A stretch of DNA of 64,000 nt from Bryum argenteum (taxonomy: Eukaryota > Streptophyta > Bryopsida > Bryales > Bryaceae): NCBI GenBank assembly GCA_037043015.1, contig CM073323.1, positions 27,308,758-27,372,757 of the forward strand, read 5' to 3'. Shown here in pieces: positions 1 through 64,000 of the stretch; the stretch's first letter is position 1; every line of letters starts with the position of its first letter. Both the position numbers and the translations under genes were made by a program. Under the pieces are notes generated by a model that saw only the letters and a list, made by a program, of their open reading frames with translations, ran no database searches and was not told where the DNA came from.

Positions 1-1708
1 ATTGTATTGCAGTAGTTACGTACCTGGACCCGGAAAGCATATGTCGTAAAAGGATGCAACTTCCTCACAACAAACGCGTTCACGTGACCCTTGTAAACCT
101 CAGATACCATTGCTGGATCAACAAATGTCCCTTGTGGGAGGCTTTCCTCTCCATACCCGAGATCTAGCATCTCGAGTACGGAGTTCTTCACTGCTTTACC
201 ATTACAGCTAAAAGAAGTCCAACTGCATGGAAAAGAAAATAAAAAAATATGTCAATATCTAAAGTCTTTTGTTTGGAGTGTAGAAATGAGAGCTTTCTAG
301 AAACTCACCTCAGAGAAATGGCCTTGGAAGTTACATTCTGAACAAGTGGAGCCTTTGGTACTTCTGGTGGTGCTGAGTCCGTCATCACCACTGAACTGTA
401 CAAAACCAAAATGAACATCAAATTAGCAGAGTTCAACAACAAACTTCAATTTTTGATGTGTACGTACATACCAGAGTGAGGGCTATCCCCTCGCTCGTTA
501 TGTGCATAAACACACACGACGTAGTTGGTGCCGGGCTCCAACTCTTTGGCGACAAACTTGTTCTCCCGGATTGTGCTCACGCTATTACTTTTGGAATTTT
601 GAGGACTGAACGACTGTGTCTGTACATACATCTGCACCAAATTGTCGCATAAGATTGTTTGCAGAAGAGAATTCACAAAAGTAATCGATTTTTGCAATCA
701 CACATTGTCAACAACCATATCAGCTCTTACCTCCACACAATAGAATTCAATGGATCTCCCGCCATCATGCACAGGAGGACGCCATGCCAGTTCAATTGAA
801 TGGGTGCCATGTTTCGAAACCACTGGTTTTGATGGCTCTGATGGTGGACCGGATTCGGTAATTAAGGTAGCTGCCGATCAATATAATAAAGTTAAGCTTG
901 CTTGCAACATTTCTTTCTATGAGACAAATTGATAAGCAAGATGAGAATGATTCACTTACTTTGAAATGTCCATGATCCGAGTGTAGTTAGAGTGCGGATG
1001 CGTACTCCAACCTTTGATGCAGGTGGAAGAGCAGCCAATTGGTGCGAGCGGGCACTTCCGTGATATACCATGGTCCAGGCCTTACCAGTTCCAAGCTTCG
1101 TGTCAATCTCGAATCTGCAGGCTCAATTTTTCAACATGAAAATCTATTCGACAAAACATTCCATCATAATACATTGAGAAGCGTGAGTGCGATGCATACA
1201 TGGTTCCCGGAGGAAAGGCGTAAGTGTTGTCGTCCCAATTGAGGTGGATGGTTGTTGCAGTGATCCTCCATGTCACGCTGGGCTCTCCAACATGCGAAAC
1301 TAGAGACTGTCCTTGGAACTCTTCAACCCTACTGCCAGCATCACTCTCCATACTCGATTCTGCAGCATCCATGTATAGAGGCTCCTTGGTGCTTGCAGTA
1401 TCGCAAACCACCTTCTCTTTGCCATTCCTTTTCGCGACCTCTTCGGCTTGGGCGTGTGCCTTGTTTTCCGCCTCTACAATGTCGGTAGTTGCAGCAAAAC
1501 CCTGAGATTCTTCATCTTCTACAGACATCATGGTTGAATTTGTGAGATTTGCGTCCACCAGGTTGGAAGCAATCTCCTTCTCTACCATCTCTAAACAGTT
1601 CGTCATCTTCTCTTCAGGCTCGTTCTCTTCGTGTGGCGCTACAGCCGCTGGCGCTACCACCTCTAATGTGACCACTTTTCGCTCTAGAACCGAGTCCTGC
1701 AACAACAT
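1..1708 (-). CDS. Fibronectin type III (FNDC3-like) protein, copy A, 3' part outside window
   Basis: The predicted exons on the minus strand are 1708-1200, 1114-960, 870-731, 631-472, 390-309 and 222-24. All have consensus splice borders and together make 415 open codons; the rest of the gene lies left of the window. The ATG at 1708 is the first after an in-frame TAG. Residues 1-130 are acidic and low complexity. Then come at least three FN3-like modules, recognisable from W..P, 'PPASKVGVRIRT' and 'PGTNYVVCVYAHNE'. This order, plus the hydrophobic tail seen in copies B and C, resembles the FNDC3 family, whose animal members are tail-anchored ER/Golgi proteins; that role here is inference. Unlike copies B, C and E, no defect is visible in this part. 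The function in plants is not known to me. Confidence 0.75.
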
Positions 1709-1732
1709 CTTGCGCGAGACTCTCTTGAGCTA

Positions 1733-2130
1733 TGAACTTTGGCGCTACAAACCCTCGCGATATAAACCCTCGCAATACAAACCCTTGCGTTAGAGTCCTT
1801 GCCCTACCAGCCCTCGCGTTACGGCCCCTCGAGCTATCAACCCTCGCGTTACGACCCCTAGCGCTACCAATCTTCGCGCTCAACCCCTCGCGCTCAACGC
1901 CGCGCGCTGAAGCCTCCATGCTCAACCCCTTTGCGCTCAAACCCCTGGCGCTCAAATCCTCTCGTTCAACCCTTTCCGCTCAAATCCCGCGTTAAACCCC
2001 CGCGCTCAAACCTCACACACAAACCTCGCGCTCCAATTCTCGCGCTCAACCCCTCGCGCAACCTCTCGTGTTCAAACCTTCGCGCTCAACGCCTCGCGCT
2101 CAAACCTTCGCGCTCACACCCTCCAACTAC
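1733..2130. repeat. GC-rich degenerate minisatellite upstream of FN3 copy A
   Basis: About 25 imperfect copies of a roughly 14-16 base unit close to 'cctcgcgctcaac' lie directly upstream of the FN3 start codon. The same array is at 41060-41525 in copy C and is deleted in copy B. An open frame runs through it on the minus strand, rich in R, S, A and G, but it is separated from the FN3 start by a stop in the FN3 frame. It is probably promoter or 5' leader sequence. Confidence 0.7.
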
Positions 2131-2350
2131 GAACTCTTCAGCTACGGCCGCTTATGCATGGACCTCTCACGCTACGATCTTCTGCGCTAGGTTCTCTAGC
2201 ACCACAACATCGTGTGCGACAACTTCCACCTTGCGCGCATCGTCCCTCGCACGCATTGACTCCTTGCGCACTGATCCTATCGAGCTACAAACCCTAGAGT
2301 TGCCATGGAGGTATGCGGCTCGTTTTCTTCTCCGACTTCTCTCAAATTAG

Positions 2351-3255
2351 TGACATCGTTCCTTTTCACCTCTTCACCTCTTTTGGAATGAAAATGTCAG
2401 CATGCCTGCATGTGAAGCGTTTTGAATATATTGTTCTTCACCCTCAAACCCGACAAGCAGCAATGTGATCTAGATATCATAATATTGAAGTGGCTCCCAA
2501 AAGCACCCTCATATATATACATATATATTTTTAATATATCAAAAATTAAAGTTTAGAATCATTTTCTCTCTTTTTTAGTTGAGTATAAAAATTATTCTAC
2601 ATATTGTTCATATTTCAATGAAGGGTTTTTTACTAAAGATTATGTCTTTTTGACAAATTTTTAGCTTGATATCATTCTAAAATACGGATGGGTATAGAAC
2701 TTGATGAAGGTTCAACTTTCAAAAGGCATAATTTCTTCCCAAAAAACAATTTGGAGCATACTTTCAACTACTCAATCTTTGCATAAACATAGTAGATTAG
2801 AAAGTCTTGAGTCTACGTGAAAATTTCTTGCCCTAATTAATATTGACTTTGGATTACCAAAAGAAACTTTTGCCTCTACTTTGAATATTGTGGACTTGTG
2901 ATATCAGAATTAGGAGCAACACAATTGACAAAGAATTTACCTACTACTACTAGGAATAGTTGCGTACATGATGGTATGGTAAAAAGCACATAAGAACCAA
3001 AAAAACAAAATTTTACACAACTCAAATGGATAATACAAGCATATTGGGAACTTGGAACTTTCAAAGCCTAATATTACTCAATACTTCGAAGGTTAAGCTT
3101 AAAAGGGTGTGAAGAGAAATAAACTAAATATATAAGCATTAAATAGTAAAACTCATTACAACTCTATTGCCTTCCTTGTAAATCTCTCATTATAGGCTAC
3201 TCCATTGTTTTTCAACCATTTTATATGACTTTAATACAATACTACATACTCTATC
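2351..3255. repeat. Duplicated AT-rich flank of FN3 gene (copy A)
   Basis: AT-rich DNA without coding signs, present again at about 23980-24843 and 41760-42901 at over 90 percent identity by eye. It contains a short 'catatatatatacatatatat' tract near 2512. It marks the 5' side of each FN3 copy and belongs to the tandem unit. Confidence 0.75.
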
Positions 3256-3259
3256 TTAA

Positions 3260-4175
3260 CCCTTCAAGGTCCATAAAACGGGTTTTTGCAATTTTGAGGA
3301 GCCGGGTGGAAGGGGTTAAAAGTAATAATTTTGCCTAAGATTTATATTTTGTGCTCCTTACACTGCAAAGTGCTTGTAACAAAATTTGCAAAGCCAAATT
3401 CCAATGCTAGAATCTTTATTAGAAATTATAAGTTTCAAGTCGAAAAAGGGGAGTTTAAAATTAGTCTCTTTTTGAATGTATTTTTCTAGAAATATAATCA
3501 TTACAAAATCACTACTCAAGCTCCAATGGAACCTAAGTCAAAAATATTACAAATTTTACAAGGGTAACCTCCAAAAAGTACAAAAACAAATTTCAAGAAT
3601 TGTGGTAATTTCACAATTATTTCTCTCAAAAGTTGTCAGTTGAGAATTTTAAATATTTTTGAACAAAATTTGCCTAAAAATCATAAACGCATAAAGGTAA
3701 CTACTTACCATTTACTATTTCTATAAATAGAATACAATAAACGTGATGCTTGCTTTCCCCAATAGCTCAATTTATACCTTCTTCTACAAAAGAATTTGAA
3801 TGAAGGTACAAAAAGCAAAATGAGTCTCTAAAATTTTGCATTGGCATTCTATTCTTGATTATCTACATGGAAAAAATATGAGCAAAATGTTTGGGGCAAC
3901 AATCATCAAGTCTCTCCTTGTTCAAAGTAGAATGTTCCTCCCTCACAATGCCCAAAAAAAGTTTTGCATCAATTTTGAAAGCTATCATCTCACAATTGTT
4001 GTAGATTCAATGGTTCAAATGTGACATGGTATTTCTAATAGTAGTTTCTTTTGGGATCTTACAATTGAAAATCCTTTTAAATGATAAACATATAGTCTTA
4101 CCTCAATCTCTAGAAAGTGGTCAATAATCGGAGTTTTTGAGTTTAAAGGTCCAAAATATGCTTGGACCGTAGAGA
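3260..4175. mobile_element. Decayed piggyBac-like non-autonomous element
   Basis: The left end reads TTAA then 'cccttcaaggtcc'. The right end is 'ggaccgtagaga' then TTAA, the degenerate inverse of the left end. The ends match the CCCCTAAAGGTCC termini of fresher elements at 34458 and 42497. The interior is AT-rich with no transposase. The same insertion is at 42906-44535 in the C-side flank and is truncated at 24848 in the B-side flank, so it predates the tandem duplication. Confidence 0.6.
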
Positions 4176-4589
4176 TTAATCAATAAGTGCTTACCTTTTG
4201 AAAAAATCGTGACAACCTCTAACCACTTATTGCCAAACAAAAGGAGTATATTCATTCTTTCCTCTTGATGGCAATGTGCGAAGCATAAGAAAAAAATAAA
4301 AATTTCACCTTCAACCAAATTTGGAAAGTTAAACACCTTAATTTCTTTTGTTGATCTTTATATATAAAAGATTACGATTGGTTGGTCTGTCTCCGTGTCC
4401 TTGGCAATCCATACATGCATGGCCATGATCATGACCATCATCATTTGGTCATGAATACATGGTATGGAGAGTTTTGAAGATTTGGAAGATTTTCCGTTCG
4501 TAGCATTTGGTTGTTACTAAGAGTTTACTAGATCCGTAACTATAATATAACAAGAAGTTAAACGGACAAGGATTATGGAATATCAAAAT

Positions 4590-5030
4590 GGAAGCAAAGA
4601 AGGAGCGAACGGGAGATCAAGGGATCATTGGAGGGGAAGTAGGATCCCGGAGGAAAGGATAGGAACGTGGAATAGAAGATGGAAACCGATAACAAATAAT
4701 GAGAACGAGGAATGAATGATGAGAACTAGGAATAAATGATGTTAACCGGGAACGAATAGTGAGAACTAGGAACAAATGATGGTAAACGGGAAAGAATGAT
4801 GTGAATTATGAACAAATGATAGGCACGTAGAATGATTGATGGAAACCAAGAAGAGATGTGAACTATGAACAAATGATAGGCACGTAGAACGACTGATGGA
4901 AACCAAGAAGGGAAGTTGTCGGGCGGAGAACTCGGAACAAAATATGGAAGGAGATTTTGGAGGTAGAGAACCGGCATCAAAGAAATGGGAATGAGGAACA
5001 AGAACTGAAGACAAGGAACTAGAAACAAGA
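4590..5030. repeat. Purine-rich minisatellite
   Basis: A strongly purine-biased stretch of degenerate units of about 22 bases built on 'gaac.aatgatg.gaac'. A homologous but diverged array lies at 45900-46330. Open frames on the opposite strand (rich in F, S, L) are by-products of the repeat. No gene is recognised. Confidence 0.65.
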
Positions 5031-5479
5031 AAACAAGGGACATGCCATAACTCTCAAAAAGGAGGATGACCATCAATGACATATCCAAGGATCGAGGGTA
5101 GTATTTAAAGAGCCCCAAATAAAGAGCTCATCCATTAGGACGAGGAGGATCTTACTTACAAATTAATCAAATGTTTTTATTTGTGTGTCAGGAGGACACA
5201 ATATATACTAGTACATAATACATAAATACCAGTATGCTTGGCCGACATTGCCATGCCTACACAAATACTTTGATCTTGCCTCTTCATACTACTATAAGCA
5301 AAATATTAAAAGATCAAAGATTCTTAAGAAAAGAAAGAAACCAATTTTAGATTTTATGCTTGTAAGCTTGTATTACTATTTTTGATATTTTTCTCGGGCT
5401 CCAAACATCATGATTTTCTAACATTTGCATGGTTTCTTTACTAAATGAATTTTTTGCACAAAACAAGGAACAATTATTC

Positions 5480-5771
5480 AAAAATCTCAATTCAAGTTCG
5501 AGCTTATCAAGCAAAACCAGTTACAACTTCAAAACCATTCTTAGCTTCTCCACTTGCAAATGAAATATAGAATATACTATTAGCCTCGACTCGATTCCTT
5601 CTACTCAGATCGAAATTACATTCGAAACAAAAACAAGTCAAAGAGATAGAGAAATACGCTTCCATTACCTTGGTCATGCTTAACAATGATCTTCCAAAAG
5701 AAACATTGGTAGCACGAATAATCTGTAACAATCGATCAATCCTCTGGCATAAAACGGTCTTTTCTGGCCTC
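5480..5771 (-). pseudogene. NOL pseudogene 1, terminal exon and 3' flank
   Basis: The last coding residues of NOL ('ARKDRFMPED' and stop at 5736-5738) and the 3' flank match 50160-50470 of the intact gene. Immediately upstream, instead of the preceding NOL exon, the sequence runs into the SARKLA gene fragment, giving a chimeric open frame at 5736-5993. The missing middle exons of this copy reappear at 12628-13855, so a 6.9-kb block (about 5772-12627) separates the two parts. Confidence 0.75.
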
Positions 5772-6060
5772 AAAATGAAGGCGGCCTGAAAATGAAGGCA
5801 GGCGGAGAAGCACTCTGGGCCAGGTAGGTCCTGAAGCACCCATAGAGAAGCCGCAAGCTACCTTGCGGACGCTGGGGGCCGCTTGCTCATGCCATCGTAA
5901 AGCTGGTTGCTGAACAGCTCGGCACGGGCGTGGAAGGCGCCGAGCGTTGATGGCCGCGCACCAACATGCCCTCACCCCGCTTGTCACTCTCATCCCCGTC
6001 CCAGTCCTTGTCCCCCGCGCCTGTCTCTCCTCCCCTGCCGCTCTTGCTAAACTCCAGAGT
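5772..6060 (-). pseudogene. First-exon fragment of a SARKLA-motif coiled-coil-type gene, copy 1
   Basis: This matches 13856-14137 and 31471-31759. It is frameshifted and lacks the start region. It sits directly against the NOL terminal exon. See the copy at 13856 for the motif and possible identity. Confidence 0.6.
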
Positions 6061-6204
6061 CTAAAAAGCTTCTAATAAAAAATGTGGATTTGCATGGGGA
6101 GAGGACATGAAAATCCTCATTTTTCATGAATACTCTTCTCATGAATTTGGAATAATTTTGAGATATTCATCTCATGAACTTTAAGTTTCTCGTTGTGAAT
6201 ATCA

Positions 6205-6363
6205 CATGAAAAATGCAAACTTTCATTAAAAATTGGAGCTCTCTAATATATTCATAACATGAAAAATGCAAACTTTCATTAAAAATTGGAGCTCTCTAAT
6301 ATATTCATAACATGAAAAATGCAAACTTTTAATGAGAAATTTGAGCTCTTTAACATCCTTACT
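6205..6363. repeat. 53-bp tandem repeat, three copies
   Basis: Units begin 'catgaaaaatgcaaac' at 6205, 6258 and 6311. The first two are essentially identical and the third is diverged. This lies in AT-rich, gene-free DNA between the SARKLA fragment and the UBP1-like fragment (6061-6560), where nothing else was recognised. Confidence 0.8.
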
Positions 6364-6559
6364 CACAATTTATAACATGAAAAATTGCCATATTTCTATT
6401 TAATAAGAATGTGTTACATAGAAGCAATCGGTAAAACTTGACTATATTAGCATCCTAAGTTCTCCCCAAGTACTAGTTATACCACATGTATACTAATTAT
6501 GAAAGACCTAATTGACTACTAAATAAACCAACAAAATGCTAATAGAAGGCATGTTGCTG

Positions 6560-7175
6560 GCTCAACACTCTTCACACTAACCCTCCTCCTTGCTGAAAGC
6601 AATCGAAAATACTCTGGCTTCCGGGACCTCCAAGAGTTGTGCCTTGGCCTAACTCCATCCCCAAGCTCTGATGAGGTAGACTTGTTGGTGTAGCTCCGCT
6701 TGTGTTACCTGCCAACAAGAGGTTACTTGTTAGTCTACCAAGCTTTTGTGCTTAAGGCCACACGGGTGACATCTACCAGCTCCAAATTGCGGCCTGAACA
6801 TCCTACGGATCTCAGTAAACATGACCAGAGGACCACACTGAAATAGACCAGCATTCAAAAAGCTCTTTGAATGCTGGTCCAATTAGCCCGGCAATGGAGC
6901 ATCTCGAAATAATAGCAAGCATATAACAGTGCAGCACTCTTGTATGATGCCGCAGCGAAACATCTTCATTCCACACCGTGAAAAATACATAACACCCATA
7001 TATTGGATGCACATTACTACCTGATGAGCCAGATTTCCAACGTAGACGGTGGTGTATTGGAAATTGTTCTCTGGTGCAAAATCATCTTGACGTTCTTCAG
7101 AGTGTCCTTCTGAAAGACGAACAACACGTTCACTGACCTTGAGAGAAGTTTACGACCCTGAATAATAAAGTACAT
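6560..7175 (-). pseudogene. UBP1-like oligouridylate-binding protein gene fragment
   Basis: The exon at about 7175-7019 encodes '...DDFAPENNFQYTTVYVGNL', the linker and start of the third RRM of plant UBP1/TIA-1-type nuclear RNA-binding proteins. It ends at a GT donor. About 400 bases downstream, 'NTSGATPTSLP' and 'GPGSQSIFDCFQQGG' resemble the Ala/Pro/Gln-rich UBP1 tail. RRM1, RRM2 and most of RRM3 were not found, so this is a 3' fragment. It lies next to a SEC1 fragment in the same orientation, inside an insertion in NOL pseudogene 1. Confidence 0.5.
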
Positions 7176-7749
7176 GACATTATTTGAAGCCTGATCACTT
7201 CGGTTCAAGGAAACCTCGTAGCTCAGCAGGCAACACGAGAATGGTGATGTGCGTGGACAGACAAAAAAATCTTTCAACGCGGCTCGTGCATGCGGAGCTA
7301 AGATTGAATAAGTTGATTCGAAATCTGAAAGTTGGGATGTACCTTGGCCGGATGGAGACTGAAGCCCTGCCGACTGATCAACATAACCGTTCGTACCTTG
7401 CCCGTGCCCTGGTCTCTTCAGCCTGAGAGTTGCTATTTGTCTTCGTTGCCCAATTGCACCGAATCTGTAGAGTTCCCAGAAACTTTCCTGCGAGCAATAT
7501 TTATAAAATGCTGAATGCTCGTACCGTATCACACCGCCCTTATCCACACTTCATGCGAAAGCACGAGACAGAAACCCTACAAGTGCCAAGTGTAATGACT
7601 AATGACTACGACCTAAGATCGGAGAGCTGGTCGAGCACGCAGGGATTTTTAAGGTCGCTATTCTTACCACATAGTTTTGAGGTTGCCCGCCAGAGATTCT
7701 TATTATGGCCCTCTTGGAGGTCAGTTTATGCACTACTCGTAACTGCAAA
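7176..7749. other. Unassigned DNA between UBP1-like and SEC1-like fragments
   Basis: Short open frames exist on both strands (for example minus-strand 7547-7017 and plus-strand 7430-7810). None resembles a family I know, and none has a convincing start or splice context. This is probably decayed intron or exon sequence of the neighbouring fragments. Confidence 0.4.
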
Positions 7750-9320
7750 TCAAGCCCACACTGGATGCTTTTTAGACCCGAAAACTAAACACGAAAGCTT
7801 GCGTGCATGATGTGCCAATACCCTTCAACCCATCTTCAACCCATCTTGCCTAATCTTGTGATGGAGCAGAGTAGCAATCTACAATAAACCGAACTTTGGT
7901 TCAATCCAGCATGTCCATGAGAAAACATAGATGTCCTACAAACAGGCAGTATGTGCTCGTTCCAACTAACAAGAATCAGAATCTCTAGGTTTAGGGTGCA
8001 AGCGCATGGTTACATGAATATGGACTCTGAGCTTATCAATGTGGTCTCGATACTGAGGAAGTGCCTGCACCAACTTTTGCATGTCCTTGGTAGACAACTC
8101 CTGCCCCTCCCTGTTGCAAGTGGAAAACTATTGTTTAGACAATGACAGGACATCCAACAAACCTAAACCGGATAGTCGGCATCTACACCCTGTATCAACC
8201 AAGAGTTATGAACCCTCGGTCCACAACTCTGTCATCAAAAGAGTACTACCATTCTACAACGAAAGCCAAAAAGGCCGGATCAAACTTTCAGGCACATCTG
8301 ATTGATGGTGCGTCAGGCGAAAGAGATGCGCTGTACCTCGCACCCAGTTGCACTTGAGCAGCTTTGTTTTTATTTGTAAACATTGCCATTTTATCCGAAA
8401 GCTGCAAGTTTGCCTGTTTTCGGCAATCACACACGGGATTTTTTCAACCGACTACTTCGGGGGCCCGAAAAATACCAGACTAAATGAGCGAATCAAAGGA
8501 ATCGAGGAAACGTACATCGGCAATGAAAAGATCCCGCAGTTCCACCCAGATGGAATCGTGTTCCTCCAACAACACCTCTTTGTGCTCCTTTTTTACTCCG
8601 TTCATTATCTGCAGATTCACCGAGGAAAAATCAGCCAACTCCGATCATCCGCAATCCGAACCTACCATTCTCCAACACGCACTACACTCACAAACGCAAA
8701 CCACAGCATGTCTCCGGACGCTGCTTTTGTCCATTCGTCGGTCTCACAGGACACGCACAACAGCTCAGAAAAACAAATATTCAATACCTCATTAGAATAC
8801 TTGTTGCCTTCCAACTCCAAAAGCTCATGGCACATTGCAACATACGACCACTCATGTATCACTGCAGCCACTTGCAACAATCTTCCTGATGAAACTCTTA
8901 ATCTTGTCACACTGACATGCAGCACAAGGTTGCGCCTACACAAACCAACTACTCTGCCGCTGTGAGAAACGACAATGCGCGTTTTCAGTTCACCGGGGAG
9001 TCTGCAAGATTATAAAAGAATAACAGTCGAAAACAGCAGTCAGAAAATTTGATCCATCGAACATTCGAAAAGATCACCTACAGGGTCTACTGACCTATCC
9101 ACGATGATGAGGTCGCAGGTTTCTGATTATGGAAAGTCGAGTAAGGATGCGTTGAACTTCATTAGCTTCTCCCACAATAAAGCTTCTATCTTGGTTGGCA
9201 CCAGGTCACGAGCTGCTGTGGTCGTCGATGCATCCAGAACTGCTAAACGGTACCGCACATAGGGGAGCTCCTGAACAAAAGCGCGTGTTCCATGAGCAAG
9301 GTAACGAGAAGAGCTCCAGA
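7750..9320 (-). pseudogene. SEC1/KEULE (Sec1/Munc18) gene fragment with nonsense mutation
   Basis: Sec1/Munc18 proteins bind syntaxins and control vesicle fusion; KEULE acts in plant cytokinesis. Exons with good borders are about 9320-9078, 8861-8788, 8608-8516, 8401-8337, 8110-8014, and 7878 downwards. They encode in order 'LPYVRYRLAVLDAST', 'SETCDLIIVDRSVDP', '[15 protein letters not shown]', 'HKEVLLEEHDSIWVELRD', 'LSDKMAMFTNKNKAAQ' and 'LSTKDMQKLVQALPQY', all characteristic of the plant SEC1 domain. The codon before SETCDL, normally Gln in the family, is TAA (9127-9129). The N-terminal third and the C-terminal half are absent, and similarity decays below 7880. It is a non-functional fragment of about 250 residues. 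Confidence 0.8.
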
Positions 9321-9399
9321 CCGACGAAACTACATGCACTAATTCTAGTCCATGGCGCCAGGCTCTCCATTGCTTGCTTCTTGCTTCTCCCACCTCTTC

Positions 9400-9647
9400 T
9401 CACTCCTCAACGACCTTGATCGTGTTGCGATTTCTCTTCAACCTCGAAATGAAGAGGTTTCATGGCCACCTCGAAATCCTAATCTGTTTTCTCGGCTTCT
9501 TCTACCTCTGTAAGCGATCAATGCAGGAATGGAATGCAATAATTGGGGTTGTGGGCTTGGACAATGAATGGCTTGTGATGATATAATGGATGTGATGATC
9601 TAATGGAATGGAGTGCCGCATTGGGCGTGTGTACCGTTAACGTCAAT
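9400..9647. other. Gene-free stretch left of a MITE
   Basis: No coding, RNA or repeat signal recognised apart from AT-rich runs. Confidence 0.4.
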
Positions 9648-9892
9648 AACGCCATATTCGTTAAATTGGCCAATCCCTATTATTTTGGCCGCTTGAAAAA
9701 GTGTATATAGCACAAATGAAAACAATGCCATGTAGATAATTACATTAAAATCAACATGCATTGAGAGGACTAAAATAAATTATTAATATATTGCCCCATC
9801 TTAAAACTTTTTTGTTTCACTTTACTCTATTTATTTGAATAGTGTGCGGCCAAATATAGAGGGGATTGGGCCAATTTAACGAATATGGGGTT
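9648..9892. mobile_element. MITE-like element with long terminal inverted repeats
   Basis: The left end 'aacgccatattcgttaaatt' and right end 'aatttaacgaatatggggtt' form inverted repeats that continue through ggcc(c)aatccc to 'ggccgc', roughly 45 bases imperfectly. It is flanked by CAAT on both sides (9644-9647, 9893-9896), a possible 4-bp target duplication. The AT-rich core has no coding potential. Superfamily uncertain. Confidence 0.65.
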
Positions 9893-10164
9893 CAATGCTC
9901 TCAACTCTCCGGCGCTCCAGCGCTCCAGTACTGCGAAAATGAAAACAAGGAGAAATGAAACAAGGAGAATTGAACAAGGATATTTGAAACCATGAATCAT
10001 GTTGATTTTTCTAGTTAATGAATCATATTGTAAATAACTTATTCCAACAAACTTGTTGGTTGCCTACATTTTCGTCAGGGTCAAGCTGAGAGGCAGGGCG
10101 GGAGAGGTGAGAGTGTGAGACCATGGCGCTCAGCTGCCTCTTAAGGTGGTCCCGGTACCCATCT

Positions 10165-11114
10165 TCATATCCACACTACTCTCCGAGCAAGCTTCACCCA
10201 CAATCACCACAATCCCCGAGCTTCAGTTCCGAACGCCACCACCTCTGACCATAACGGAGCACAGTCTCTCAAACAAACTAGCACTCAAACTGTGAAAATC
10301 CTCCGCGTGAGAAACTAAACTTAGCTCTCCGAACTGTGGCAATCCGATTTGAGGAAACTATGGTAGCTCTCAAAACTGTGAGAATCCTTTTGGGAGAAAC
10401 TAAGCTTAGCTCTCAGAACTGTAGCAATCCGATCTGGAAAAACTAAGTTGGCTCTCAAGACTGAACACTGGCTCGTTTCGAGGAAACTAGCTCTCAGAGC
10501 AAGCAGAGGAGTCAGAGGAGTCGGCAGAGCGGTACTTCCCATGCGGCCAATTCTTTTCTTCATGGCTATTTACAAAGATTTGAATCTTTGGTTATCATGA
10601 GCGATTGCAAGGGCTCGTGTTCAGACATTCATGGCATGATAATATTCACTTTTGATTTCTGATTTTTGATTTTGATGGGGGTGCCATGGAAAGGGATGGG
10701 AATTGTGACCATGACCTTCTCCTGGCACAAATGGCAATCATGTGCCGGGGCCAATGTACACTGGTCCCCACTTTTGACTTTTCCTCCTTTAGGGAGTTGG
10801 GGATATTCAACAAGATGTGAAATATTTGGTTTGCAACGGAGAATATTCAACTAGATTGTTGGATGTTATGTTCCTGCGACCATTATAGGCACTTTTGGAA
10901 TAGGTATTGCCATCTTCCTTTGTTAAATGTTTGGGCTTATGCTTGTAAGCCTATGTTTGAACACTTAATGTAAGTGTAGTAACATCTTTGTTTGTGGTGA
11001 TATAAGTGATGTCTTTGAGTGTATCAAAGAAGATTGTATTGGGTGATTCATGATTTACTTACTTTTCCTTTCTACTCGGATGAGATACATGTGGTTTCAG
11101 GCCTTTATAATAAT
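10165..11114. repeat. Region X, copy 1 (upstream DNA of the SARKLA gene)
   Basis: This matches 14165-15000 and 31797-32690; the match resumes at 12095-12620 after an element insertion. Near 10270-10510 it holds degenerate tandem units of about 45-50 bases built on 'agctctcaaaactgtg'. In copies 2 and 3 this region lies directly 5' of the SARKLA fragment's start, so it is probably that gene's promoter or leader. No recognisable protein. Confidence 0.6.
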
Positions 11115-11118
11115 TTAA

Positions 11119-12090
11119 CCCCTAAACGTCCCTAGTGTCGAAAAATGACATTTTGGATGAAGGGCAAAAACTTTGAAGAGCCATAACTTCTTCATCCAAA
11201 TTCTGTTTTTGAATAAATCACTTGGGTTAGGTCACAAATCAAGTCTAGTTTATGTGGTAAAAATTGCAGAATCATAAAATAAAGTATGAATAAATGGCAT
11301 GGATTTTGGTGAAGGCAGCTTTTGTTTTTGGGTTTTCAAACATTTGGCATGTTTTACCATTGCAAGCCAATTATTTGAAATCTAAAATAGTTTTTCATGA
11401 ATTTTTTTTCATAGGTTTGATATTTAGATGCATCCCAACAACTTTATAGTTGAAAGTTTTTTGATCTAGATAACTTCGGTATTGGCTTTGTAATGATGTT
11501 TCTACGATGAAAAAAGTGAAAAAATGGATGATCTTAAAAGAGCTATATCTCCTTCATCCACCGTTAGATTTTGACTTTATTTTTTGGGATGGATTCCAAT
11601 TATAGTCTATTTTTAGTGTTAGAAACCTTGACCCAATCGAGGATATATTGAAGAATAGGCATGGATTTGAGTGCGAGGGGTCTAGTTTTGGACTATTTTT
11701 CTTTTGTAAAAATTTTGGCATTTTTCACAACTACAAGGCTACCATTTGAGCCAAGGTTTTTTTTTGATGAATTTTTTTGGTACAAGAGTGTCTTTGAGAT
11801 GAAGATGAACAACTTTCTAGTTGCTGATTTTTTAATTGCAAATTTCATACTGGTAGTATTTTCACTTCAAAGTGGAAATGATGGTATTTTGTAGCCTGTT
11901 TTGCACACTAATATGTTATGATCTCGCAATCTATGAGGTCCCATGAGTCAAGCTTTGGTTCACATGATTTACTACAAGTCTTATACAAGTTTGTGTGGCT
12001 GAGATCTGAATAGCTTATCTTTATTTTCATCTATATCACTTTTTTTGAAAACGAGTTTTTGGCTAAAAATACCCCAAGGCCGTTTAGGGG
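11119..12090. mobile_element. piggyBac-like non-autonomous element, 972 bp
   Basis: It starts 'cccctaaacgtccc' and ends 'ccgtttagggg', flanked by TTAA at 11115-11118 and 12091-12094. Copies 2 and 3 of the surrounding region (near 15003 and 32678) have a single uninterrupted 'gaattaatgtgtg', an empty site. A relative of nearly the same length is at 44693-45665. No transposase gene. Confidence 0.8.
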
Positions 12091-12094
12091 TTAA

Positions 12095-12620
12095 CGTGTG
12101 AAGGTTCTTGCTTTATCTTTATTATCGTATTCTATACATGAAACAACTGGTTGGGCAGGTCCCCTTTTCTTAAGAGCAACTTCAAAATTATAATGTATCT
12201 CATCATAAACTCTATGGAAGAATATGTATATTTTTGAATGCATTCACAACGAGGAGATACTTAACGAGGACTAATTTCCCCACCAAAACTCTTCAAATAG
12301 AGATGAAGAGATAGCATTTACTACATTGGAATATTCCTATGGAAACCCAAGGCCCGGTGAAGTATGGTAAAGACTTTGAAAATATATGTTCGTCAACGTG
12401 TTTCAACTTTTAATCTAACCCATCGATGCCTAAGCCTTTTCAAAACATCCAAAAGCCTCTGAAACCTTGTTGTACTGAAGAGATTAGTATATAAAGTTAG
12501 ATTTATAAATCTCTAATGGTAAGATCTTGACTCTTGAAGTTAGTGAACCTATTCATGTAATGTATTGTTTTCTTTTTAACAACGAGTATTCGAGTTAAAC
12601 AATTGGATTCGCCCCAACCT
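12095..12620. repeat. Region X, copy 1, right part
   Basis: Continues the match to 15003-15305 plus 15650-15930, but without the hAT MITE carried there (empty site at about 12367: 'ggtaaagactttg'). It ends at the junction with NOL pseudogene 1. Confidence 0.7.
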
Positions 12621-12627
12621 TGGATTC

Positions 12628-13855
12628 GCAACCTTCCTAAGATATTATGGAAACCATGTGAGGAGGATCCAGAGCAAAAGGGTCGAATCGCTCCATCTCT
12701 CCAGGTTCTGCAAGGACATTGATGAAGAACTTCGCCTGCAGACATGCGAATATAAATTGCTAAGTAACATCTCAACCACTGAAAATAAGTTTCAGCACCA
12801 ACTGCCATAAAATGGTAAAACTGTACACAGAACGAAATCCAACATTCTCTCACCTTACAATTAGTTCAATGCTCTTTTGAGCAGATAATATACAAACAAG
12901 TCGCGTGATATCATTTGCTTCTTGACACTGTCTACCGGGCTGTTCACCACAAAAATCCAGTGAAGGAACAATCCTTTGGAAGCACGTTAAGTAATGCAAA
13001 AAAACTGACAGTGAAACATCAACCACCTTGACTATAACTGGTGTATTTCCATCTTTGACAATATTCTTAGAAAGGAACCTCAATGATATTGTGTTCTAAA
13101 GCATCAGGTTATCCTCTTAACTACATGAAATTCAAAGGAAAAGTATATCATGCCGATAAGTTGTGAACCACCACATTCTGAATATTTGACTGCTTCAACT
13201 CTGCCTGTACAATACCAGCATTACTCAGCCACTACTAGTGCAAAATAACAACAGTCTATCCATCCTACATGACATTTTGTAGGCATTGGATGGCTCCTTG
13301 AACTTGGGGAGTTATTTGCTGCAGTATCACCTATTGAGCTTTTGATTAAGCTAACGTACACAAACCAATATGAACATGGGCTTATAAGTAAAAGCCTCTG
13401 AAATTGCACATGTTGGTAAAAGACTAGTCACTCAATCGTGAGCATATGAAAAGAAATGAAGTCGAGTACCTGCAACGACTTTGTGAATTGTGCAAGACTG
13501 CGTTTAGTAGCTCCATAAGCTGCATATCTAGCAACCCAAGGAACTCAGTAATGAAGACTTCACCACACAACAGCATTGGCCAATAACATGGCATGAGTAA
13601 CAAATCTCAGAACAAGAAACTGCAACTGTCTATGCCTAAAAGATGTATTAAAAGGAGGTGTTCAGTGCATATTACAGCAAACTATTAGAGGTACATTGGA
13701 GTTGCATTGCCATCTGCTCCTGCACCATCCATGTTGAAAATATGTCCACCTCTTCGCTATTCCTTCATTAAATTGATAGCCTATTTACCTTGCAGTACTT
13801 AATTTTCAGCTCTCAGCCATAAAGATGTGCAATATTTTCATATCATTGTCATGGG
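12628..13855 (-). pseudogene. NOL pseudogene 1, internal exons
   Basis: This contains NOL exon equivalents for 'GGHIFNMDGAGADGNATP' (near 13720), 'YAAYGATKRSLAQFTKSLQ' (near 13510), 'QSNIQNVVVHNLS' (near 13190) and 'AKFFINVLAEPAE' (near 12720). The exon 'GMVTTDLLMSGSDT' is removed by a deletion of about 160 bases near 12925, shared with pseudogene 2. The 5' exons are missing: at 13855 the NOL intron switches abruptly to the SARKLA fragment. The penultimate exon ('VAEYLVP') is also gone on the left side. Confidence 0.85.
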
Positions 13856-14137
13856 GGGGTTGAAGGCAGGGGGAGAAGCAGACTGGGACAGGAAGGTCCT
13901 GAAGCTCCCATAATAAGCCGCCAGCTTCCTCGCGGACGCTGAGGGCGGCTTACTCATGCCGTCGTAGAGCTGGTTGTTGAACACCTTCCAGCTCCGCACG
14001 GGCGTGGAAGGCACCGCGCATCGATGGCCGCGCACCAACATGCCCCCAACCGGCTTCTTCACTCTCTTCCTCGTCGCCGTCCCCGTCCCCGCGCCCGTCT
14101 CTCCTCGCCTGCTCCCGCTGCTATAACTCCCTGCCAA
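13856..14137 (-). pseudogene. First-exon fragment of a SARKLA-motif coiled-coil-type gene, copy 2
   Basis: The best-preserved copy reads from an ATG at 14137 for about 92 codons. It has a basic, Gly/Ser-rich start, then 'STPVRSWKVF' and 'SKPPSASARKLAA'. The order TPV-x-x-W ... SARKLA is what I recall from the N-termini of plant coiled-coil proteins related to BRANCHLESS TRICHOME; this identification is tentative. GC content is higher than the surroundings. The remaining gene is absent because the fragment is cut where it meets the NOL intron. It is probably the 5' end of a gene broken by tandem duplication. Confidence 0.45.
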
Positions 14138-15305
14138 TGTTAAACCCTCGCAGCCTTCTCCCCATCATCCACCTCCATCGCCACAGTACTCTCCGAGCAA
14201 GCTTCACCCACAATCACCACAATCCCCGAGCTTCAGTTCCGAACGCCACCACCTCCCACCATAACGGAGTACAGTCTCTCAAACAAACTAGCTCTCAAAA
14301 CTGTGAAACTCCTCCCATGGGACAAACTTGCGGGCTCAAAACTGTGGCATTACGTTTTAAGAGAACTAAGATAGCTCTCAAAACTGTGAGAATCCTTTTG
14401 AGAGACACTGAGCTTAGCTCACAGAACTCGCGGAAACTAGCTCTCAGAGCAAGCAGAGGAGTCAGAGGAGTCGGCAGAGCGGTACTTCCCATGCGGCCAA
14501 TTCTTTTCTTCAAGGCCATTTACAAAAGTTTGAACTGTTGGGTATCATGAGCGATTGCAAGGGCTCGTGTTCAGACATTTATGGGATGATGGTATTCACT
14601 TTTGATTTTTGATTTTGAATTCGATGGGGGTGCCATGGAAAGGGATGGGAATTGTGACCATGACCTTCTCCTGGCACAAATGCCAATCATGTGCCGGGGC
14701 CAATGTACACTGGTCCCCACTTTCGACTTTTCCTCCTTGGGGATATTCAACAAGATGTTAGATATTTGGTTTGCAAGGGAAAATATTCAACTAGACTGTT
14801 CGATGTTATGTTCCTGCGACCATTATTGGCACTTTTGGAATAGGTATTGCCAAATTGTAGTGACATCTTTGATCGGTGATAGATTGTGATGTATTTGAGT
14901 GTATCGAAGAAGATTGTATTGGATGATTATAATTATTTTTTTATTTTTTTATTTTTTTTGTCCTTTCTACTAAGATGAGATACATGTGGTTTGAGGTTTT
15001 AGTGATGAATTAATGTGTGAAGGTTCTTGTTTTATCTTTATTATCATATTCTATGAAACAATTGGCTTCGCGGGGCCAAATTCCCAAGAACAACTTCAAA
15101 ACTATAATGTATCTCTTCATAAACTCTATGGAAAAATAAGTATATTTTGTGAATGCATTTACAACAAGGAGATTCTTAAAAGTAAATTTTTCCTCCAAAA
15201 CTCTACAAATAGAGATGAAGAGATAGCATTTACCAAAATGGAATATTCCTATGAAAACCCAAGGCCCCGCCAACATGTTCATAAATTGAACATTAAAAAA
15301 GTATG
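14138..15305. repeat. Region X, copy 2
   Basis: Near-identical to 31760-32979 and related to 10165-12620. It begins with CT- and CA-rich DNA right at the SARKLA start codon, then degenerate 'agctctcaaaactgtg' units at 14275-14450. Plus-strand open frames here are not conserved between copies, so I read this as upstream regulatory DNA rather than a gene. Confidence 0.6.
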
Positions 15306-15313
15306 GGAAAGCC

Positions 15314-15641
15314 CAAGGTTGTCAAACCGGGCACATTTAGGTGATCGGGCGGGCAAACCGGGCAGACTAGTTGTCCTGGGTAGGCGTACCTTGAATGTAG
15401 GGGGTGAGTAATTTTTCGTGGGTAACAAAATTTGAAGTAAAAGCATGTGTGGAGCCCCACATGGCATGTACGTGGCGGCCAAGTGGCGAAGTTTTCACCT
15501 AAACCTTTGCCACATCGTCGTTTTTTTACCTTAACTAAAAGTCAACAGCCGATTTGACCCTCTCCGGCGAGCGAGAACTCAATCGGACGGGCAAGTCGGG
15601 CGGGCGGGCAAGCGGCGTGCCTGCTCGGTTTTACAACCTTG
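15314..15641. mobile_element. hAT-like MITE, 328 bp
   Basis: The termini 'caaggttgtcaaaccgggc' and 'gctcggttttacaaccttg' are inverted repeats. They are flanked by the 8-bp duplication GGAAAGCC (15306-15313 and 15642-15649), as expected for the hAT superfamily. Region X copy 1 has the empty site near 12367. The same insertion is at 32988-33315. The core is GC-rich (gggcgggca motifs) and non-coding. Confidence 0.85.
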
Positions 15642-15649
15642 GGAAAGCC

Positions 15650-16522
15650 TTTGATTACATGTGTTCGTCACCGTGTTTCAACTTTTAGTCCAACCCTTTG
15701 ATGCCTAGGTCTTTTCAAAACATTCAAAAGCCTCTAAAACCTTGTTGTATATAAAATTAGATCTTAAAATCTCTAATGGTAAGATCTTGACTCTTGAGCT
15801 TAGTTAAACTATTCATATAATGTTTTCTTTTTTTAAATTTTTTTTTTTTGTTTTTAATTTTTTTTTTAAAAAAAAAATTAATTTCTTTTTTTTTTAACAA
15901 CGAGTATTCGAGTTAAGGAATTGGGTTCACCCCTATATTGACAAGCGTACAAATGAGTGAATCCAACTTTGGCAAATTGTATTAAACTTGAACACAAGGC
16001 TATTCCATGAGATGTAAGAAGGTCAACACCACTTCAAGCAATTAATAACTGTATTAGAGCCTAAAATGTGGGAGCTCAAAGTTGATGACTGAATAAAGAG
16101 AAGTGGGCATGCCTTTTTGTAGGACCATTCTACAACACAATTTGATTTTTGTGTTGAATAGTCACTTGTAAATGTATGAGTGTCACATAGGAAAAATGCA
16201 ACACAAAATTGGAATACGAGATGCAAACATGTGCATTTATTTCAATCACAGATACACAAGTTAAAGAATAGAGAAAGATGCTCTTGTGCACCAAAGTAAA
16301 GCCTCCGCAAGTGCCCCAAGAAAAACACAACAACACCAACAAGCACTATGTTTTGAGAGACTTAGGACGAGGACAAGTTGTACATTCTGTACAATTTACA
16401 GTAAGTTGTAAGGCATGACACTAATGTGAAAAGACGCTTCTATTGTTGTATTTTGGCTTGATTTCAATGCACAAATATTTAGGAAGAGTGCACGCATTGA
16501 CCATTTGGAAACTTAATGTTGC
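15650..16522. other. Intergenic spacer with long A/T homopolymer tracts
   Basis: Contains poly-T and poly-A runs at about 15826-15898. No gene recognised. It matches 33324-33597, 34175-34453 and 34722-34967 in the second unit, which carries two extra TTAA-flanked insertions. Confidence 0.6.
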
Positions 16523-18047
16523 TGTGAACCCAAAAACCACCATGAGGTGGCATTTGGTCACAAGGGGTTTTGAAGAGCAAGATTAGATGAGAAAAGAAGA
16601 GAGGAAGAAGGAAGACAAGAAGAAGACAAGGAAATAGGGAAGAAGAAGAAGAGAACCACCGGCCGGATGGCTTGGAAGTGGTCTCTACTCTTTTGATTGC
16701 CATTCCTTCGTCTTAGGTCCAAATGGGGCGTGCCATAGCTTTTTGGAAAGCTAAGCTCAATGTGCACACGCCCCTAAAATCTCAAAGGCAGAAGATCAAC
16801 GAGCTAAGACTGATTGCTGTTTGACTGTGGCGGTTTTTGCCACTGCCGGGGGGAAAACTTTTTCAACACCCCGACTTTGGAAGCTCATATCTCCCTCTCT
16901 ACAACTCGGAATTGAGCATGCTTTATACCATTGGAAAGCTCTACTGGAGCTCTATCTAGTGTAGAAATCTCAGAGAAGTTGAAGAAAAATCGAGTGAGTT
17001 ATGGGGGAAACAATCTGGCTGGCTTTCATAGGGCAAGAACAAGCTCTTATCTTAATAACAAAGGAACTCAATAAGGAGGAGGAAGATGAGGGAGGCAAGA
17101 CAAGCAATTTGAGAAGGGCTCTCCTTCTCCTAACTACTAACACTTCAACAACAAGATCATTTTGAGAAGGGCTCTCCTTCTCCTAACTACTAACACTTCA
17201 ACAACAAGATCATTTTGAGAAGGGCTCTCCTTCTCCTAACTACTAACACTTCAAGAAAGATGATCAAGGTGAACAAAGAGAAAAAGGAGGCCCATGGCCT
17301 TCCTCCTCCTAACTACATAGATGAATAGGTAGGTGAACAAAATGGAGGAGAAGGGGGCCCAAGGCCTCCCTTCTCCTACTCTAACCTAAACTAAGAGGAA
17401 ATGGAAGAGGTGATGATAGCTTGGAAACAAGCTATTAAGTACCAAATGGGAGCCGCCAAAGAGGCGGCTCACCATAACCCTAACTAAGGCCTAAGCCCTA
17501 ACTAAGGTATGGATGAATGACCGCCACTCCATGCGCTCCGTCCTTGAAGCCTCCATCCTATCAACGACTTCATCAATGGATGTAGCTTCCACTTGCTACC
17601 ACAAGGTTAGATGAATGAATCTCTCAACAACCAAATTTCAAACACAACAAGGACATCAAAGACTACTTGTACAAGGCCCATGGTAAATTTCTAACCCAAC
17701 TCCAAGTCCCTAATTCTTACGCTAATCAAACCAAGGATCCACTAGGGGGCTTTTTACCTCCTCTAGTCCTTCCTTATCGAACCAAGGATCCACTAGGGGG
17801 CTTTTTACCTCCTCTAGTCCTTCCTTATCGAACCAATCACTCCTAATCTAAACTAAGCTCAAAATTCATGCTAAATAATCTACCAAAGGCCTTGCGACAA
17901 CTAATCTTTAATATACCTATTGCATTCAAAACTCAATTATCATAAATTCATCAAATTACCTCAAGATGTCATGGTTTGCAAACAATTCATTAATAAAAAT
18001 CCATTATTAATAACACTTAAGCAAAAGAGAGCTTACACGCTCTCACA
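16523..18047. mobile_element. Solo LTR, about 1.5 kb, with empty site in the sister unit
   Basis: It starts TGTGAACC and ends CTCTCACA (the TG...CA rule, TGTGA/TCACA inverted ends) and is flanked by the 5-bp duplication GTTGC (16518-16522, 18048-18052). The sister unit reads straight through 'aatgttgctaattttgagg' at about 34970. No gag-pol is present, so it is a solo LTR. It contains three tandem copies of a unit of about 52 bases starting 'ttgagaagggctctcc' (17109-17260) and two of a unit of about 51 bases starting 'aaccaaggatccactag' (17728-17835). The insertion postdates the tandem duplication or was lost precisely from the other copy. Confidence 0.85.
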
Positions 18048-18053
18048 GTTGCT

Positions 18054-20335
18054 AATTTTGAGGCCAAGCCTTGTAAAATCCGTAAAAGTTTGACTTAAGT
18101 CATTTCAAACACTCACTAAGTATTTGGTCATCGGCATACCACAAATTGAAGGAAAAGAAAGAATTCATATGTGAAATTAAATAACATACATATATCAGGT
18201 ATAGAAGTGAGAAGTTGTGATAAAATATTGTGTCTAAGGAGCTTGTAATAGGAAAACAACCATTTAAGCGTTGAAGTGATTGAAGAAATGTTCAAAAGTG
18301 CCCACCCTTTCAAGTATCATCAGTTTTTTGCTCTCCTCAAACCATCCAAGATCCAGATTGCAACCATTGCATATGGTATTATTTTCATAGACCTTTCTCC
18401 AATGTTCTTTTTGTGAATGAACAATGGTTGGAGGAGGGAGAAATAATGATACAAAATGTATATCAACTTTCTCTTGCTTAGGCTAACTTAGATAAAGAAT
18501 CAAGTTTTACTAATTCAAGCTATGTTTTGGCATGGATGTCGTCACTACCTTTGAATAGTAGAATTTCAAGTTTTAAATCTTTTATAGCAAAACTTGGTTT
18601 TCAAGCCAAAATGGAGCACAAAGAAGTTTCTTTTTCAATTTTTGATTGAGAAAAATTGACGTCATGATTTCACTCAAGTTTCTACTCTCACTTATAAGTG
18701 GCCCATTCAAGTTGAATATTTGAGAGCTATTTATAAGGAAGGTTTGATATTTCTAATTATGCTCAATAATTTAAGAATTGCTTATTCAAGATCATAACTT
18801 AAAATGAACAATAGCATTTTTTTTGTAACAAAACAATCTATTGCAACATCTTTGTAAATTTTAGTTGATGTTGAGATATATATGTATGAAGTTATTGATC
18901 TTCAAGTAAAAAGTTCGTGAAACTCACCTTGAGCTAGTGAAAGAATTTTAGTATAAACCCCAATTCTGATAAAATGGCACTACGCCATGTGGCATTTTGT
19001 CACACTACATCTTACATTTGTGCTCATATAAAATGGTATATTCTGTAATATCACAATTCTTTTTGTACTATCACTTCTTTATATACACTTTCACTCATTT
19101 TCCCTAAAATCACCTTAAAATTCTCTTATATCACATGGTGTTTGAACTAGAGTTCAGAAAGTTGAGGTGTGCCATTTTACCGAAATAGTGCCATTTTAGC
19201 GGAATTGGGGTTTAAAGCACAAATCTTCATCCTTTCAGTTTTATCTATAAATCGTCCTTTGTCTCTTATTTGTTTTGGCCAAAGAATGACATAGTTACAA
19301 CAACAATACATGTGTGAAAATATTGGATTATTGGATTATTGGATTATTGGTTTATCCTTCCTATTAGTGGCCTTAGAACTATAGATGACTTTTTAAGAAA
19401 GTTGATGGTCCTTTTGTGTACACATATCTATGTTAACCTTCTTACCATGCCAAGGCATTTCCTATAAATACAAGAATATAACTTAGATTATAATAATGTG
19501 CCTTAAAGATAAGTATTCTTTTTCTCCCTTTGTAACAAGCATTCATCAATGAAGTATCAAGTATATGATGATATTTTACAATGCACTTGAGTGGAAAAGG
19601 AATTCACAATTTTGCAATGACCTTTACACTATAACAATATATCCCTTTGATTCTGGATTCTCTTGCTTTGATTAATTCACCTTTTAATGATCAATGAGGA
19701 GTTACATAATATGAAGGCTCTAGATTCAAACTCGCTTAAGAAACAAACTCAATACCTACAATAATTCAATTGCTTCTTTTTGTGATAAAGAGTAACTTTG
19801 TCACAAGGAAACTATTACTTTCAACGATACATTCTTTAAAAGCGCTCATGTACTAAGGCTTATCTTGAAGTTTGATTTCCATTAGAATACTCCAAACTCA
19901 CACTAAACCTCTCGAATCGATTCTGAGTTTGAAAATGTCAAGTCAAGTTAAGCATTGCTAAGTTTAGAAATGGAGATACAAGACTCATATCCACCACTTG
20001 GACTATGTTGTAATGGACTCACACCCACCATATCTTTGTCCAAACGATTATAAAATTCATAATCAATATTTGAGTACCTCACTATGTAGATTAACACACA
20101 TATACATTGCATTCAACCTTTAATTTACTACATACATTCACTATAAACAATTTTGGAACCTTTCAAAACTCAACCAAAAACAAAATTCATAATGTTCAAC
20201 ACATTATTGCTGATTATTGAAGAGAAGAAAGTACAAAGCTAATGAGACACAAACTTTGAGTCTGCACTCTACACTTATTTATTATGCAAGAAACCAAGGT
20301 CATCTAAAAAGATAAGAATCGATGACCTACAGCGC
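18054..20335. other. AT-rich spacer downstream of FN3 copy B
   Basis: Non-coding; matches 34973-37283 almost base for base. It includes a 'ggattatt' short repeat at 19324-19355 and the small inverted-repeat element at 18956. No other feature found. Confidence 0.6.
18956..19212. mobile_element. Tc1/mariner- or PIF-type MITE, 257 bp
   Basis: The ends 'aaccccaattctgataaaat' and 'attttagcggaattggggtt' are inverted repeats extending to GTGCCATTTT/AAAATGGCAC, flanked by TA. The orthologous copy in the second unit is 35880-36136. There is no empty site in the window, so the boundary is less certain than for the other MITEs. Confidence 0.6.
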
Positions 20336-23300
20336 TCAATAAAAAAAGTCTTGGAAGAACCTGAATGAGAAAAAAGAAACAACGGAAATCAGCACGATCC
20401 ACACATGCCAGAACCACTTGAACCGCTTGACGAAATCAACTCCCTTCTCCAACCACGATTGGTGAGCTTTCTTCACGAGGAGCTTCATCTCCTTCTTCGA
20501 CTTGATGCTTTTGGCGGAAGAAGATGTTGATGCTCGTGCGGCAAGTGCAGTTTCTGGTGGTGCTCGTGTAGGCGATGTTGGCTTGAGAGCTGTTGAAGCG
20601 ACCACAGTTGTTGCAGGGTGCCACGGGTTTCTGCCTCTTCGACAACAACTCGAAGGACTTTGCAGTTGGAGCCTTCTTCTTCTGAATCGGCACGGGCTCC
20701 GATTTGAAAGCCATAATCGGAGACTTAGCAAATCTTGAGCTCTCCTCTTCTGGTGGAGGTGCCACTCCAAGCTTCTTAGGTGCGGGGATCATACCTTAGG
20801 CTTTTAGCTTAGCACGTTTTGGCTTCTCTTCCTTCCCCTTGAGATGCCTCTACGAGCTTCCGAGAATCAACCTTGGTGTTTGGGTGTGTAGGCGTGTTGG
20901 CGGACTCCACCTTGACACGAACCTTTTTCAATGTCTTAGGTACCTCAACTACAAGTGGCAAATCTGCCCATTTCGAAGGACCCTGAGGTGCTCGCCTCTC
21001 CAATTCTGGCACCTCCAATGCTGCAATCTTGGATTGAGCGGCATGAACTACAACATTCTCTGGTGCTTTGCTCTCGCGAGGGAGCTCTTCGATGTCGACA
21101 GTTGTAGGAGGTAGCTGTATTGGTGGTGCGTCAAATGCCGGGAGCTCGATCACTGCCACTTTGCTAAGTTCGCTGGCCCCGCGAGCATTGATAGCCTGCA
21201 ATTTCAAAACAAAGTATTCAGTTCACTTTAGCAAGGGTAAAAATTCTTTATCGAAAAAACTCTGGCTTTGTCAAAAGTACAAACCTGCACTGCTGCTCTG
21301 TAATTTGATGCTCTGATGAGGTTTGACAAATTGTGTAGTTTAGCCTCCCCTTCGTAAATCTTTCTCAATGGCCCTCCTCGGCCATCGTCTAAGTGAAGCG
21401 CATACCTGCACAACTCAAAATTAGAGCCATGGTCAGTTCACAAATGAGTATACCTAGCTCCAAAGGGTTAGCTTCACATGCATATTTATTGAAGCATCGA
21501 GTTTGGCTTCCCTTTGCCCAGTTGAAGGTTAGTACCTTGAAACGGGCATGCCATTATCAGATTGTGGAGTTGTCCACTTGATTTGCATTGTTGTAGGCGA
21601 CACTTTATCGAATGTGGGTGGTGGTGGCGTTCCAGGTGGATTAGGAAGTAATTTTGCCACTGAAATTGAGCTTGGAGATGATGAGCCATGAACATTATGG
21701 GCTTTCACTCAGAACCTGTACTCACGGCCCGGAGATAGACCTTTGATCTCAGACCTGTTGCATCCATGTAAATTATCAGCCTAGCATGAACAAATAATTG
21801 TGAACTCCAAGCTCAATATTATCATCCACAACAAAAAATTCTACTGCTACAAAATCATCATGGCTTACCAAAGTTCTTGGCCATCGTAGACCACGATCCA
21901 GGCTCGAGTGGGTGAAGATGAGACAGCTTGCTTTACAGCCGCATTCTTCTTGCCTTGAAGTTTCTTTGGCTCGGAGGGTGTGAGTGCTCCCACTTCCTGC
22001 ATCTCAAGTGTGTACTTGAACACAGGAGCGCCATTGTCTCGCTGTGGAGCCTAAAAACATCAACAAATAAGGCTGAAATTGGTACAATTGTTGTACTACT
22101 TGTCATAGTAGCAACGGTGTGCAAGAGAGACTCATCGTCCATATCAGTTTAGCAGCCATTGATTTCGTCTCAATCACTTTGGGTTGTTGGGGAGGATTTG
22201 GGGCCGCTTGAGTAGTCTTGCAAATAGAAAATTTGCTAAACCCACTTGATCCGATTGCATTGATTGCCTACATCGATAAACATAGCATTCATCACAAGCT
22301 CAGAAAGAAAGAAAGCCTGTCGAATTGCATTGCAGTAGTTACGTACCTGGACCCGGAAAGCATATGTCGTAAAAGGATGCAACTTCCTCACAACAAACGC
22401 GTTCACGTGACCCTTGTAAACCTCAGATACCATTGCTGGATCAACAAATGTCCCTTGTGGGAGGCCTTCCTCTCCATACCCGAGATCTAGCATCTCGAGC
22501 ACGAAGTTCTTCACTGCTTCACCATTACAGCTAGGAGAAGTCCAACTGCAGAGGAAAAAAAAAAAAAAAAAAAAAAAATGTGTCAATATCCAAAGTCTTA
22601 TGTTTGGAGTGCAAAAATGAGAGCTTTCTAGAAACTCACCTCAGAGAAATGGCCTTGGAAGTTACATTCTGAACAAGTGGAGCCTTTGGTACTTCTGGTG
22701 GTGCTAGGTCCGTCATCACCACTGGAACTGTAGAAAACCAAAATGAACATCAAATTAGCATAGTTCAACAACAAACCTCAATTTTCAATTTTTGATGTGT
22801 ACGTACATACCAGAGTGAGGGCTATCCCCTAGCTCGTTATGTGCATAAACACACACGACGTAGTTGGTGCCGGGGTCCAACTCTTTGGCGACAAACTTGT
22901 TCTCCCGGATTGTGCTCACGCTGTGACTTTTGGAATTTTAAGGACTGAACGACTGTGTCTGTACATACATCTCCACCAAATTGTCGCATTAGATTGTTTG
23001 CAAAAGAGAATTCACAAAAGTAATTGAGTTTTGCAATCACACATTGTCAACAATCATATCAGCTCTTACCTCCACGCAATAGAATTCAATGGATCTCCCG
23101 CCATCATGCACAGGAGGACGCCATGCTAGTTCAATTGAATGGGTGCCATGTTTCGAAACCACTGGTTTTGATGGCTTCGATGGTGGACCGGATTCGGTAA
23201 TTAAGGTAGCTGCCGATCAATATAATAAAGTTAAGCTTGCTTGCAACATTTCTTTCTATGAGACGAATTGATAAGCAAGATGAGAATGATTCACTTACTT

Positions 23301-23697
23301 TCAAATGTCCATGATCCGAGTGTAGTTAGAGTGCGGATGCGTACTCCAACCTTTGATGCAGGTGGAAGAGCAGCCAATTGGTACGAGTGGGCACTTCCGT
23401 GATATACCATGGTCCAGGCTTTACCAGTTCCAAGCTTCATGCCAATCTGGAATCCCCAAGCTCAATTTTTCGACATGAAAATCTATTCGACAAAACATTC
23501 CATTTTAACACATTGAGAAGCGTGAGTGCGATGCATACATGGTCCGTGGAAGAAAGGCGTAAGTGTTGTCGTCCCAATCGAGGTCGATGGTTGTTGCAGT
23601 GATCCTCCATGTCACGCTGGGCTCTCCAACATGCGAAACTAGAGACTGACCTTGGAACTCTTCAACCCTACTGCATGCATCACTCTCCATACTCGAT
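20336..23697 (-). pseudogene. FN3-domain (FNDC3-like) pseudogene, copy B
   Basis: The exons parallel copy C (about 23697-23541, 23454-23300, 23209-23070, 22972-22812, 22724-22640, 22546-22355, 22268-22140, 22050-21868, 21752-21536, 21405-21285, 21195-20809, then the tail to 20336). Defects: the 5' end including the acidic leader and upstream minisatellite is deleted at about 23697; the acceptor of the second exon is changed from CTGCAG to CTTGGG; an extra C near 20836 shifts the frame before the basic tail; an extra G near 20617 shifts the tail frame. The C-terminal hydrophobic segment 'WHVWIVLISVVSFFSF' is still readable. It is clearly non-functional unless re-spliced. Confidence 0.85.
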
Positions 23698-23979
23698 TTT
23701 CTTCCTGTGGTGCTACCACCTCTACTCTTCAGCTACGGCTGCTTCCGCATGGACCTCTCATGCTACGATTTTCTGCACTAGGTTCTCTCGCACCACAACA
23801 TCCTATGCGACTACTTCCACCTTGCGCGCATCGACCTCGCACGCACCAACTTCTTGCGCACTGACCTATCGAGCTACAAATCCTAAAGTTGCCATGGAGG
23901 TATGCGGCTCGTTTACTTCTCCGACCTCTCTCAAATTAGCGACATCGTTCCTTTTCACCTCTTCACCTCTTTTGGAATG

Positions 23980-24843
23980 AAAATGTCAGCATGCCTGCAT
24001 GTGAAGCGTTTTGAATATATTGTTCTTCACCCGCAACCCCGACAAGCAACAATGTGATCTAGATAACATAATATTGAAGTGGCTCCCAAAAGCACCCTCA
24101 TATATATACATATATATTTTTAATATATCAAAAATTAAAGTTTAGAATCATTTTCTCTCTTTTTTAGTCGAGTATAAAAATTATTCTACATATTGTTCAT
24201 ATTTCAATGAAGGGTTTTTTACTAAAGATTATGACTTTTTGACAAATTTTTAGCTTGATATCATTCTAAAATATGGTTGGGTATAGAACTTGATGAAGTT
24301 TCAACTTTCAAAAGGCATAATTTCTTCCCAAAAAACATTTTGGAGCATACTTTCAACTACTCAATCTTTGCATAAACATAGTAGATTAGAAAGTCTTGAG
24401 TCTACGTGAAAATTTCTTGCCCTAATTAATATTGACTTTGGATTACCAAAAGAAACTTTTACCTCTACTTTGAATATTGTGGACTTGTGATATCAGAATT
24501 AGGAGCAACACAATTGACAAAGAATTTACCTACTACTACTAGGAATAGTCGCGTACATGATGGTATGGTAAAAAGTACATAAGAACCAAAAATATTTTTT
24601 TTATACAACTCAAATAGATAACACAAGCATATTGGCAACTTGGAACTTTCCAAGCCTAATATTACTCAATACTTCGAAGGTTAAGCTTAAAAGGGTGTGA
24701 AGAGAAATAAACTAAATATATAAGCATTAAATAGTAAAACTCATTACAACTCTATTGCCTTCCTTGTAAATCTCTCTTTATAGGCTACTCCATTGTCTTT
24801 CAACCATTTTATATGACTTTAATACAATACCACATACACTATC
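23980..24843. repeat. Duplicated AT-rich flank of FN3 gene (copy B)
   Basis: The same DNA as 2351-3255 and 41760-42901. No gene. Confidence 0.75.
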
Positions 24844-24847
24844 TTAA

Positions 24848-24950
24848 CCCTTAAAGGTCCATACAACGGGTTTTTACAATTTTAAGCACCCTAGTTGAAG
24901 GGGTTGGAAGTAATATTTTTGCCTAAGATTTCTATTGTGTGCATGTAACA
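24848..24950. mobile_element. Truncated left end of piggyBac-like element
   Basis: Preserves TTAA (24844-24847) and 'cccttaaaggtcc', the start of the element at 3260. After about 100 bases it breaks off at 'gtaacaaaat' and joins FN3 copy E intron sequence. The short shared 'aaaat' at the joint suggests end joining. Confidence 0.65.
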
Positions 24951-24961
24951 AAATGAACATC

Positions 24962-26807
24962 AAATTACCAGAGTGAGGGCTATCCCCTCGCTCGTTATGT
25001 GCATAAACACACACGACGTAGTTGGTGCCGGGGTCCAACTCTTTGGCGACAAACTTGTTCTCCCGGATTGTGCTCACGCTGTGACTTTTGGAATTTTAAG
25101 GACTGAACGACTGTGTCTGTACATACATCTCCACCAAATTGTCGCATTAGATTGTTTGCAAAAGAGAATTCACAAAAGTAATTGAGTTTTGCAATCACAC
25201 ATTGTCAACAATCATATCAGCTCTTACCTCCACGCAATAGAATTCAATGGATCTCCCGCCATCATGCACAGGAGGACGCCATGCTAGTTCAATTGAATGG
25301 GTGCCATGTTTCGAAACCACTGGTTTTGATGGCTTCGATGGTGGACCGGATTCGGTAATTAAGGTAGCTGCCGATCAATATAATAAAGTTAAGCTTGCTT
25401 GCAACATTTCTTTCTATGAGACGAATTGATAAGCAAGATGAGAATGATTCACTTACTTTCAAATGTCCATGATCCGAGTGTAGTTAGAGTGCGGATGCGT
25501 ACTCCAACCTTTGATGCAGGTGGAAGAGCAGCCAATTGGTACGAGTGGGCACTTCCGTGATATACCATGGTCCAGGCTTTACCAGTTCCAAGCTTCGTGT
25601 CAATCTCGAATCTGCACGCGCAAGTTTTCAACATGAATTTCATTTGGACAAGAATATTAATGGATTATAACACATCGAAAATGATCCATAGGATGCTTAC
25701 ATGGTTTTCAGAGGAAAGATGTAATTGTTGTGGCTCCAATTGAGGTGGATGGTTGTTGCAGTAATTTTCCATGTAACCCTAGGCTCTGCAATCTGAGAAT
25801 CCTGAGAACTCGAACTCTTCGAACTCTTCGAACTCTTCATCCGTGTAGCCTTCATGACTCTCGACACTAGATCCTGCAGCATCGTCGCTTGGAGGATTCT
25901 TGATACTTGCATTATCGCTTATCACCTTCCTTTTGCCTTTCCTTTTTGCAATCTCTTCGGGTTGGGCATTTGCGTGGTGTTTCGCCTCCGTATTGTTGAT
26001 GGTTGCACCAAAACCGTAAGATTCTTCAGCTTGTAAAGACATTATACTAAAATTTGTTGAGTTTGCCTCCAACATGTTGGAAGCTATCTCCTTCTCCTCC
26101 TCCAGTGAGACTTGCTCGTGATCATGCTCCACCAAGACCTGCTTGTGATTAGCCTTCTCTGTGGAGACCTCCTCAGGCACGGTCACCTCCTCGGCCACGG
26201 TCACCTCCTCCGTGGAGTCCTCCTCAGGCACGGTCACCTCCTCGGCCACGGTCACCTCCTCTGGCAGGGTCACCTCCTCCGCCACGGTCACCTCCTCGGC
26301 CACGATCACCTCCTCCGCCACCGTCACCTCCTCGGCCACGATCACCTCCTCCGCCACGGTCACCTCCTCGGCCACGGTCACCTCCTCTGGCACGGTCACC
26401 TCCTCCGCCACGGTCACCTCCTCGGCCACGGTCACCTCCTCGGCCACGGTCACCTCCTCTGGCACGGTCACCTCCTCCGCCACGGTCACCTCCTCGGCCA
26501 CGGTCACCTCCTCCGCCACGGTCACCTCCTCCGCCACGATCACCTCCTCCGCCACGGTCACCTCCTCAGCCACGGTCACCTCTTGTGCATGTTCCTCCTC
26601 CATCGAGACGAGCTCGTGCTCGACGTTCTCCACCTCCTGAGCAACTTTCTCTTTTTCTGTCGAGACTTCCACAGTCACCTCCTGCCGAGCCTCCTCCGCC
26701 CCCACAGTCACCTCGTTCACGCACATGGCCTTAACAATTGTACCCGCAGCCTGATTCATGCTAGAAATTAAGGTCTTCGTGACACCGTTTGCATTAGTTA
26801 AAAGCAT
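24962..26807 (-). pseudogene. FN3-domain gene, copy E, 3'-truncated with expanded acidic repeat
   Basis: The exons are about 26807-25703, 25610-25456, 25365-25226 and 25127-24962. The rest of the FN3 modules and the tail are missing because the fourth intron is fused to a broken transposon. The first exon encodes an acidic leader with about two dozen 'EEVTVA' hexapeptides, then 'EIASNMLEANSTN', homologous to the leaders of copies A and C. Between the leader and 'EPRVTWKITATTIHLNW' the frame shifts by one near 25800 (a stop after 'FSDCRA'). From 24975 to 25600 it is almost identical to copy B, 2158 bases away. It is likely a pseudogene; a truncated product remains possible. Confidence 0.75.
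26165..26585. repeat. Coding minisatellite, 18-bp unit (EEVTVA)n
   Basis: About 23 tandem 18-bp units near 'cacctcctcggccacggt' lie in frame in the first exon of FN3 copy E. Variants replace TVA by TVP, IVA or TLP. Unit length keeps the frame whatever the copy number. Copies A and C have no such array at the corresponding place. The long plus-strand open frames here (rich in H-L-L-R-H-G and S-S-A-T-V-T) are shadows of the repeat. Confidence 0.9.
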
Positions 26808-28889
26808 CTATCACATGGAGCATTTATACTCTGGACGACATCTTTCGCAGCATAGTCCTCTACTCTCTAGGCGAAAACTTGCATTTGTGATGCTATGATT
26901 ACGGTCGTCGTCTTTGCAATCTGAATATATTCGCTAAGAGTTAGGATGGAGGTCACCGTCAGGATGGAGGTCACCCGCTCGTTCACTTCTAAGACCTCTC
27001 TGAATCAATTAGATCGTTTCCAAGCCACCTCTTCTGGAATAAAAACTAGATCGTTTAATTAACAAGAGGAGGTGAGTGTGGCTAGGAGGACTCGTGATCA
27101 CCGAGACCCGCTCCCGCCGCTTGTTGCCATTCTTAACAACGTTACAAAAATCATGAAGCCTATCCATACCCTGACACCCGTGCTCATTCATCTGACTCAC
27201 ACTACTCTATGTAAAGACTACAGGATATTTGTTCGCAACGATAAATTGATTTCGCATGCTACAAATGTCGAAATATCTAGCAACATTATCATCTTTGCAC
27301 TGACCAAAGAACGCAAAATCTAATTTCAAACTTCCAAAACACTTGAACATACAATCAGACACGATAAGACAATGAGAAGGGCGATTATATCATTCAAACT
27401 CTACACAAAATGTGGGAAGAAGCTCACACAAGACTGTCCAGCTAGTCCGCAACTCCTTGCTCAAATATCCTCAGCATGACTACCCTCTCAACTGTCATCA
27501 TGAGATATATGCTCCTCTGAGGAAGAGTCTTGATCTCCAAAATTAGTGTAGCACAAAATATTTATGTTCTGCACAATATGATGTTGGGCTCAAGGTAGAG
27601 AAGTGTTGATTTCTAATATGCTTAGAATGAGTATTAAAAAATTCAGAATCTAGTTCGATATCGAAGAGGTAAGAAGCCTATTGCTATCAATGTTGAAAAC
27701 CTGAAAGCTTCACATGTACTGAGTATCTATGGTACTGTAGGTATACACTGCACACAACATTCACACTCTGAAGATGGTAAGTAGAAAAGATTTAGCCAAT
27801 GCTATCATCAGCCCTTTAAGAAGCTGTGTACATGATCCGTGAGTTGGTATCATCCTTCCGTCTTTTTACTTTGAGGTAACCTCGTTGCTAACCTCATTTC
27901 AGATATCCGACCCTTTCTTGGAAGTTATGCTATGTGATTGACATGAGGATCTGTCGAGCGGCCAGCATGTACGGAAGTTGGCAACATCACGTAAGAACGC
28001 AATGAATGATCCGTGGTATCGTGGTGTGGTTAACTCGTGGTGCTGGTAAGCCATCATCCTCAGTCTGAGCTTTTGTAAGTCTTGTTGGTTGACTGAAATC
28101 GCTTTAAATTGAAATTTCATGTTCTTGCAATGGACGGCAAACTGGCATATATACGAGTGGGCCTTTAGCTGCTCTCCAGAATGATGTTCTTCTAGGAGCA
28201 CCCTTCAACTAGACCCGACAAGTTTTCAATCATGGGGTGTTGATGGTGATAGCACAGCAGACTCGTTTGACTGTACAACTAGTAGCTAGCTTGTGTGTAC
28301 ATATATAGGCTGCGATGAGATTCATGGATCCATGGGATCCGGACTTGACCAGCCGCTTGAATAAAATACTGTGGACTGCTCAGTGTTGAACAACCACAAA
28401 TCAGGTATACGGACATTTCATTATACAAAATTTTGCACGAACTGTTTATTATACTTCTACGTAAGTCTCCAACTATGACGTTTTATAAGAAATGCTATCT
28501 CCATGGTCAATCTTGATTTTTTTGGGACTGAAGGTTTGATTTGAGTTTTCAACTAGAGTTAGTGAAGATAGATACTATCTCATATCCACGGTAATTATGT
28601 TATTACAGGCATCGTTTTTTCAAGAATCAATTAAGTTCCTGCAATAGAAAAAGAATGTCAGCTACTAAATAAATTAGTATGGTCAAAATTATGTATAACT
28701 CGTCAATGTTCTCTTTTCATGATGTGTGTCTTCTCAAGTTTTGAAGGAATAAGGTGTTACACAACAGGTTGGTTACATTTCTACTAATCTTTGCTTCTAC
28801 TTTCAGTGACAAGGCAAAGCTATGATTTCATACGTTTCTCGAACCTCGTAGATTTGATACCAATGATTGTTTGGGGCCAATTTATGCTT
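26808..28889. other. Unique DNA upstream of FN3 copy E
   Basis: The only long left-half stretch without a second copy in the window. 26820-27060 is plausibly the upstream region of copy E (a short duplicated 'aggatggaggtcacc' at about 26944-26979). A 100-codon minus-strand open frame at 27899-28201 matches nothing I know. No RNA gene or transposon end was recognised. Confidence 0.4.
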
Positions 28890-29395
28890 GTAGGTGAAGC
28901 GTCTCGAATATATTGTTCTTCACCCTCAATCCTCGCATAGCAATGAGATCTAGTGTATACAGTTTCAAGCATTTGGAACACTTCCTTTTGAATCTCATAA
29001 CTAATTAATGATAAGTCAAAAAGACATAAATACAGAAGGTCCAACCTTCCACAAACTATACCCATTTTTCAATATTGATTCTCTCCAACACTCCCCAGTG
29101 AGCTTGCTACAACAAGATCTGCATAGTGACCTTACTAAATAAATCTTCTGCACAAAATGGAACATGGAACAATTATTCACAAATCTCAATTCAAGTTCAA
29201 GCTTATCAAGCAAAACCAGTTACAACTTCAAAACCATTCTTAGCTTCTCCACCTGCAAATGAATGGTGGAATATACTACAAGCCTTGAATCATACCCTTC
29301 TACTCAGATCGAAAAACATTCTAAACAAAAACAACTAAAAAGAAAAAGAAATACGCTTCCATTACCTTGGTCATGTATAACAATGACCTTCCACT
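28890..29395 (-). pseudogene. NOL pseudogene 2, 3' flank
   Basis: Homologous to 49950-50395 just downstream of and into the 3' region of the intact NOL gene. It contains no coding exon, because the last two NOL exons are replaced by the element that follows at 29395. Confidence 0.7.
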
Positions 29396-30157
29396 TGGGA
29401 GTGCGCACTTATAATTTTAGCCATGTTTACTAGATTTTGATTGGTGTAGTTGTAACAACAATGAATGCGACCCTACCATTTTGTTTCCGCCTCATTACTT
29501 GCAAAATGGGAATTGGAGGAGCAGGAAGGGAGCCAACATTCGCGAGCTCCCCGTCTCCCTCACATCTAAAGGACTGAGTTTTACTCATGGAAATTCATAA
29601 CTTCTTGAGATTTTTGAATTTTTTGATGAAATTTGTACCCAAATTTTCCAAATTTTTTGATGCACACCTTCACTGTCCAGATCTTGCATATTCCAAGTTG
29701 TCTTTATGCAATTCCAATTTTTTCCAAAAGTAGCATCCATGTCCATTGTAGACCTTGATCTCCCTAAAAAATTAGATGAAGGTTCAAATGCACCAAATTG
29801 GTTTCCAAAATTTTGCATGCAGGTAGCTAACTTGGAATCCTACTTGAAAAAAAATATGCCATAAATTTTTGAGGTAACGAACTTCAACTTGCCCTTGGCA
29901 CCATTTGCACTATGTGTCCCGAGCAATAGCCAAAAAAACTTTTGCATCTACATTGAACGTTACGATCTCACAAATGGAGAAGATCCAACGGTTGAAATTT
30001 TCAGCAAGCAAATCGAAATCAAGTAAGGTACAAGATCTTACAGTTGGATTTCTCAAATTTGTAAAAATGTTTGATGTAGATGGCCGGGAGTGAACGAGAC
30101 TCAAAACAGGGCAGTTTTGAGACTTCTTGCTCCCAAAACATCAAGGAAATTTAGGGG
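29395..30157. mobile_element. piggyBac-like element, left end missing
   Basis: The right terminus 'aatttaggggttaa' matches the end of the element at 33602-34174, as does its sub-terminal block ('atctcacaaatgg', 'caagatcttacagttgga'). The left terminus is not preserved. Relative to the intact gene, about 320 bases of NOL (its last two coding exons) are lost at this position. Confidence 0.6.
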
Positions 30158-30161
30158 TTAA

Positions 30162-31470
30162 AATGCCAAAAGAGAATGTGCAATGCCCAGGAGGATTTGT
30201 CAACTGATTACATTACATGGAGAGGCTTATACAAACACACCATGCTTATATCGCAACCTTCCTAAGATATTATGGAAACCATGTTTGAGGAGGATCAGAG
30301 CAAAGGGGTCGAATCGTTCCGTCTCTGCAGGTTCTGCAAGGACATTGATGAAGAACTTCGCCTGCAGACATGCGAATATAAATTGCTAAGTAACATCTCA
30401 ACCACTGAGAATAAGTTTCAGCACCAACTGCCGTAAAATGGTAAAACTGTACACAGAACGAAATCCAACATTCTCTCACCTAACAATTAGTTCAATGCTC
30501 TTCTCAGCAGATAATATACAAACAAATCGCGTGATATCATTTGCTTCTTGACACTGTCTACCGGGCTGTTCACTACAAAAATCCAGTGAAGGAACAATCC
30601 TTTGGAAGCACGTTAAGTAATGCAAAAAAACTGACAGTGAAACATCAACCACCTTGACTGTAACTGGTGTATTACTGTATTTCCATCTTTGACACTATTC
30701 TTAGAAAGGAACCTCAATGATATTGTGTTCTAAAGCATCAGGTTATCCTCTTAACTACTTGAAATTCAAAGGAAAAGTATATCAAACCGATAAGTTGTGA
30801 ACCACCCCAATCTGAATATTTGACAACTTCAACTCTACCTGTACAATACCAGCATTAGTCAGTTATAACAGTCAGTCTATCCATCCTACATGACATTTTG
30901 TAGGCATTGGATGGCTCCTTGAACTTGGGGAGTTATTTGCTGCAGTATCACCTATTAAGCTTTTGATTAAGCTAACGTACACAATCCAATATGAACATGG
31001 GCTTATAATCATGGGCCTCTGAAATTGCACATGTTGGTACAAGACTAGTCCTTCAATCGTGAGCATATGAAAAGAAATGAAGTCGAGTACCTGCAACGAC
31101 TTTGTGAATTGTGCAAGACTGCGTTTAGGAGCTCCGTAAGCTGCATATCTAGCAACCCAAGGAACTCAGTAATGAAGACTTCACCACACAACAGCGTTGG
31201 CCAATAACATGGCATGAGTAACAAATCTCAGAACAAGAAACTGCAACTGTCTATGCCTAAAAGATGTATTAAAAGGAGGTGTTCATTGCCTATTACAGCA
31301 AACTATTAGAGGTACATTGGAGTTGCATTGCCATCTGCTCCTGCACCATCCATGTTGAAAATATGTCCACCTCTTCGCTATTCCTTCATTAAATTGATAG
31401 CCTATTTACCTTCCAATACTCAATTTTCAGCCCTCAGCCATAAAGATGTGCCATATTTTCATATCATTGT
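30162..31470 (-). pseudogene. NOL pseudogene 2, internal exons
   Basis: Very close to pseudogene 1 (12628-13855), with the same exon content and the same deletion of the 'GMVTTDLL' exon near 30558, so the two share a damaged ancestor. The donor after 'AEPAE' is mutated here (GGAACG for GGTACC at about 30318). At 31470 it runs into the SARKLA fragment at the same point as pseudogene 1. Confidence 0.85.
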
Positions 31471-31759
31471 CATGGGGGGGTTGAAGGCAGGCGGAGAAGC
31501 AGGCTGGGACAGAAAGGTCCTGAACCTCCCATAATAAGCCGCCAGCTTCCTCGCGGACGCTGGGGGCGGCTTGCTCATGCCGTCGTGAAGCTGGTTGTTG
31601 GAACACCCTCCAGCTCCGCACGGGCGTGGAAGGCGCCGCGCGTCGATGGCCGCGCACCAACATGCCCCCACCCGGCTTCGTCACTCTCATCCTCGTCGCC
31701 GTCCCCGTCCCCGCGCCCGTCTCTCCTCGCCTGCCGCCGCTTCTATAACTTCCTGCCAT
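31471..31759 (-). pseudogene. First-exon fragment of a SARKLA-motif coiled-coil-type gene, copy 3
   Basis: The ATG at 31759 begins the same basic, Gly-rich start and 'STPVRSWRVF'. An extra base near 31600 then shifts the frame, so 'MSKPPPASARKLAAYYG' is read in another frame (31671-31459). See copy 2. Confidence 0.55.
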
Positions 31760-32979
31760 TGTTAAACCCTCGCAGCCTCCTCCCCATCATCCACCTCCAT
31801 CGCCACAGTACTCTCCGAGCAAGCTTCACCCACAATCACCACAATCCCCGAGCTTCACTCCCGAACGCCACCACCTCTCACCATAACGGAGTACAGTCTC
31901 TCAAACAAACTAGCTCTCAAAACTGTGAAAATCCTCCCATGAGAGATACTAGCGAGCTCAGAACTGTGGCATTACGTTTTAGGGAAACTAAGATTAGCTC
32001 TCACAACTGTGAGAATCCTTCTGGGGGAAACTAAGATTAGCTCTCAGAACTGTGGCGATCCGATTTGGGGGAACTAAGTTGGCTCTCAAGACTGTGAACA
32101 CTGGCTCGTTTCGCGGAAACTAGCTCTCAGAGCAAGCAGAGGAGTCAGAGGAGTCGGCAGAGCGGTACTTCCCATGCGGCCAATTCTTTTCTTCAAGGCC
32201 ATTTACAAAGATTTGAATTTGTGGTTATCATGAACGATTGCAAGGGCTCGTGTTCAGACATTCATGGCATGATGATATGCACTTTTCATTTTTGATTTTG
32301 AATTCGATGGGGGGGTGCCATGGAAAGGGATGGGAATTGTGACCATGACCTTCTCCTGGCACAAATGCCAATATGTGCCGGGGCCAATGTACACTGGTCC
32401 CCACTTTCGACTTTTCCTCCTTGGGGATATTCAACAAACGTTAGATATTTGGTTTGCAAGGGAAAATATTCAACTAGACTGTTGGATGTTATGTTCGTGC
32501 GACCATTATTGGCACTTTTGGAATAGGTACCGAATTGTAGTGACATCTTTGATGGGTGATAGATTATGATGTATTTGAGTGTATCGAAGAAGATTAAATT
32601 GGATGATTCATAATTTATTTTTTTATATTTTTGGTCCTTTCTACTGAGATGAGATACATGTGGTTTGAGGTTTTAGTGATGAATTAATGTGTGAAGGTTC
32701 TTGTTTTATCTTTATTATTGTATTCTATGAAACAATTGGCTTGGCGGGGCCCAATTCCCAAGAACAACTTCAAAATTATAATGTATCTCTTCATAAACTC
32801 TATGGAAAAATAAGTATATTTCGTAAATGCATTTACAACGAGGAGATTCTTAAAAGTAAATCTTTTCTCCAAAACACTACAAATAGAGATGAAGAGATAG
32901 CATTTACCAAAATGGAATATTCCTATGGAAACCCAAGGCCCCGCCAACATGTTCATAAATTGAACATTAAAAAAGTATG
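31760..32979. repeat. Region X, copy 3
   Basis: Near-identical to 14138-15305, with one or two more 'agctctcaaaactgtg' units (31905-32110). Non-coding by the same argument. Confidence 0.6.
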
Positions 32980-32987
32980 GGAAAGCC

Positions 32988-33315
32988 TAAGGTTGTCAAA
33001 CCGGGCACATTTAGGTGATCGGGCGGGCAAACCGGGCGGACTAGTTGTCTCGGGCAGGCGTACCTTGATTGTAGGGGGTGAGTAATTTTCGTGGGTAACA
33101 AAATTTGAAGTAAAAAGCATGTGTGGAGCCCCACATGGCATGTACGTGGCGGCCAAGTGGCTAAGTTTTCACCTAAACCTTTGCCACATCGTCATTTTTT
33201 TACCTTAATTAAAAGTCAATAGCCGATTTGACCCTCTGCGGCCAGCGAGAGCTCAATCGGACGGGCAAGTCGGGCGGGCGGGCAAGCGGCGTGCCTGCTC
33301 GGTTTTACAACCTTG
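32988..33315. mobile_element. hAT-like MITE, second copy
   Basis: The same insertion as 15314-15641, with the same 8-bp duplication GGAAAGCC (32980-32987, 33316-33323). The first terminal base is mutated. Being at the same place in both units, it predates the duplication of the units. Confidence 0.85.
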
Positions 33316-33601
33316 GGAAAGCCTTTGATTACATGTCTTCGTCACCGTGTTTCAACTTTTAGTCTAACCCTTTGAGGCCTAGGTCTTTTCAAAACATTCA
33401 AAAGCCTCTAAAACCTTGTTGTATATAAAATTAGATTTTTAAATCTCTAATGGTAAGATCTTGACTCTTGAGCTTAGTTAACCTATTCATGTAATATATT
33501 GTTTTCTTTTTAACAACGAGTATTCGAGTTAAGGAATTGGGTTCGCCCCTATATTGACAAAAGTACAAATGAGAGAATCCAACTTTGGCAAATTGTATTA
33601 A

Positions 33602-34174
33602 CCCCTAACTTTCCTTAAAAACCGAAACGGTCTTTTGATGTTTTGGGCAGCCTTAGTTTCTTAGTAAAAATGAATATTTTAAAGATATTTTTTGGAATTG
33701 TGTGAGTTAGATTGCAAAGTAGGTGCAGCAAAAATTGCAAAGTCAAATTCCAATTTTTGAGTCTTCTAGGATGATCCTTGGGTTGCGAGCCGAGATGGGG
33801 CAGCTCAAATAAAATTTTTTTTTTTTTTTTTTTAAACATGTTCATTACTAAATCACTACTCAAATTTCAAAGTGACTCAAGTCAAAAAGTTTAGCAGTTT
33901 TACAACGGCAGTCTCCAAAAATTTCAAAACCAATCTTCGCAATGCCCAAAAAAACTTGGGAGACAAATTTTGAATGTTATAATCTCTCAAATGGTAAACA
34001 TCCAACGGTCAATCTTTTGAACAGTAATCAAGCATATTCATAGGTACAAGATCTTACGGTTGGAAGTCTAAAAAAAGGAGAAGAAATTGGTCCACACCCC
34101 CACGAGTGCTTAGAAGTGGAGAATCGCAGTTTTGAGTTTTCAAGCTTCCAAAAAACACCAAGGAAATTTCGGGG
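33602..34174. mobile_element. piggyBac-like MITE, 573 bp
   Basis: The ends are CCCCTAACTTTCC and GGAAATTTCGGGG, with flanking TTAA (33598-33601, 34175-34178). The sister unit has the empty site 'ttgtattaaacttg' at about 15985, so the insertion is specific to this unit. It contains a 20-base T run at about 33815. No coding sequence. Confidence 0.85.
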
Positions 34175-34457
34175 TTAAACTTAACCACAAGGCTATTCTA
34201 TGAGATGTAAGAAGGTGAACACCACTTTAAGCAATTAATAACTCTATCAGAGCCTAAGATGTGGGAGCTCGAAGTTGATGACTGAATAAAGAGAAGTGGG
34301 CATGCCTTTTTGTAGGACCATTCTACAACACAATTTGATTTTTGTGTTGAATAGTCACTTGCCAATCTATGCGTGTAGCATAGATAAAATGCAACACAAA
34401 ATTGGAATACGAGATGCAAACATGTGCATTTATTTCAATCACAGATACACAAGTTAA

Positions 34458-34717
34458 CCCCTAAAGCTCCTTGATACACAATTGTCTAAATTATCACACA
34501 TGACCCTCTTCTACTTCAGGCCCGAAAAATTTCAATCTAAGCATTAATTAGAAGATTCAACCATAGGATCTTGAAGTGAACTTGACCCTATACTCATATG
34601 TCAAATTTGAACCGTTAATTTTTTTCCGATTTTGAGATTATAATGGTCAAAGTTGGCTGACTTTTTTCCCTGCGGAAACCCCAAAAAGCCATTTCGGCTT
34701 TCTTGGAGCTTTAGGGG
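34458..34717. mobile_element. piggyBac-like MITE, 260 bp
   Basis: Perfect terminal repeats CCCCTAAAGCTCC/GGAGCTTTAGGGG with TTAA duplications (34454-34457, 34718-34721). The empty site is at about 16262 in the sister unit ('cacaagttaaagaatag'). Confidence 0.9.
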
Positions 34718-34721
34718 TTAA

Positions 34722-37283
34722 AGAATAGAGAAAGATGCTCTTGTGCACCAAAGTAAAGCCTCCGCAAGTGCCCCAAGAAAAATACAACAACAACAAGCAC
34801 TATGTTTTGAGTGACTTAGAAAGAGGACAAGTTGTACATTTCGTACAATTTACAGTAAGTCGTAAGGCATGACACTAATGTGAAAAGACGCTTCTATTGT
34901 TGTATTTTGGCTTGATTTCAATGCACAAATATTTAGGAAGAGTGCACGCATTGACCATTTGGAAACTTAATGTTGCTAATTTTGAGGCCAAGCCTTGTAA
35001 AATCCGTAAAAGTTTGACTTAAGTCATTTCAAACACTCACTAAGTATTTGGTCATCGGCATACCACAAATTGAAGGAAAAGAAAGAATTCATACGTGAAA
35101 TTAAATAATATACATATATCAGGTATAGAAGTGAGAAGTTGTGATAAAGTATTGTGTCTAAGGAGCTTGTAATAGGAAAACAACCATTTAAGCGTTGAAG
35201 TGATTGAAGAAATGTTCAAAAGTGCCCACCCTTTCAAGTATCATCAGTTTTTTGCTCTCCTCAAACCATCCAAGATCCAGATTGCAACCATTGCATATGG
35301 TATTATTTTCATAGACCTTTCTCCAATGTTCTTTTTGTGAATGAACAATGGTTGGAGGAGGGAGAAATAATGATACAAAATGTATATCAACTTTCTCTTG
35401 CTTAGGCTAACTTAGATAAAGAATCAAGTTTTACTAATTCAAGCTATGTTTTGGCATGGATGTCGTCACTACCTTTGAATAGTAGAATTTCAAGTTTTAA
35501 ATCTTTTATAGCAAAACTTGGTTTTCAAGCCAAAATGGAGCACAACGAAGTTTCTTTTTCAATTTTTGATTGAGAAAAATTGACGTCATGATTTCACTCA
35601 AGTTTCTACTCTCATTTATAAGTGGCCCATTCAAGTTGAATATTTGAGAGCTAGTTATAAGGAAGGTTTGATATTTCTAATTATGCTCAATCGTTTAAGA
35701 ATTGCTTATTCAAGATCATAACTTAAAATGAACAATAGCATTTTTTTTGTAACAAAACAATCTATGGCAACATCTTTGTCAATTTTAGTTGATGTTGAGA
35801 TATATATGTATGAAATTATTGATCTTCAAGTAAAAAGTTCGTGAAACTCACCTTGAGCTAGTGAAAGAATTTTAGTAAAAACCCCAATTCCGTTAAAATG
35901 GCACTATGCCATGTGGCATTTTGTCACACTACATCTTACATTTGTGCTCATATAAAATGGTATATTCTGTAATATCACAATTTTTTTTGTAATATCACAT
36001 CTTTATATACATTGTCACTCAATTTCCATAATATCACCTTAAAATTCTGTTATATCACATGGATTTTGAACTACAGTTGAGAAAGTTGAGGTGTGCCATT
36101 TTAACGGTATAATGCCATTTTAACGGAATTGGGCTTTATAGCACAAATCTTCATACTTTCATTTTTATTTGTAAATCTTCCTTTGTCTCTTGTTTGTTGC
36201 GGCCAAAGCATGACATAGTTACAACAAGGATACATGTGTGTAAATATTGGATTATTGGATTATTGGTTTATCCTTCCTATTAGAGGCCTCAGAACCATAG
36301 ATGACTTTTTGAGAAAGTTGATGGTCCTTTCGTGTACACACTAATAAGTGTAAATATAATGATGATATTCAACATACCTATGTTAACCTTCTTACCATGC
36401 CAATGCATTTCCTTTGGATACAAGAACATAACTTAGATTATAATAATGTGCCTTAAAGATAAGTATTCTTTTTCTCCCTTTGTAACAAGCATTCATCAAT
36501 GAAGTATCAAGTATATGATGATATTTTACAATGCACTTGAGTGGAAAAGGAATTCACAATTTTGCAATGACCTTTACACTATAACAATATATCCCTTTGA
36601 TTCTGGATTCTCTTGCTTTGATTAATTCACCTTTTAATGATCAATGAGGAGTTACATAATATGAAGGCTCTAGATTCAAACTCGCTTAAGAAACAAACTC
36701 AATACCTACAATAATTCAATTGCTTCTTTTTGTGATAAAGAGTAACTTTGTCACAAGGAAACTATTACTTTCAACGATACATTCTTTAAAAGCGCTCATG
36801 TACTAAGGCTTATCTTGAAGTTTGATTTCCATTAGAATACTCCAAACTCACACTAAACCTCTGAATCGATTACAGTTTGAAAATGTCAAGTCAAGTTAAG
36901 CATTGCTAAGTTTAGAAATGGAGATACAAGACTCATATCCACCACTTCAGACTATGTTGTAATGGACTCACACCCACCATACACTGTCCAAACGATTATA
37001 AAATTCATAATCAATATTTGAGTACCTCACTATGTAGATTAACACACATATACATTGCATTCAACCTTTAATTTACTACATACATTCACTATAAACAATT
37101 TTGGAACCTTTCAAAACTCAACCAAAAACAAAATTCATAATGTTCAACACATTATTGCTGATTATTGAAGAGAAGAAAGTACAAAGCTAATGAGACACAA
37201 ACTTTGAGTCTGCACTCTACACTTATTTATTATGCAAGAAACCAAGGTCATCTAAAAAGATAAGAATCGATGACCTACAGCGC
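34722..37283. other. Spacer downstream of FN3 copy C, including a MITE at 35880-36136
   Basis: Matches 16266-16522 plus 18054-20335. It includes the empty site of the solo LTR at about 34970 and the second copy of the TA-flanked inverted-repeat element. No gene found. Confidence 0.65.
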
Positions 37284-40200
37284 TCAATAAAAAAAGTCTT
37301 GGAAGAACCTGAATGAGAAAAAAGAAACAACGGAAATCAGCACGATCCACACATGCCAGAACCACTTGAACCGCTTGACGAAATCAACTCCCTTCTCCAA
37401 CCACGATTGGTGAGCTTTCTTCACGAGGAGCTTCATCTCCTTCTTCGACTTGATGCTTTTGGCGGAAGAAGATGTTGATGCTCGTGCGGCAAGTGCAGTT
37501 TCTGGTGGTGCTCGTGTAGGCGATGTTGGCTTGAGAGCTGTTGAAGCGACCACAGTTGTTGCAGGTGCCACGGGTTTCTGCCTCTTCGACAACAACTCGA
37601 AGGACTTTGCAGTTGGAGCCTTCTTCTTCTGAATCGGCACGGGCTCCGATTTGAAAGCCATAATCGGAGACTTAGCAAATCTTGAGCTCTCCTCTTCTGG
37701 TGGAGGTGCCACTCCAAGCTTCTTAGGTGCGGGGATCATACCTTAGGCTTTTAGCTTAGCACGTTTTGGCTTCTCTTCCTTCCCTTGAGATGCCTCTACG
37801 AGCTTCCGAGAATCAACCTTGGTGTTTGGGTGTGTAGGCGTGTTGGCGGACTCCACCTTGACACGAACCTTTTTCAATGTCTTAGGTACCTCAACTACAA
37901 GTGGCAAATCTGCCCATTTCGGAGGACCCTGAGGTGCTCGCCTCTCCAATTCTGGCACCTCCAATGCTGCAATCTTGGATTGAGCGGCATGAACTACAAC
38001 ATTCTCTGGTGCTTTGCTCTCGCGAGGGAGCTCTTCGATGTCGACAGTTGTAGGAGGTAGCTGTATTGGTGGTGCGTCAAATGCCGGGAGCTCGATCACT
38101 GCCACTTTGCTAAGTTCGCTGGCCCCGCGAGCATTGATAGCCTGCAATTTCAAAACAAAGTATTCAGTTCACTTTAGCAAGGGTAGAAATTCTTTATCGA
38201 AAAAACTATGGCATTGTCAAAAGTACAAACCTGCAGTGCTGCTCTGTAATTTGATGCTCTGATGAGGTTTGACAAATTGTGTAGTTTAGCCTCCCCTTCG
38301 TAAATCTTTCTCAATGGCCCTCCTCGGCCATCGTCTAAGTGAAGCGCATACCTGCACAACTCAAAATTAGAGCCATGGTCAGTTCACAAATGAGTATACC
38401 TAGCTCCAAAGGGTTAGATTCACATGCATATTTATTGAAGCATCGAGTTTGGCTTCCCTTTGCCCAGTTGAAGGTTAGTACCTTGAAACGGGCATGCCAT
38501 TATCAGATTGTGGAGTTGTCCACTTGATTTGCATTGTTGTAGGCGACACTTTATCGAATGTGGGTGGTGGTGGCGTTCCTGGTGGATTAGGAAGTAATTT
38601 TGCCACTGAAATTGAGCTTGGAGATGATGAGCCATGAACATTATGGGCTTTCACTCGGAACCTGTACTCACGGCCTGGAGATAGACCTTTGATCTCAGAC
38701 CTGTTGCATCCAAGTAAAATTATCAGCCTAGGATGAACAAATAATTGTGGACCCCAAGCTCAATATTATCATCCACAACGAAAAATTCTACTGCTACAAA
38801 ATCATCATGGCTTACCAAAGTTCTTGGCCATCGTAGACCACAATCCAGGCTCGAGTAGGTGAAGATGAGACAACTTGCTTTACAACCACGTTCTTCTTGC
38901 CTTGAAGTTTCTTTGGCTCGGAGGGTGTGAGTACTCCCACTTCCTGCATCTCAAGTGTGTACTTGAACACAGGAGCGCCATTGTCTCGTTGTGGAGCCTA
39001 AAAACATCAACAAATAAGGCTGAAATTGGTACAATTGTTGTACTACTTGTCATAGTAGCAACGGTGTGCAAGAGAGACTCATCGTCCATATCGATTTAGC
39101 AGCCATTGATTTCGTCTCAATCACTTTGGGTTGTTGGGGAGGATTTGGGGCCGCTTGAGTAGTCTTGCAAATAGAAAATTTGCTAAACCCACTTGATCCA
39201 ATTGCATTGATTGCCTACATCGATAAACATATTATTGATCACAAGCTCAGAAAGAAAGAATGCCTATCAAACAAACTCAATTGTATTGCAGTAGTTACGT
39301 ACCTGGACCCGGAAAGCATATGTCGTAAAAGGATGCAACTTCCTCACAACAAACGCGTTCACGTGACCCTTGTAAACCTCAGATACCATTGCTGGATCAA
39401 CAAATATCCCTTGTGGGAGGCCTTCCTCTCCATACCCGAGATCTAGCATCTCGAGCATGAAGTTCTTCACTGCTTCACCATTACAGCTAGGAGAAGTCCA
39501 GAAAGAAAATAAAATAAAATATGTCAATATCCATAGTCTTATGTTTGGAGTGTAGAAATGAGAGCTTTCTAGAAACTCACCTCAGAGAAATGGCCTTGGA
39601 AGTTACATTGTGAACAAGTGGAGCCTTTGGTACTTCTGGTGGTGCTGGGTCCGTAATCACCACTGAAACTGTACAGAACCAAAATGAACATCAAATTAGC
39701 ATAGTTCAACAACAAACCTCAATTTTCAATTTTTGATGTGTCCGTACATACCAGAGTGAGGGCTATCCCCTAGCTCGTTATGTGCATAAACACACACGAC
39801 GTAGTTGGTGCCGGGCTCCAACTCTTTGGCGACAAACTTGTTCTCCCGGATTGTGCTCACGCTGTGACATTTGGAATTTTGAGGACTGAACGACTGTGTC
39901 TGTACATACATCTCCACCAAATTGTCGCATTAGATTGTTTGCAAAAGAGAATTCACAAAAGTAATCGATTTTTGCAATCACACATTGTCAACAATCATAT
40001 CAGCTCTTACCTCCACGCAATAGAATTCAATGGATCTCCCGCCATCATGCACAGGAGGACGCCATGCCAGTTCAATTGAATGGGTGCCATGTTTTGAAAC
40101 CATTGGTTTTGATGGCTTCGATGGTGGACCGGATTCGGTAATTAAGGTGGCTGCCGATCAATATAATAAAGTTAAGCTTGCTTGCAACATTTCTTTCTAT

Positions 40201-41039
40201 GAGACGAATTGATAAGCAAGATGAGAATGATTCACTTACTTTGAAATGTCCATGATCCGAGTGTAGTAAGAGTGCGGATGCGTACTCCAACCTTTGATGC
40301 AGGTGGAAGAGCAGCCAATTGGTACGCGTGGGCACTTCCGTGATATACCATGGCCCAGGCCTTACCAGTTCCAAGCTTCATGTCAATCTCGAATCTGCAG
40401 GCTCAATTTTTCTACATGAAAATCTATACGACAAAACATTCCATTATAACACATTGAGAAGCGTGAGTGCGATGCATACATGGTTCCCGGAGGAAAGGCA
40501 TAAGTGTTGTCGTCCCAATTGAGGTGGATGGTTGTTGCAGCGATCCTCCATGTCACGCTGGGCTCTCCAACATGTGAAACTAGAGACTGTCCTTGGAACT
40601 CTTCAACCCTACTGCCTGCATCACTCTCCATACTCGATTCTCTTTGGAACTCTTCAGCCCTACTGCTTGCATCACTCTCCATACTCGATTCTGCAGCATC
40701 GATGCATAGAGGCTCCTCGGTGCTTGCATTGTCGCAAACCACCTTCCCTTTGCCTTTCCTTTTCGCGACCTCTTCGGCTTGGGCGTGTGCCTCGTTTTCC
40801 GCTTCCGCAATGTCGGTAGTTGCAGCAAAACCCTGAAACTCTTCATCTCCTACAGACATCATGGTTGAATTTGTTGGACTTTCGTCCACCAGGTTGGAAG
40901 CAATCTCCTTCTCTACCTTCTCTAAACAGTTCGTCATCTTCTCTTCAGGCCCGTTCTCTTCCTGTGGCGCTACAGCGGTTGGTGCTACCACCTCTAACGT
41001 GACTACTTTTCGCTCTAGAACCAAGTTTTGCGACAACAT
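37284..41039 (-). CDS. Fibronectin type III (FNDC3-like) protein, copy C, possibly a pseudogene
   Basis: The exons are 41039-40480, 40394-40240, 40150-40011, 39911-39752, 39662-39581, 39500-39303, 39214 to about 39080 (donor unresolved), 38997-38816, 38700-38482, 38351-38231 and 38141-37743. An acidic leader of about 150 residues (with an in-frame 51-bp duplication at 40595-40690) precedes about five FN3 modules; the later ones carry 'APQRDNGAPVFKYTLEM' and 'TTPQSDNGMPVSRYALHL'. A basic end ('RAKLKA') is followed by TAA at 37743-37745. The next codons continue in the same frame for 150 residues to a hydrophobic 'WHVWIVLISVVSFFSF' near the true C-terminus, as in tail-anchored FNDC3 proteins. 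The acceptor of the 39500 exon is deleted (copies A and B have GCAG). Function unknown; two defects suggest decay. Confidence 0.65.
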
Positions 41040-41059
41040 CTTGCGCGAGACTCTCTTGA

Positions 41060-41525
41060 GCTATGAATTTTGGCGCATCAAACCCTCGCAATATAAACCC
41101 TCGCAATAAAAACCCTTGCGTTAGAGTCCTTGCCCTACCAGCCCTCGCGTTACGACCCCTCGAGCTATCAACCCTCGCGTTACGACCCCTCGAGCTATCA
41201 ACCCTCGCGTTACGACCCCTAGCGCTACCAATCTTTGCGCTCAACGCCTCCCGCTCAACGCCTCGCGCTGAACGCCTCGCGCAGAACGCCTTGCGCACCT
41301 GCCTCCGTGCTCAACCCCTTCGCGCTCAAACCGCTCGCTCAAGGCTTCGCGCTGAAACCCCGCGCTCTATCCTGACGCTCGCGCTCAAACCCTTGCGCTC
41401 AACCCCTCGCGCTCAACTCCTCGCGCTCAACCCCTCGTGTTCAAACCCTCGCGCTCAACACCTCGCGCTCAACTCTTTGCGCTCAACCGGTCGTGCTCAA
41501 ACCCTCGCGCTCACACCCTTCAACT
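41060..41525. repeat. GC-rich degenerate minisatellite upstream of FN3 copy C
   Basis: The same array as 1733-2130 but longer. It includes a duplicated block 'cctcgagctatcaaccctcg' at about 41158-41210, then many 'ctcgcgctcaac' units. It lies immediately 5' of the FN3 start. Confidence 0.75.
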
Positions 41526-42496
41526 ACAAACTTTTCAGCTACGGCCGCTTACGCATGGACCTCTCACGCTACGATCTTCTGCGCTAGGTTCTCTCACACC
41601 ACAACATCCTGTGCGACTACTTCCACCTTGCGCGCATTGACCTCGCAGACATTGACTCCTTGCGCACTGACCTATTGAGCTACAAACCCTAGAGTTGCCA
41701 TGGAGGTATACGGCTCGTTTACTTCTCCGACCTCTCTCGAATTAGTGACATCGTTCCTGTTCACCTCTTCACCTCTTTTGAAATGAAAATGTCAGAATGC
41801 TTGCATGTGAAGCGTTTTGAATATATTGTTCTTCACCCTCAACCCCAACAAGCAGCAATGTAATCTAGATATCATAATATTGAAGTGGCTCCCAAAAGCA
41901 CCCTCATATATATACATATATATTTTTAATATATCAAAAATTAAAGTTTAGAATCATTTTCTCTTTTTTTTAGTTGAGTATAAAAATTATTCTACATATT
42001 GTTCATATTTCAATGAAGGGTTTTTTACTAAAGATTATGACTTTTTGACAAATTTTTAGCTTGATATCATTCTAAAATATGGTTGGGTATAGAACTTGAT
42101 GAAGTTTCAACTTTCAAAAGGCATAATTTCTTCCCAAAAAACATTTTGGAGCATACTTTCAACTACTCAATCTTTGCATAAACATAGTAGATTAGAAAGT
42201 CTTGAGTCTACGTGAAAATTTCTTGCCCTAATTAATATTGACTTTGGATTGCCAAAAGAAACTTTTGCCTCTACTTTGAATATTGTGGACTTGTGATATC
42301 AGAATTAGGAGCAACACAATTCACAAAGAATTTACCTACTACTACTAGGAATAGTCGCGTACATGATGGTATGGTAAAAAGTACATAAGAACCAAAAATT
42401 ATTTTTTTACACAATTCAAATAGATTATACAAGCATATTGGCAACTTGGAACTTTCCAAGCCTAATATTACTCAATACTTTGAAGCTTAAGCTTAA

Positions 42497-42737
42497 CCCC
42501 TAAAGGTCCATGAAAGCGAAAACTGCTTTTAGGAGTCCAAAATTCAGCCAACTTTGACCATTATAATCTCACAAATGAAGAAGAATCAACGGTTCAATTT
42601 TGGCAAGTTAGTGGAAGGTTAAGTTAACTTCAAGATCCTACAGTTGGATCTTCCAAATTATTCTTAGATTGAGAGTTTTTAGGCCTGAAGTGAGGGAATG
42701 TCCATTTTTACAGTTTTGCATCAAGAACCTTTAGGGG
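42497..42737. mobile_element. piggyBac-like MITE, 241 bp
   Basis: The ends are CCCCTAAAGGTCC and GAACCTTTAGGGG, with TTAA duplications (42493-42496, 42738-42741). Empty sites are at about 3092 and 24683 ('gcttaaaaggg'). Insertion is specific to the C-side flank. Confidence 0.9.
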
Positions 42738-42905
42738 TTAAAACTTAAAAGGGTGTGAAGAGAAATAAACTAAATATATAAGCATTAAATAGTAAAACTC
42801 ATTACAACTCTATTGCCTTCCTTGTAAACCTCTCTTTATAGGCTACTCCATTGTCTTTCAACCACTTTATATGACTTTAATACAATACCACATACTCTAT
42901 CTTAA

Positions 42906-44535
42906 TCCTTAAAGGTCCATACAATGGGTTTTTACAATTTTAAGCACCCTGGTTGAAGGGGTTGAAAGTAATATTTTTGCCTAAGATTCCTATTGTGTGC
43001 TCCTTATACTGCAAAGTGCATGTAACAAAATTTGCAAAGCCAAATTTCAATTTAAAAACCCTTATCAAGAAATTTTGGGTTTCAAGTTGAAGAAAGGCAA
43101 TTTAAAATTAGTCTCTTTTTGAATGTATTTTTCTAGAAATATAATCATTACCAATTTACTACTCAAGCTTCAAAGTGATGTAAGTCAAAAAATTACCAAT
43201 TTTACAAGGCTAGCCTCCAAAAAGTACAAAAACAATCTTCAAGAATATTAGTAATTTCACAATTATTTCTCTCAAAATTTGTCAATAGAGATTTTGAGAT
43301 TTGTTTTAAGAAATTTTGCCTAAAAATCATAAACTCAAAAAGGTACCTACTCACCATTTACTATTTCTATGAATATAGTACAATAAACAAGATGTTTGCT
43401 TTCCCGAATGGCTCATTTCATGCCTTCTTGTACAGAAGAATTTGTATGAAGGTACGGAAAGCAAAATGATTCTCTAAAATATTGCACTTGCATTCTTTTC
43501 TTACTTATCCTCTAAGAATCCAGGAAAACCGATTTGGTTTGTTGAGATTTCGGGCAGCTCATTTGAAGGGGTTAAACTTGATATTTTTGCCTATGATTTT
43601 TACTAGGTGCTCTCCATATTGTAATGTGTATGTCGTGAGATTTGCAAAACCAAATTTTAGTTTGTACCCCTTCATCTAGAAATTTTAGGTTTGAAGTCTA
43701 AAACGGGCAATCTAAATTCAGCTTTTTAAAAGCATTCTTTGTTGGAAATATGTTCAACTCCAAATTACTATTCAAAATCCAAAGTGACCGAAGTCAAAAA
43801 GTTTACCAATTTTACAAGGGCAACCTCCAAACTTTTAAATACAATCTTCACAATTTCTAGTAATTTTACAATTTTTTTCTTTCAAGTATTGCAAAAATTT
43901 GAGATTTTGGATTTTTCCCAATATATATATATATATATATGCAATATATTTTTATTTTTTATTTTTAAAGTTTTTATTTTTTTTATTTTTTTCAAAATTC
44001 ACATCCTCATAAGGCACCGATTTGGCAGGATATCCCCCACGCTGGGACTTACCAGGCGTGGGGTCTTGGATGAATCTTGTCCGGGCCCGCAAGGGTGAGG
44101 GGTAAAAGCCCCCTATTTTTTTGTTGTTGATTGGAAAAATGAGACTCCTTGAACTAATGTGGGGTCTCTGATTCCAAATATAAACTCAGAAAAAATAAAA
44201 TAGGGCCGCAGGCTCTTTTTTAAAAAAGTAGGGAAAGAAGGCTCTAGGCATGGTAAGGTCCCAGCTTGGGGGATGTCCTGTCCACGCCATAAGGCACCTA
44301 CTCACCGTCCAAATTTATCTTGAAGTAAATATATCCATTTATGTGGTGCTTGTTTTACTATATTGTTGTTTTTAGACCTTTCATAAATAATATAGATGGA
44401 GGTCAAACCGTGGAATGAGTCTGTGAAATTTTGCATGAGCGTACCGAACTTGCTAACCAACGTGGAAAAAAATGAGGAAAAATTGTTGGAGTTTTTGAGT
44501 TTAAAGGTCCAAAAAAATGCTTGGACCTTTAGAGA
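42906..44535. mobile_element. Decayed piggyBac-like element with nested insertions
   Basis: Orthologue of 3260-4175 with TTAA at 42902-42905 and 44536-44539. It is about 700 bases longer. A second related block begins near 43507, and the 269-bp element at 44019 sits inside it. An (AT)10 run is at 43920-43940. No coding sequence. Confidence 0.55.
44019..44287. mobile_element. Mutator-like MITE, 269 bp, nested
   Basis: The 11-bp direct repeats CATAAGGCACC flank it (44008-44018, 44288-44298). Terminal repeats include 'atcccccacgctggga' at the left and its near-inverse 'tcccagcttgggggat' at the right, about 22 of 29 positions matching. Duplication length and inverted ends fit non-autonomous Mutator-like elements. 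No coding sequence. Confidence 0.7.
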
Positions 44536-44692
44536 TTAATCAATAAGTGCTTGCCTTTCGATAAATTTGTGACACCTTCTAACCACTTATTGCCAAATAA
44601 AGGGATTGTATTCATTCTTTCCTCTTCATGGCAACATGCCAAGTATAAGAAAACAATAACAATTTCACCTCCAACCAAATTTGGAAAGTTAA

Positions 44693-45665
44693 CCCCTAAA
44701 CGTCCCCAATGTCGTTTTTCTACATTTTGGATGGAGGGCAGCAACTTCAAATAGCCATATCTTCTTCATCCAAGGTCCGTTTTGGATGAAATCACTTGGG
44801 TTAGGTTCCAAATCAAGTCTAGTTTGTGTTGTAAAATTTGCAAGCCCATACAATAAAGTATGAATTAATGAAATGCACTTTAGTGAAGACAGCTCTTGTT
44901 TTTGGGTTTCCAAGCATGGGGCATGTATTACCTTTGCAAGCCAATTATGTGAAATTCAAAATAGTTTTCAATGATTTTTTTTTTCATGGACATGATCTTA
45001 AGGTGATTTTTAACAACTTTGTAGTGAGAAGTTTTTTGATCCAAATGATTTTGCTATTGGCTTTGCAATGATGTTTTGTCAACATAAAAAGTGAGAAAAT
45101 GGATGATATTTGAGGAGCTATATCTCCTTCATCCACCATTGGATTTCAACTTAATTTTTTGGGATAGCCTCCAATTAGAGTCTAGTCTAAGTGGTAGAAA
45201 CCTTAACAAGATCGAAGATGTTTAGAAGATAAGGCATGAAATTGAATGCAAAGGGTCCAATTTTGTACTATTTTTCCTTTGTAAAATTTTCGGCAGTTTT
45301 TACCATTGCATGGCATTTATTTGAGCCAAGAATTTTTTTCGATGAATATTTTTTGGGTAAAGGACTTATTAAGATGAAGGTGAACATCTTTCTAGTTGGT
45401 GATTTTTTCATTGCAATAGGTATATTGGTAGCATTTCAACCTCAAAGTAAAAATGAAGAAATTTTGCAATTTGTTTTTAGTATTAGTATGTTACAATCTC
45501 TTGATCTGTAAGACCTCATGACTCAAATTTTGGTCCACATGATCTTCGATGAGTCCATTACAAGTTTGTACGGTTGAGATCTTAATAGCTTCTCTTCATT
45601 TTTATCTATGACGAATTCTATGGAAATGTGCTTTTCTGCTAAAAATAGGCTGGGACGTTTAGGGG
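44693..45665. mobile_element. piggyBac-like non-autonomous element, 973 bp
   Basis: The ends are CCCCTAAACGTCCC and GGGACGTTTAGGGG, with TTAA at 44689-44692 and 45666-45669. The empty site is at about 4328 ('ggaaagttaaacacc'). It is the same subfamily and almost the same length as 11119-12090. A 35-bp direct duplication follows at 45670-45735. Confidence 0.9.
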
Positions 45666-45899
45666 TTAAACATCCTAATTTTTTTCGTTGATCTTAAGTT
45701 TAACATCCTAATTTTTTTCGTTGATCTTTACATATAAAAGATTGCGATCTGTGTGTCTGCCTCTCCTTGGCAATCCATACATGCATGGCCATGATCATGG
45801 CCATCATCATTCGGTCATGTATACACGGTATGAAGAGTTTTGAAGATTTAAAAGATTTTCTGTTAGTAGCATTGTTTGTTATTAAGAGTTTATTAGATC

Positions 45900-46330
45900 C
45901 CTATAATATAACAAGAAGTTAAAGGGATAAGGATTATGGAACAAAGAAATGGGAGCAAAACATAAGTGAATGGGAGATAAAGGGAAAATTGGAGGGAAAC
46001 AAGGATCCGAGAACAAAGGGTAGGAATAGGGAACAAAAGATAGAAACCATGAACAAGTAATGAGACTAGGGAATGTATGATGGAAAGCGAGGAATGAATG
46101 ATGGGAACTAGGAACAAATGATAGGCACTTGGAACAATGGATGGAAATTAAGAAGGGAAATTCTGGGTCGAGAAACTCAGAACAAAAGATGGAAATCGAG
46201 AAGCGGATTTTGGAGGAGGGAACCACAAACAAAGAAATGGAGAATGGGGAACAAGAATAATAGACGAGGACTAGGAACAAGTGAACGAGGGAACTCAGGA
46301 CATGCCTTAAATCCCAAAAAGGAGGCACAC
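45900..46330. repeat. Purine-rich minisatellite, second copy
   Basis: Diverged counterpart of 4590-5030, with units near 'ggaacaaatgatggaaa'. Opposite-strand open frames are by-products. Confidence 0.65.
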
Positions 46331-47634
46331 TACCAACGAGGGAACCGAGGATAGAGGGTAGTTTTTAAAGAGCACCAAATAAAGAGCTCACCCGTCACAA
46401 TGAGGGGGATCCTACTCACCTATTAATGAAATATTTTTTATTTGTATGTCGAGAAGACTTGGTATATACTAGTACATGATATATAAATACGAGTACGCTC
46501 ACTTGGTGTTGCCATGCCTACACAAATACTTTGACCTTGCTCCTTCACACTACTATAAGAAAAATATTAAAAGATCAAAGATTTTTAAGAAAAGAAAGAA
46601 ACTAATTAAGATTTTACACTTGGAAGCCTATATTTGTACTTCAGGAATTTTTCTAGGGCTCCAAACAACATGGTTCTCTTGTTTATCTACTCAATCTAAA
46701 ATTAGGTCATTTTTCTTAATTTATGGTGATTTCTAAAACCATGATTCCTCATATATTCAATATCTCAATATCAGCGGGCCCAACCTGCGATCCAATTGTT
46801 GCCTACACCTCTCCAACAATACCCTCTTCCAACAACAGACCATTTGCTCCGATCTGAGCAACATTCACGGAGGTCATATTGTTACAAACAAAGAAAACAA
46901 ACTATTTTCCTCCTTTGATAAAAACAAAAGAGAATTTAACCAAGTGCTTCTACACCACAAAATTTCTCAGAATGATTTACTTTAGTATTTTCATATTTTG
47001 CCAAAACATTCAGAGCACTAGAGGTTCCAACCATTGATCTCAAGTACGAAGTACAAAATACAATATGTATTAGAAATACATATAAATACATTGTTCAAGG
47101 ACAATGTCTAAGTATAGTGATACTCTTCCCCAAACCTAATCGGTACTCTCTATATATAGTATAGTGAACCTTTAGAGTTTCGAATGAATTTTTGGCCCAT
47201 GGCTATCAAAACAAGAGATCATGCTATCAACTCCAAATCAAGAACATCAAAAATCAACCCATGATCTAAACCAAGAGTGTTATACATCCACCAGCTCGGA
47301 TACTGCTATTGAGACGGTGAACTTATAGCTTCAAAACAATAGCTTCTTCATCATGTACCCAAACATTACACAAAAATACTCGAAACAAGAGTAAGCAATT
47401 TATGCGAGCACTTATAGATTTCTCTGTGATCTTTCAAGAAGTAGCGAGGCTTCGCTCTTGGAGCATCGTCAAATCCTGGAGCATTGCCGACCCACCAAGG
47501 CTTCGCTTTCGCGGCATAGCCGAATCCTTGAGCGTCGCCAAACCCTTGAGAAGATGCAACCCCAAACCTTCACAAATACACGCAATGAAACATTAAATTG
47601 TAGATGAATAAAGTTTTCAATTAGTTAGTACTTC
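46331..47634. other. Spacer, no gene recognised
   Basis: 46331-46760 continues the match to the copy A flank (5030-5430). 46760-47634 is unique AT-rich DNA with a short imperfect repeat ('ggagcatcgtcaaatcctgg') at 47458-47550. No RNA or protein gene found. Confidence 0.5.
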
Positions 47635-47642
47635 GTTTCAAT

Positions 47643-49199
47643 CAGGGTTGTCAAATCGGTCGACATTCGGGGTAAACCTAGTCCGCGGACGTAGTCCGGA
47701 CTATGTCGACCGGGACCATAGTCCGGACCATGGTCCGGGGGGGTAAATGCGAGTTACCCCGGTCCCTGGTAACTTCCGGGGCTGTTGGATCATCCACCTG
47801 GCCACATCTCAGCCGTCAAAATTTGATCCCCGGTCGCTCCGGTCGCTCCGTCAGATCGGACGGCGGCCGACCGCATCAAATCCTGGCCGTCGTATCATTT
47901 GTAAGCGCTTGCGGGCCGTTGGATCGGGCCGCCGTCCGCATGCCCGACGGCCATCGGATCCGGCGCGCCGGCGGACGGATCGGTCGCCGGTGGTCGGCCG
48001 TCGTCGATCGGATCGGACGGTCGGGCCAGCGGGCGGGCCGTCCGCAAGGCCGACGCCCGTCGGATCCGGCGCGTCGTTCCGTGTCGGATCGGACGGCGCC
48101 GCCGACCGCAGAGATCATGGCCGTCGGATCAATCCCAGCGCTGCGGGCCGTTGGATCGCCGCCCGTCCGCATGCCCGACGGCCGCCGGATCCGGCGCGCC
48201 GACGATCGGGGTCGGGCTGGCCATCGCCATGGCGGTCGGGGTCGGGCTGGCTGCGTCGCCGAGGCGGTCCGGGGTCGGACCGGCGGTCGGCAAGGCCGTC
48301 GGATCGGTCGGTGGTCGATCCGACCGCTGCAGATGGCTCTTTAAACTTCAAATGCCCATAACTTCGTCAAAATTATCCGAATGGCTTATTTAAGATGTTT
48401 TTTGACATCTGCAAAACATGTAGATGCCAAAAAACACCTTAAATGCACAATTTGGATTAGTTTTGACAAAGTTATAGGCCTTCAAAGGCCGTTCAACCTT
48501 CAAAGGCCTATAACTTTGTCAAAACGTATCCAAATTGGACGTTTAAGATGTTTTTTGGCATGTACATGTTCTGTAGATGTCAAAAAACATCTTAAATGTT
48601 CGATTCGGATAAGTTTTGACTAAGTTAGGGGCATTTCAAGTTTCTGCAGGCAGTCACATCGGCCGCCGACCGATTTGCCGACCGATCCAACGACCGCCGA
48701 CCGATCCGACGGCCTTGCCGACCGCCGGTCCGACCCCCGGACCGCCACGGCGACGGCCAGCCCGACCGCCGGTCCGACCCCCGGACCGCCACGGCGACGG
48801 CCAGCCCGACCCCCGGACCGCCACGGCGACGGCCAGCCCGGCAAATATGGTCCTCACCCCGGTCGGCGGCCGACCTCGCCGGTCCTCACCCCGGTCGGCG
48901 GCCGACCTCGCCGGTCCTCACCCCGGTCGGCGGCCGACCTCGCCGGTCCTCACCCCGGTCGGCGGCCGACCTTGCCGGTCCGCACACCGGTCGGCCCTGC
49001 AGACGCCGGTCCCGCCACCGGTCGGCCGATCCAAGGGTCGGACGAGGGTGCGGTCGGCCATACAAAAATCCTGCGGACGGTAATTTACCCCAGGTAAATT
49101 ATAAAAAACCCGTTATGTCACCGACAGGTCCTAGGGGCTGAGGACGACCGGACCATGGTCGACCGGTCGCCCCCTGGTCCGGTCGTCCTGACAACCCTG
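47643..49199. mobile_element. hAT-like foldback element, GC-rich, 1557 bp
   Basis: The termini CAGGGTTGTCA/TGACAACCCTG are perfect over 11 bases and are flanked by the 8-bp duplication GTTTCAAT (47635-47642, 49200-49207), the hAT signature. The whole element is a large imperfect palindrome. The arms are very GC-rich (cggccgtc/gacggccg motifs) and meet at an AT-rich centre (48340-48650), itself an inverted repeat of two arms of about 140 bases. The right arm has tandem units of about 31 bases starting 'cctcaccccggtcggcggcc' (four copies, 48850-48980) and of about 29 bases around 'cggaccgccacggcgacggc' (three copies). Long overlapping open frames follow from GC content; no transposase is recognised. 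Confidence 0.85.
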
Positions 49200-49207
49200 G
49201 TTTCAAT

Positions 49208-50424
49208 ACATTGTTTTTGTAGAATTTTTGTCAAAGTACGTACAAGTATGTACTCGGCAACCATGGTTCCAACTCATCTTTAATAACTAGTAGGGGAGTT
49301 TATTTCGCCTTAATCATTAGACCATCAATTTTTGAATCGATCACTGATAGAGGCTTCTTTACAAGGTCGTATGGTTGGAAGACTAAAAAGAGTAAGAAAA
49401 TTTGGATCAAACACCCGAAAGTGCATAAGAGTACAAATTTATAGTTTTAAAGTTTCAAGCTCCATAAACACAAAGAAATTTAAGAATTCATTATATACAA
49501 ATCCAAGAATATATAGGTTACCTCCATTAGGTTGTTTTCAGCAAAATATAAGCTTTGAAGTTGCAACTGCCTTACTTACACCCAATGTGGTCATGACTCA
49601 AAATTACACCCGCGTGCAGTTTCAATTCATGTCATGAGCCTCCCAGCTCTTGAAGGATATCTACAACATAATGTTATTGTGTTCACAACATTACTTATTA
49701 CTATTTGGAAAACTACGGCCATTGACTTTTTCAAAACTTATGATAACAATGTTGAGAATCATACAACCTATACAATCAACCAATACGATTAGCCTATGTG
49801 ACTAGTGTATTGATTAGCCTTTACAATTAGCATATTGATTAACATATACAATTAGTGTATTCGATTACCGTATGCAATTAATCAAAAGGAAGACATCTAA
49901 ATTTAGTCTCAGATTCCAATCCACCTACAAATTTGATTCTACGTGCAATCTAGGGTGTACATATTCAAGCATTTGAAACACTTCCTTCTAAATCTCATAA
50001 CTAATTCAAGATAGGTCAAAAAAACAAAAATACAAAAGGTCCAACATCCACAAACTTTACCCAATTTTCGATATTGATTCTCTCCAACACTCCCCTATAA
50101 GCTTGCTACAACAAGATTTGCACAGTTACCTTACTAAATGAATTTTTTGCACAAACCAAGGAACAATTGTTCACAAATCTCAATTCAAGTTCCAGCTTAT
50201 CAAGCAAAACCAGTTACAACTACAAAACCATTCTTAGCTCCTCCACCTGCAAATGAACAATAGAATATACTATTAGCCTTGACTCAAACCCTTCTACTCA
50301 AATCCAAAAAAACATTCTAAACAAAAACAAGTCAAAGAGATAGAGAAATACGCTTCCATTACCTTGGTCATGTTTAACAATGACCTTCCAAAAAAACGTT
50401 GGTAGCACGAATAATCTGTAAAGA
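49208..50424. other. Spacer and 3' flank of NOL
   Basis: The part from about 49950 is duplicated at 28890-29395 and, in part, near 5430-5730. Otherwise AT-rich with no gene. 49790-49880 has short repeats ('tgattagcctttacaattag'). Confidence 0.5.
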
Positions 50425-53400
50425 TCAATCCTCTGGCATGAAACGGTCTTTTCTTGCCTTAAAAAGCAACCTCTACACACACGGAATGTATTGATCAGAT
50501 AATTGACTGTCAAAATTTGTAAAGACATAGAGAAAAGGAAACTCACCGCTAGTATTTGAGTGTATGCTTTGAAGCCAGTGAGGTAGCGTGTGTAAGTGCT
50601 GTTGTTTTTGTTCTCTCCAACAATTTTTCGAACTCGTGGTACAAGATACTCAGCAACCTGGAAGATGACCAACACAATTCTCAGTAACATAGAGACTAAT
50701 CAAGCACTCTTCAAATGCCAAAAGAGAATGTGCAATGGGGAGGATATGGAAACTGATTACATTACATGGTGACAAGTAGGATGTTAAACACACCAGGCTA
50801 TATCGCAACCTTCTAATCACTTTCCTAAGATATTATAGAAACCATGTTTGAGGAGGATCCAGAGCAAAGGGGTCGAATGGTACCGTCTCTGCAGGTTCTG
50901 CAAGGACATTGATGAAGAACTTGGCCTGCAGACATGCGAATATAAATTGCCAAGTGACATCTCAACCACTGAAAATAAGTTTCAGCAATAACTGCCGTGA
51001 AATGGTAAAATTGTATACAGCACGAAATCCAACATTCTCTCACCTAACAGTGGATTCAATGCTCTTTTCAGCAGATAATGTACAAACAGATAGCATGATA
51101 TCATTTGCTTAATGATACTGTCTATGATTTCCATAGATTCGGATAATAAGAATCGTAACTAGTATAAGAGGGGTCATTTTTCTTTCTAGAGCTGATGCAA
51201 ATAAAAGATCAGATGAGATTGACTACCGTACCTGGCGGGTGTCACTTCCTGACATCAAGAGGTCAGTCGTGACCATGCCGGGCTGTACACCACAGAAACC
51301 CAGAGGCGTGTTAAGGAACAATCCTTTACGTAATGCATAAATCTGACAGTAAAACATCAACGATCCTACCTAAAACTGGTGTTTTTCCATCTTTGACACT
51401 ATTCTTAGGAAGCAACCTCAATGATCTTGTGTTCTAAGGCATCAGGTTATCCTCTTAGCTGCATGGAAATTCAGAGGAGAAGTATACCATACCGATAAGT
51501 TGTGAACCACCACATTCTGAATATTTGACTGCTTCAACTCTGCCTGTACAATACCAGCATTAGTCAGTTATAACAGTCAGTCTATCCATCCTACATGACA
51601 TTTTATAAGCATTAAATGGCTCCTTGAACTTGGGGAGTTATTCGCTGCAGTATCACCTATTAAGCTTTTGATTGAACCAACATACACAATCCAATATAAA
51701 CATGGGCTTATATTCATGGGCCTCTGAAATTGCACATGGTGATAAAAGACTAGTCCTTCAATCGTGAGCATATGAAAAGACATGGAGTCGAGTACCTGCA
51801 ACGATTTTGTGAATTGTGCAAGACTGCGTTTAGTAGCTCCGTAAGCTGCATATCTAGCAACCCACGGAACTCAGTAATAACGACTTCCACCACACGACAG
51901 CATTGACCAATAACATGGCATGTGTAACAAATCTCAGAAGAAGAAACTGCCACTGTCTATGCCTAAAAAGATGTATTGAAAGAAGGTGTTCAGTGCCTAT
52001 TACAGCACACTTTTAGAGGTACCTTGGAGTTGCATTGCCATCTGCTCCTGCACCATCCATGTTGAAAATGTGTCCACCTCTTCGCTGATCCTTCATTAAC
52101 TTGATAGCCTATTCACCTTGCAATACTCAATTTTCAGCTCTCAGCCATAATGATGTGCAATACTTTCATTATCATTTTCAGAAAGGATAGACTGTACCTG
52201 CCGGCAACAGAGCATGACCCCGAGGGTATTGGTCTCCACTATCTCCCTGCCAAATGCCACCTTTGAGAAAAAGCATACAGCAGCCTTAAAGGCATACAGC
52301 GAATGCTATCACTTCATGCTAGTAAGAGCAATTGTCTAATTTCCTTACATGATGTCAGCATCGTCAGACTCCACGAGTGATTTGTTCTGGTACGAATTCG
52401 TGCCCGCATTATTTATCTGCTCCAAAAAAAGCATCCATTAGAGAAGAATGATAAGATTTTACTCAAGAAGCTAACAAACAACAACAGTGTTGAAGAAGTT
52501 TCAAAATCAAAGCACTTACCCAAACATCGACATATCCGAGGCTGCTCTTGGCATAATCAGCTAAGGCTTGGATGCTTTTGGGATCTCGAACGTCACAGGC
52601 CTTCCCCTGGAAAGATTCAATGTGAATAAGCAAGCATTCTGAGGAGATGAGATAACTTTGATGGAGATTGAAGCTCTGCTCACCCAAACGCGTTGCTCCC
52701 CGAACTGGCTCCGAAGCTTTTGCACTACTTCCTGAACCTTGTCCTCTGCAGAAATGGCACAAAACATTCAAGCTCTGCTCACAAATCAAGTGCTCAAATC
52801 GGATCTATTCTCATTAAAAAAAAGTGGTTGGTGAAGAAGAAATGAATCTATCTCCTCTTATCTAAGCTGACATTCAAAGCTTGAAAAAACCGTTCAATAG
52901 GTACATATCAACCTTCCTCGATGCCGATTCAAGTATCATTAGACACTTGCTTGAGATCATAAGAAGACACCTATTCCAAATTCGCAGGTTTGAGGTCCAA
53001 GAATGGGGTCTTATGAAGCTACTAGAAGAAAAAGAGAAAATTGTTGAAAGACGAACTATGTCTAATATCTCTAGTTTGAGCTCTCCTTGAGCATTTGAAG
53101 CTCAATATAATCCATCCTAAAAGTCAGAACATATCATCCTTTCTCGACGGCAATTTGATCATCATAAAACTCTTGATTGAGCTCATAAGACAGCGCCTAT
53201 TCTTTCCACGCATATTTGAAAGACTAGTAGGAGGTCGTATCAGTAACTCGTGAAGCTCCTAGGTTCATGAAGTAGAAATGAATCTATCTTTCTCTTTTCT
53301 AAGCTCTCCATCAGCATTTGAAGCTTGAAACATTCCATTCATTGATATCAATATATCCCCAGGTACATATTATCCTTTCTCGGTGCCAACTTGAGTATCA

Positions 53401-54146
53401 TAAACTCTTGATTGAAATCATAAGACGAAACCTACTCTTCTCACGCACATTCGATAGAGTAGTACAAGTCAGGACGGGGACTTGTCACTAACTCGTGAAG
53501 CTATTAAAATTTCTGAGAAACAAATGCATCTGTCTTATCTCATAAGAGCTCTCCTCCAAAATTCATACAAGATATCGAAGCTTGACATATTCAATACAGT
53601 ATCCCCAGGTACATATCATCCTTTCTCAATTGCCAATTCAAGTATGCAAAACCGCTTATTCTAGTGAAATATGAATGTCTGGGGTGCATTCATACAGACC
53701 TGATCGCGAGCAAACAATCACGTTGTCTCCATTCCGAAGAAACTCCTCAGCAAGAGCCAAACCAACACCTGAAAAAATAGGCATATCCTCATCAAGATAC
53801 AAGCTCTTCTGCAATGAAATTGCCATTTGCTCGAGAAAGAAGTGGTCATGCCTTTTGTGGAGCCAGTGATGAGCACATTGAAGGGTGCCCCAGCCGTTCT
53901 TGCAGCATCAAGCTCCGACATTCCTTCTTGCTTGGCAGGCGCCACACTACATCTCACACTATTTCTGCTCCTCGGCGAATGCATCGAGCTACTTCTGCTT
54001 CTCGACAATTGGGAGACTCCATTAAAAATACCCCTGTCAAGCTTGATACTCCTCGCTTTCAATGGCACCACCGCTTTTGAATAACTGTGGCTTGCTTGAG
54101 GGCTCTGTGCCCAAGCCAAAGCAGGAAGGGTCACCGCCATAGCCAT
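50425..54146 (-). CDS. NOL: Chlorophyll(ide) b reductase, NOL type (SDR family)
   Basis: It reduces chlorophyll b to 7-hydroxymethyl chlorophyll a in plastids, the first step of chlorophyll b and light-harvesting-complex breakdown. Known NOL works with NYC1. The 13 exons are 54146-53852, 53768-53700, 52745-52684, 52606-52520, 52416-52349, 52246-52198, 52108-52023, 51853-51796, 51543-51493, 51282-51232, 50925-50884, 50657-50547 and 50472-50425. They total 1077 nt with every phase matching, giving 358 aa, close to known NOL. Residues 1-70 are Ser/Arg-rich, a likely chloroplast transit peptide. The nucleotide-binding motif TGSTKGVG is at 94-101, NNAG at 173-176 and catalytic YGATK at 243-247, followed by 'NLSPGMVTTDLLMSG'. 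Intron 1 has a GC donor. It is the only intact NOL here and is head-to-head with UNC-50. Confidence 0.95.
52800..53660. repeat. Tandem repeats inside NOL intron 2
   Basis: About four degenerate units of roughly 200 bases, each with 'ggtacatat', then 'cctttctcg.tgccaa.ttgagtatcat', 'tgattga.atcataaga' and 'agct.ctcc..agcatttgaagcttgaa'. They account for the unusual length (954 bases) of this intron. No element ends seen. Confidence 0.65.
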
Positions 54147-54539
54147 GGCCAGTACCTCGAATCACAGCACCGAAACTATCATTAAACAAGCAAAGAAGGC
54201 AAAGATCTGTGCATAACTTGCGACCCCGACACTCCAACAAAGAGTCTGAGGAAGCCCACATTTCTGCCCACTTATCTAAGTGGGGCCATGTCACCCGCCA
54301 TGTCATCACTCACCTAGTTCCAAAAATAAAAATTGAGAAAATTAATAATAGTAGTGGTATCAATGTGTATTGAATGAGTAGGGGGAAGAGTGGTTTCGTT
54401 TTTTTGATGCATCGAGAGCTCTTGTAGGTATCGATTTGATGGCGAAGAAGATGCGCAGCAGCAATGGTGTGGATGTTTTGAGTGATTAGGGTTTTGTGGT
54501 TGTTGCATTGTTCGCATTTTTGGAAAGAATCGGAGCAAA
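54147..54539. promoter_or_regulatory. Compact divergent promoter between NOL and UNC-50 genes
   Basis: The start codons of NOL (minus) and UNC-50 (plus) are 393 bases apart with no room for another gene. It contains repeated 'ccatgtca' motifs (54288-54307). No TATA box can be assigned with confidence. Shared regulation is inferred from layout only. Confidence 0.55.
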
Positions 54540-57500
54540 ATGTTGCCGACAGTGAATCGGCCGGGCCGTGCCTCCAGCGGAGGCTACCGCAACAATTCGG
54601 TGCTTCCGCAGTATTTGCGAAGAATCGTCAAGGTACTTTTACTGGCTCTCCAAGACCCCCTGGCTCTTGAGCTCGAAGACTGTTTTTGTGATCAAATCTG
54701 TTGCTATTGTTTGATTCTTCTTTAGCTCAGTAAATGTTGTCTTCGAGATCACCCGAATCCCACAGAAACCTGGCAAATACAACTTCCTGTTTGAGCTGGA
54801 AAGCTCTTGTCTGAGGTCTTGGAAATGCGATGGCGATGCTCTTGTTTGAGTATTTTGAAAACAAACAGACTGAAGATTGTCAGAAACTCTTGCCATTGTG
54901 TGATTGTACTTCAGCTCAAGGTATTCGTCGTAGTTGCCAAGTTTCGGTAAGATTAGGGTTTTTTGATGCTTTCGAAAATGTCCTGATTGAGCTGGAAGGC
55001 TCATTCTGATCAAGTCTGAGGTCTTGAAATGCGATAGCGAAGCCCTTGCTTGAAATCTTACAGACTTCGTGATCTGAGGAATGTTAGAAATTCCGGCCAT
55101 TGTTCGAAGCTCAAGCTTGTACTTCAGGTCAAATTATCAGTAAATGTTGCTGCATTTGCCGAGTTTAGGGTTTCAGGATGTGCACTGAGTATGCTTTGAT
55201 GAAACCTGGCCCTCGAAGACCCCCTGTTTGAGCTGGAAGGCTCCTTTCTGAGGTCTTGAAAATGTTGATGGCGAGGTTCTTGTACGAGTATTCAGACTTC
55301 AGAATGTTAGAATCTCCTGGCATTGGTCCAAGTGCTCGTACTCCAGGTCAAGTTTTCAGTAAATGTTGTTGCGATCGACAAGTCTAGGGTTTCATGATGT
55401 GGTTTGTGGATGTTTCTTCAGTACCAACAAATGGACATGGAGTACACGTTTTGGCAAATGCTTTATTTGTGCACGTCACCCAAAGTTGTGTAAGTGCTTT
55501 TCAATTCATGCATATGATGCTTTCGTTCAAATTTTACACTGTTGAGTGTTCACTAATTAGAGCTTTCCATGGTTTGTGTGCAGGTACCAACAAACGAAGT
55601 ATCACAAACGTACGCATAATTGCCCTCTCTAGCTCTCTTCTTGCTTGCTGCAGGCAGTGTGCTGATTGTGTTGCTGGTTTGCAGAGACGAAAAATCAGTG
55701 GGCGCGAGATGATCCTGCATTTGTTGTTATCTGCAGTTTTTTATTGGCAGTGGCAGCTTCAGCATTCTCTGCAGCGTATGTTCCTGCTTCTCGTTATGGT
55801 TTCAAAAATAATCGCCATTTTGTAATGTAGCCAAGTCTTTAAAAAAAGGTTGTTCCAATGGCAAGGAGGGGTTTTGATAAGTTTAGAGGAGTGCAGGTAT
55901 GGACATGGCGTGGGTCAAGCTACCTTTACGATCGCATCTGTGGTTATCATGCATTTTTTACTGGCTGGAATCTCTTTGGCCTCTATCTGCTGGTGAGCTC
56001 TGTTTTACTTTGTGGCTACAATCTGCATCTAAACAATGTCTGAAGTTGAGTGCTTCGAAATGGAGCAGTACCAGTAAAGGAGGCTTTTTCACCCACATCT
56101 ATATAACAGCTTTACTCGCAGCGTATATTATGGGGTGTCATTTCAGGGGGCCATTCTAGAAACATGTTCAAATCCAGCTTTAAATATTCCTAGTAAATTG
56201 GAGAAGAGTTAAATAATGATGATTCCACTTAATTTATACTTCCACTTTGCCCATGCAGAAAGTTTGCTCACACTATTAACTTCACTATAGCTTCAATTTG
56301 AGTCATTATTGAGCAGGTTACCTTATGTTGTTCAGCTAGCCCATAAGTGCTCCTCTTTGGATGCTCCTCTTTGGAAGCAGAGAGTAGCTTACAAAGCGTT
56401 TGAAATCACTCGTATCTGCTCAAAAATGTTAACTCCCTTGTAGAAAATCACATTTTGAAGTTTGGATTCACTACTTTCGGCCTTCTGGGCATTTAGATGT
56501 CAAGCGATGGTCTGCTTTATTTTTCATGAAATGTACCTAGATTCACTTGGTGAATATTTACTACCGCTTGCCATGTTGAGCCTTTTTCAGTTCTGCTTAG
56601 GAAAACAGCTTTTCTTTAGTTTCTGGAGGCTAAGAAGGGAGTTTCCATCTTATGCAAAACATAGAGCCTTCAGTTGAGCTGACCTTGCAATCGGGTGCTG
56701 GCAGGTTCCTGTCGAATCACTACCTTCGGGAAGAGATAGCTGTGCATACACACGTTGTAGAGCAACGTGTTGAATGGTAAATATCATCACAATCCGATCT
56801 GTCAAACCACTTTTAGTTAGAATGTGATAGTTTCTCAATACTAATCTGAAGTTTAAGTGAGGAGCTTCCTTTTTAATAGTCGACTTATTGACATGTGGGA
56901 TGTTGATATTTCATCAGGTTATACGCATTCGACGTTCACTGCAATGCTTACTTCCCGCTTTTCGTAGTGCTCTACGGTATTGGCCTTTTCTTACTACTTT
57001 TCAGCTCAGTATACATCCACGTATACATCCTTGTTGAATTCTTTATTGAACGTTTTTCCATGATCATGGGTATTTAATACGGGATTTGATTTTGTTGCAG
57101 TGCTGCAATACTTCCTTTCGCCTCTCCTATTGGCACATGGGTTCCTATCGACATTCCTGTCGAATGTGCTCTACTTCGTCGCGCTTTCTTACTACCATTA
57201 TCTCAACTTTCTCGGTTATGACGGTACGTCCTTACCCTTTTTGCTTGGTAAATATTGATGGTGATGTATTCGGGTATTGATGGTGTTTTGTGTGTTTGCA
57301 GTGCTGCCGTTCTTGGAAAGAACAACATTTTTCTTGTACCCTATTGCCATCCTTGCCCTTCTTTTTCCCATATGTAAGTTTCTCGCATTGATCCGTGCTT
57401 TTTTCTAGTTTGAAGTCCAGGAAACAGAAGTTTATATAAGTGAAATGACGATGCTCAAATCGTGCATCTTCCTAAAGTGCTTGACATATGAAAATCTGCT

Positions 57501-57790
57501 TAGAATATGGACACTTCACCATGATAGAAGTAGGCGGTTTTACAGATATGCAACTGTAGTGCATGTCTTAAATGTCCAAAAATTGCATGATACCTTCATC
57601 TCATTCACTTCATTTCAACTCACTATTGAAGTGAAGATGTCCATTTAGATTGCCTTCAATATTACAATTCTGATTGTTTTCGATGTTACATTTTCTAGTA
57701 GGAAGTTGATCTTGCATCATGCCGTGTGTTGCAGCTCTTTTATCAGGATTCAATCCCACCAGATTTGCTTTGGGCTTATACTTCGGATGA
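54540..57790 (+). CDS. UNC50: UNC-50 family multi-pass membrane protein
   Basis: UNC-50/GMH1 proteins are Golgi membrane proteins; in animals they help traffic receptors, in yeast they relate to Arf-GEF Gea1. The ten exons are 54540-54632, 55422-55489, 55584-55609 (26 nt), 55685-55775, 55897-55992, 56705-56776, 56918-56976, 57101-57223, 57302-57373 and 57735-57790. They total 756 nt, 251 aa, all in phase. Family hallmarks in order: 'LRRIVKYQQMDMEYTFWQML', 'QTKYHKRTKNQWARDDPAF', 'YLREE', 'VVEQRVEWLYAFDVHCN', 'SYYHYLNFLGYDVLPFLERT' and the terminal 'GFNPTRFALGLYFG'. Hydrophobic segments fall in exons 4, 5, 8 and 9. Length equals the family norm. The start is the first ATG, just before the conserved basic N-terminus. 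It looks functional. Confidence 0.95.
54640..55350. repeat. Tandem repeats inside UNC-50 intron 1
   Basis: About three degenerate units of roughly 200 bases share 'tgtttgagctggaa', 'ctgaggtcttg.aaatg', 'atggcgatgctcttg' and 'cagtaaatgttg'. No gene or transposon ends seen. The intron is 789 bases. Confidence 0.6.
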
Positions 57791-59368
57791 CTTTGTATCA
57801 CTTCCTCTAACGCTGGTGAGTCCAACAACTTGACCTCCAGAAAGGCTTACTCGAATTTTGTCCATATGTGGCATGAAGGTTGATAAATTGCTGTGATTTG
57901 TGCACAGATGTGCAAGCCAAGTGACGAGTTGCTCATCACCAGATTGGAGATAAGCAGCAGCAGCATCATCTCGTTCCCTGCAATCATCGAAGGCTCTCTG
58001 GTCTGGTGGGTTAGCTAGCAGCTGATGTAGTCCCAGCAAATTTGTAATAGAGATAATCTTGGTGGTGGACTTGAGCTTGGAAATCCTGTAGAGAGTAGTC
58101 AATCCCATTTCTCAAGGTCAGAACCTCAGTGTTGGTCCGGACAAGCTTTTGATTGTCTGTGTCTTTTGTTTTTAAGCATACTGACCTGTCACTCATAATC
58201 TGATTGAATCACTCGTGTAGGATAACAATGATTTGCAAGGATCCTCTTAGAAGGCGACCCGTATTATGAGAATTTGTTGTCGTTTTAAAACAAAATAGCA
58301 TAAAGATTTGCTCTCAAGAAAGTGGCTGATTATTCTACTACGAGCATGTACGAAACCTAAAAATGCACAGCACAGTCTCGACATGATTTCTGAGCAGTAG
58401 GGAATTAGGAGCAATATTGACATTCACTATAGCAACCACATATATGATAGTGTAACTTACTTGCTCACTTTTTCGACAGCTTCCAGCCTGCATCCCTAAA
58501 CGTTGTGCAGTTCGGAGCCTTCTACTTGGTCAGATGCAAAGCTCTCCGACACCAATAATTGATGGAATCATGGAATCCTGTATGCCACCACCACTTTTAT
58601 TCCGTAGAGTTCGTCGTTTATCACGAACACCAACAACTGATTCTACGATGTAGTCTGATGGGCAACAATCACCTACACGAGGATGTTCCCTGCATGGTCA
58701 TCTCAGGTCAATAAGGTTCTCTCACAATCTAATCAAATTTAAGTGATCAGCTGAATTACAATCTACATAAATCGTTACCCCTCACTAAACTGCATAAGAG
58801 GCCAACTAAAATGGATACTACCTCCCAGGTTGATCTATCCTCTTTATGAAAACATCACATTTATCAATTGCAACTATGACATGACTTTGAATGGATTCTT
58901 CACCTGAGACATACGCCAAGCTCGAATGGTTTGCAGGAATGTTCTGCAATGACTTAAAAGCGGACGAGAAATCACATCGAACTTTCAAAGACCAAGAGTC
59001 TCCATATGTGCGTCACAAACATTGTGGGATTTCGAAACTGGCAAATAATTCTGGAAACCGTTAAACCCACACAGCGAAAGTATAATACGTAACATAAGTC
59101 TATAATTTCAAACTTCTCTAAGGCAGGAGCACCCAATAGCAATGCACAGACGGCGTTCCTTTCGATAGAGGACATGCACAGGTAGGGCTGCAACAATAAT
59201 ACTGGTGGAAAATTTTCTTAAAAAGGTAGGAGGAAGTAATCGTAGGGATCACAGAAGTAGGAATCCCCATATCTCATTGAGCTATCAATATATACATGAT
59301 GACTAGCCTAGACTAGAGCATGAGGACATATATGACTGAGTATGTCCAAAGAATAGTTACAGTACATG
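57791..59368. other. Region between convergent UNC-50 and coiled-coil genes
   Basis: Holds the 3' ends of both genes. A minus-strand open frame at 58108-57776 overlaps the UNC-50 last exon and has no recognisable family. No poly(A) site, RNA gene or element assigned. Confidence 0.45.
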
Positions 59369-62140
59369 TTACACGAGGGGTTCCAGAAGCTCTTCCATCT
59401 CCGCAGCCATCTCTGTAGAACCGCTAGATCTTCTACGGTTGCGCAACCATGGACAACACATATCTAACCAGCCCAGTCCCAGCCTGAATTCCTTGTTCCT
59501 GTCAGCATCTTCCATCTGCCTGTTCAATTCTTCCAGCCTGTGTCGCAACTCAGCTGCTCTTTCGTCGGCCATTTGAAGAGACCGCTCTGCCGCTGTACGA
59601 GCGACTATGGCTGCTGCCGCCATCTCTTCTTTTGACCGCAACTTCGATCGAACTTCCTCTCCGGAGTGTTTTAATCGATCGATCTGTTTATTGAGCTCAG
59701 AAACCTGCCGAGACATCCAGCTAGATCACAATGTAGAGATGGCACTCAACGACATCAATGATAGAAGGAATGCTGATTGAAATCTATTCTACGTTAGAGT
59801 AACCAGTTTTAGAAGGAACAACAATATCACCTCATATCGACATCTCTCAAGATCTTCCATGACCGCATTACAAGAAGCCGTCTGGTCTGCAGTTGCCTGT
59901 TTCCATCGTTCAACTTCTTCCTCCAAAGCTTCAATGTCTGCAGTTTTACCGTCAACCTGGGGTCCAGATAAATTTGATCAGTATCAGAGGCTTTAGTGAA
60001 AGCGATCTTAAACTTTACCTTGTCGTTGCATTGACGCTATATACCATGAATATCAATATGATGTAAGAGGACGAGCTCAGAATGGCTGGACAGTGATGAA
60101 AAGTGGTAGCTACATCTACATGCAGCTATACAGACATACCACATTTCCAAGTAGAAATATAATGTTCTGAAGAACAATTAATGAATCGAACAGAATTATC
60201 AGCAGCACTTTACATCTATGTAAGCTAAATACCCACCTGCAAGAGGATATCTTTGATTTGTGCAGCTCTCTCCGCCAACTCTTCTGACTGCCTGTTTGAG
60301 AGTGTCCTTAATTCTCCAACTTCCGTCCTGCACAACCGAAATTAGTAACAGGATTAGCTGAAAGAAAACTATGATTTTTCTAGGACACAAGACGCTTTGA
60401 GATGGACTCTAATGGAAAATCCACACTGCCAGGAAATGAATCAGTGAATAGATCGATCCATTCAGTTGCGATGAGCTGAGAGTAAAAATGTGAAGGGCAT
60501 TACCTTGCTTGTGCTAAGGTCATTTCAAGATCCCCAATCTGCTGTCTTAATTGATTAACTTCACTTTCAAGCGCAGTCACCTGTGAGGTAAAGTGTTAAC
60601 GCGTGAGTTATAGCTCAAAAAGGTCAGTAGCAAGGAAGACAGACTGTGACAAGGAGGGGCTGACAGAATACAGTGAGCAACCCGATGAAACGCAACAATA
60701 TGATTCAAGTAAAACCAAATGATATAAATGACATACCTTAGAAAGAGCTTCATCTCTAGCCTGTGCCACCATGCTAAGCTCAACCCTAATTCGTGCGAGC
60801 TCTTCGTTTTCTTCTTCATGCACTCTGCCTTTGTCTGCCAACTCTTGTGCCTCCTTCAAAGATGCCTGCAGCCTTTCCACCTCCAGATTCTCTTGACTCA
60901 GTTTCACTCGGAGGTCTGAAATAGTCTCCAGAACTTGTTGCTTCTCAGACAAAGCAGTAGTCAACAGTTCGGCAGCGTCTTGCTTCTGCCCTACCAATCT
61001 CCCTATCCTGGTTACTTGCTCGTGCGAGGTTTTCTCCCACTCCTCTTTCTTTCCCTTCCATGAGATTCCTATTCTCGTGCCAAGCTCCAACAGTGCCTTC
61101 AGCTCGGTTAAGCATCGTTCGGGCATACTCTGTTGCTCGTCCACATTCTCATCAGATATTGCAGATTCGGGTTCACCAGATTCCTCATGAGGTAATTCAA
61201 GCAAGCATTTGCGAAGTTTGCCGATGCACTTCAATGCATCTCGAAGGACCTCTTTACTTTGACCTGCTTCATCAGTAAGGCCCTTTACCTGGCCCTGAAC
61301 CTCCTGGATCGACTGCTGCAATGTAGTGATCACGGTCTCCGCAGCACTCAACTTCTCCGAGAACACCTGCTCTAACTCCAAGAACATGTCGTCCTTACGA
61401 GTAGCTTGATCTTTCCACATTTCCAATCCAGAATTGCTTTTCGCCACATCATTCTTCAACTGCGAAATCGAGGCTTCCATCTCGGAAATTTCAATCGCGA
61501 TGCTGTAATTCCGTTGCTCCATCTGATCGCGAACTTCCCGATGCGCCGTAATCGAGGCTTCTCGTTGCTTCAGAAGCTCCTCCACGATCTCTTCCACCCG
61601 TTTCCCAAACCCGAACGCGATCGCTTGCAAGCCCGTGTACTTGGACGCAGGCAAGTTCCGGCCAAAGCTCTTGACCGAGCTCGCCATGGAAGTGATTTTC
61701 TCGTTCGCACTGATAAGCATCCTTGCCACTTCTCCGATCTCGCTTTTCGCAGCATCTTTAACCCTAATTGCCTCCTCTTTTGCACGCACGCTCTCATCTC
61801 TTTCACGCAGCAAGTCCTCCGCCTGCCGCGCGGCCTGATCGCGTGCTCGGTAAGCCTCATCTCGTTGCCGCGCGGCCTCGGTGATGAGCGCCTTCAAGCG
61901 GACGAAATTGGCGTCTCCCTCCGCTTTTTGAATCTCCAGCAACTTGCGAGCCTTCTTCTCCGCTTCGAGCTCCGCCGCAATCTCCTTCGCGGTCTTCCTC
62001 TCATCCTCTCCCTCCGGCGCTACTGGTCCTGGTCCTGGTCCTATCGCAATTGGAGGAAGCTCCACGGGCGCGGCGTCCAGCTCTTCGTCTTCGTCGAAAT
62101 CGCTCAACGCGCCCTCCTCTGTTTCGTCCACGCTCCCCAT
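59369..62140 (-). CDS. Plant paramyosin-like long coiled-coil protein
   Basis: The exons are 62140-60737, 60580-60504, 60327-60237, 59956-59831 and 59704-59369; 2034 nt in phase, 677 aa. Residues 1-60 are acidic with a Pro/Gly stretch ('GPGPGPVAPEGEDERKTAKE'). From about 60 to 620 the sequence is charged heptad-type coiled coil, broken near 165-195 by the conserved 'SFGRNLPASKYTGLQAIAFG'. A short Trp/Cys/Arg tail ('LGWLDMCCPWLRNRRR') ends 'ELLEPLV'. This layout, including the KYTGL block and the aromatic tail ending E-L-x-x-P-L, is that of a plant-specific family annotated as paramyosin-like (I associate it with Arabidopsis At1g24560; from memory). Role unknown; the tail may contact membrane. 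The start follows an upstream GC-poor leader with no earlier in-frame ATG seen. It looks intact. Confidence 0.85.
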
Positions 62141-63640
62141 TGCAATCCTTAATCCTGCCCCTCCTCAATCGAGCTGTTCTACGAAAATCGTCGTCGAACA
62201 ATCGGGCCTTGCGAGAGACGATGAGAAGCAGGGGAATTAGGGTTTGGCGCTCATCGTTGATGGTCGGTCCCGTTGGAAACTCGGTCACTCTGCTTGAATT
62301 GCTGCTTTCAACGTGTCTTGGACTACACGATTGCACCTGTTCTGAGATGGTATATTCTTCAATTCAATTACTTGGCAACCAGATGATTATTCAAGCATTT
62401 TGGAGTTCAGAATGATATTTATTTTGGAATTTGTATTCATCCGCACAAGGTAGGTGCGGCCATCTCCAAACACAAATTCTTTTAGGTGAACTTACGCATT
62501 TATGCCGATTTAAGGAGTTCTAATACTTCTTCACAAAAAGTGGAACATGAAACTTTTCCCCTACATATCTAAATATAATAGAATAATTTCCCAAGTTGAG
62601 TTAAAATTTTCTAACTGATTCTCTCTATTTCTATTATGATTTTTTAAAGTAGAAGACAAGTAGATGCCTGTAATAAGGCATAGGTGGGCATTTTCTCTTC
62701 TCATCATACTTGCAAATAACAAATGTCCATTCACATTATGCCACTTAGTTAGTGTATAAGACACATGCAATTGATGGAATTTATTTTAAAAGGTCTCCTA
62801 TTATACTAAGTTTTATACTAAGTAGTTTTTGTTTTCTTTTAAATGGTTTTGACCATAGGAGTGCTTATCGCGATCTAGTTGAGTGCACTTTAAATTGTGA
62901 GCGATGAATCTAGCATTTGAGGTGCATGCGTGCACACAAAAGGCTGATTTGAGCATTTGTGGTGCTAAAGTAGTGTTTTCAGACTTCTAAGTTTAGATTT
63001 GAGTGATTTGTAGATCAAGAAGCTTTGTTGACATAGATTGAGGGCTAATCTAGTGTAGGGACTGCACAAGTGTTCATTTATCTACATTGAGGACCGATTT
63101 GATATGAGCCTTTAGAGGTGCAACCACACCTTGTGTCTGTCCTAAAGATCTACATCAAGCATTTAGACGTGAAACAGCTTGAAGGAAATCTGATTTGAGT
63201 GGGAACAAGTGGATCTTGATTGTTTGAGTGTCTGAGAGGCTTATCGTGCATTGTTTTGTGCACAAGTGTAATTATGTGAACACTTGTAGGATTGATTTGA
63301 GTGATTGGAAGCTAGATTTAAGATTTGGTGTTGCAAGGGTAGGTTTGTGCTTTGCCATGGCTTTTTTGGAATGTGAGATGTTTAGGGTGCTTGAGAAGTA
63401 CCATGACACCAACTACAACTTGTAGAAGTTTAAGATAAACTTGAGACTCTCTTCTGTTGACTTTTCAATTGTCATGATGTGATGTTTGCGTAAGAAGCCA
63501 CTCGTCGAGATGCAAATGTGAAGATGACGCCTAGTAGGAGTTTGGAGCTACCTACGGTGATTGTGGCAAATGCACTTCCAATATCAACGTCCGTTGTATA
63601 AGTAGCACAAATTGGAAAGGAGCCTAAATGTTTGCAAGAG
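62141..63640. other. Upstream region of coiled-coil gene and gene-free DNA
   Basis: 62141-62350 is GC-richer leader/promoter DNA. The rest is AT/TG-rich with no convincing gene; small open frames (such as plus-strand 63228-63425) are unrecognised. It may partly belong to the retroelement that follows. Confidence 0.4.
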
Positions 63641-64000
63641 ACACAAGAGGAAGAAGTGGTGGAAGAGAGGCAACCACCACATGAGGAGATTGGAGAGGAA
63701 CATCATTCACAAGGCTCAAGGTACCGAAGAAGGTAGAGGATCTGCTTGATGAGTGGTAGTTTAATCGGCACATTCTTCCACCATCTAGTAAGGTAAAACG
63801 TGCGAATTTGGCTTGTTTTGATGATCTTTTGAGCCTAGGTAATGTTTTGCAAAGTATGGATGCAAGCAAGTGGAAGTTGGCCATGCAAAAGGAGTGCATC
63901 TCCAATAGCCAATGACACATGGGAGTTGGCCCCATTATTGAAGGGCCACAAGAATGTTGGTTATAAATGAGTATTTAAGACGAAGAGTGATGCACAAGGC
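63640..64000 (+). mobile_element. Ty1/Copia retrotransposon remnant (start of reverse transcriptase)
   Basis: The plus strand encodes an acidic linker then 'DASKWKLAMQKECIS', and in the next frame 'NDTWELAPLLKGHKNVGYK', a stop, and 'VFKTKSDAQG'. This is the hallmark start of the Copia reverse transcriptase domain (W..AM..E, TWELV.LP.G....KWVFK.K). A frameshift near 63908 and TGA in place of the Trp codon at 63969 show decay. It continues beyond the window. Confidence 0.85.

Follow-up and report, generated by a model that had tools for sequence, protein, structure and literature searches.

A decayed tandem array of NOL and FN3 genes with one intact NOL copy and a re-copied gene fusion

Structure of the array

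By aligning the window (the whole 64,000-nucleotide stretch of DNA analysed here) to itself we identified a minus-strand array of direct repeats, in which several copies of a NOL gene, an FN3 gene, a spacer named X and the 5' fragment of a gene, S or "SARKLA", lie head to tail. Two of its broken NOL copies, NOL_B and NOL_C, continue into S at the same point of a NOL intron and, judged from the lesions they share, are copies of an already dead fusion rather than two products of the founding duplication. Table 1 lists the features of the array. Judged by its gene kinds, the window is land-plant-like.

Table 1. Features of the array, with positions in the window
Feature	Position	Strand	Description
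NOL_R	50425..54146	-	Intact; SDR gene of 13 exons encoding 358 aa (exon table and translation)
NOL_C	30158..31476	-	Pseudogene keeping exons 7, 8, 9, 11; lacks exons 1-6 and, by deletion, most of exon 10
NOL_B	12615..13855	-	Pseudogene: exons 7, 8, 9, 11; lesions of NOL_C; cut at R equivalent 50806
NOL_A	5420..5775	-	Only last exon and 3' flank; R equivalent 50113-50464, 91.5%
S_C	31482..31750	-	"SARKLA" 5' gene fragment; two frameshifts, one common with S_B
S_B	13861..14130	-	"SARKLA" fragment; frameshift common with S_C; 251/268 aligned bases as in S_C
S_A	5793..6055	-	"SARKLA" fragment; stop in SAR*LAA; 7-8 bp gap relative to B and C
J_C	31473..31481		S joined to NOL intron 6; letters same as J_B
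J_B	13852..13860		S joined to NOL intron 6
J_A	5766..5799		S joined to NOL exon 13 (join 5776-5793); 17-bp tandem duplication at join
X_C	31791..33601		Spacer upstream of S
X_B	14169..15985		Spacer upstream of S
X_A	10159..12614		Same spacer, split by TTAA element at ~11115-12094
X_A/NOL_B deletion join	12598..12630		15-17 bp tandem repeat (by eye); FN3 absent between A and B
FN3_C	37284..41039	-	11-exon reading; fn3 domains; in-frame TAA common with FN3_B
FN3_B	20336..23703	-	Lacks the 5' exon; altered exon-2 acceptor; 1-bp insertions at two sites; TAA as in FN3_C
FN3_D	24966..26807	-	Only exons 1-4; N-terminal stretch with 18-bp minisatellite (VTVAEE repeats)
FN3_0	1..1708	-	Truncated by window edge; exons 1-6, with a 1-bp deletion at exon 5

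An earlier note on this DNA had proposed a decayed tandem array of FN3 and NOL, with a self-alignment as the way to check it. Run as a self-BLASTN of the window, the alignment returned collinear direct repeats that are extensive and far beyond chance (E-values printed as 0.0), pairing 18048-23703 with 34972-40644, 12626-15985 with 30251-33601 and 1-3102 with 39280-42496; together with the broken copies these bear the proposal out. Among the 75 self-matches (E ≤ 1e-5) none represented an inverted gene copy; of the two on the minus strand, one is a pair of TTAA elements and the other a GC-rich repeat. No Rfam family matched the window at gathering scores, and a tRNA scan with bacterial settings gave no hits.

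The array is less regular than the note had it. The spacings between junctions are 8.06, 17.62 and 20.71 kb, so that the proposed period of 17-18 kb holds from B to C but fails for the other intervals (8.1 and 20.7 kb). Likewise, the run of genes does recur, but not in the fixed order SARKLA-X-spacer-FN3-flank-NOL: self-BLASTN finds no FN3 match between X_A and NOL_B, S_A and X_A are 4.1 kb apart, and a fourth, partial FN3 copy (FN3_D) breaks the uniform unit order.

The main blocks are 85-97% identical, falling to ~73-75% in one spacer and over a portion of FN3_D. The repeats are neither near-perfect nor working, but diverged blocks with disabled copies. It is quite unlikely that the array is in part an artefact of assembly, produced by duplicated haplotypes, misjoined copies and homopolymer errors. 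Long exact tracts are present, and two of the lesions in FN3_B each add one base to a short run of G or C within near-identical stretches, as that explanation would have it; however, most aligned blocks differ by 3-15% and copy-specific transposons have empty sites, both unlike a false duplicate of one locus.

NOL_R, the intact gene

As the note had claimed, only the rightmost NOL is intact, the other NOL copies being broken. NOL_R runs from exon 1 (54146-53852) to exon 13 (50472-50425), and its introns are GT-AG in 11 of 12 cases, intron 1 being GC-AG. Its translation matches the Pfam family adh_short (PF00106, 5e-44) over residues 91-289, and the best 25 of 222 NCBIfam matches are to general SDR families, none reaching the cut-off. 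The glycine-rich TGxxxGxG, NNAG and YxxxK are motifs expected of NOL, and the translation, read by eye, carries TGSTKGVG, NNAG and YGATK. Beyond SDR, the name NOL (NYC1-LIKE) is putative. The product probably has a role in chlorophyll breakdown. It is comparable to a land-plant NOL (NYC1-LIKE, chlorophyll b reductase) in its SDR domain and in length, ZjNOL having 344 aa in the part of PMC9121134 drawn on here.

Differences between NOL copies are unevenly spread over exons and other sites. R and B differ at 10 of 237 exon sites and 113 of 976 others, R and C at 13/237 and 101/977, and B and C at 9/237 and 48/975. From these counts the NOL_R exons look constrained, and NOL_R is likely the working gene of the array. 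Sites at which B and C agree against R (7 of 237 in exons, 82 of 975 elsewhere) are too few to decide if the fused copy was dead at birth. No second copy of NOL exons 1-6 was found among the 75 self-matches at E ≤ 1e-5, a limit that isolated exons of 49-87 bases could escape.

Truncated NOL copies and their junctions with S

That NOL_B and NOL_C both lack their 5' half and break at the same point of intron 6 (R equivalent ~52180-52184) was confirmed. In NOL_C, moreover, exons 12-13 are replaced by 29394-30157, and the NOL 3' flank resumes at 28948-29393. Both breaks had been said to enter the same SARKLA exon; the letters are indeed the same, but the coordinate given for C was about 6 bp off (13855 corresponds to 31476). 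A base-level difference between the two junctions would have spoken against the proposal, and we find J_B and J_C to be letter-identical, including the run of 7 G. This 7-base G/C run lies at the join in both, whereas J_A and X_A/NOL_B have short tandem repeats instead.

Relative to the intact R reading frame, NOL_B and NOL_C have in common a TAG in exon 7, a change of the last base of exon 7 from G to T, a 153-bp deletion in exon 10 (R 51125-51277) and an exon-11 donor changed from GT to GA, and S_B and S_C share a 1-bp frameshift relative to the inferred S frame. Over NOL-S-X, B and C are 95.2% identical, compared with 89-91% between R and the NOL of B or C. With at least five further lesions in common and this degree of likeness, B and C trace to a fusion that arose once and was dead before it was re-copied. 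An independent origin of J_B and J_C was considered and is ruled out by the five shared lesions beside the junction.

A third S/NOL junction, J_A, had been overlooked. It has the same S endpoint and a different NOL partner, the last exon. All three junctions place the S endpoint at the same position to within a few bases, and past it the sequence is NOL in 3/3 copies. S itself is broken in all three; S_A is 85-87% identical to S_B and S_C and is free of their common frameshift. The plant USO1-like coiled-coil family is a candidate for S, and Pfam returned no family for the 42-residue S_B peptide.

A shared endpoint with differing NOL partners is also what would be seen if X-S were a fragment, mobile or captured, whose fixed end was joined to NOL copies in two events, one at J_A and one at J_B/J_C. 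The NOL 3' flank, in which A is 91.5% identical to R and 87.3% to C, fits this too. However, no terminal repeats or target-site duplication were found at the X-S ends inspected by eye, and the copies of X do not end alike on the far side: X_A stops at a deletion join, while X_B and X_C carry on into the FN3 unit. We thus consider a fixed-end fragment unlikely.

In the NOL 3' flank, A, C and R share 275 columns, of which 18 depart only in C, 14 only in A and 7 only in R. With R's branch the shortest, either J_A arose separately or the R 3' flank has been subject to constraint or conversion; the counts therefore lean against a common origin of J_A with J_B/J_C, or may point to a constrained R flank. 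Had one fused ancestor of A and C parted from R first, R would not be expected to have the shortest branch.

FN3 copies, deletion joins and conversion-like tracts

The FN3 protein matches PF00041 (1.3e-35) in 4 stretches and may be of the FNDC3 kind. Against solved structures it matches FNDC3A domains (2crm, 2.2e-08; 1x3d, 4.7e-08), multi-domain titin chains scoring better (1e-50). All four FN3 copies in the window are damaged, FN3_0 being seen in part; besides the lesions in Table 1, FN3_C lacks, relative to FN3_B, a 15-bp stretch with the exon-6 acceptor. The idea that FN3 is the intact gene that the array serves was set aside on these lesions in 4/4 copies, of which FN3_0 is partial and the single-base indels may be assembly errors.

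The join between FN3_D and its flank has about 6 shared letters (by eye), and several insertions are specific to one copy with an empty site in its sister. Identity within the array is uneven: B and D share an exact tract of 607 bp, and B and C a mismatch-free run of 937 sites (gap columns left out), each matched by none of 2000 shuffles. This unevenness suggests gene conversion in the FN3 part of the array.

History of the array

We favour, at slightly better than even chances, a tandem duplication that broke S and NOL intron 6, followed by re-duplication, end-joining deletions, transposon insertions and conversion. An ancestral minus-strand run NOL - FN3 - X - S would have been duplicated in tandem with its breaks in the 5' part of S and in NOL intron 6, forming one S/NOL fusion in which the 5' part of S is followed by NOL from intron 6 onward. 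The rightmost (first) NOL would have been kept whole while the fused half became a pseudogene. A larger duplication or unequal crossing over then re-copied the dead unit, as the lesions common to B and C show. Deletions, presumably by end joining, may later have trimmed the units at joins with 15-17 bp tandem repeats or short shared letters; transposons inserted after the split of B and C, as their empty sites show, and conversion may have overwritten part of FN3. Such a history explains the array with no function needed. The tandem duplication put forward in the note is supported as regards duplication and decay, but its two junctions, B and C, are one event seen twice.

A break in intron 6 predicts that exons 1-6 be absent from the truncated NOL copies, as they are in 3/3 (E ≤ 1e-5). 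The window contains neither the remainder of S nor the array's left end, and the duplication break is therefore not visible from both sides. For J_A, a second deletion starting just at the junction would be an awkward coincidence, which counts against the duplication history.

The main rival is a deletion that fused neighbouring genes. Here the array would have grown by unequal crossing over with whole genes, and a later end-joining deletion would have linked the 5' part of S with intron 6 of the adjoining NOL before the fusion spread. Other joins in the window look like deletions, and the product would resemble maize p2/p1, where, in the part of PMC2686159 drawn on here, an end-joining deletion is thought to have fused adjacent same-strand genes. 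Such a path, however, needs a whole intermediate unit, of which we see no trace, NOL exons 1-6 occurring only in R at E ≤ 1e-5; what lies beyond the S endpoint is NOL in every copy, although leftover parts of S elsewhere would be unrecognisable without a whole S to compare. We regard this deletion as possible but rather doubtful, and prefer the duplication reading, which takes one step fewer.

Comparison with other plant loci

Literature searches, made without a species name, gave parallels and, among the results listed, no paper on this locus. In kind, the array resembles maize P1-wr. As excerpted, PMC2686159 describes P1-wr as a head-to-tail tandem array of ~12-kb units framed by gene fusions, and both loci have same-strand gene fusion and transposons in the cluster (the latter from a section heading of that paper). 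P1-wr, according to the same paper, consists of eleven repeats that are nearly perfect, with a fusion described as a functional gene, whereas here the units have diverged well apart and the additional copies of NOL, S and FN3 are broken. The maize p2/p1 fusion, ascribed to end joining with filler DNA (PMC2686159), involves near-identical same-strand paralogs, whereas the fusion here joins unrelated genes.

At the soybean I locus, according to the portion of PMC6710647 consulted, nonallelic homologous recombination between similar CHS genes of the chalcone synthase cluster leads to deletions, and the repeat structure makes siRNAs. There, as here, recombination among repeated genes alters copy number and makes fused genes; unlike there, NOL and S show no relationship where they meet, and no inverted gene copies were found in the window.

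A role for the fused units is conceivable but very unlikely: an S-side promoter might still drive them, and sense RNAs over the NOL 3' half might tune NOL_R, for example via small RNAs. If so, the decayed array would act on leaf greening through NOL_R. Nothing that we see points to a new mechanism or function, and we regard the array as a well-preserved case of an ordinary process. This compact locus preserves much of the succession of events, from duplication and fusion through shared lesions and deletion joins to empty sites and conversion-like tracts, and it carries the caution that two identical breakpoints within an array need not be two independent events.

Organisation of the array

Self-BLASTN of the window and pairwise alignments gave a map of direct repeats, in which every gene that we read is encoded by the minus strand. 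From right to left, the direction of transcription, the order is NOL_R, FN3_C, X_C and S_C/NOL_C (slashes mark junctions), then FN3_D (5' part only), FN3_B, X_B and S_B/NOL_B, then X_A, 4.1 kb of other sequence, S_A/NOL_A (last exon only) and FN3_0, cut by the window edge. Whole or partial, the window holds four copies each of NOL and FN3 and three each of S and the spacer X. The junctions are spaced at 8.06, 17.62 and 20.71 kb, so that the period of 17–18 kb in the earlier note holds for one of three intervals.

NOL_R, at the array's right end, is an SDR gene of 13 exons (exon table and translation) whose product matches Pfam adh_short at 5e-44. Beyond SDR, the name NOL, kept from the earlier note, and the placing of the window among land plants are presumptive, by analogy with plant proteins; S, a short 5' gene fragment ("SARKLA"), is likewise presumptively assigned to its family. 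Pfam finds four fn3 stretches in the FN3 gene. The NOL_R product has 358 residues compared with 344 in ZjNOL, a published NOL, with an SDR domain in both (available part of PMC9121134). A tRNA scan and Rfam search of the window gave no match.

Features of the array and its surroundings
Feature	Position	Remarks
S_A/NOL_A join	5776-5793	17-bp tandem duplication
S_A to X_A	6056-10158	not in B or C; unmatched elsewhere in window at E<=0.01; two ORFs compared with Pfam, no family; target-site duplication not clear by eye
TTAA element	11115-12094
TTAA element	33598-34178
TTAA element	34454-34721
TTAA element	42493-42741
TTAA element	44689-45669
Sixth GGGGTTAA-type end	30161
X_A/NOL_B join	12598-12630	15-17 bp tandem repeat, letters from both sides (by eye)
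Insertion, B only	16523-18047	~1.5 kb; TG...CA ends; 5-bp GTTGC duplication; empty site in C
Minisatellite, FN3_D 5' end	26167-26582	18 bp, ~23 copies, encodes VTVAEE repeats; within open frame 25779-26807
GC-rich block, NOL_R 3' spacer	47700-49100	32-bp and 44-bp tandem repeats, long inverted repeats; inside ~3.4 kb missing from unit 0
NOL_R intron 1	53769-53851	apparently GC-AG
Coiled-coil-like ORF, right of array	60608-62164, minus	518 aa stop to stop; nothing above Pfam cut-off
FN3_0		1-bp deletion at exon 5
FN3_B		5' exon missing; exon-2 acceptor changed; two 1-bp insertions
FN3_B and FN3_C		common in-frame TAA
FN3_C		exon-6 acceptor lost
FN3_D		exons 1-4 only

A shared breakpoint in units B and C

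Two NOL copies had been described as broken at one intron position and joined to S, and the letters bear this out: at both J_B and J_C, the junctions of these units, S enters NOL intron 6 about 14–18 bases into the intron, with identical letters. In both NOL_B and NOL_C, exon 7 contains a TAG and its last base has changed from G to T, the exon-11 donor is lost, and a deletion with identical ends (51125-51277 of NOL_R) removes all but five of exon 10's 51 bases (46 lost). S_B and S_C share a 1-bp frameshift after SARKLAA (S_A as reference). Over NOL-S-X, B and C are 95.2% alike (3276 aligned sites), compared with 89–91% between either NOL copy and NOL_R (pairwise alignments over NOL). The fusion, J, therefore has a single origin, and the fused unit was already dead when B and C split.

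NOL_R differs from B at 10/237 exon and 113/976 other sites, and from C at 13/237 and 101/977; between B and C the two classes are about alike (9/237 and 48/975). Since exons are spared in the comparisons with R and not between B and C, the counts fit a working NOL_R and dead NOL_B and NOL_C. The rightmost NOL alone is intact, as the earlier note has it; NOL_A is reduced to its last exon. Differences common to B and C against R fall at 7/237 exon sites and 82/975 elsewhere; constraint may have persisted for part of their common history, the numbers being too small to say.

The third junction

In unit A the S endpoint is that of B and C, and S adjoins the NOL last exon; S_A is free of the frameshift seen in B and C and carries a stop of its own, besides a 7–8 bp gap. 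J_A, this junction, may descend from J by later deletion of NOL intron 6 to exon 12, although a deletion starting exactly at J is then left unexplained. The NOL 3' flank speaks against this descent: lone departures number 18 for C, 14 for A and 7 for R (275 columns, unrooted), and A is 91.5% like R and 87.3% like C (pairwise alignment). Either a separate origin of J_A or a constrained or converted R flank would account for this pattern.

Probable conversion, erosion and insertions

Across the FN3 block, the alignment of B with C (5628 sites) has 146 differing sites, unevenly spread: the longest mismatch-free run (937 sites, gap columns excluded) and the dispersion index (7.88) are reached in none of 2000 shuffles, which presuppose independent sites and reveal unevenness, not its cause. 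Such unevenness was not found in the NOL-S-X block (157/3276 sites differ; longest run 149, reached in 168/2000 shuffles; dispersion 1.53, in 200/2000). B and D have 607 exact bases in common and are ~75% alike beyond. We infer recent gene conversion behind the uneven identity. Left of ~3.2 kb, unit 0 matches B and C at ~95%, and to the right of it C at only 83–88%; the step, at about 3200, may be a crossover or conversion end.

An FN3 copy was probably removed at the X_A/NOL_B join. The short tandem repeats at joins are compatible with end joining, of which filler DNA at the maize p2/p1 fusion is taken as a mark (available part of PMC2686159). The FN3 exon model is our own reading of splice signals, with exon 7 ending at no clear donor, and the common TAA could in principle lie inside an unrecognised intron.

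The five TTAA elements start TTAACCCCTAA, end GGGGTTAA and have TTAA target duplications, with paralogous empty sites for four; three are found in unit C with no counterpart in B. Their TTAA targeting is reminiscent of piggyBac or Sola3 elements, which are believed uncommon in plants. The B-only insertion looks like a solo LTR.

Origin of the array

A single tandem duplication, the reading of the earlier note, with one end in S and the other in NOL intron 6, would give copy and fusion in a single step. It would also explain why all truncated NOLs seen lack exons 1–6 and why NOL comes after S in every copy. A deletion between whole neighbouring genes would yield the fusion too, but would require an extra intermediate, and none is seen. 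The array itself is real, holds more than earlier described and is of an ordinary kind.
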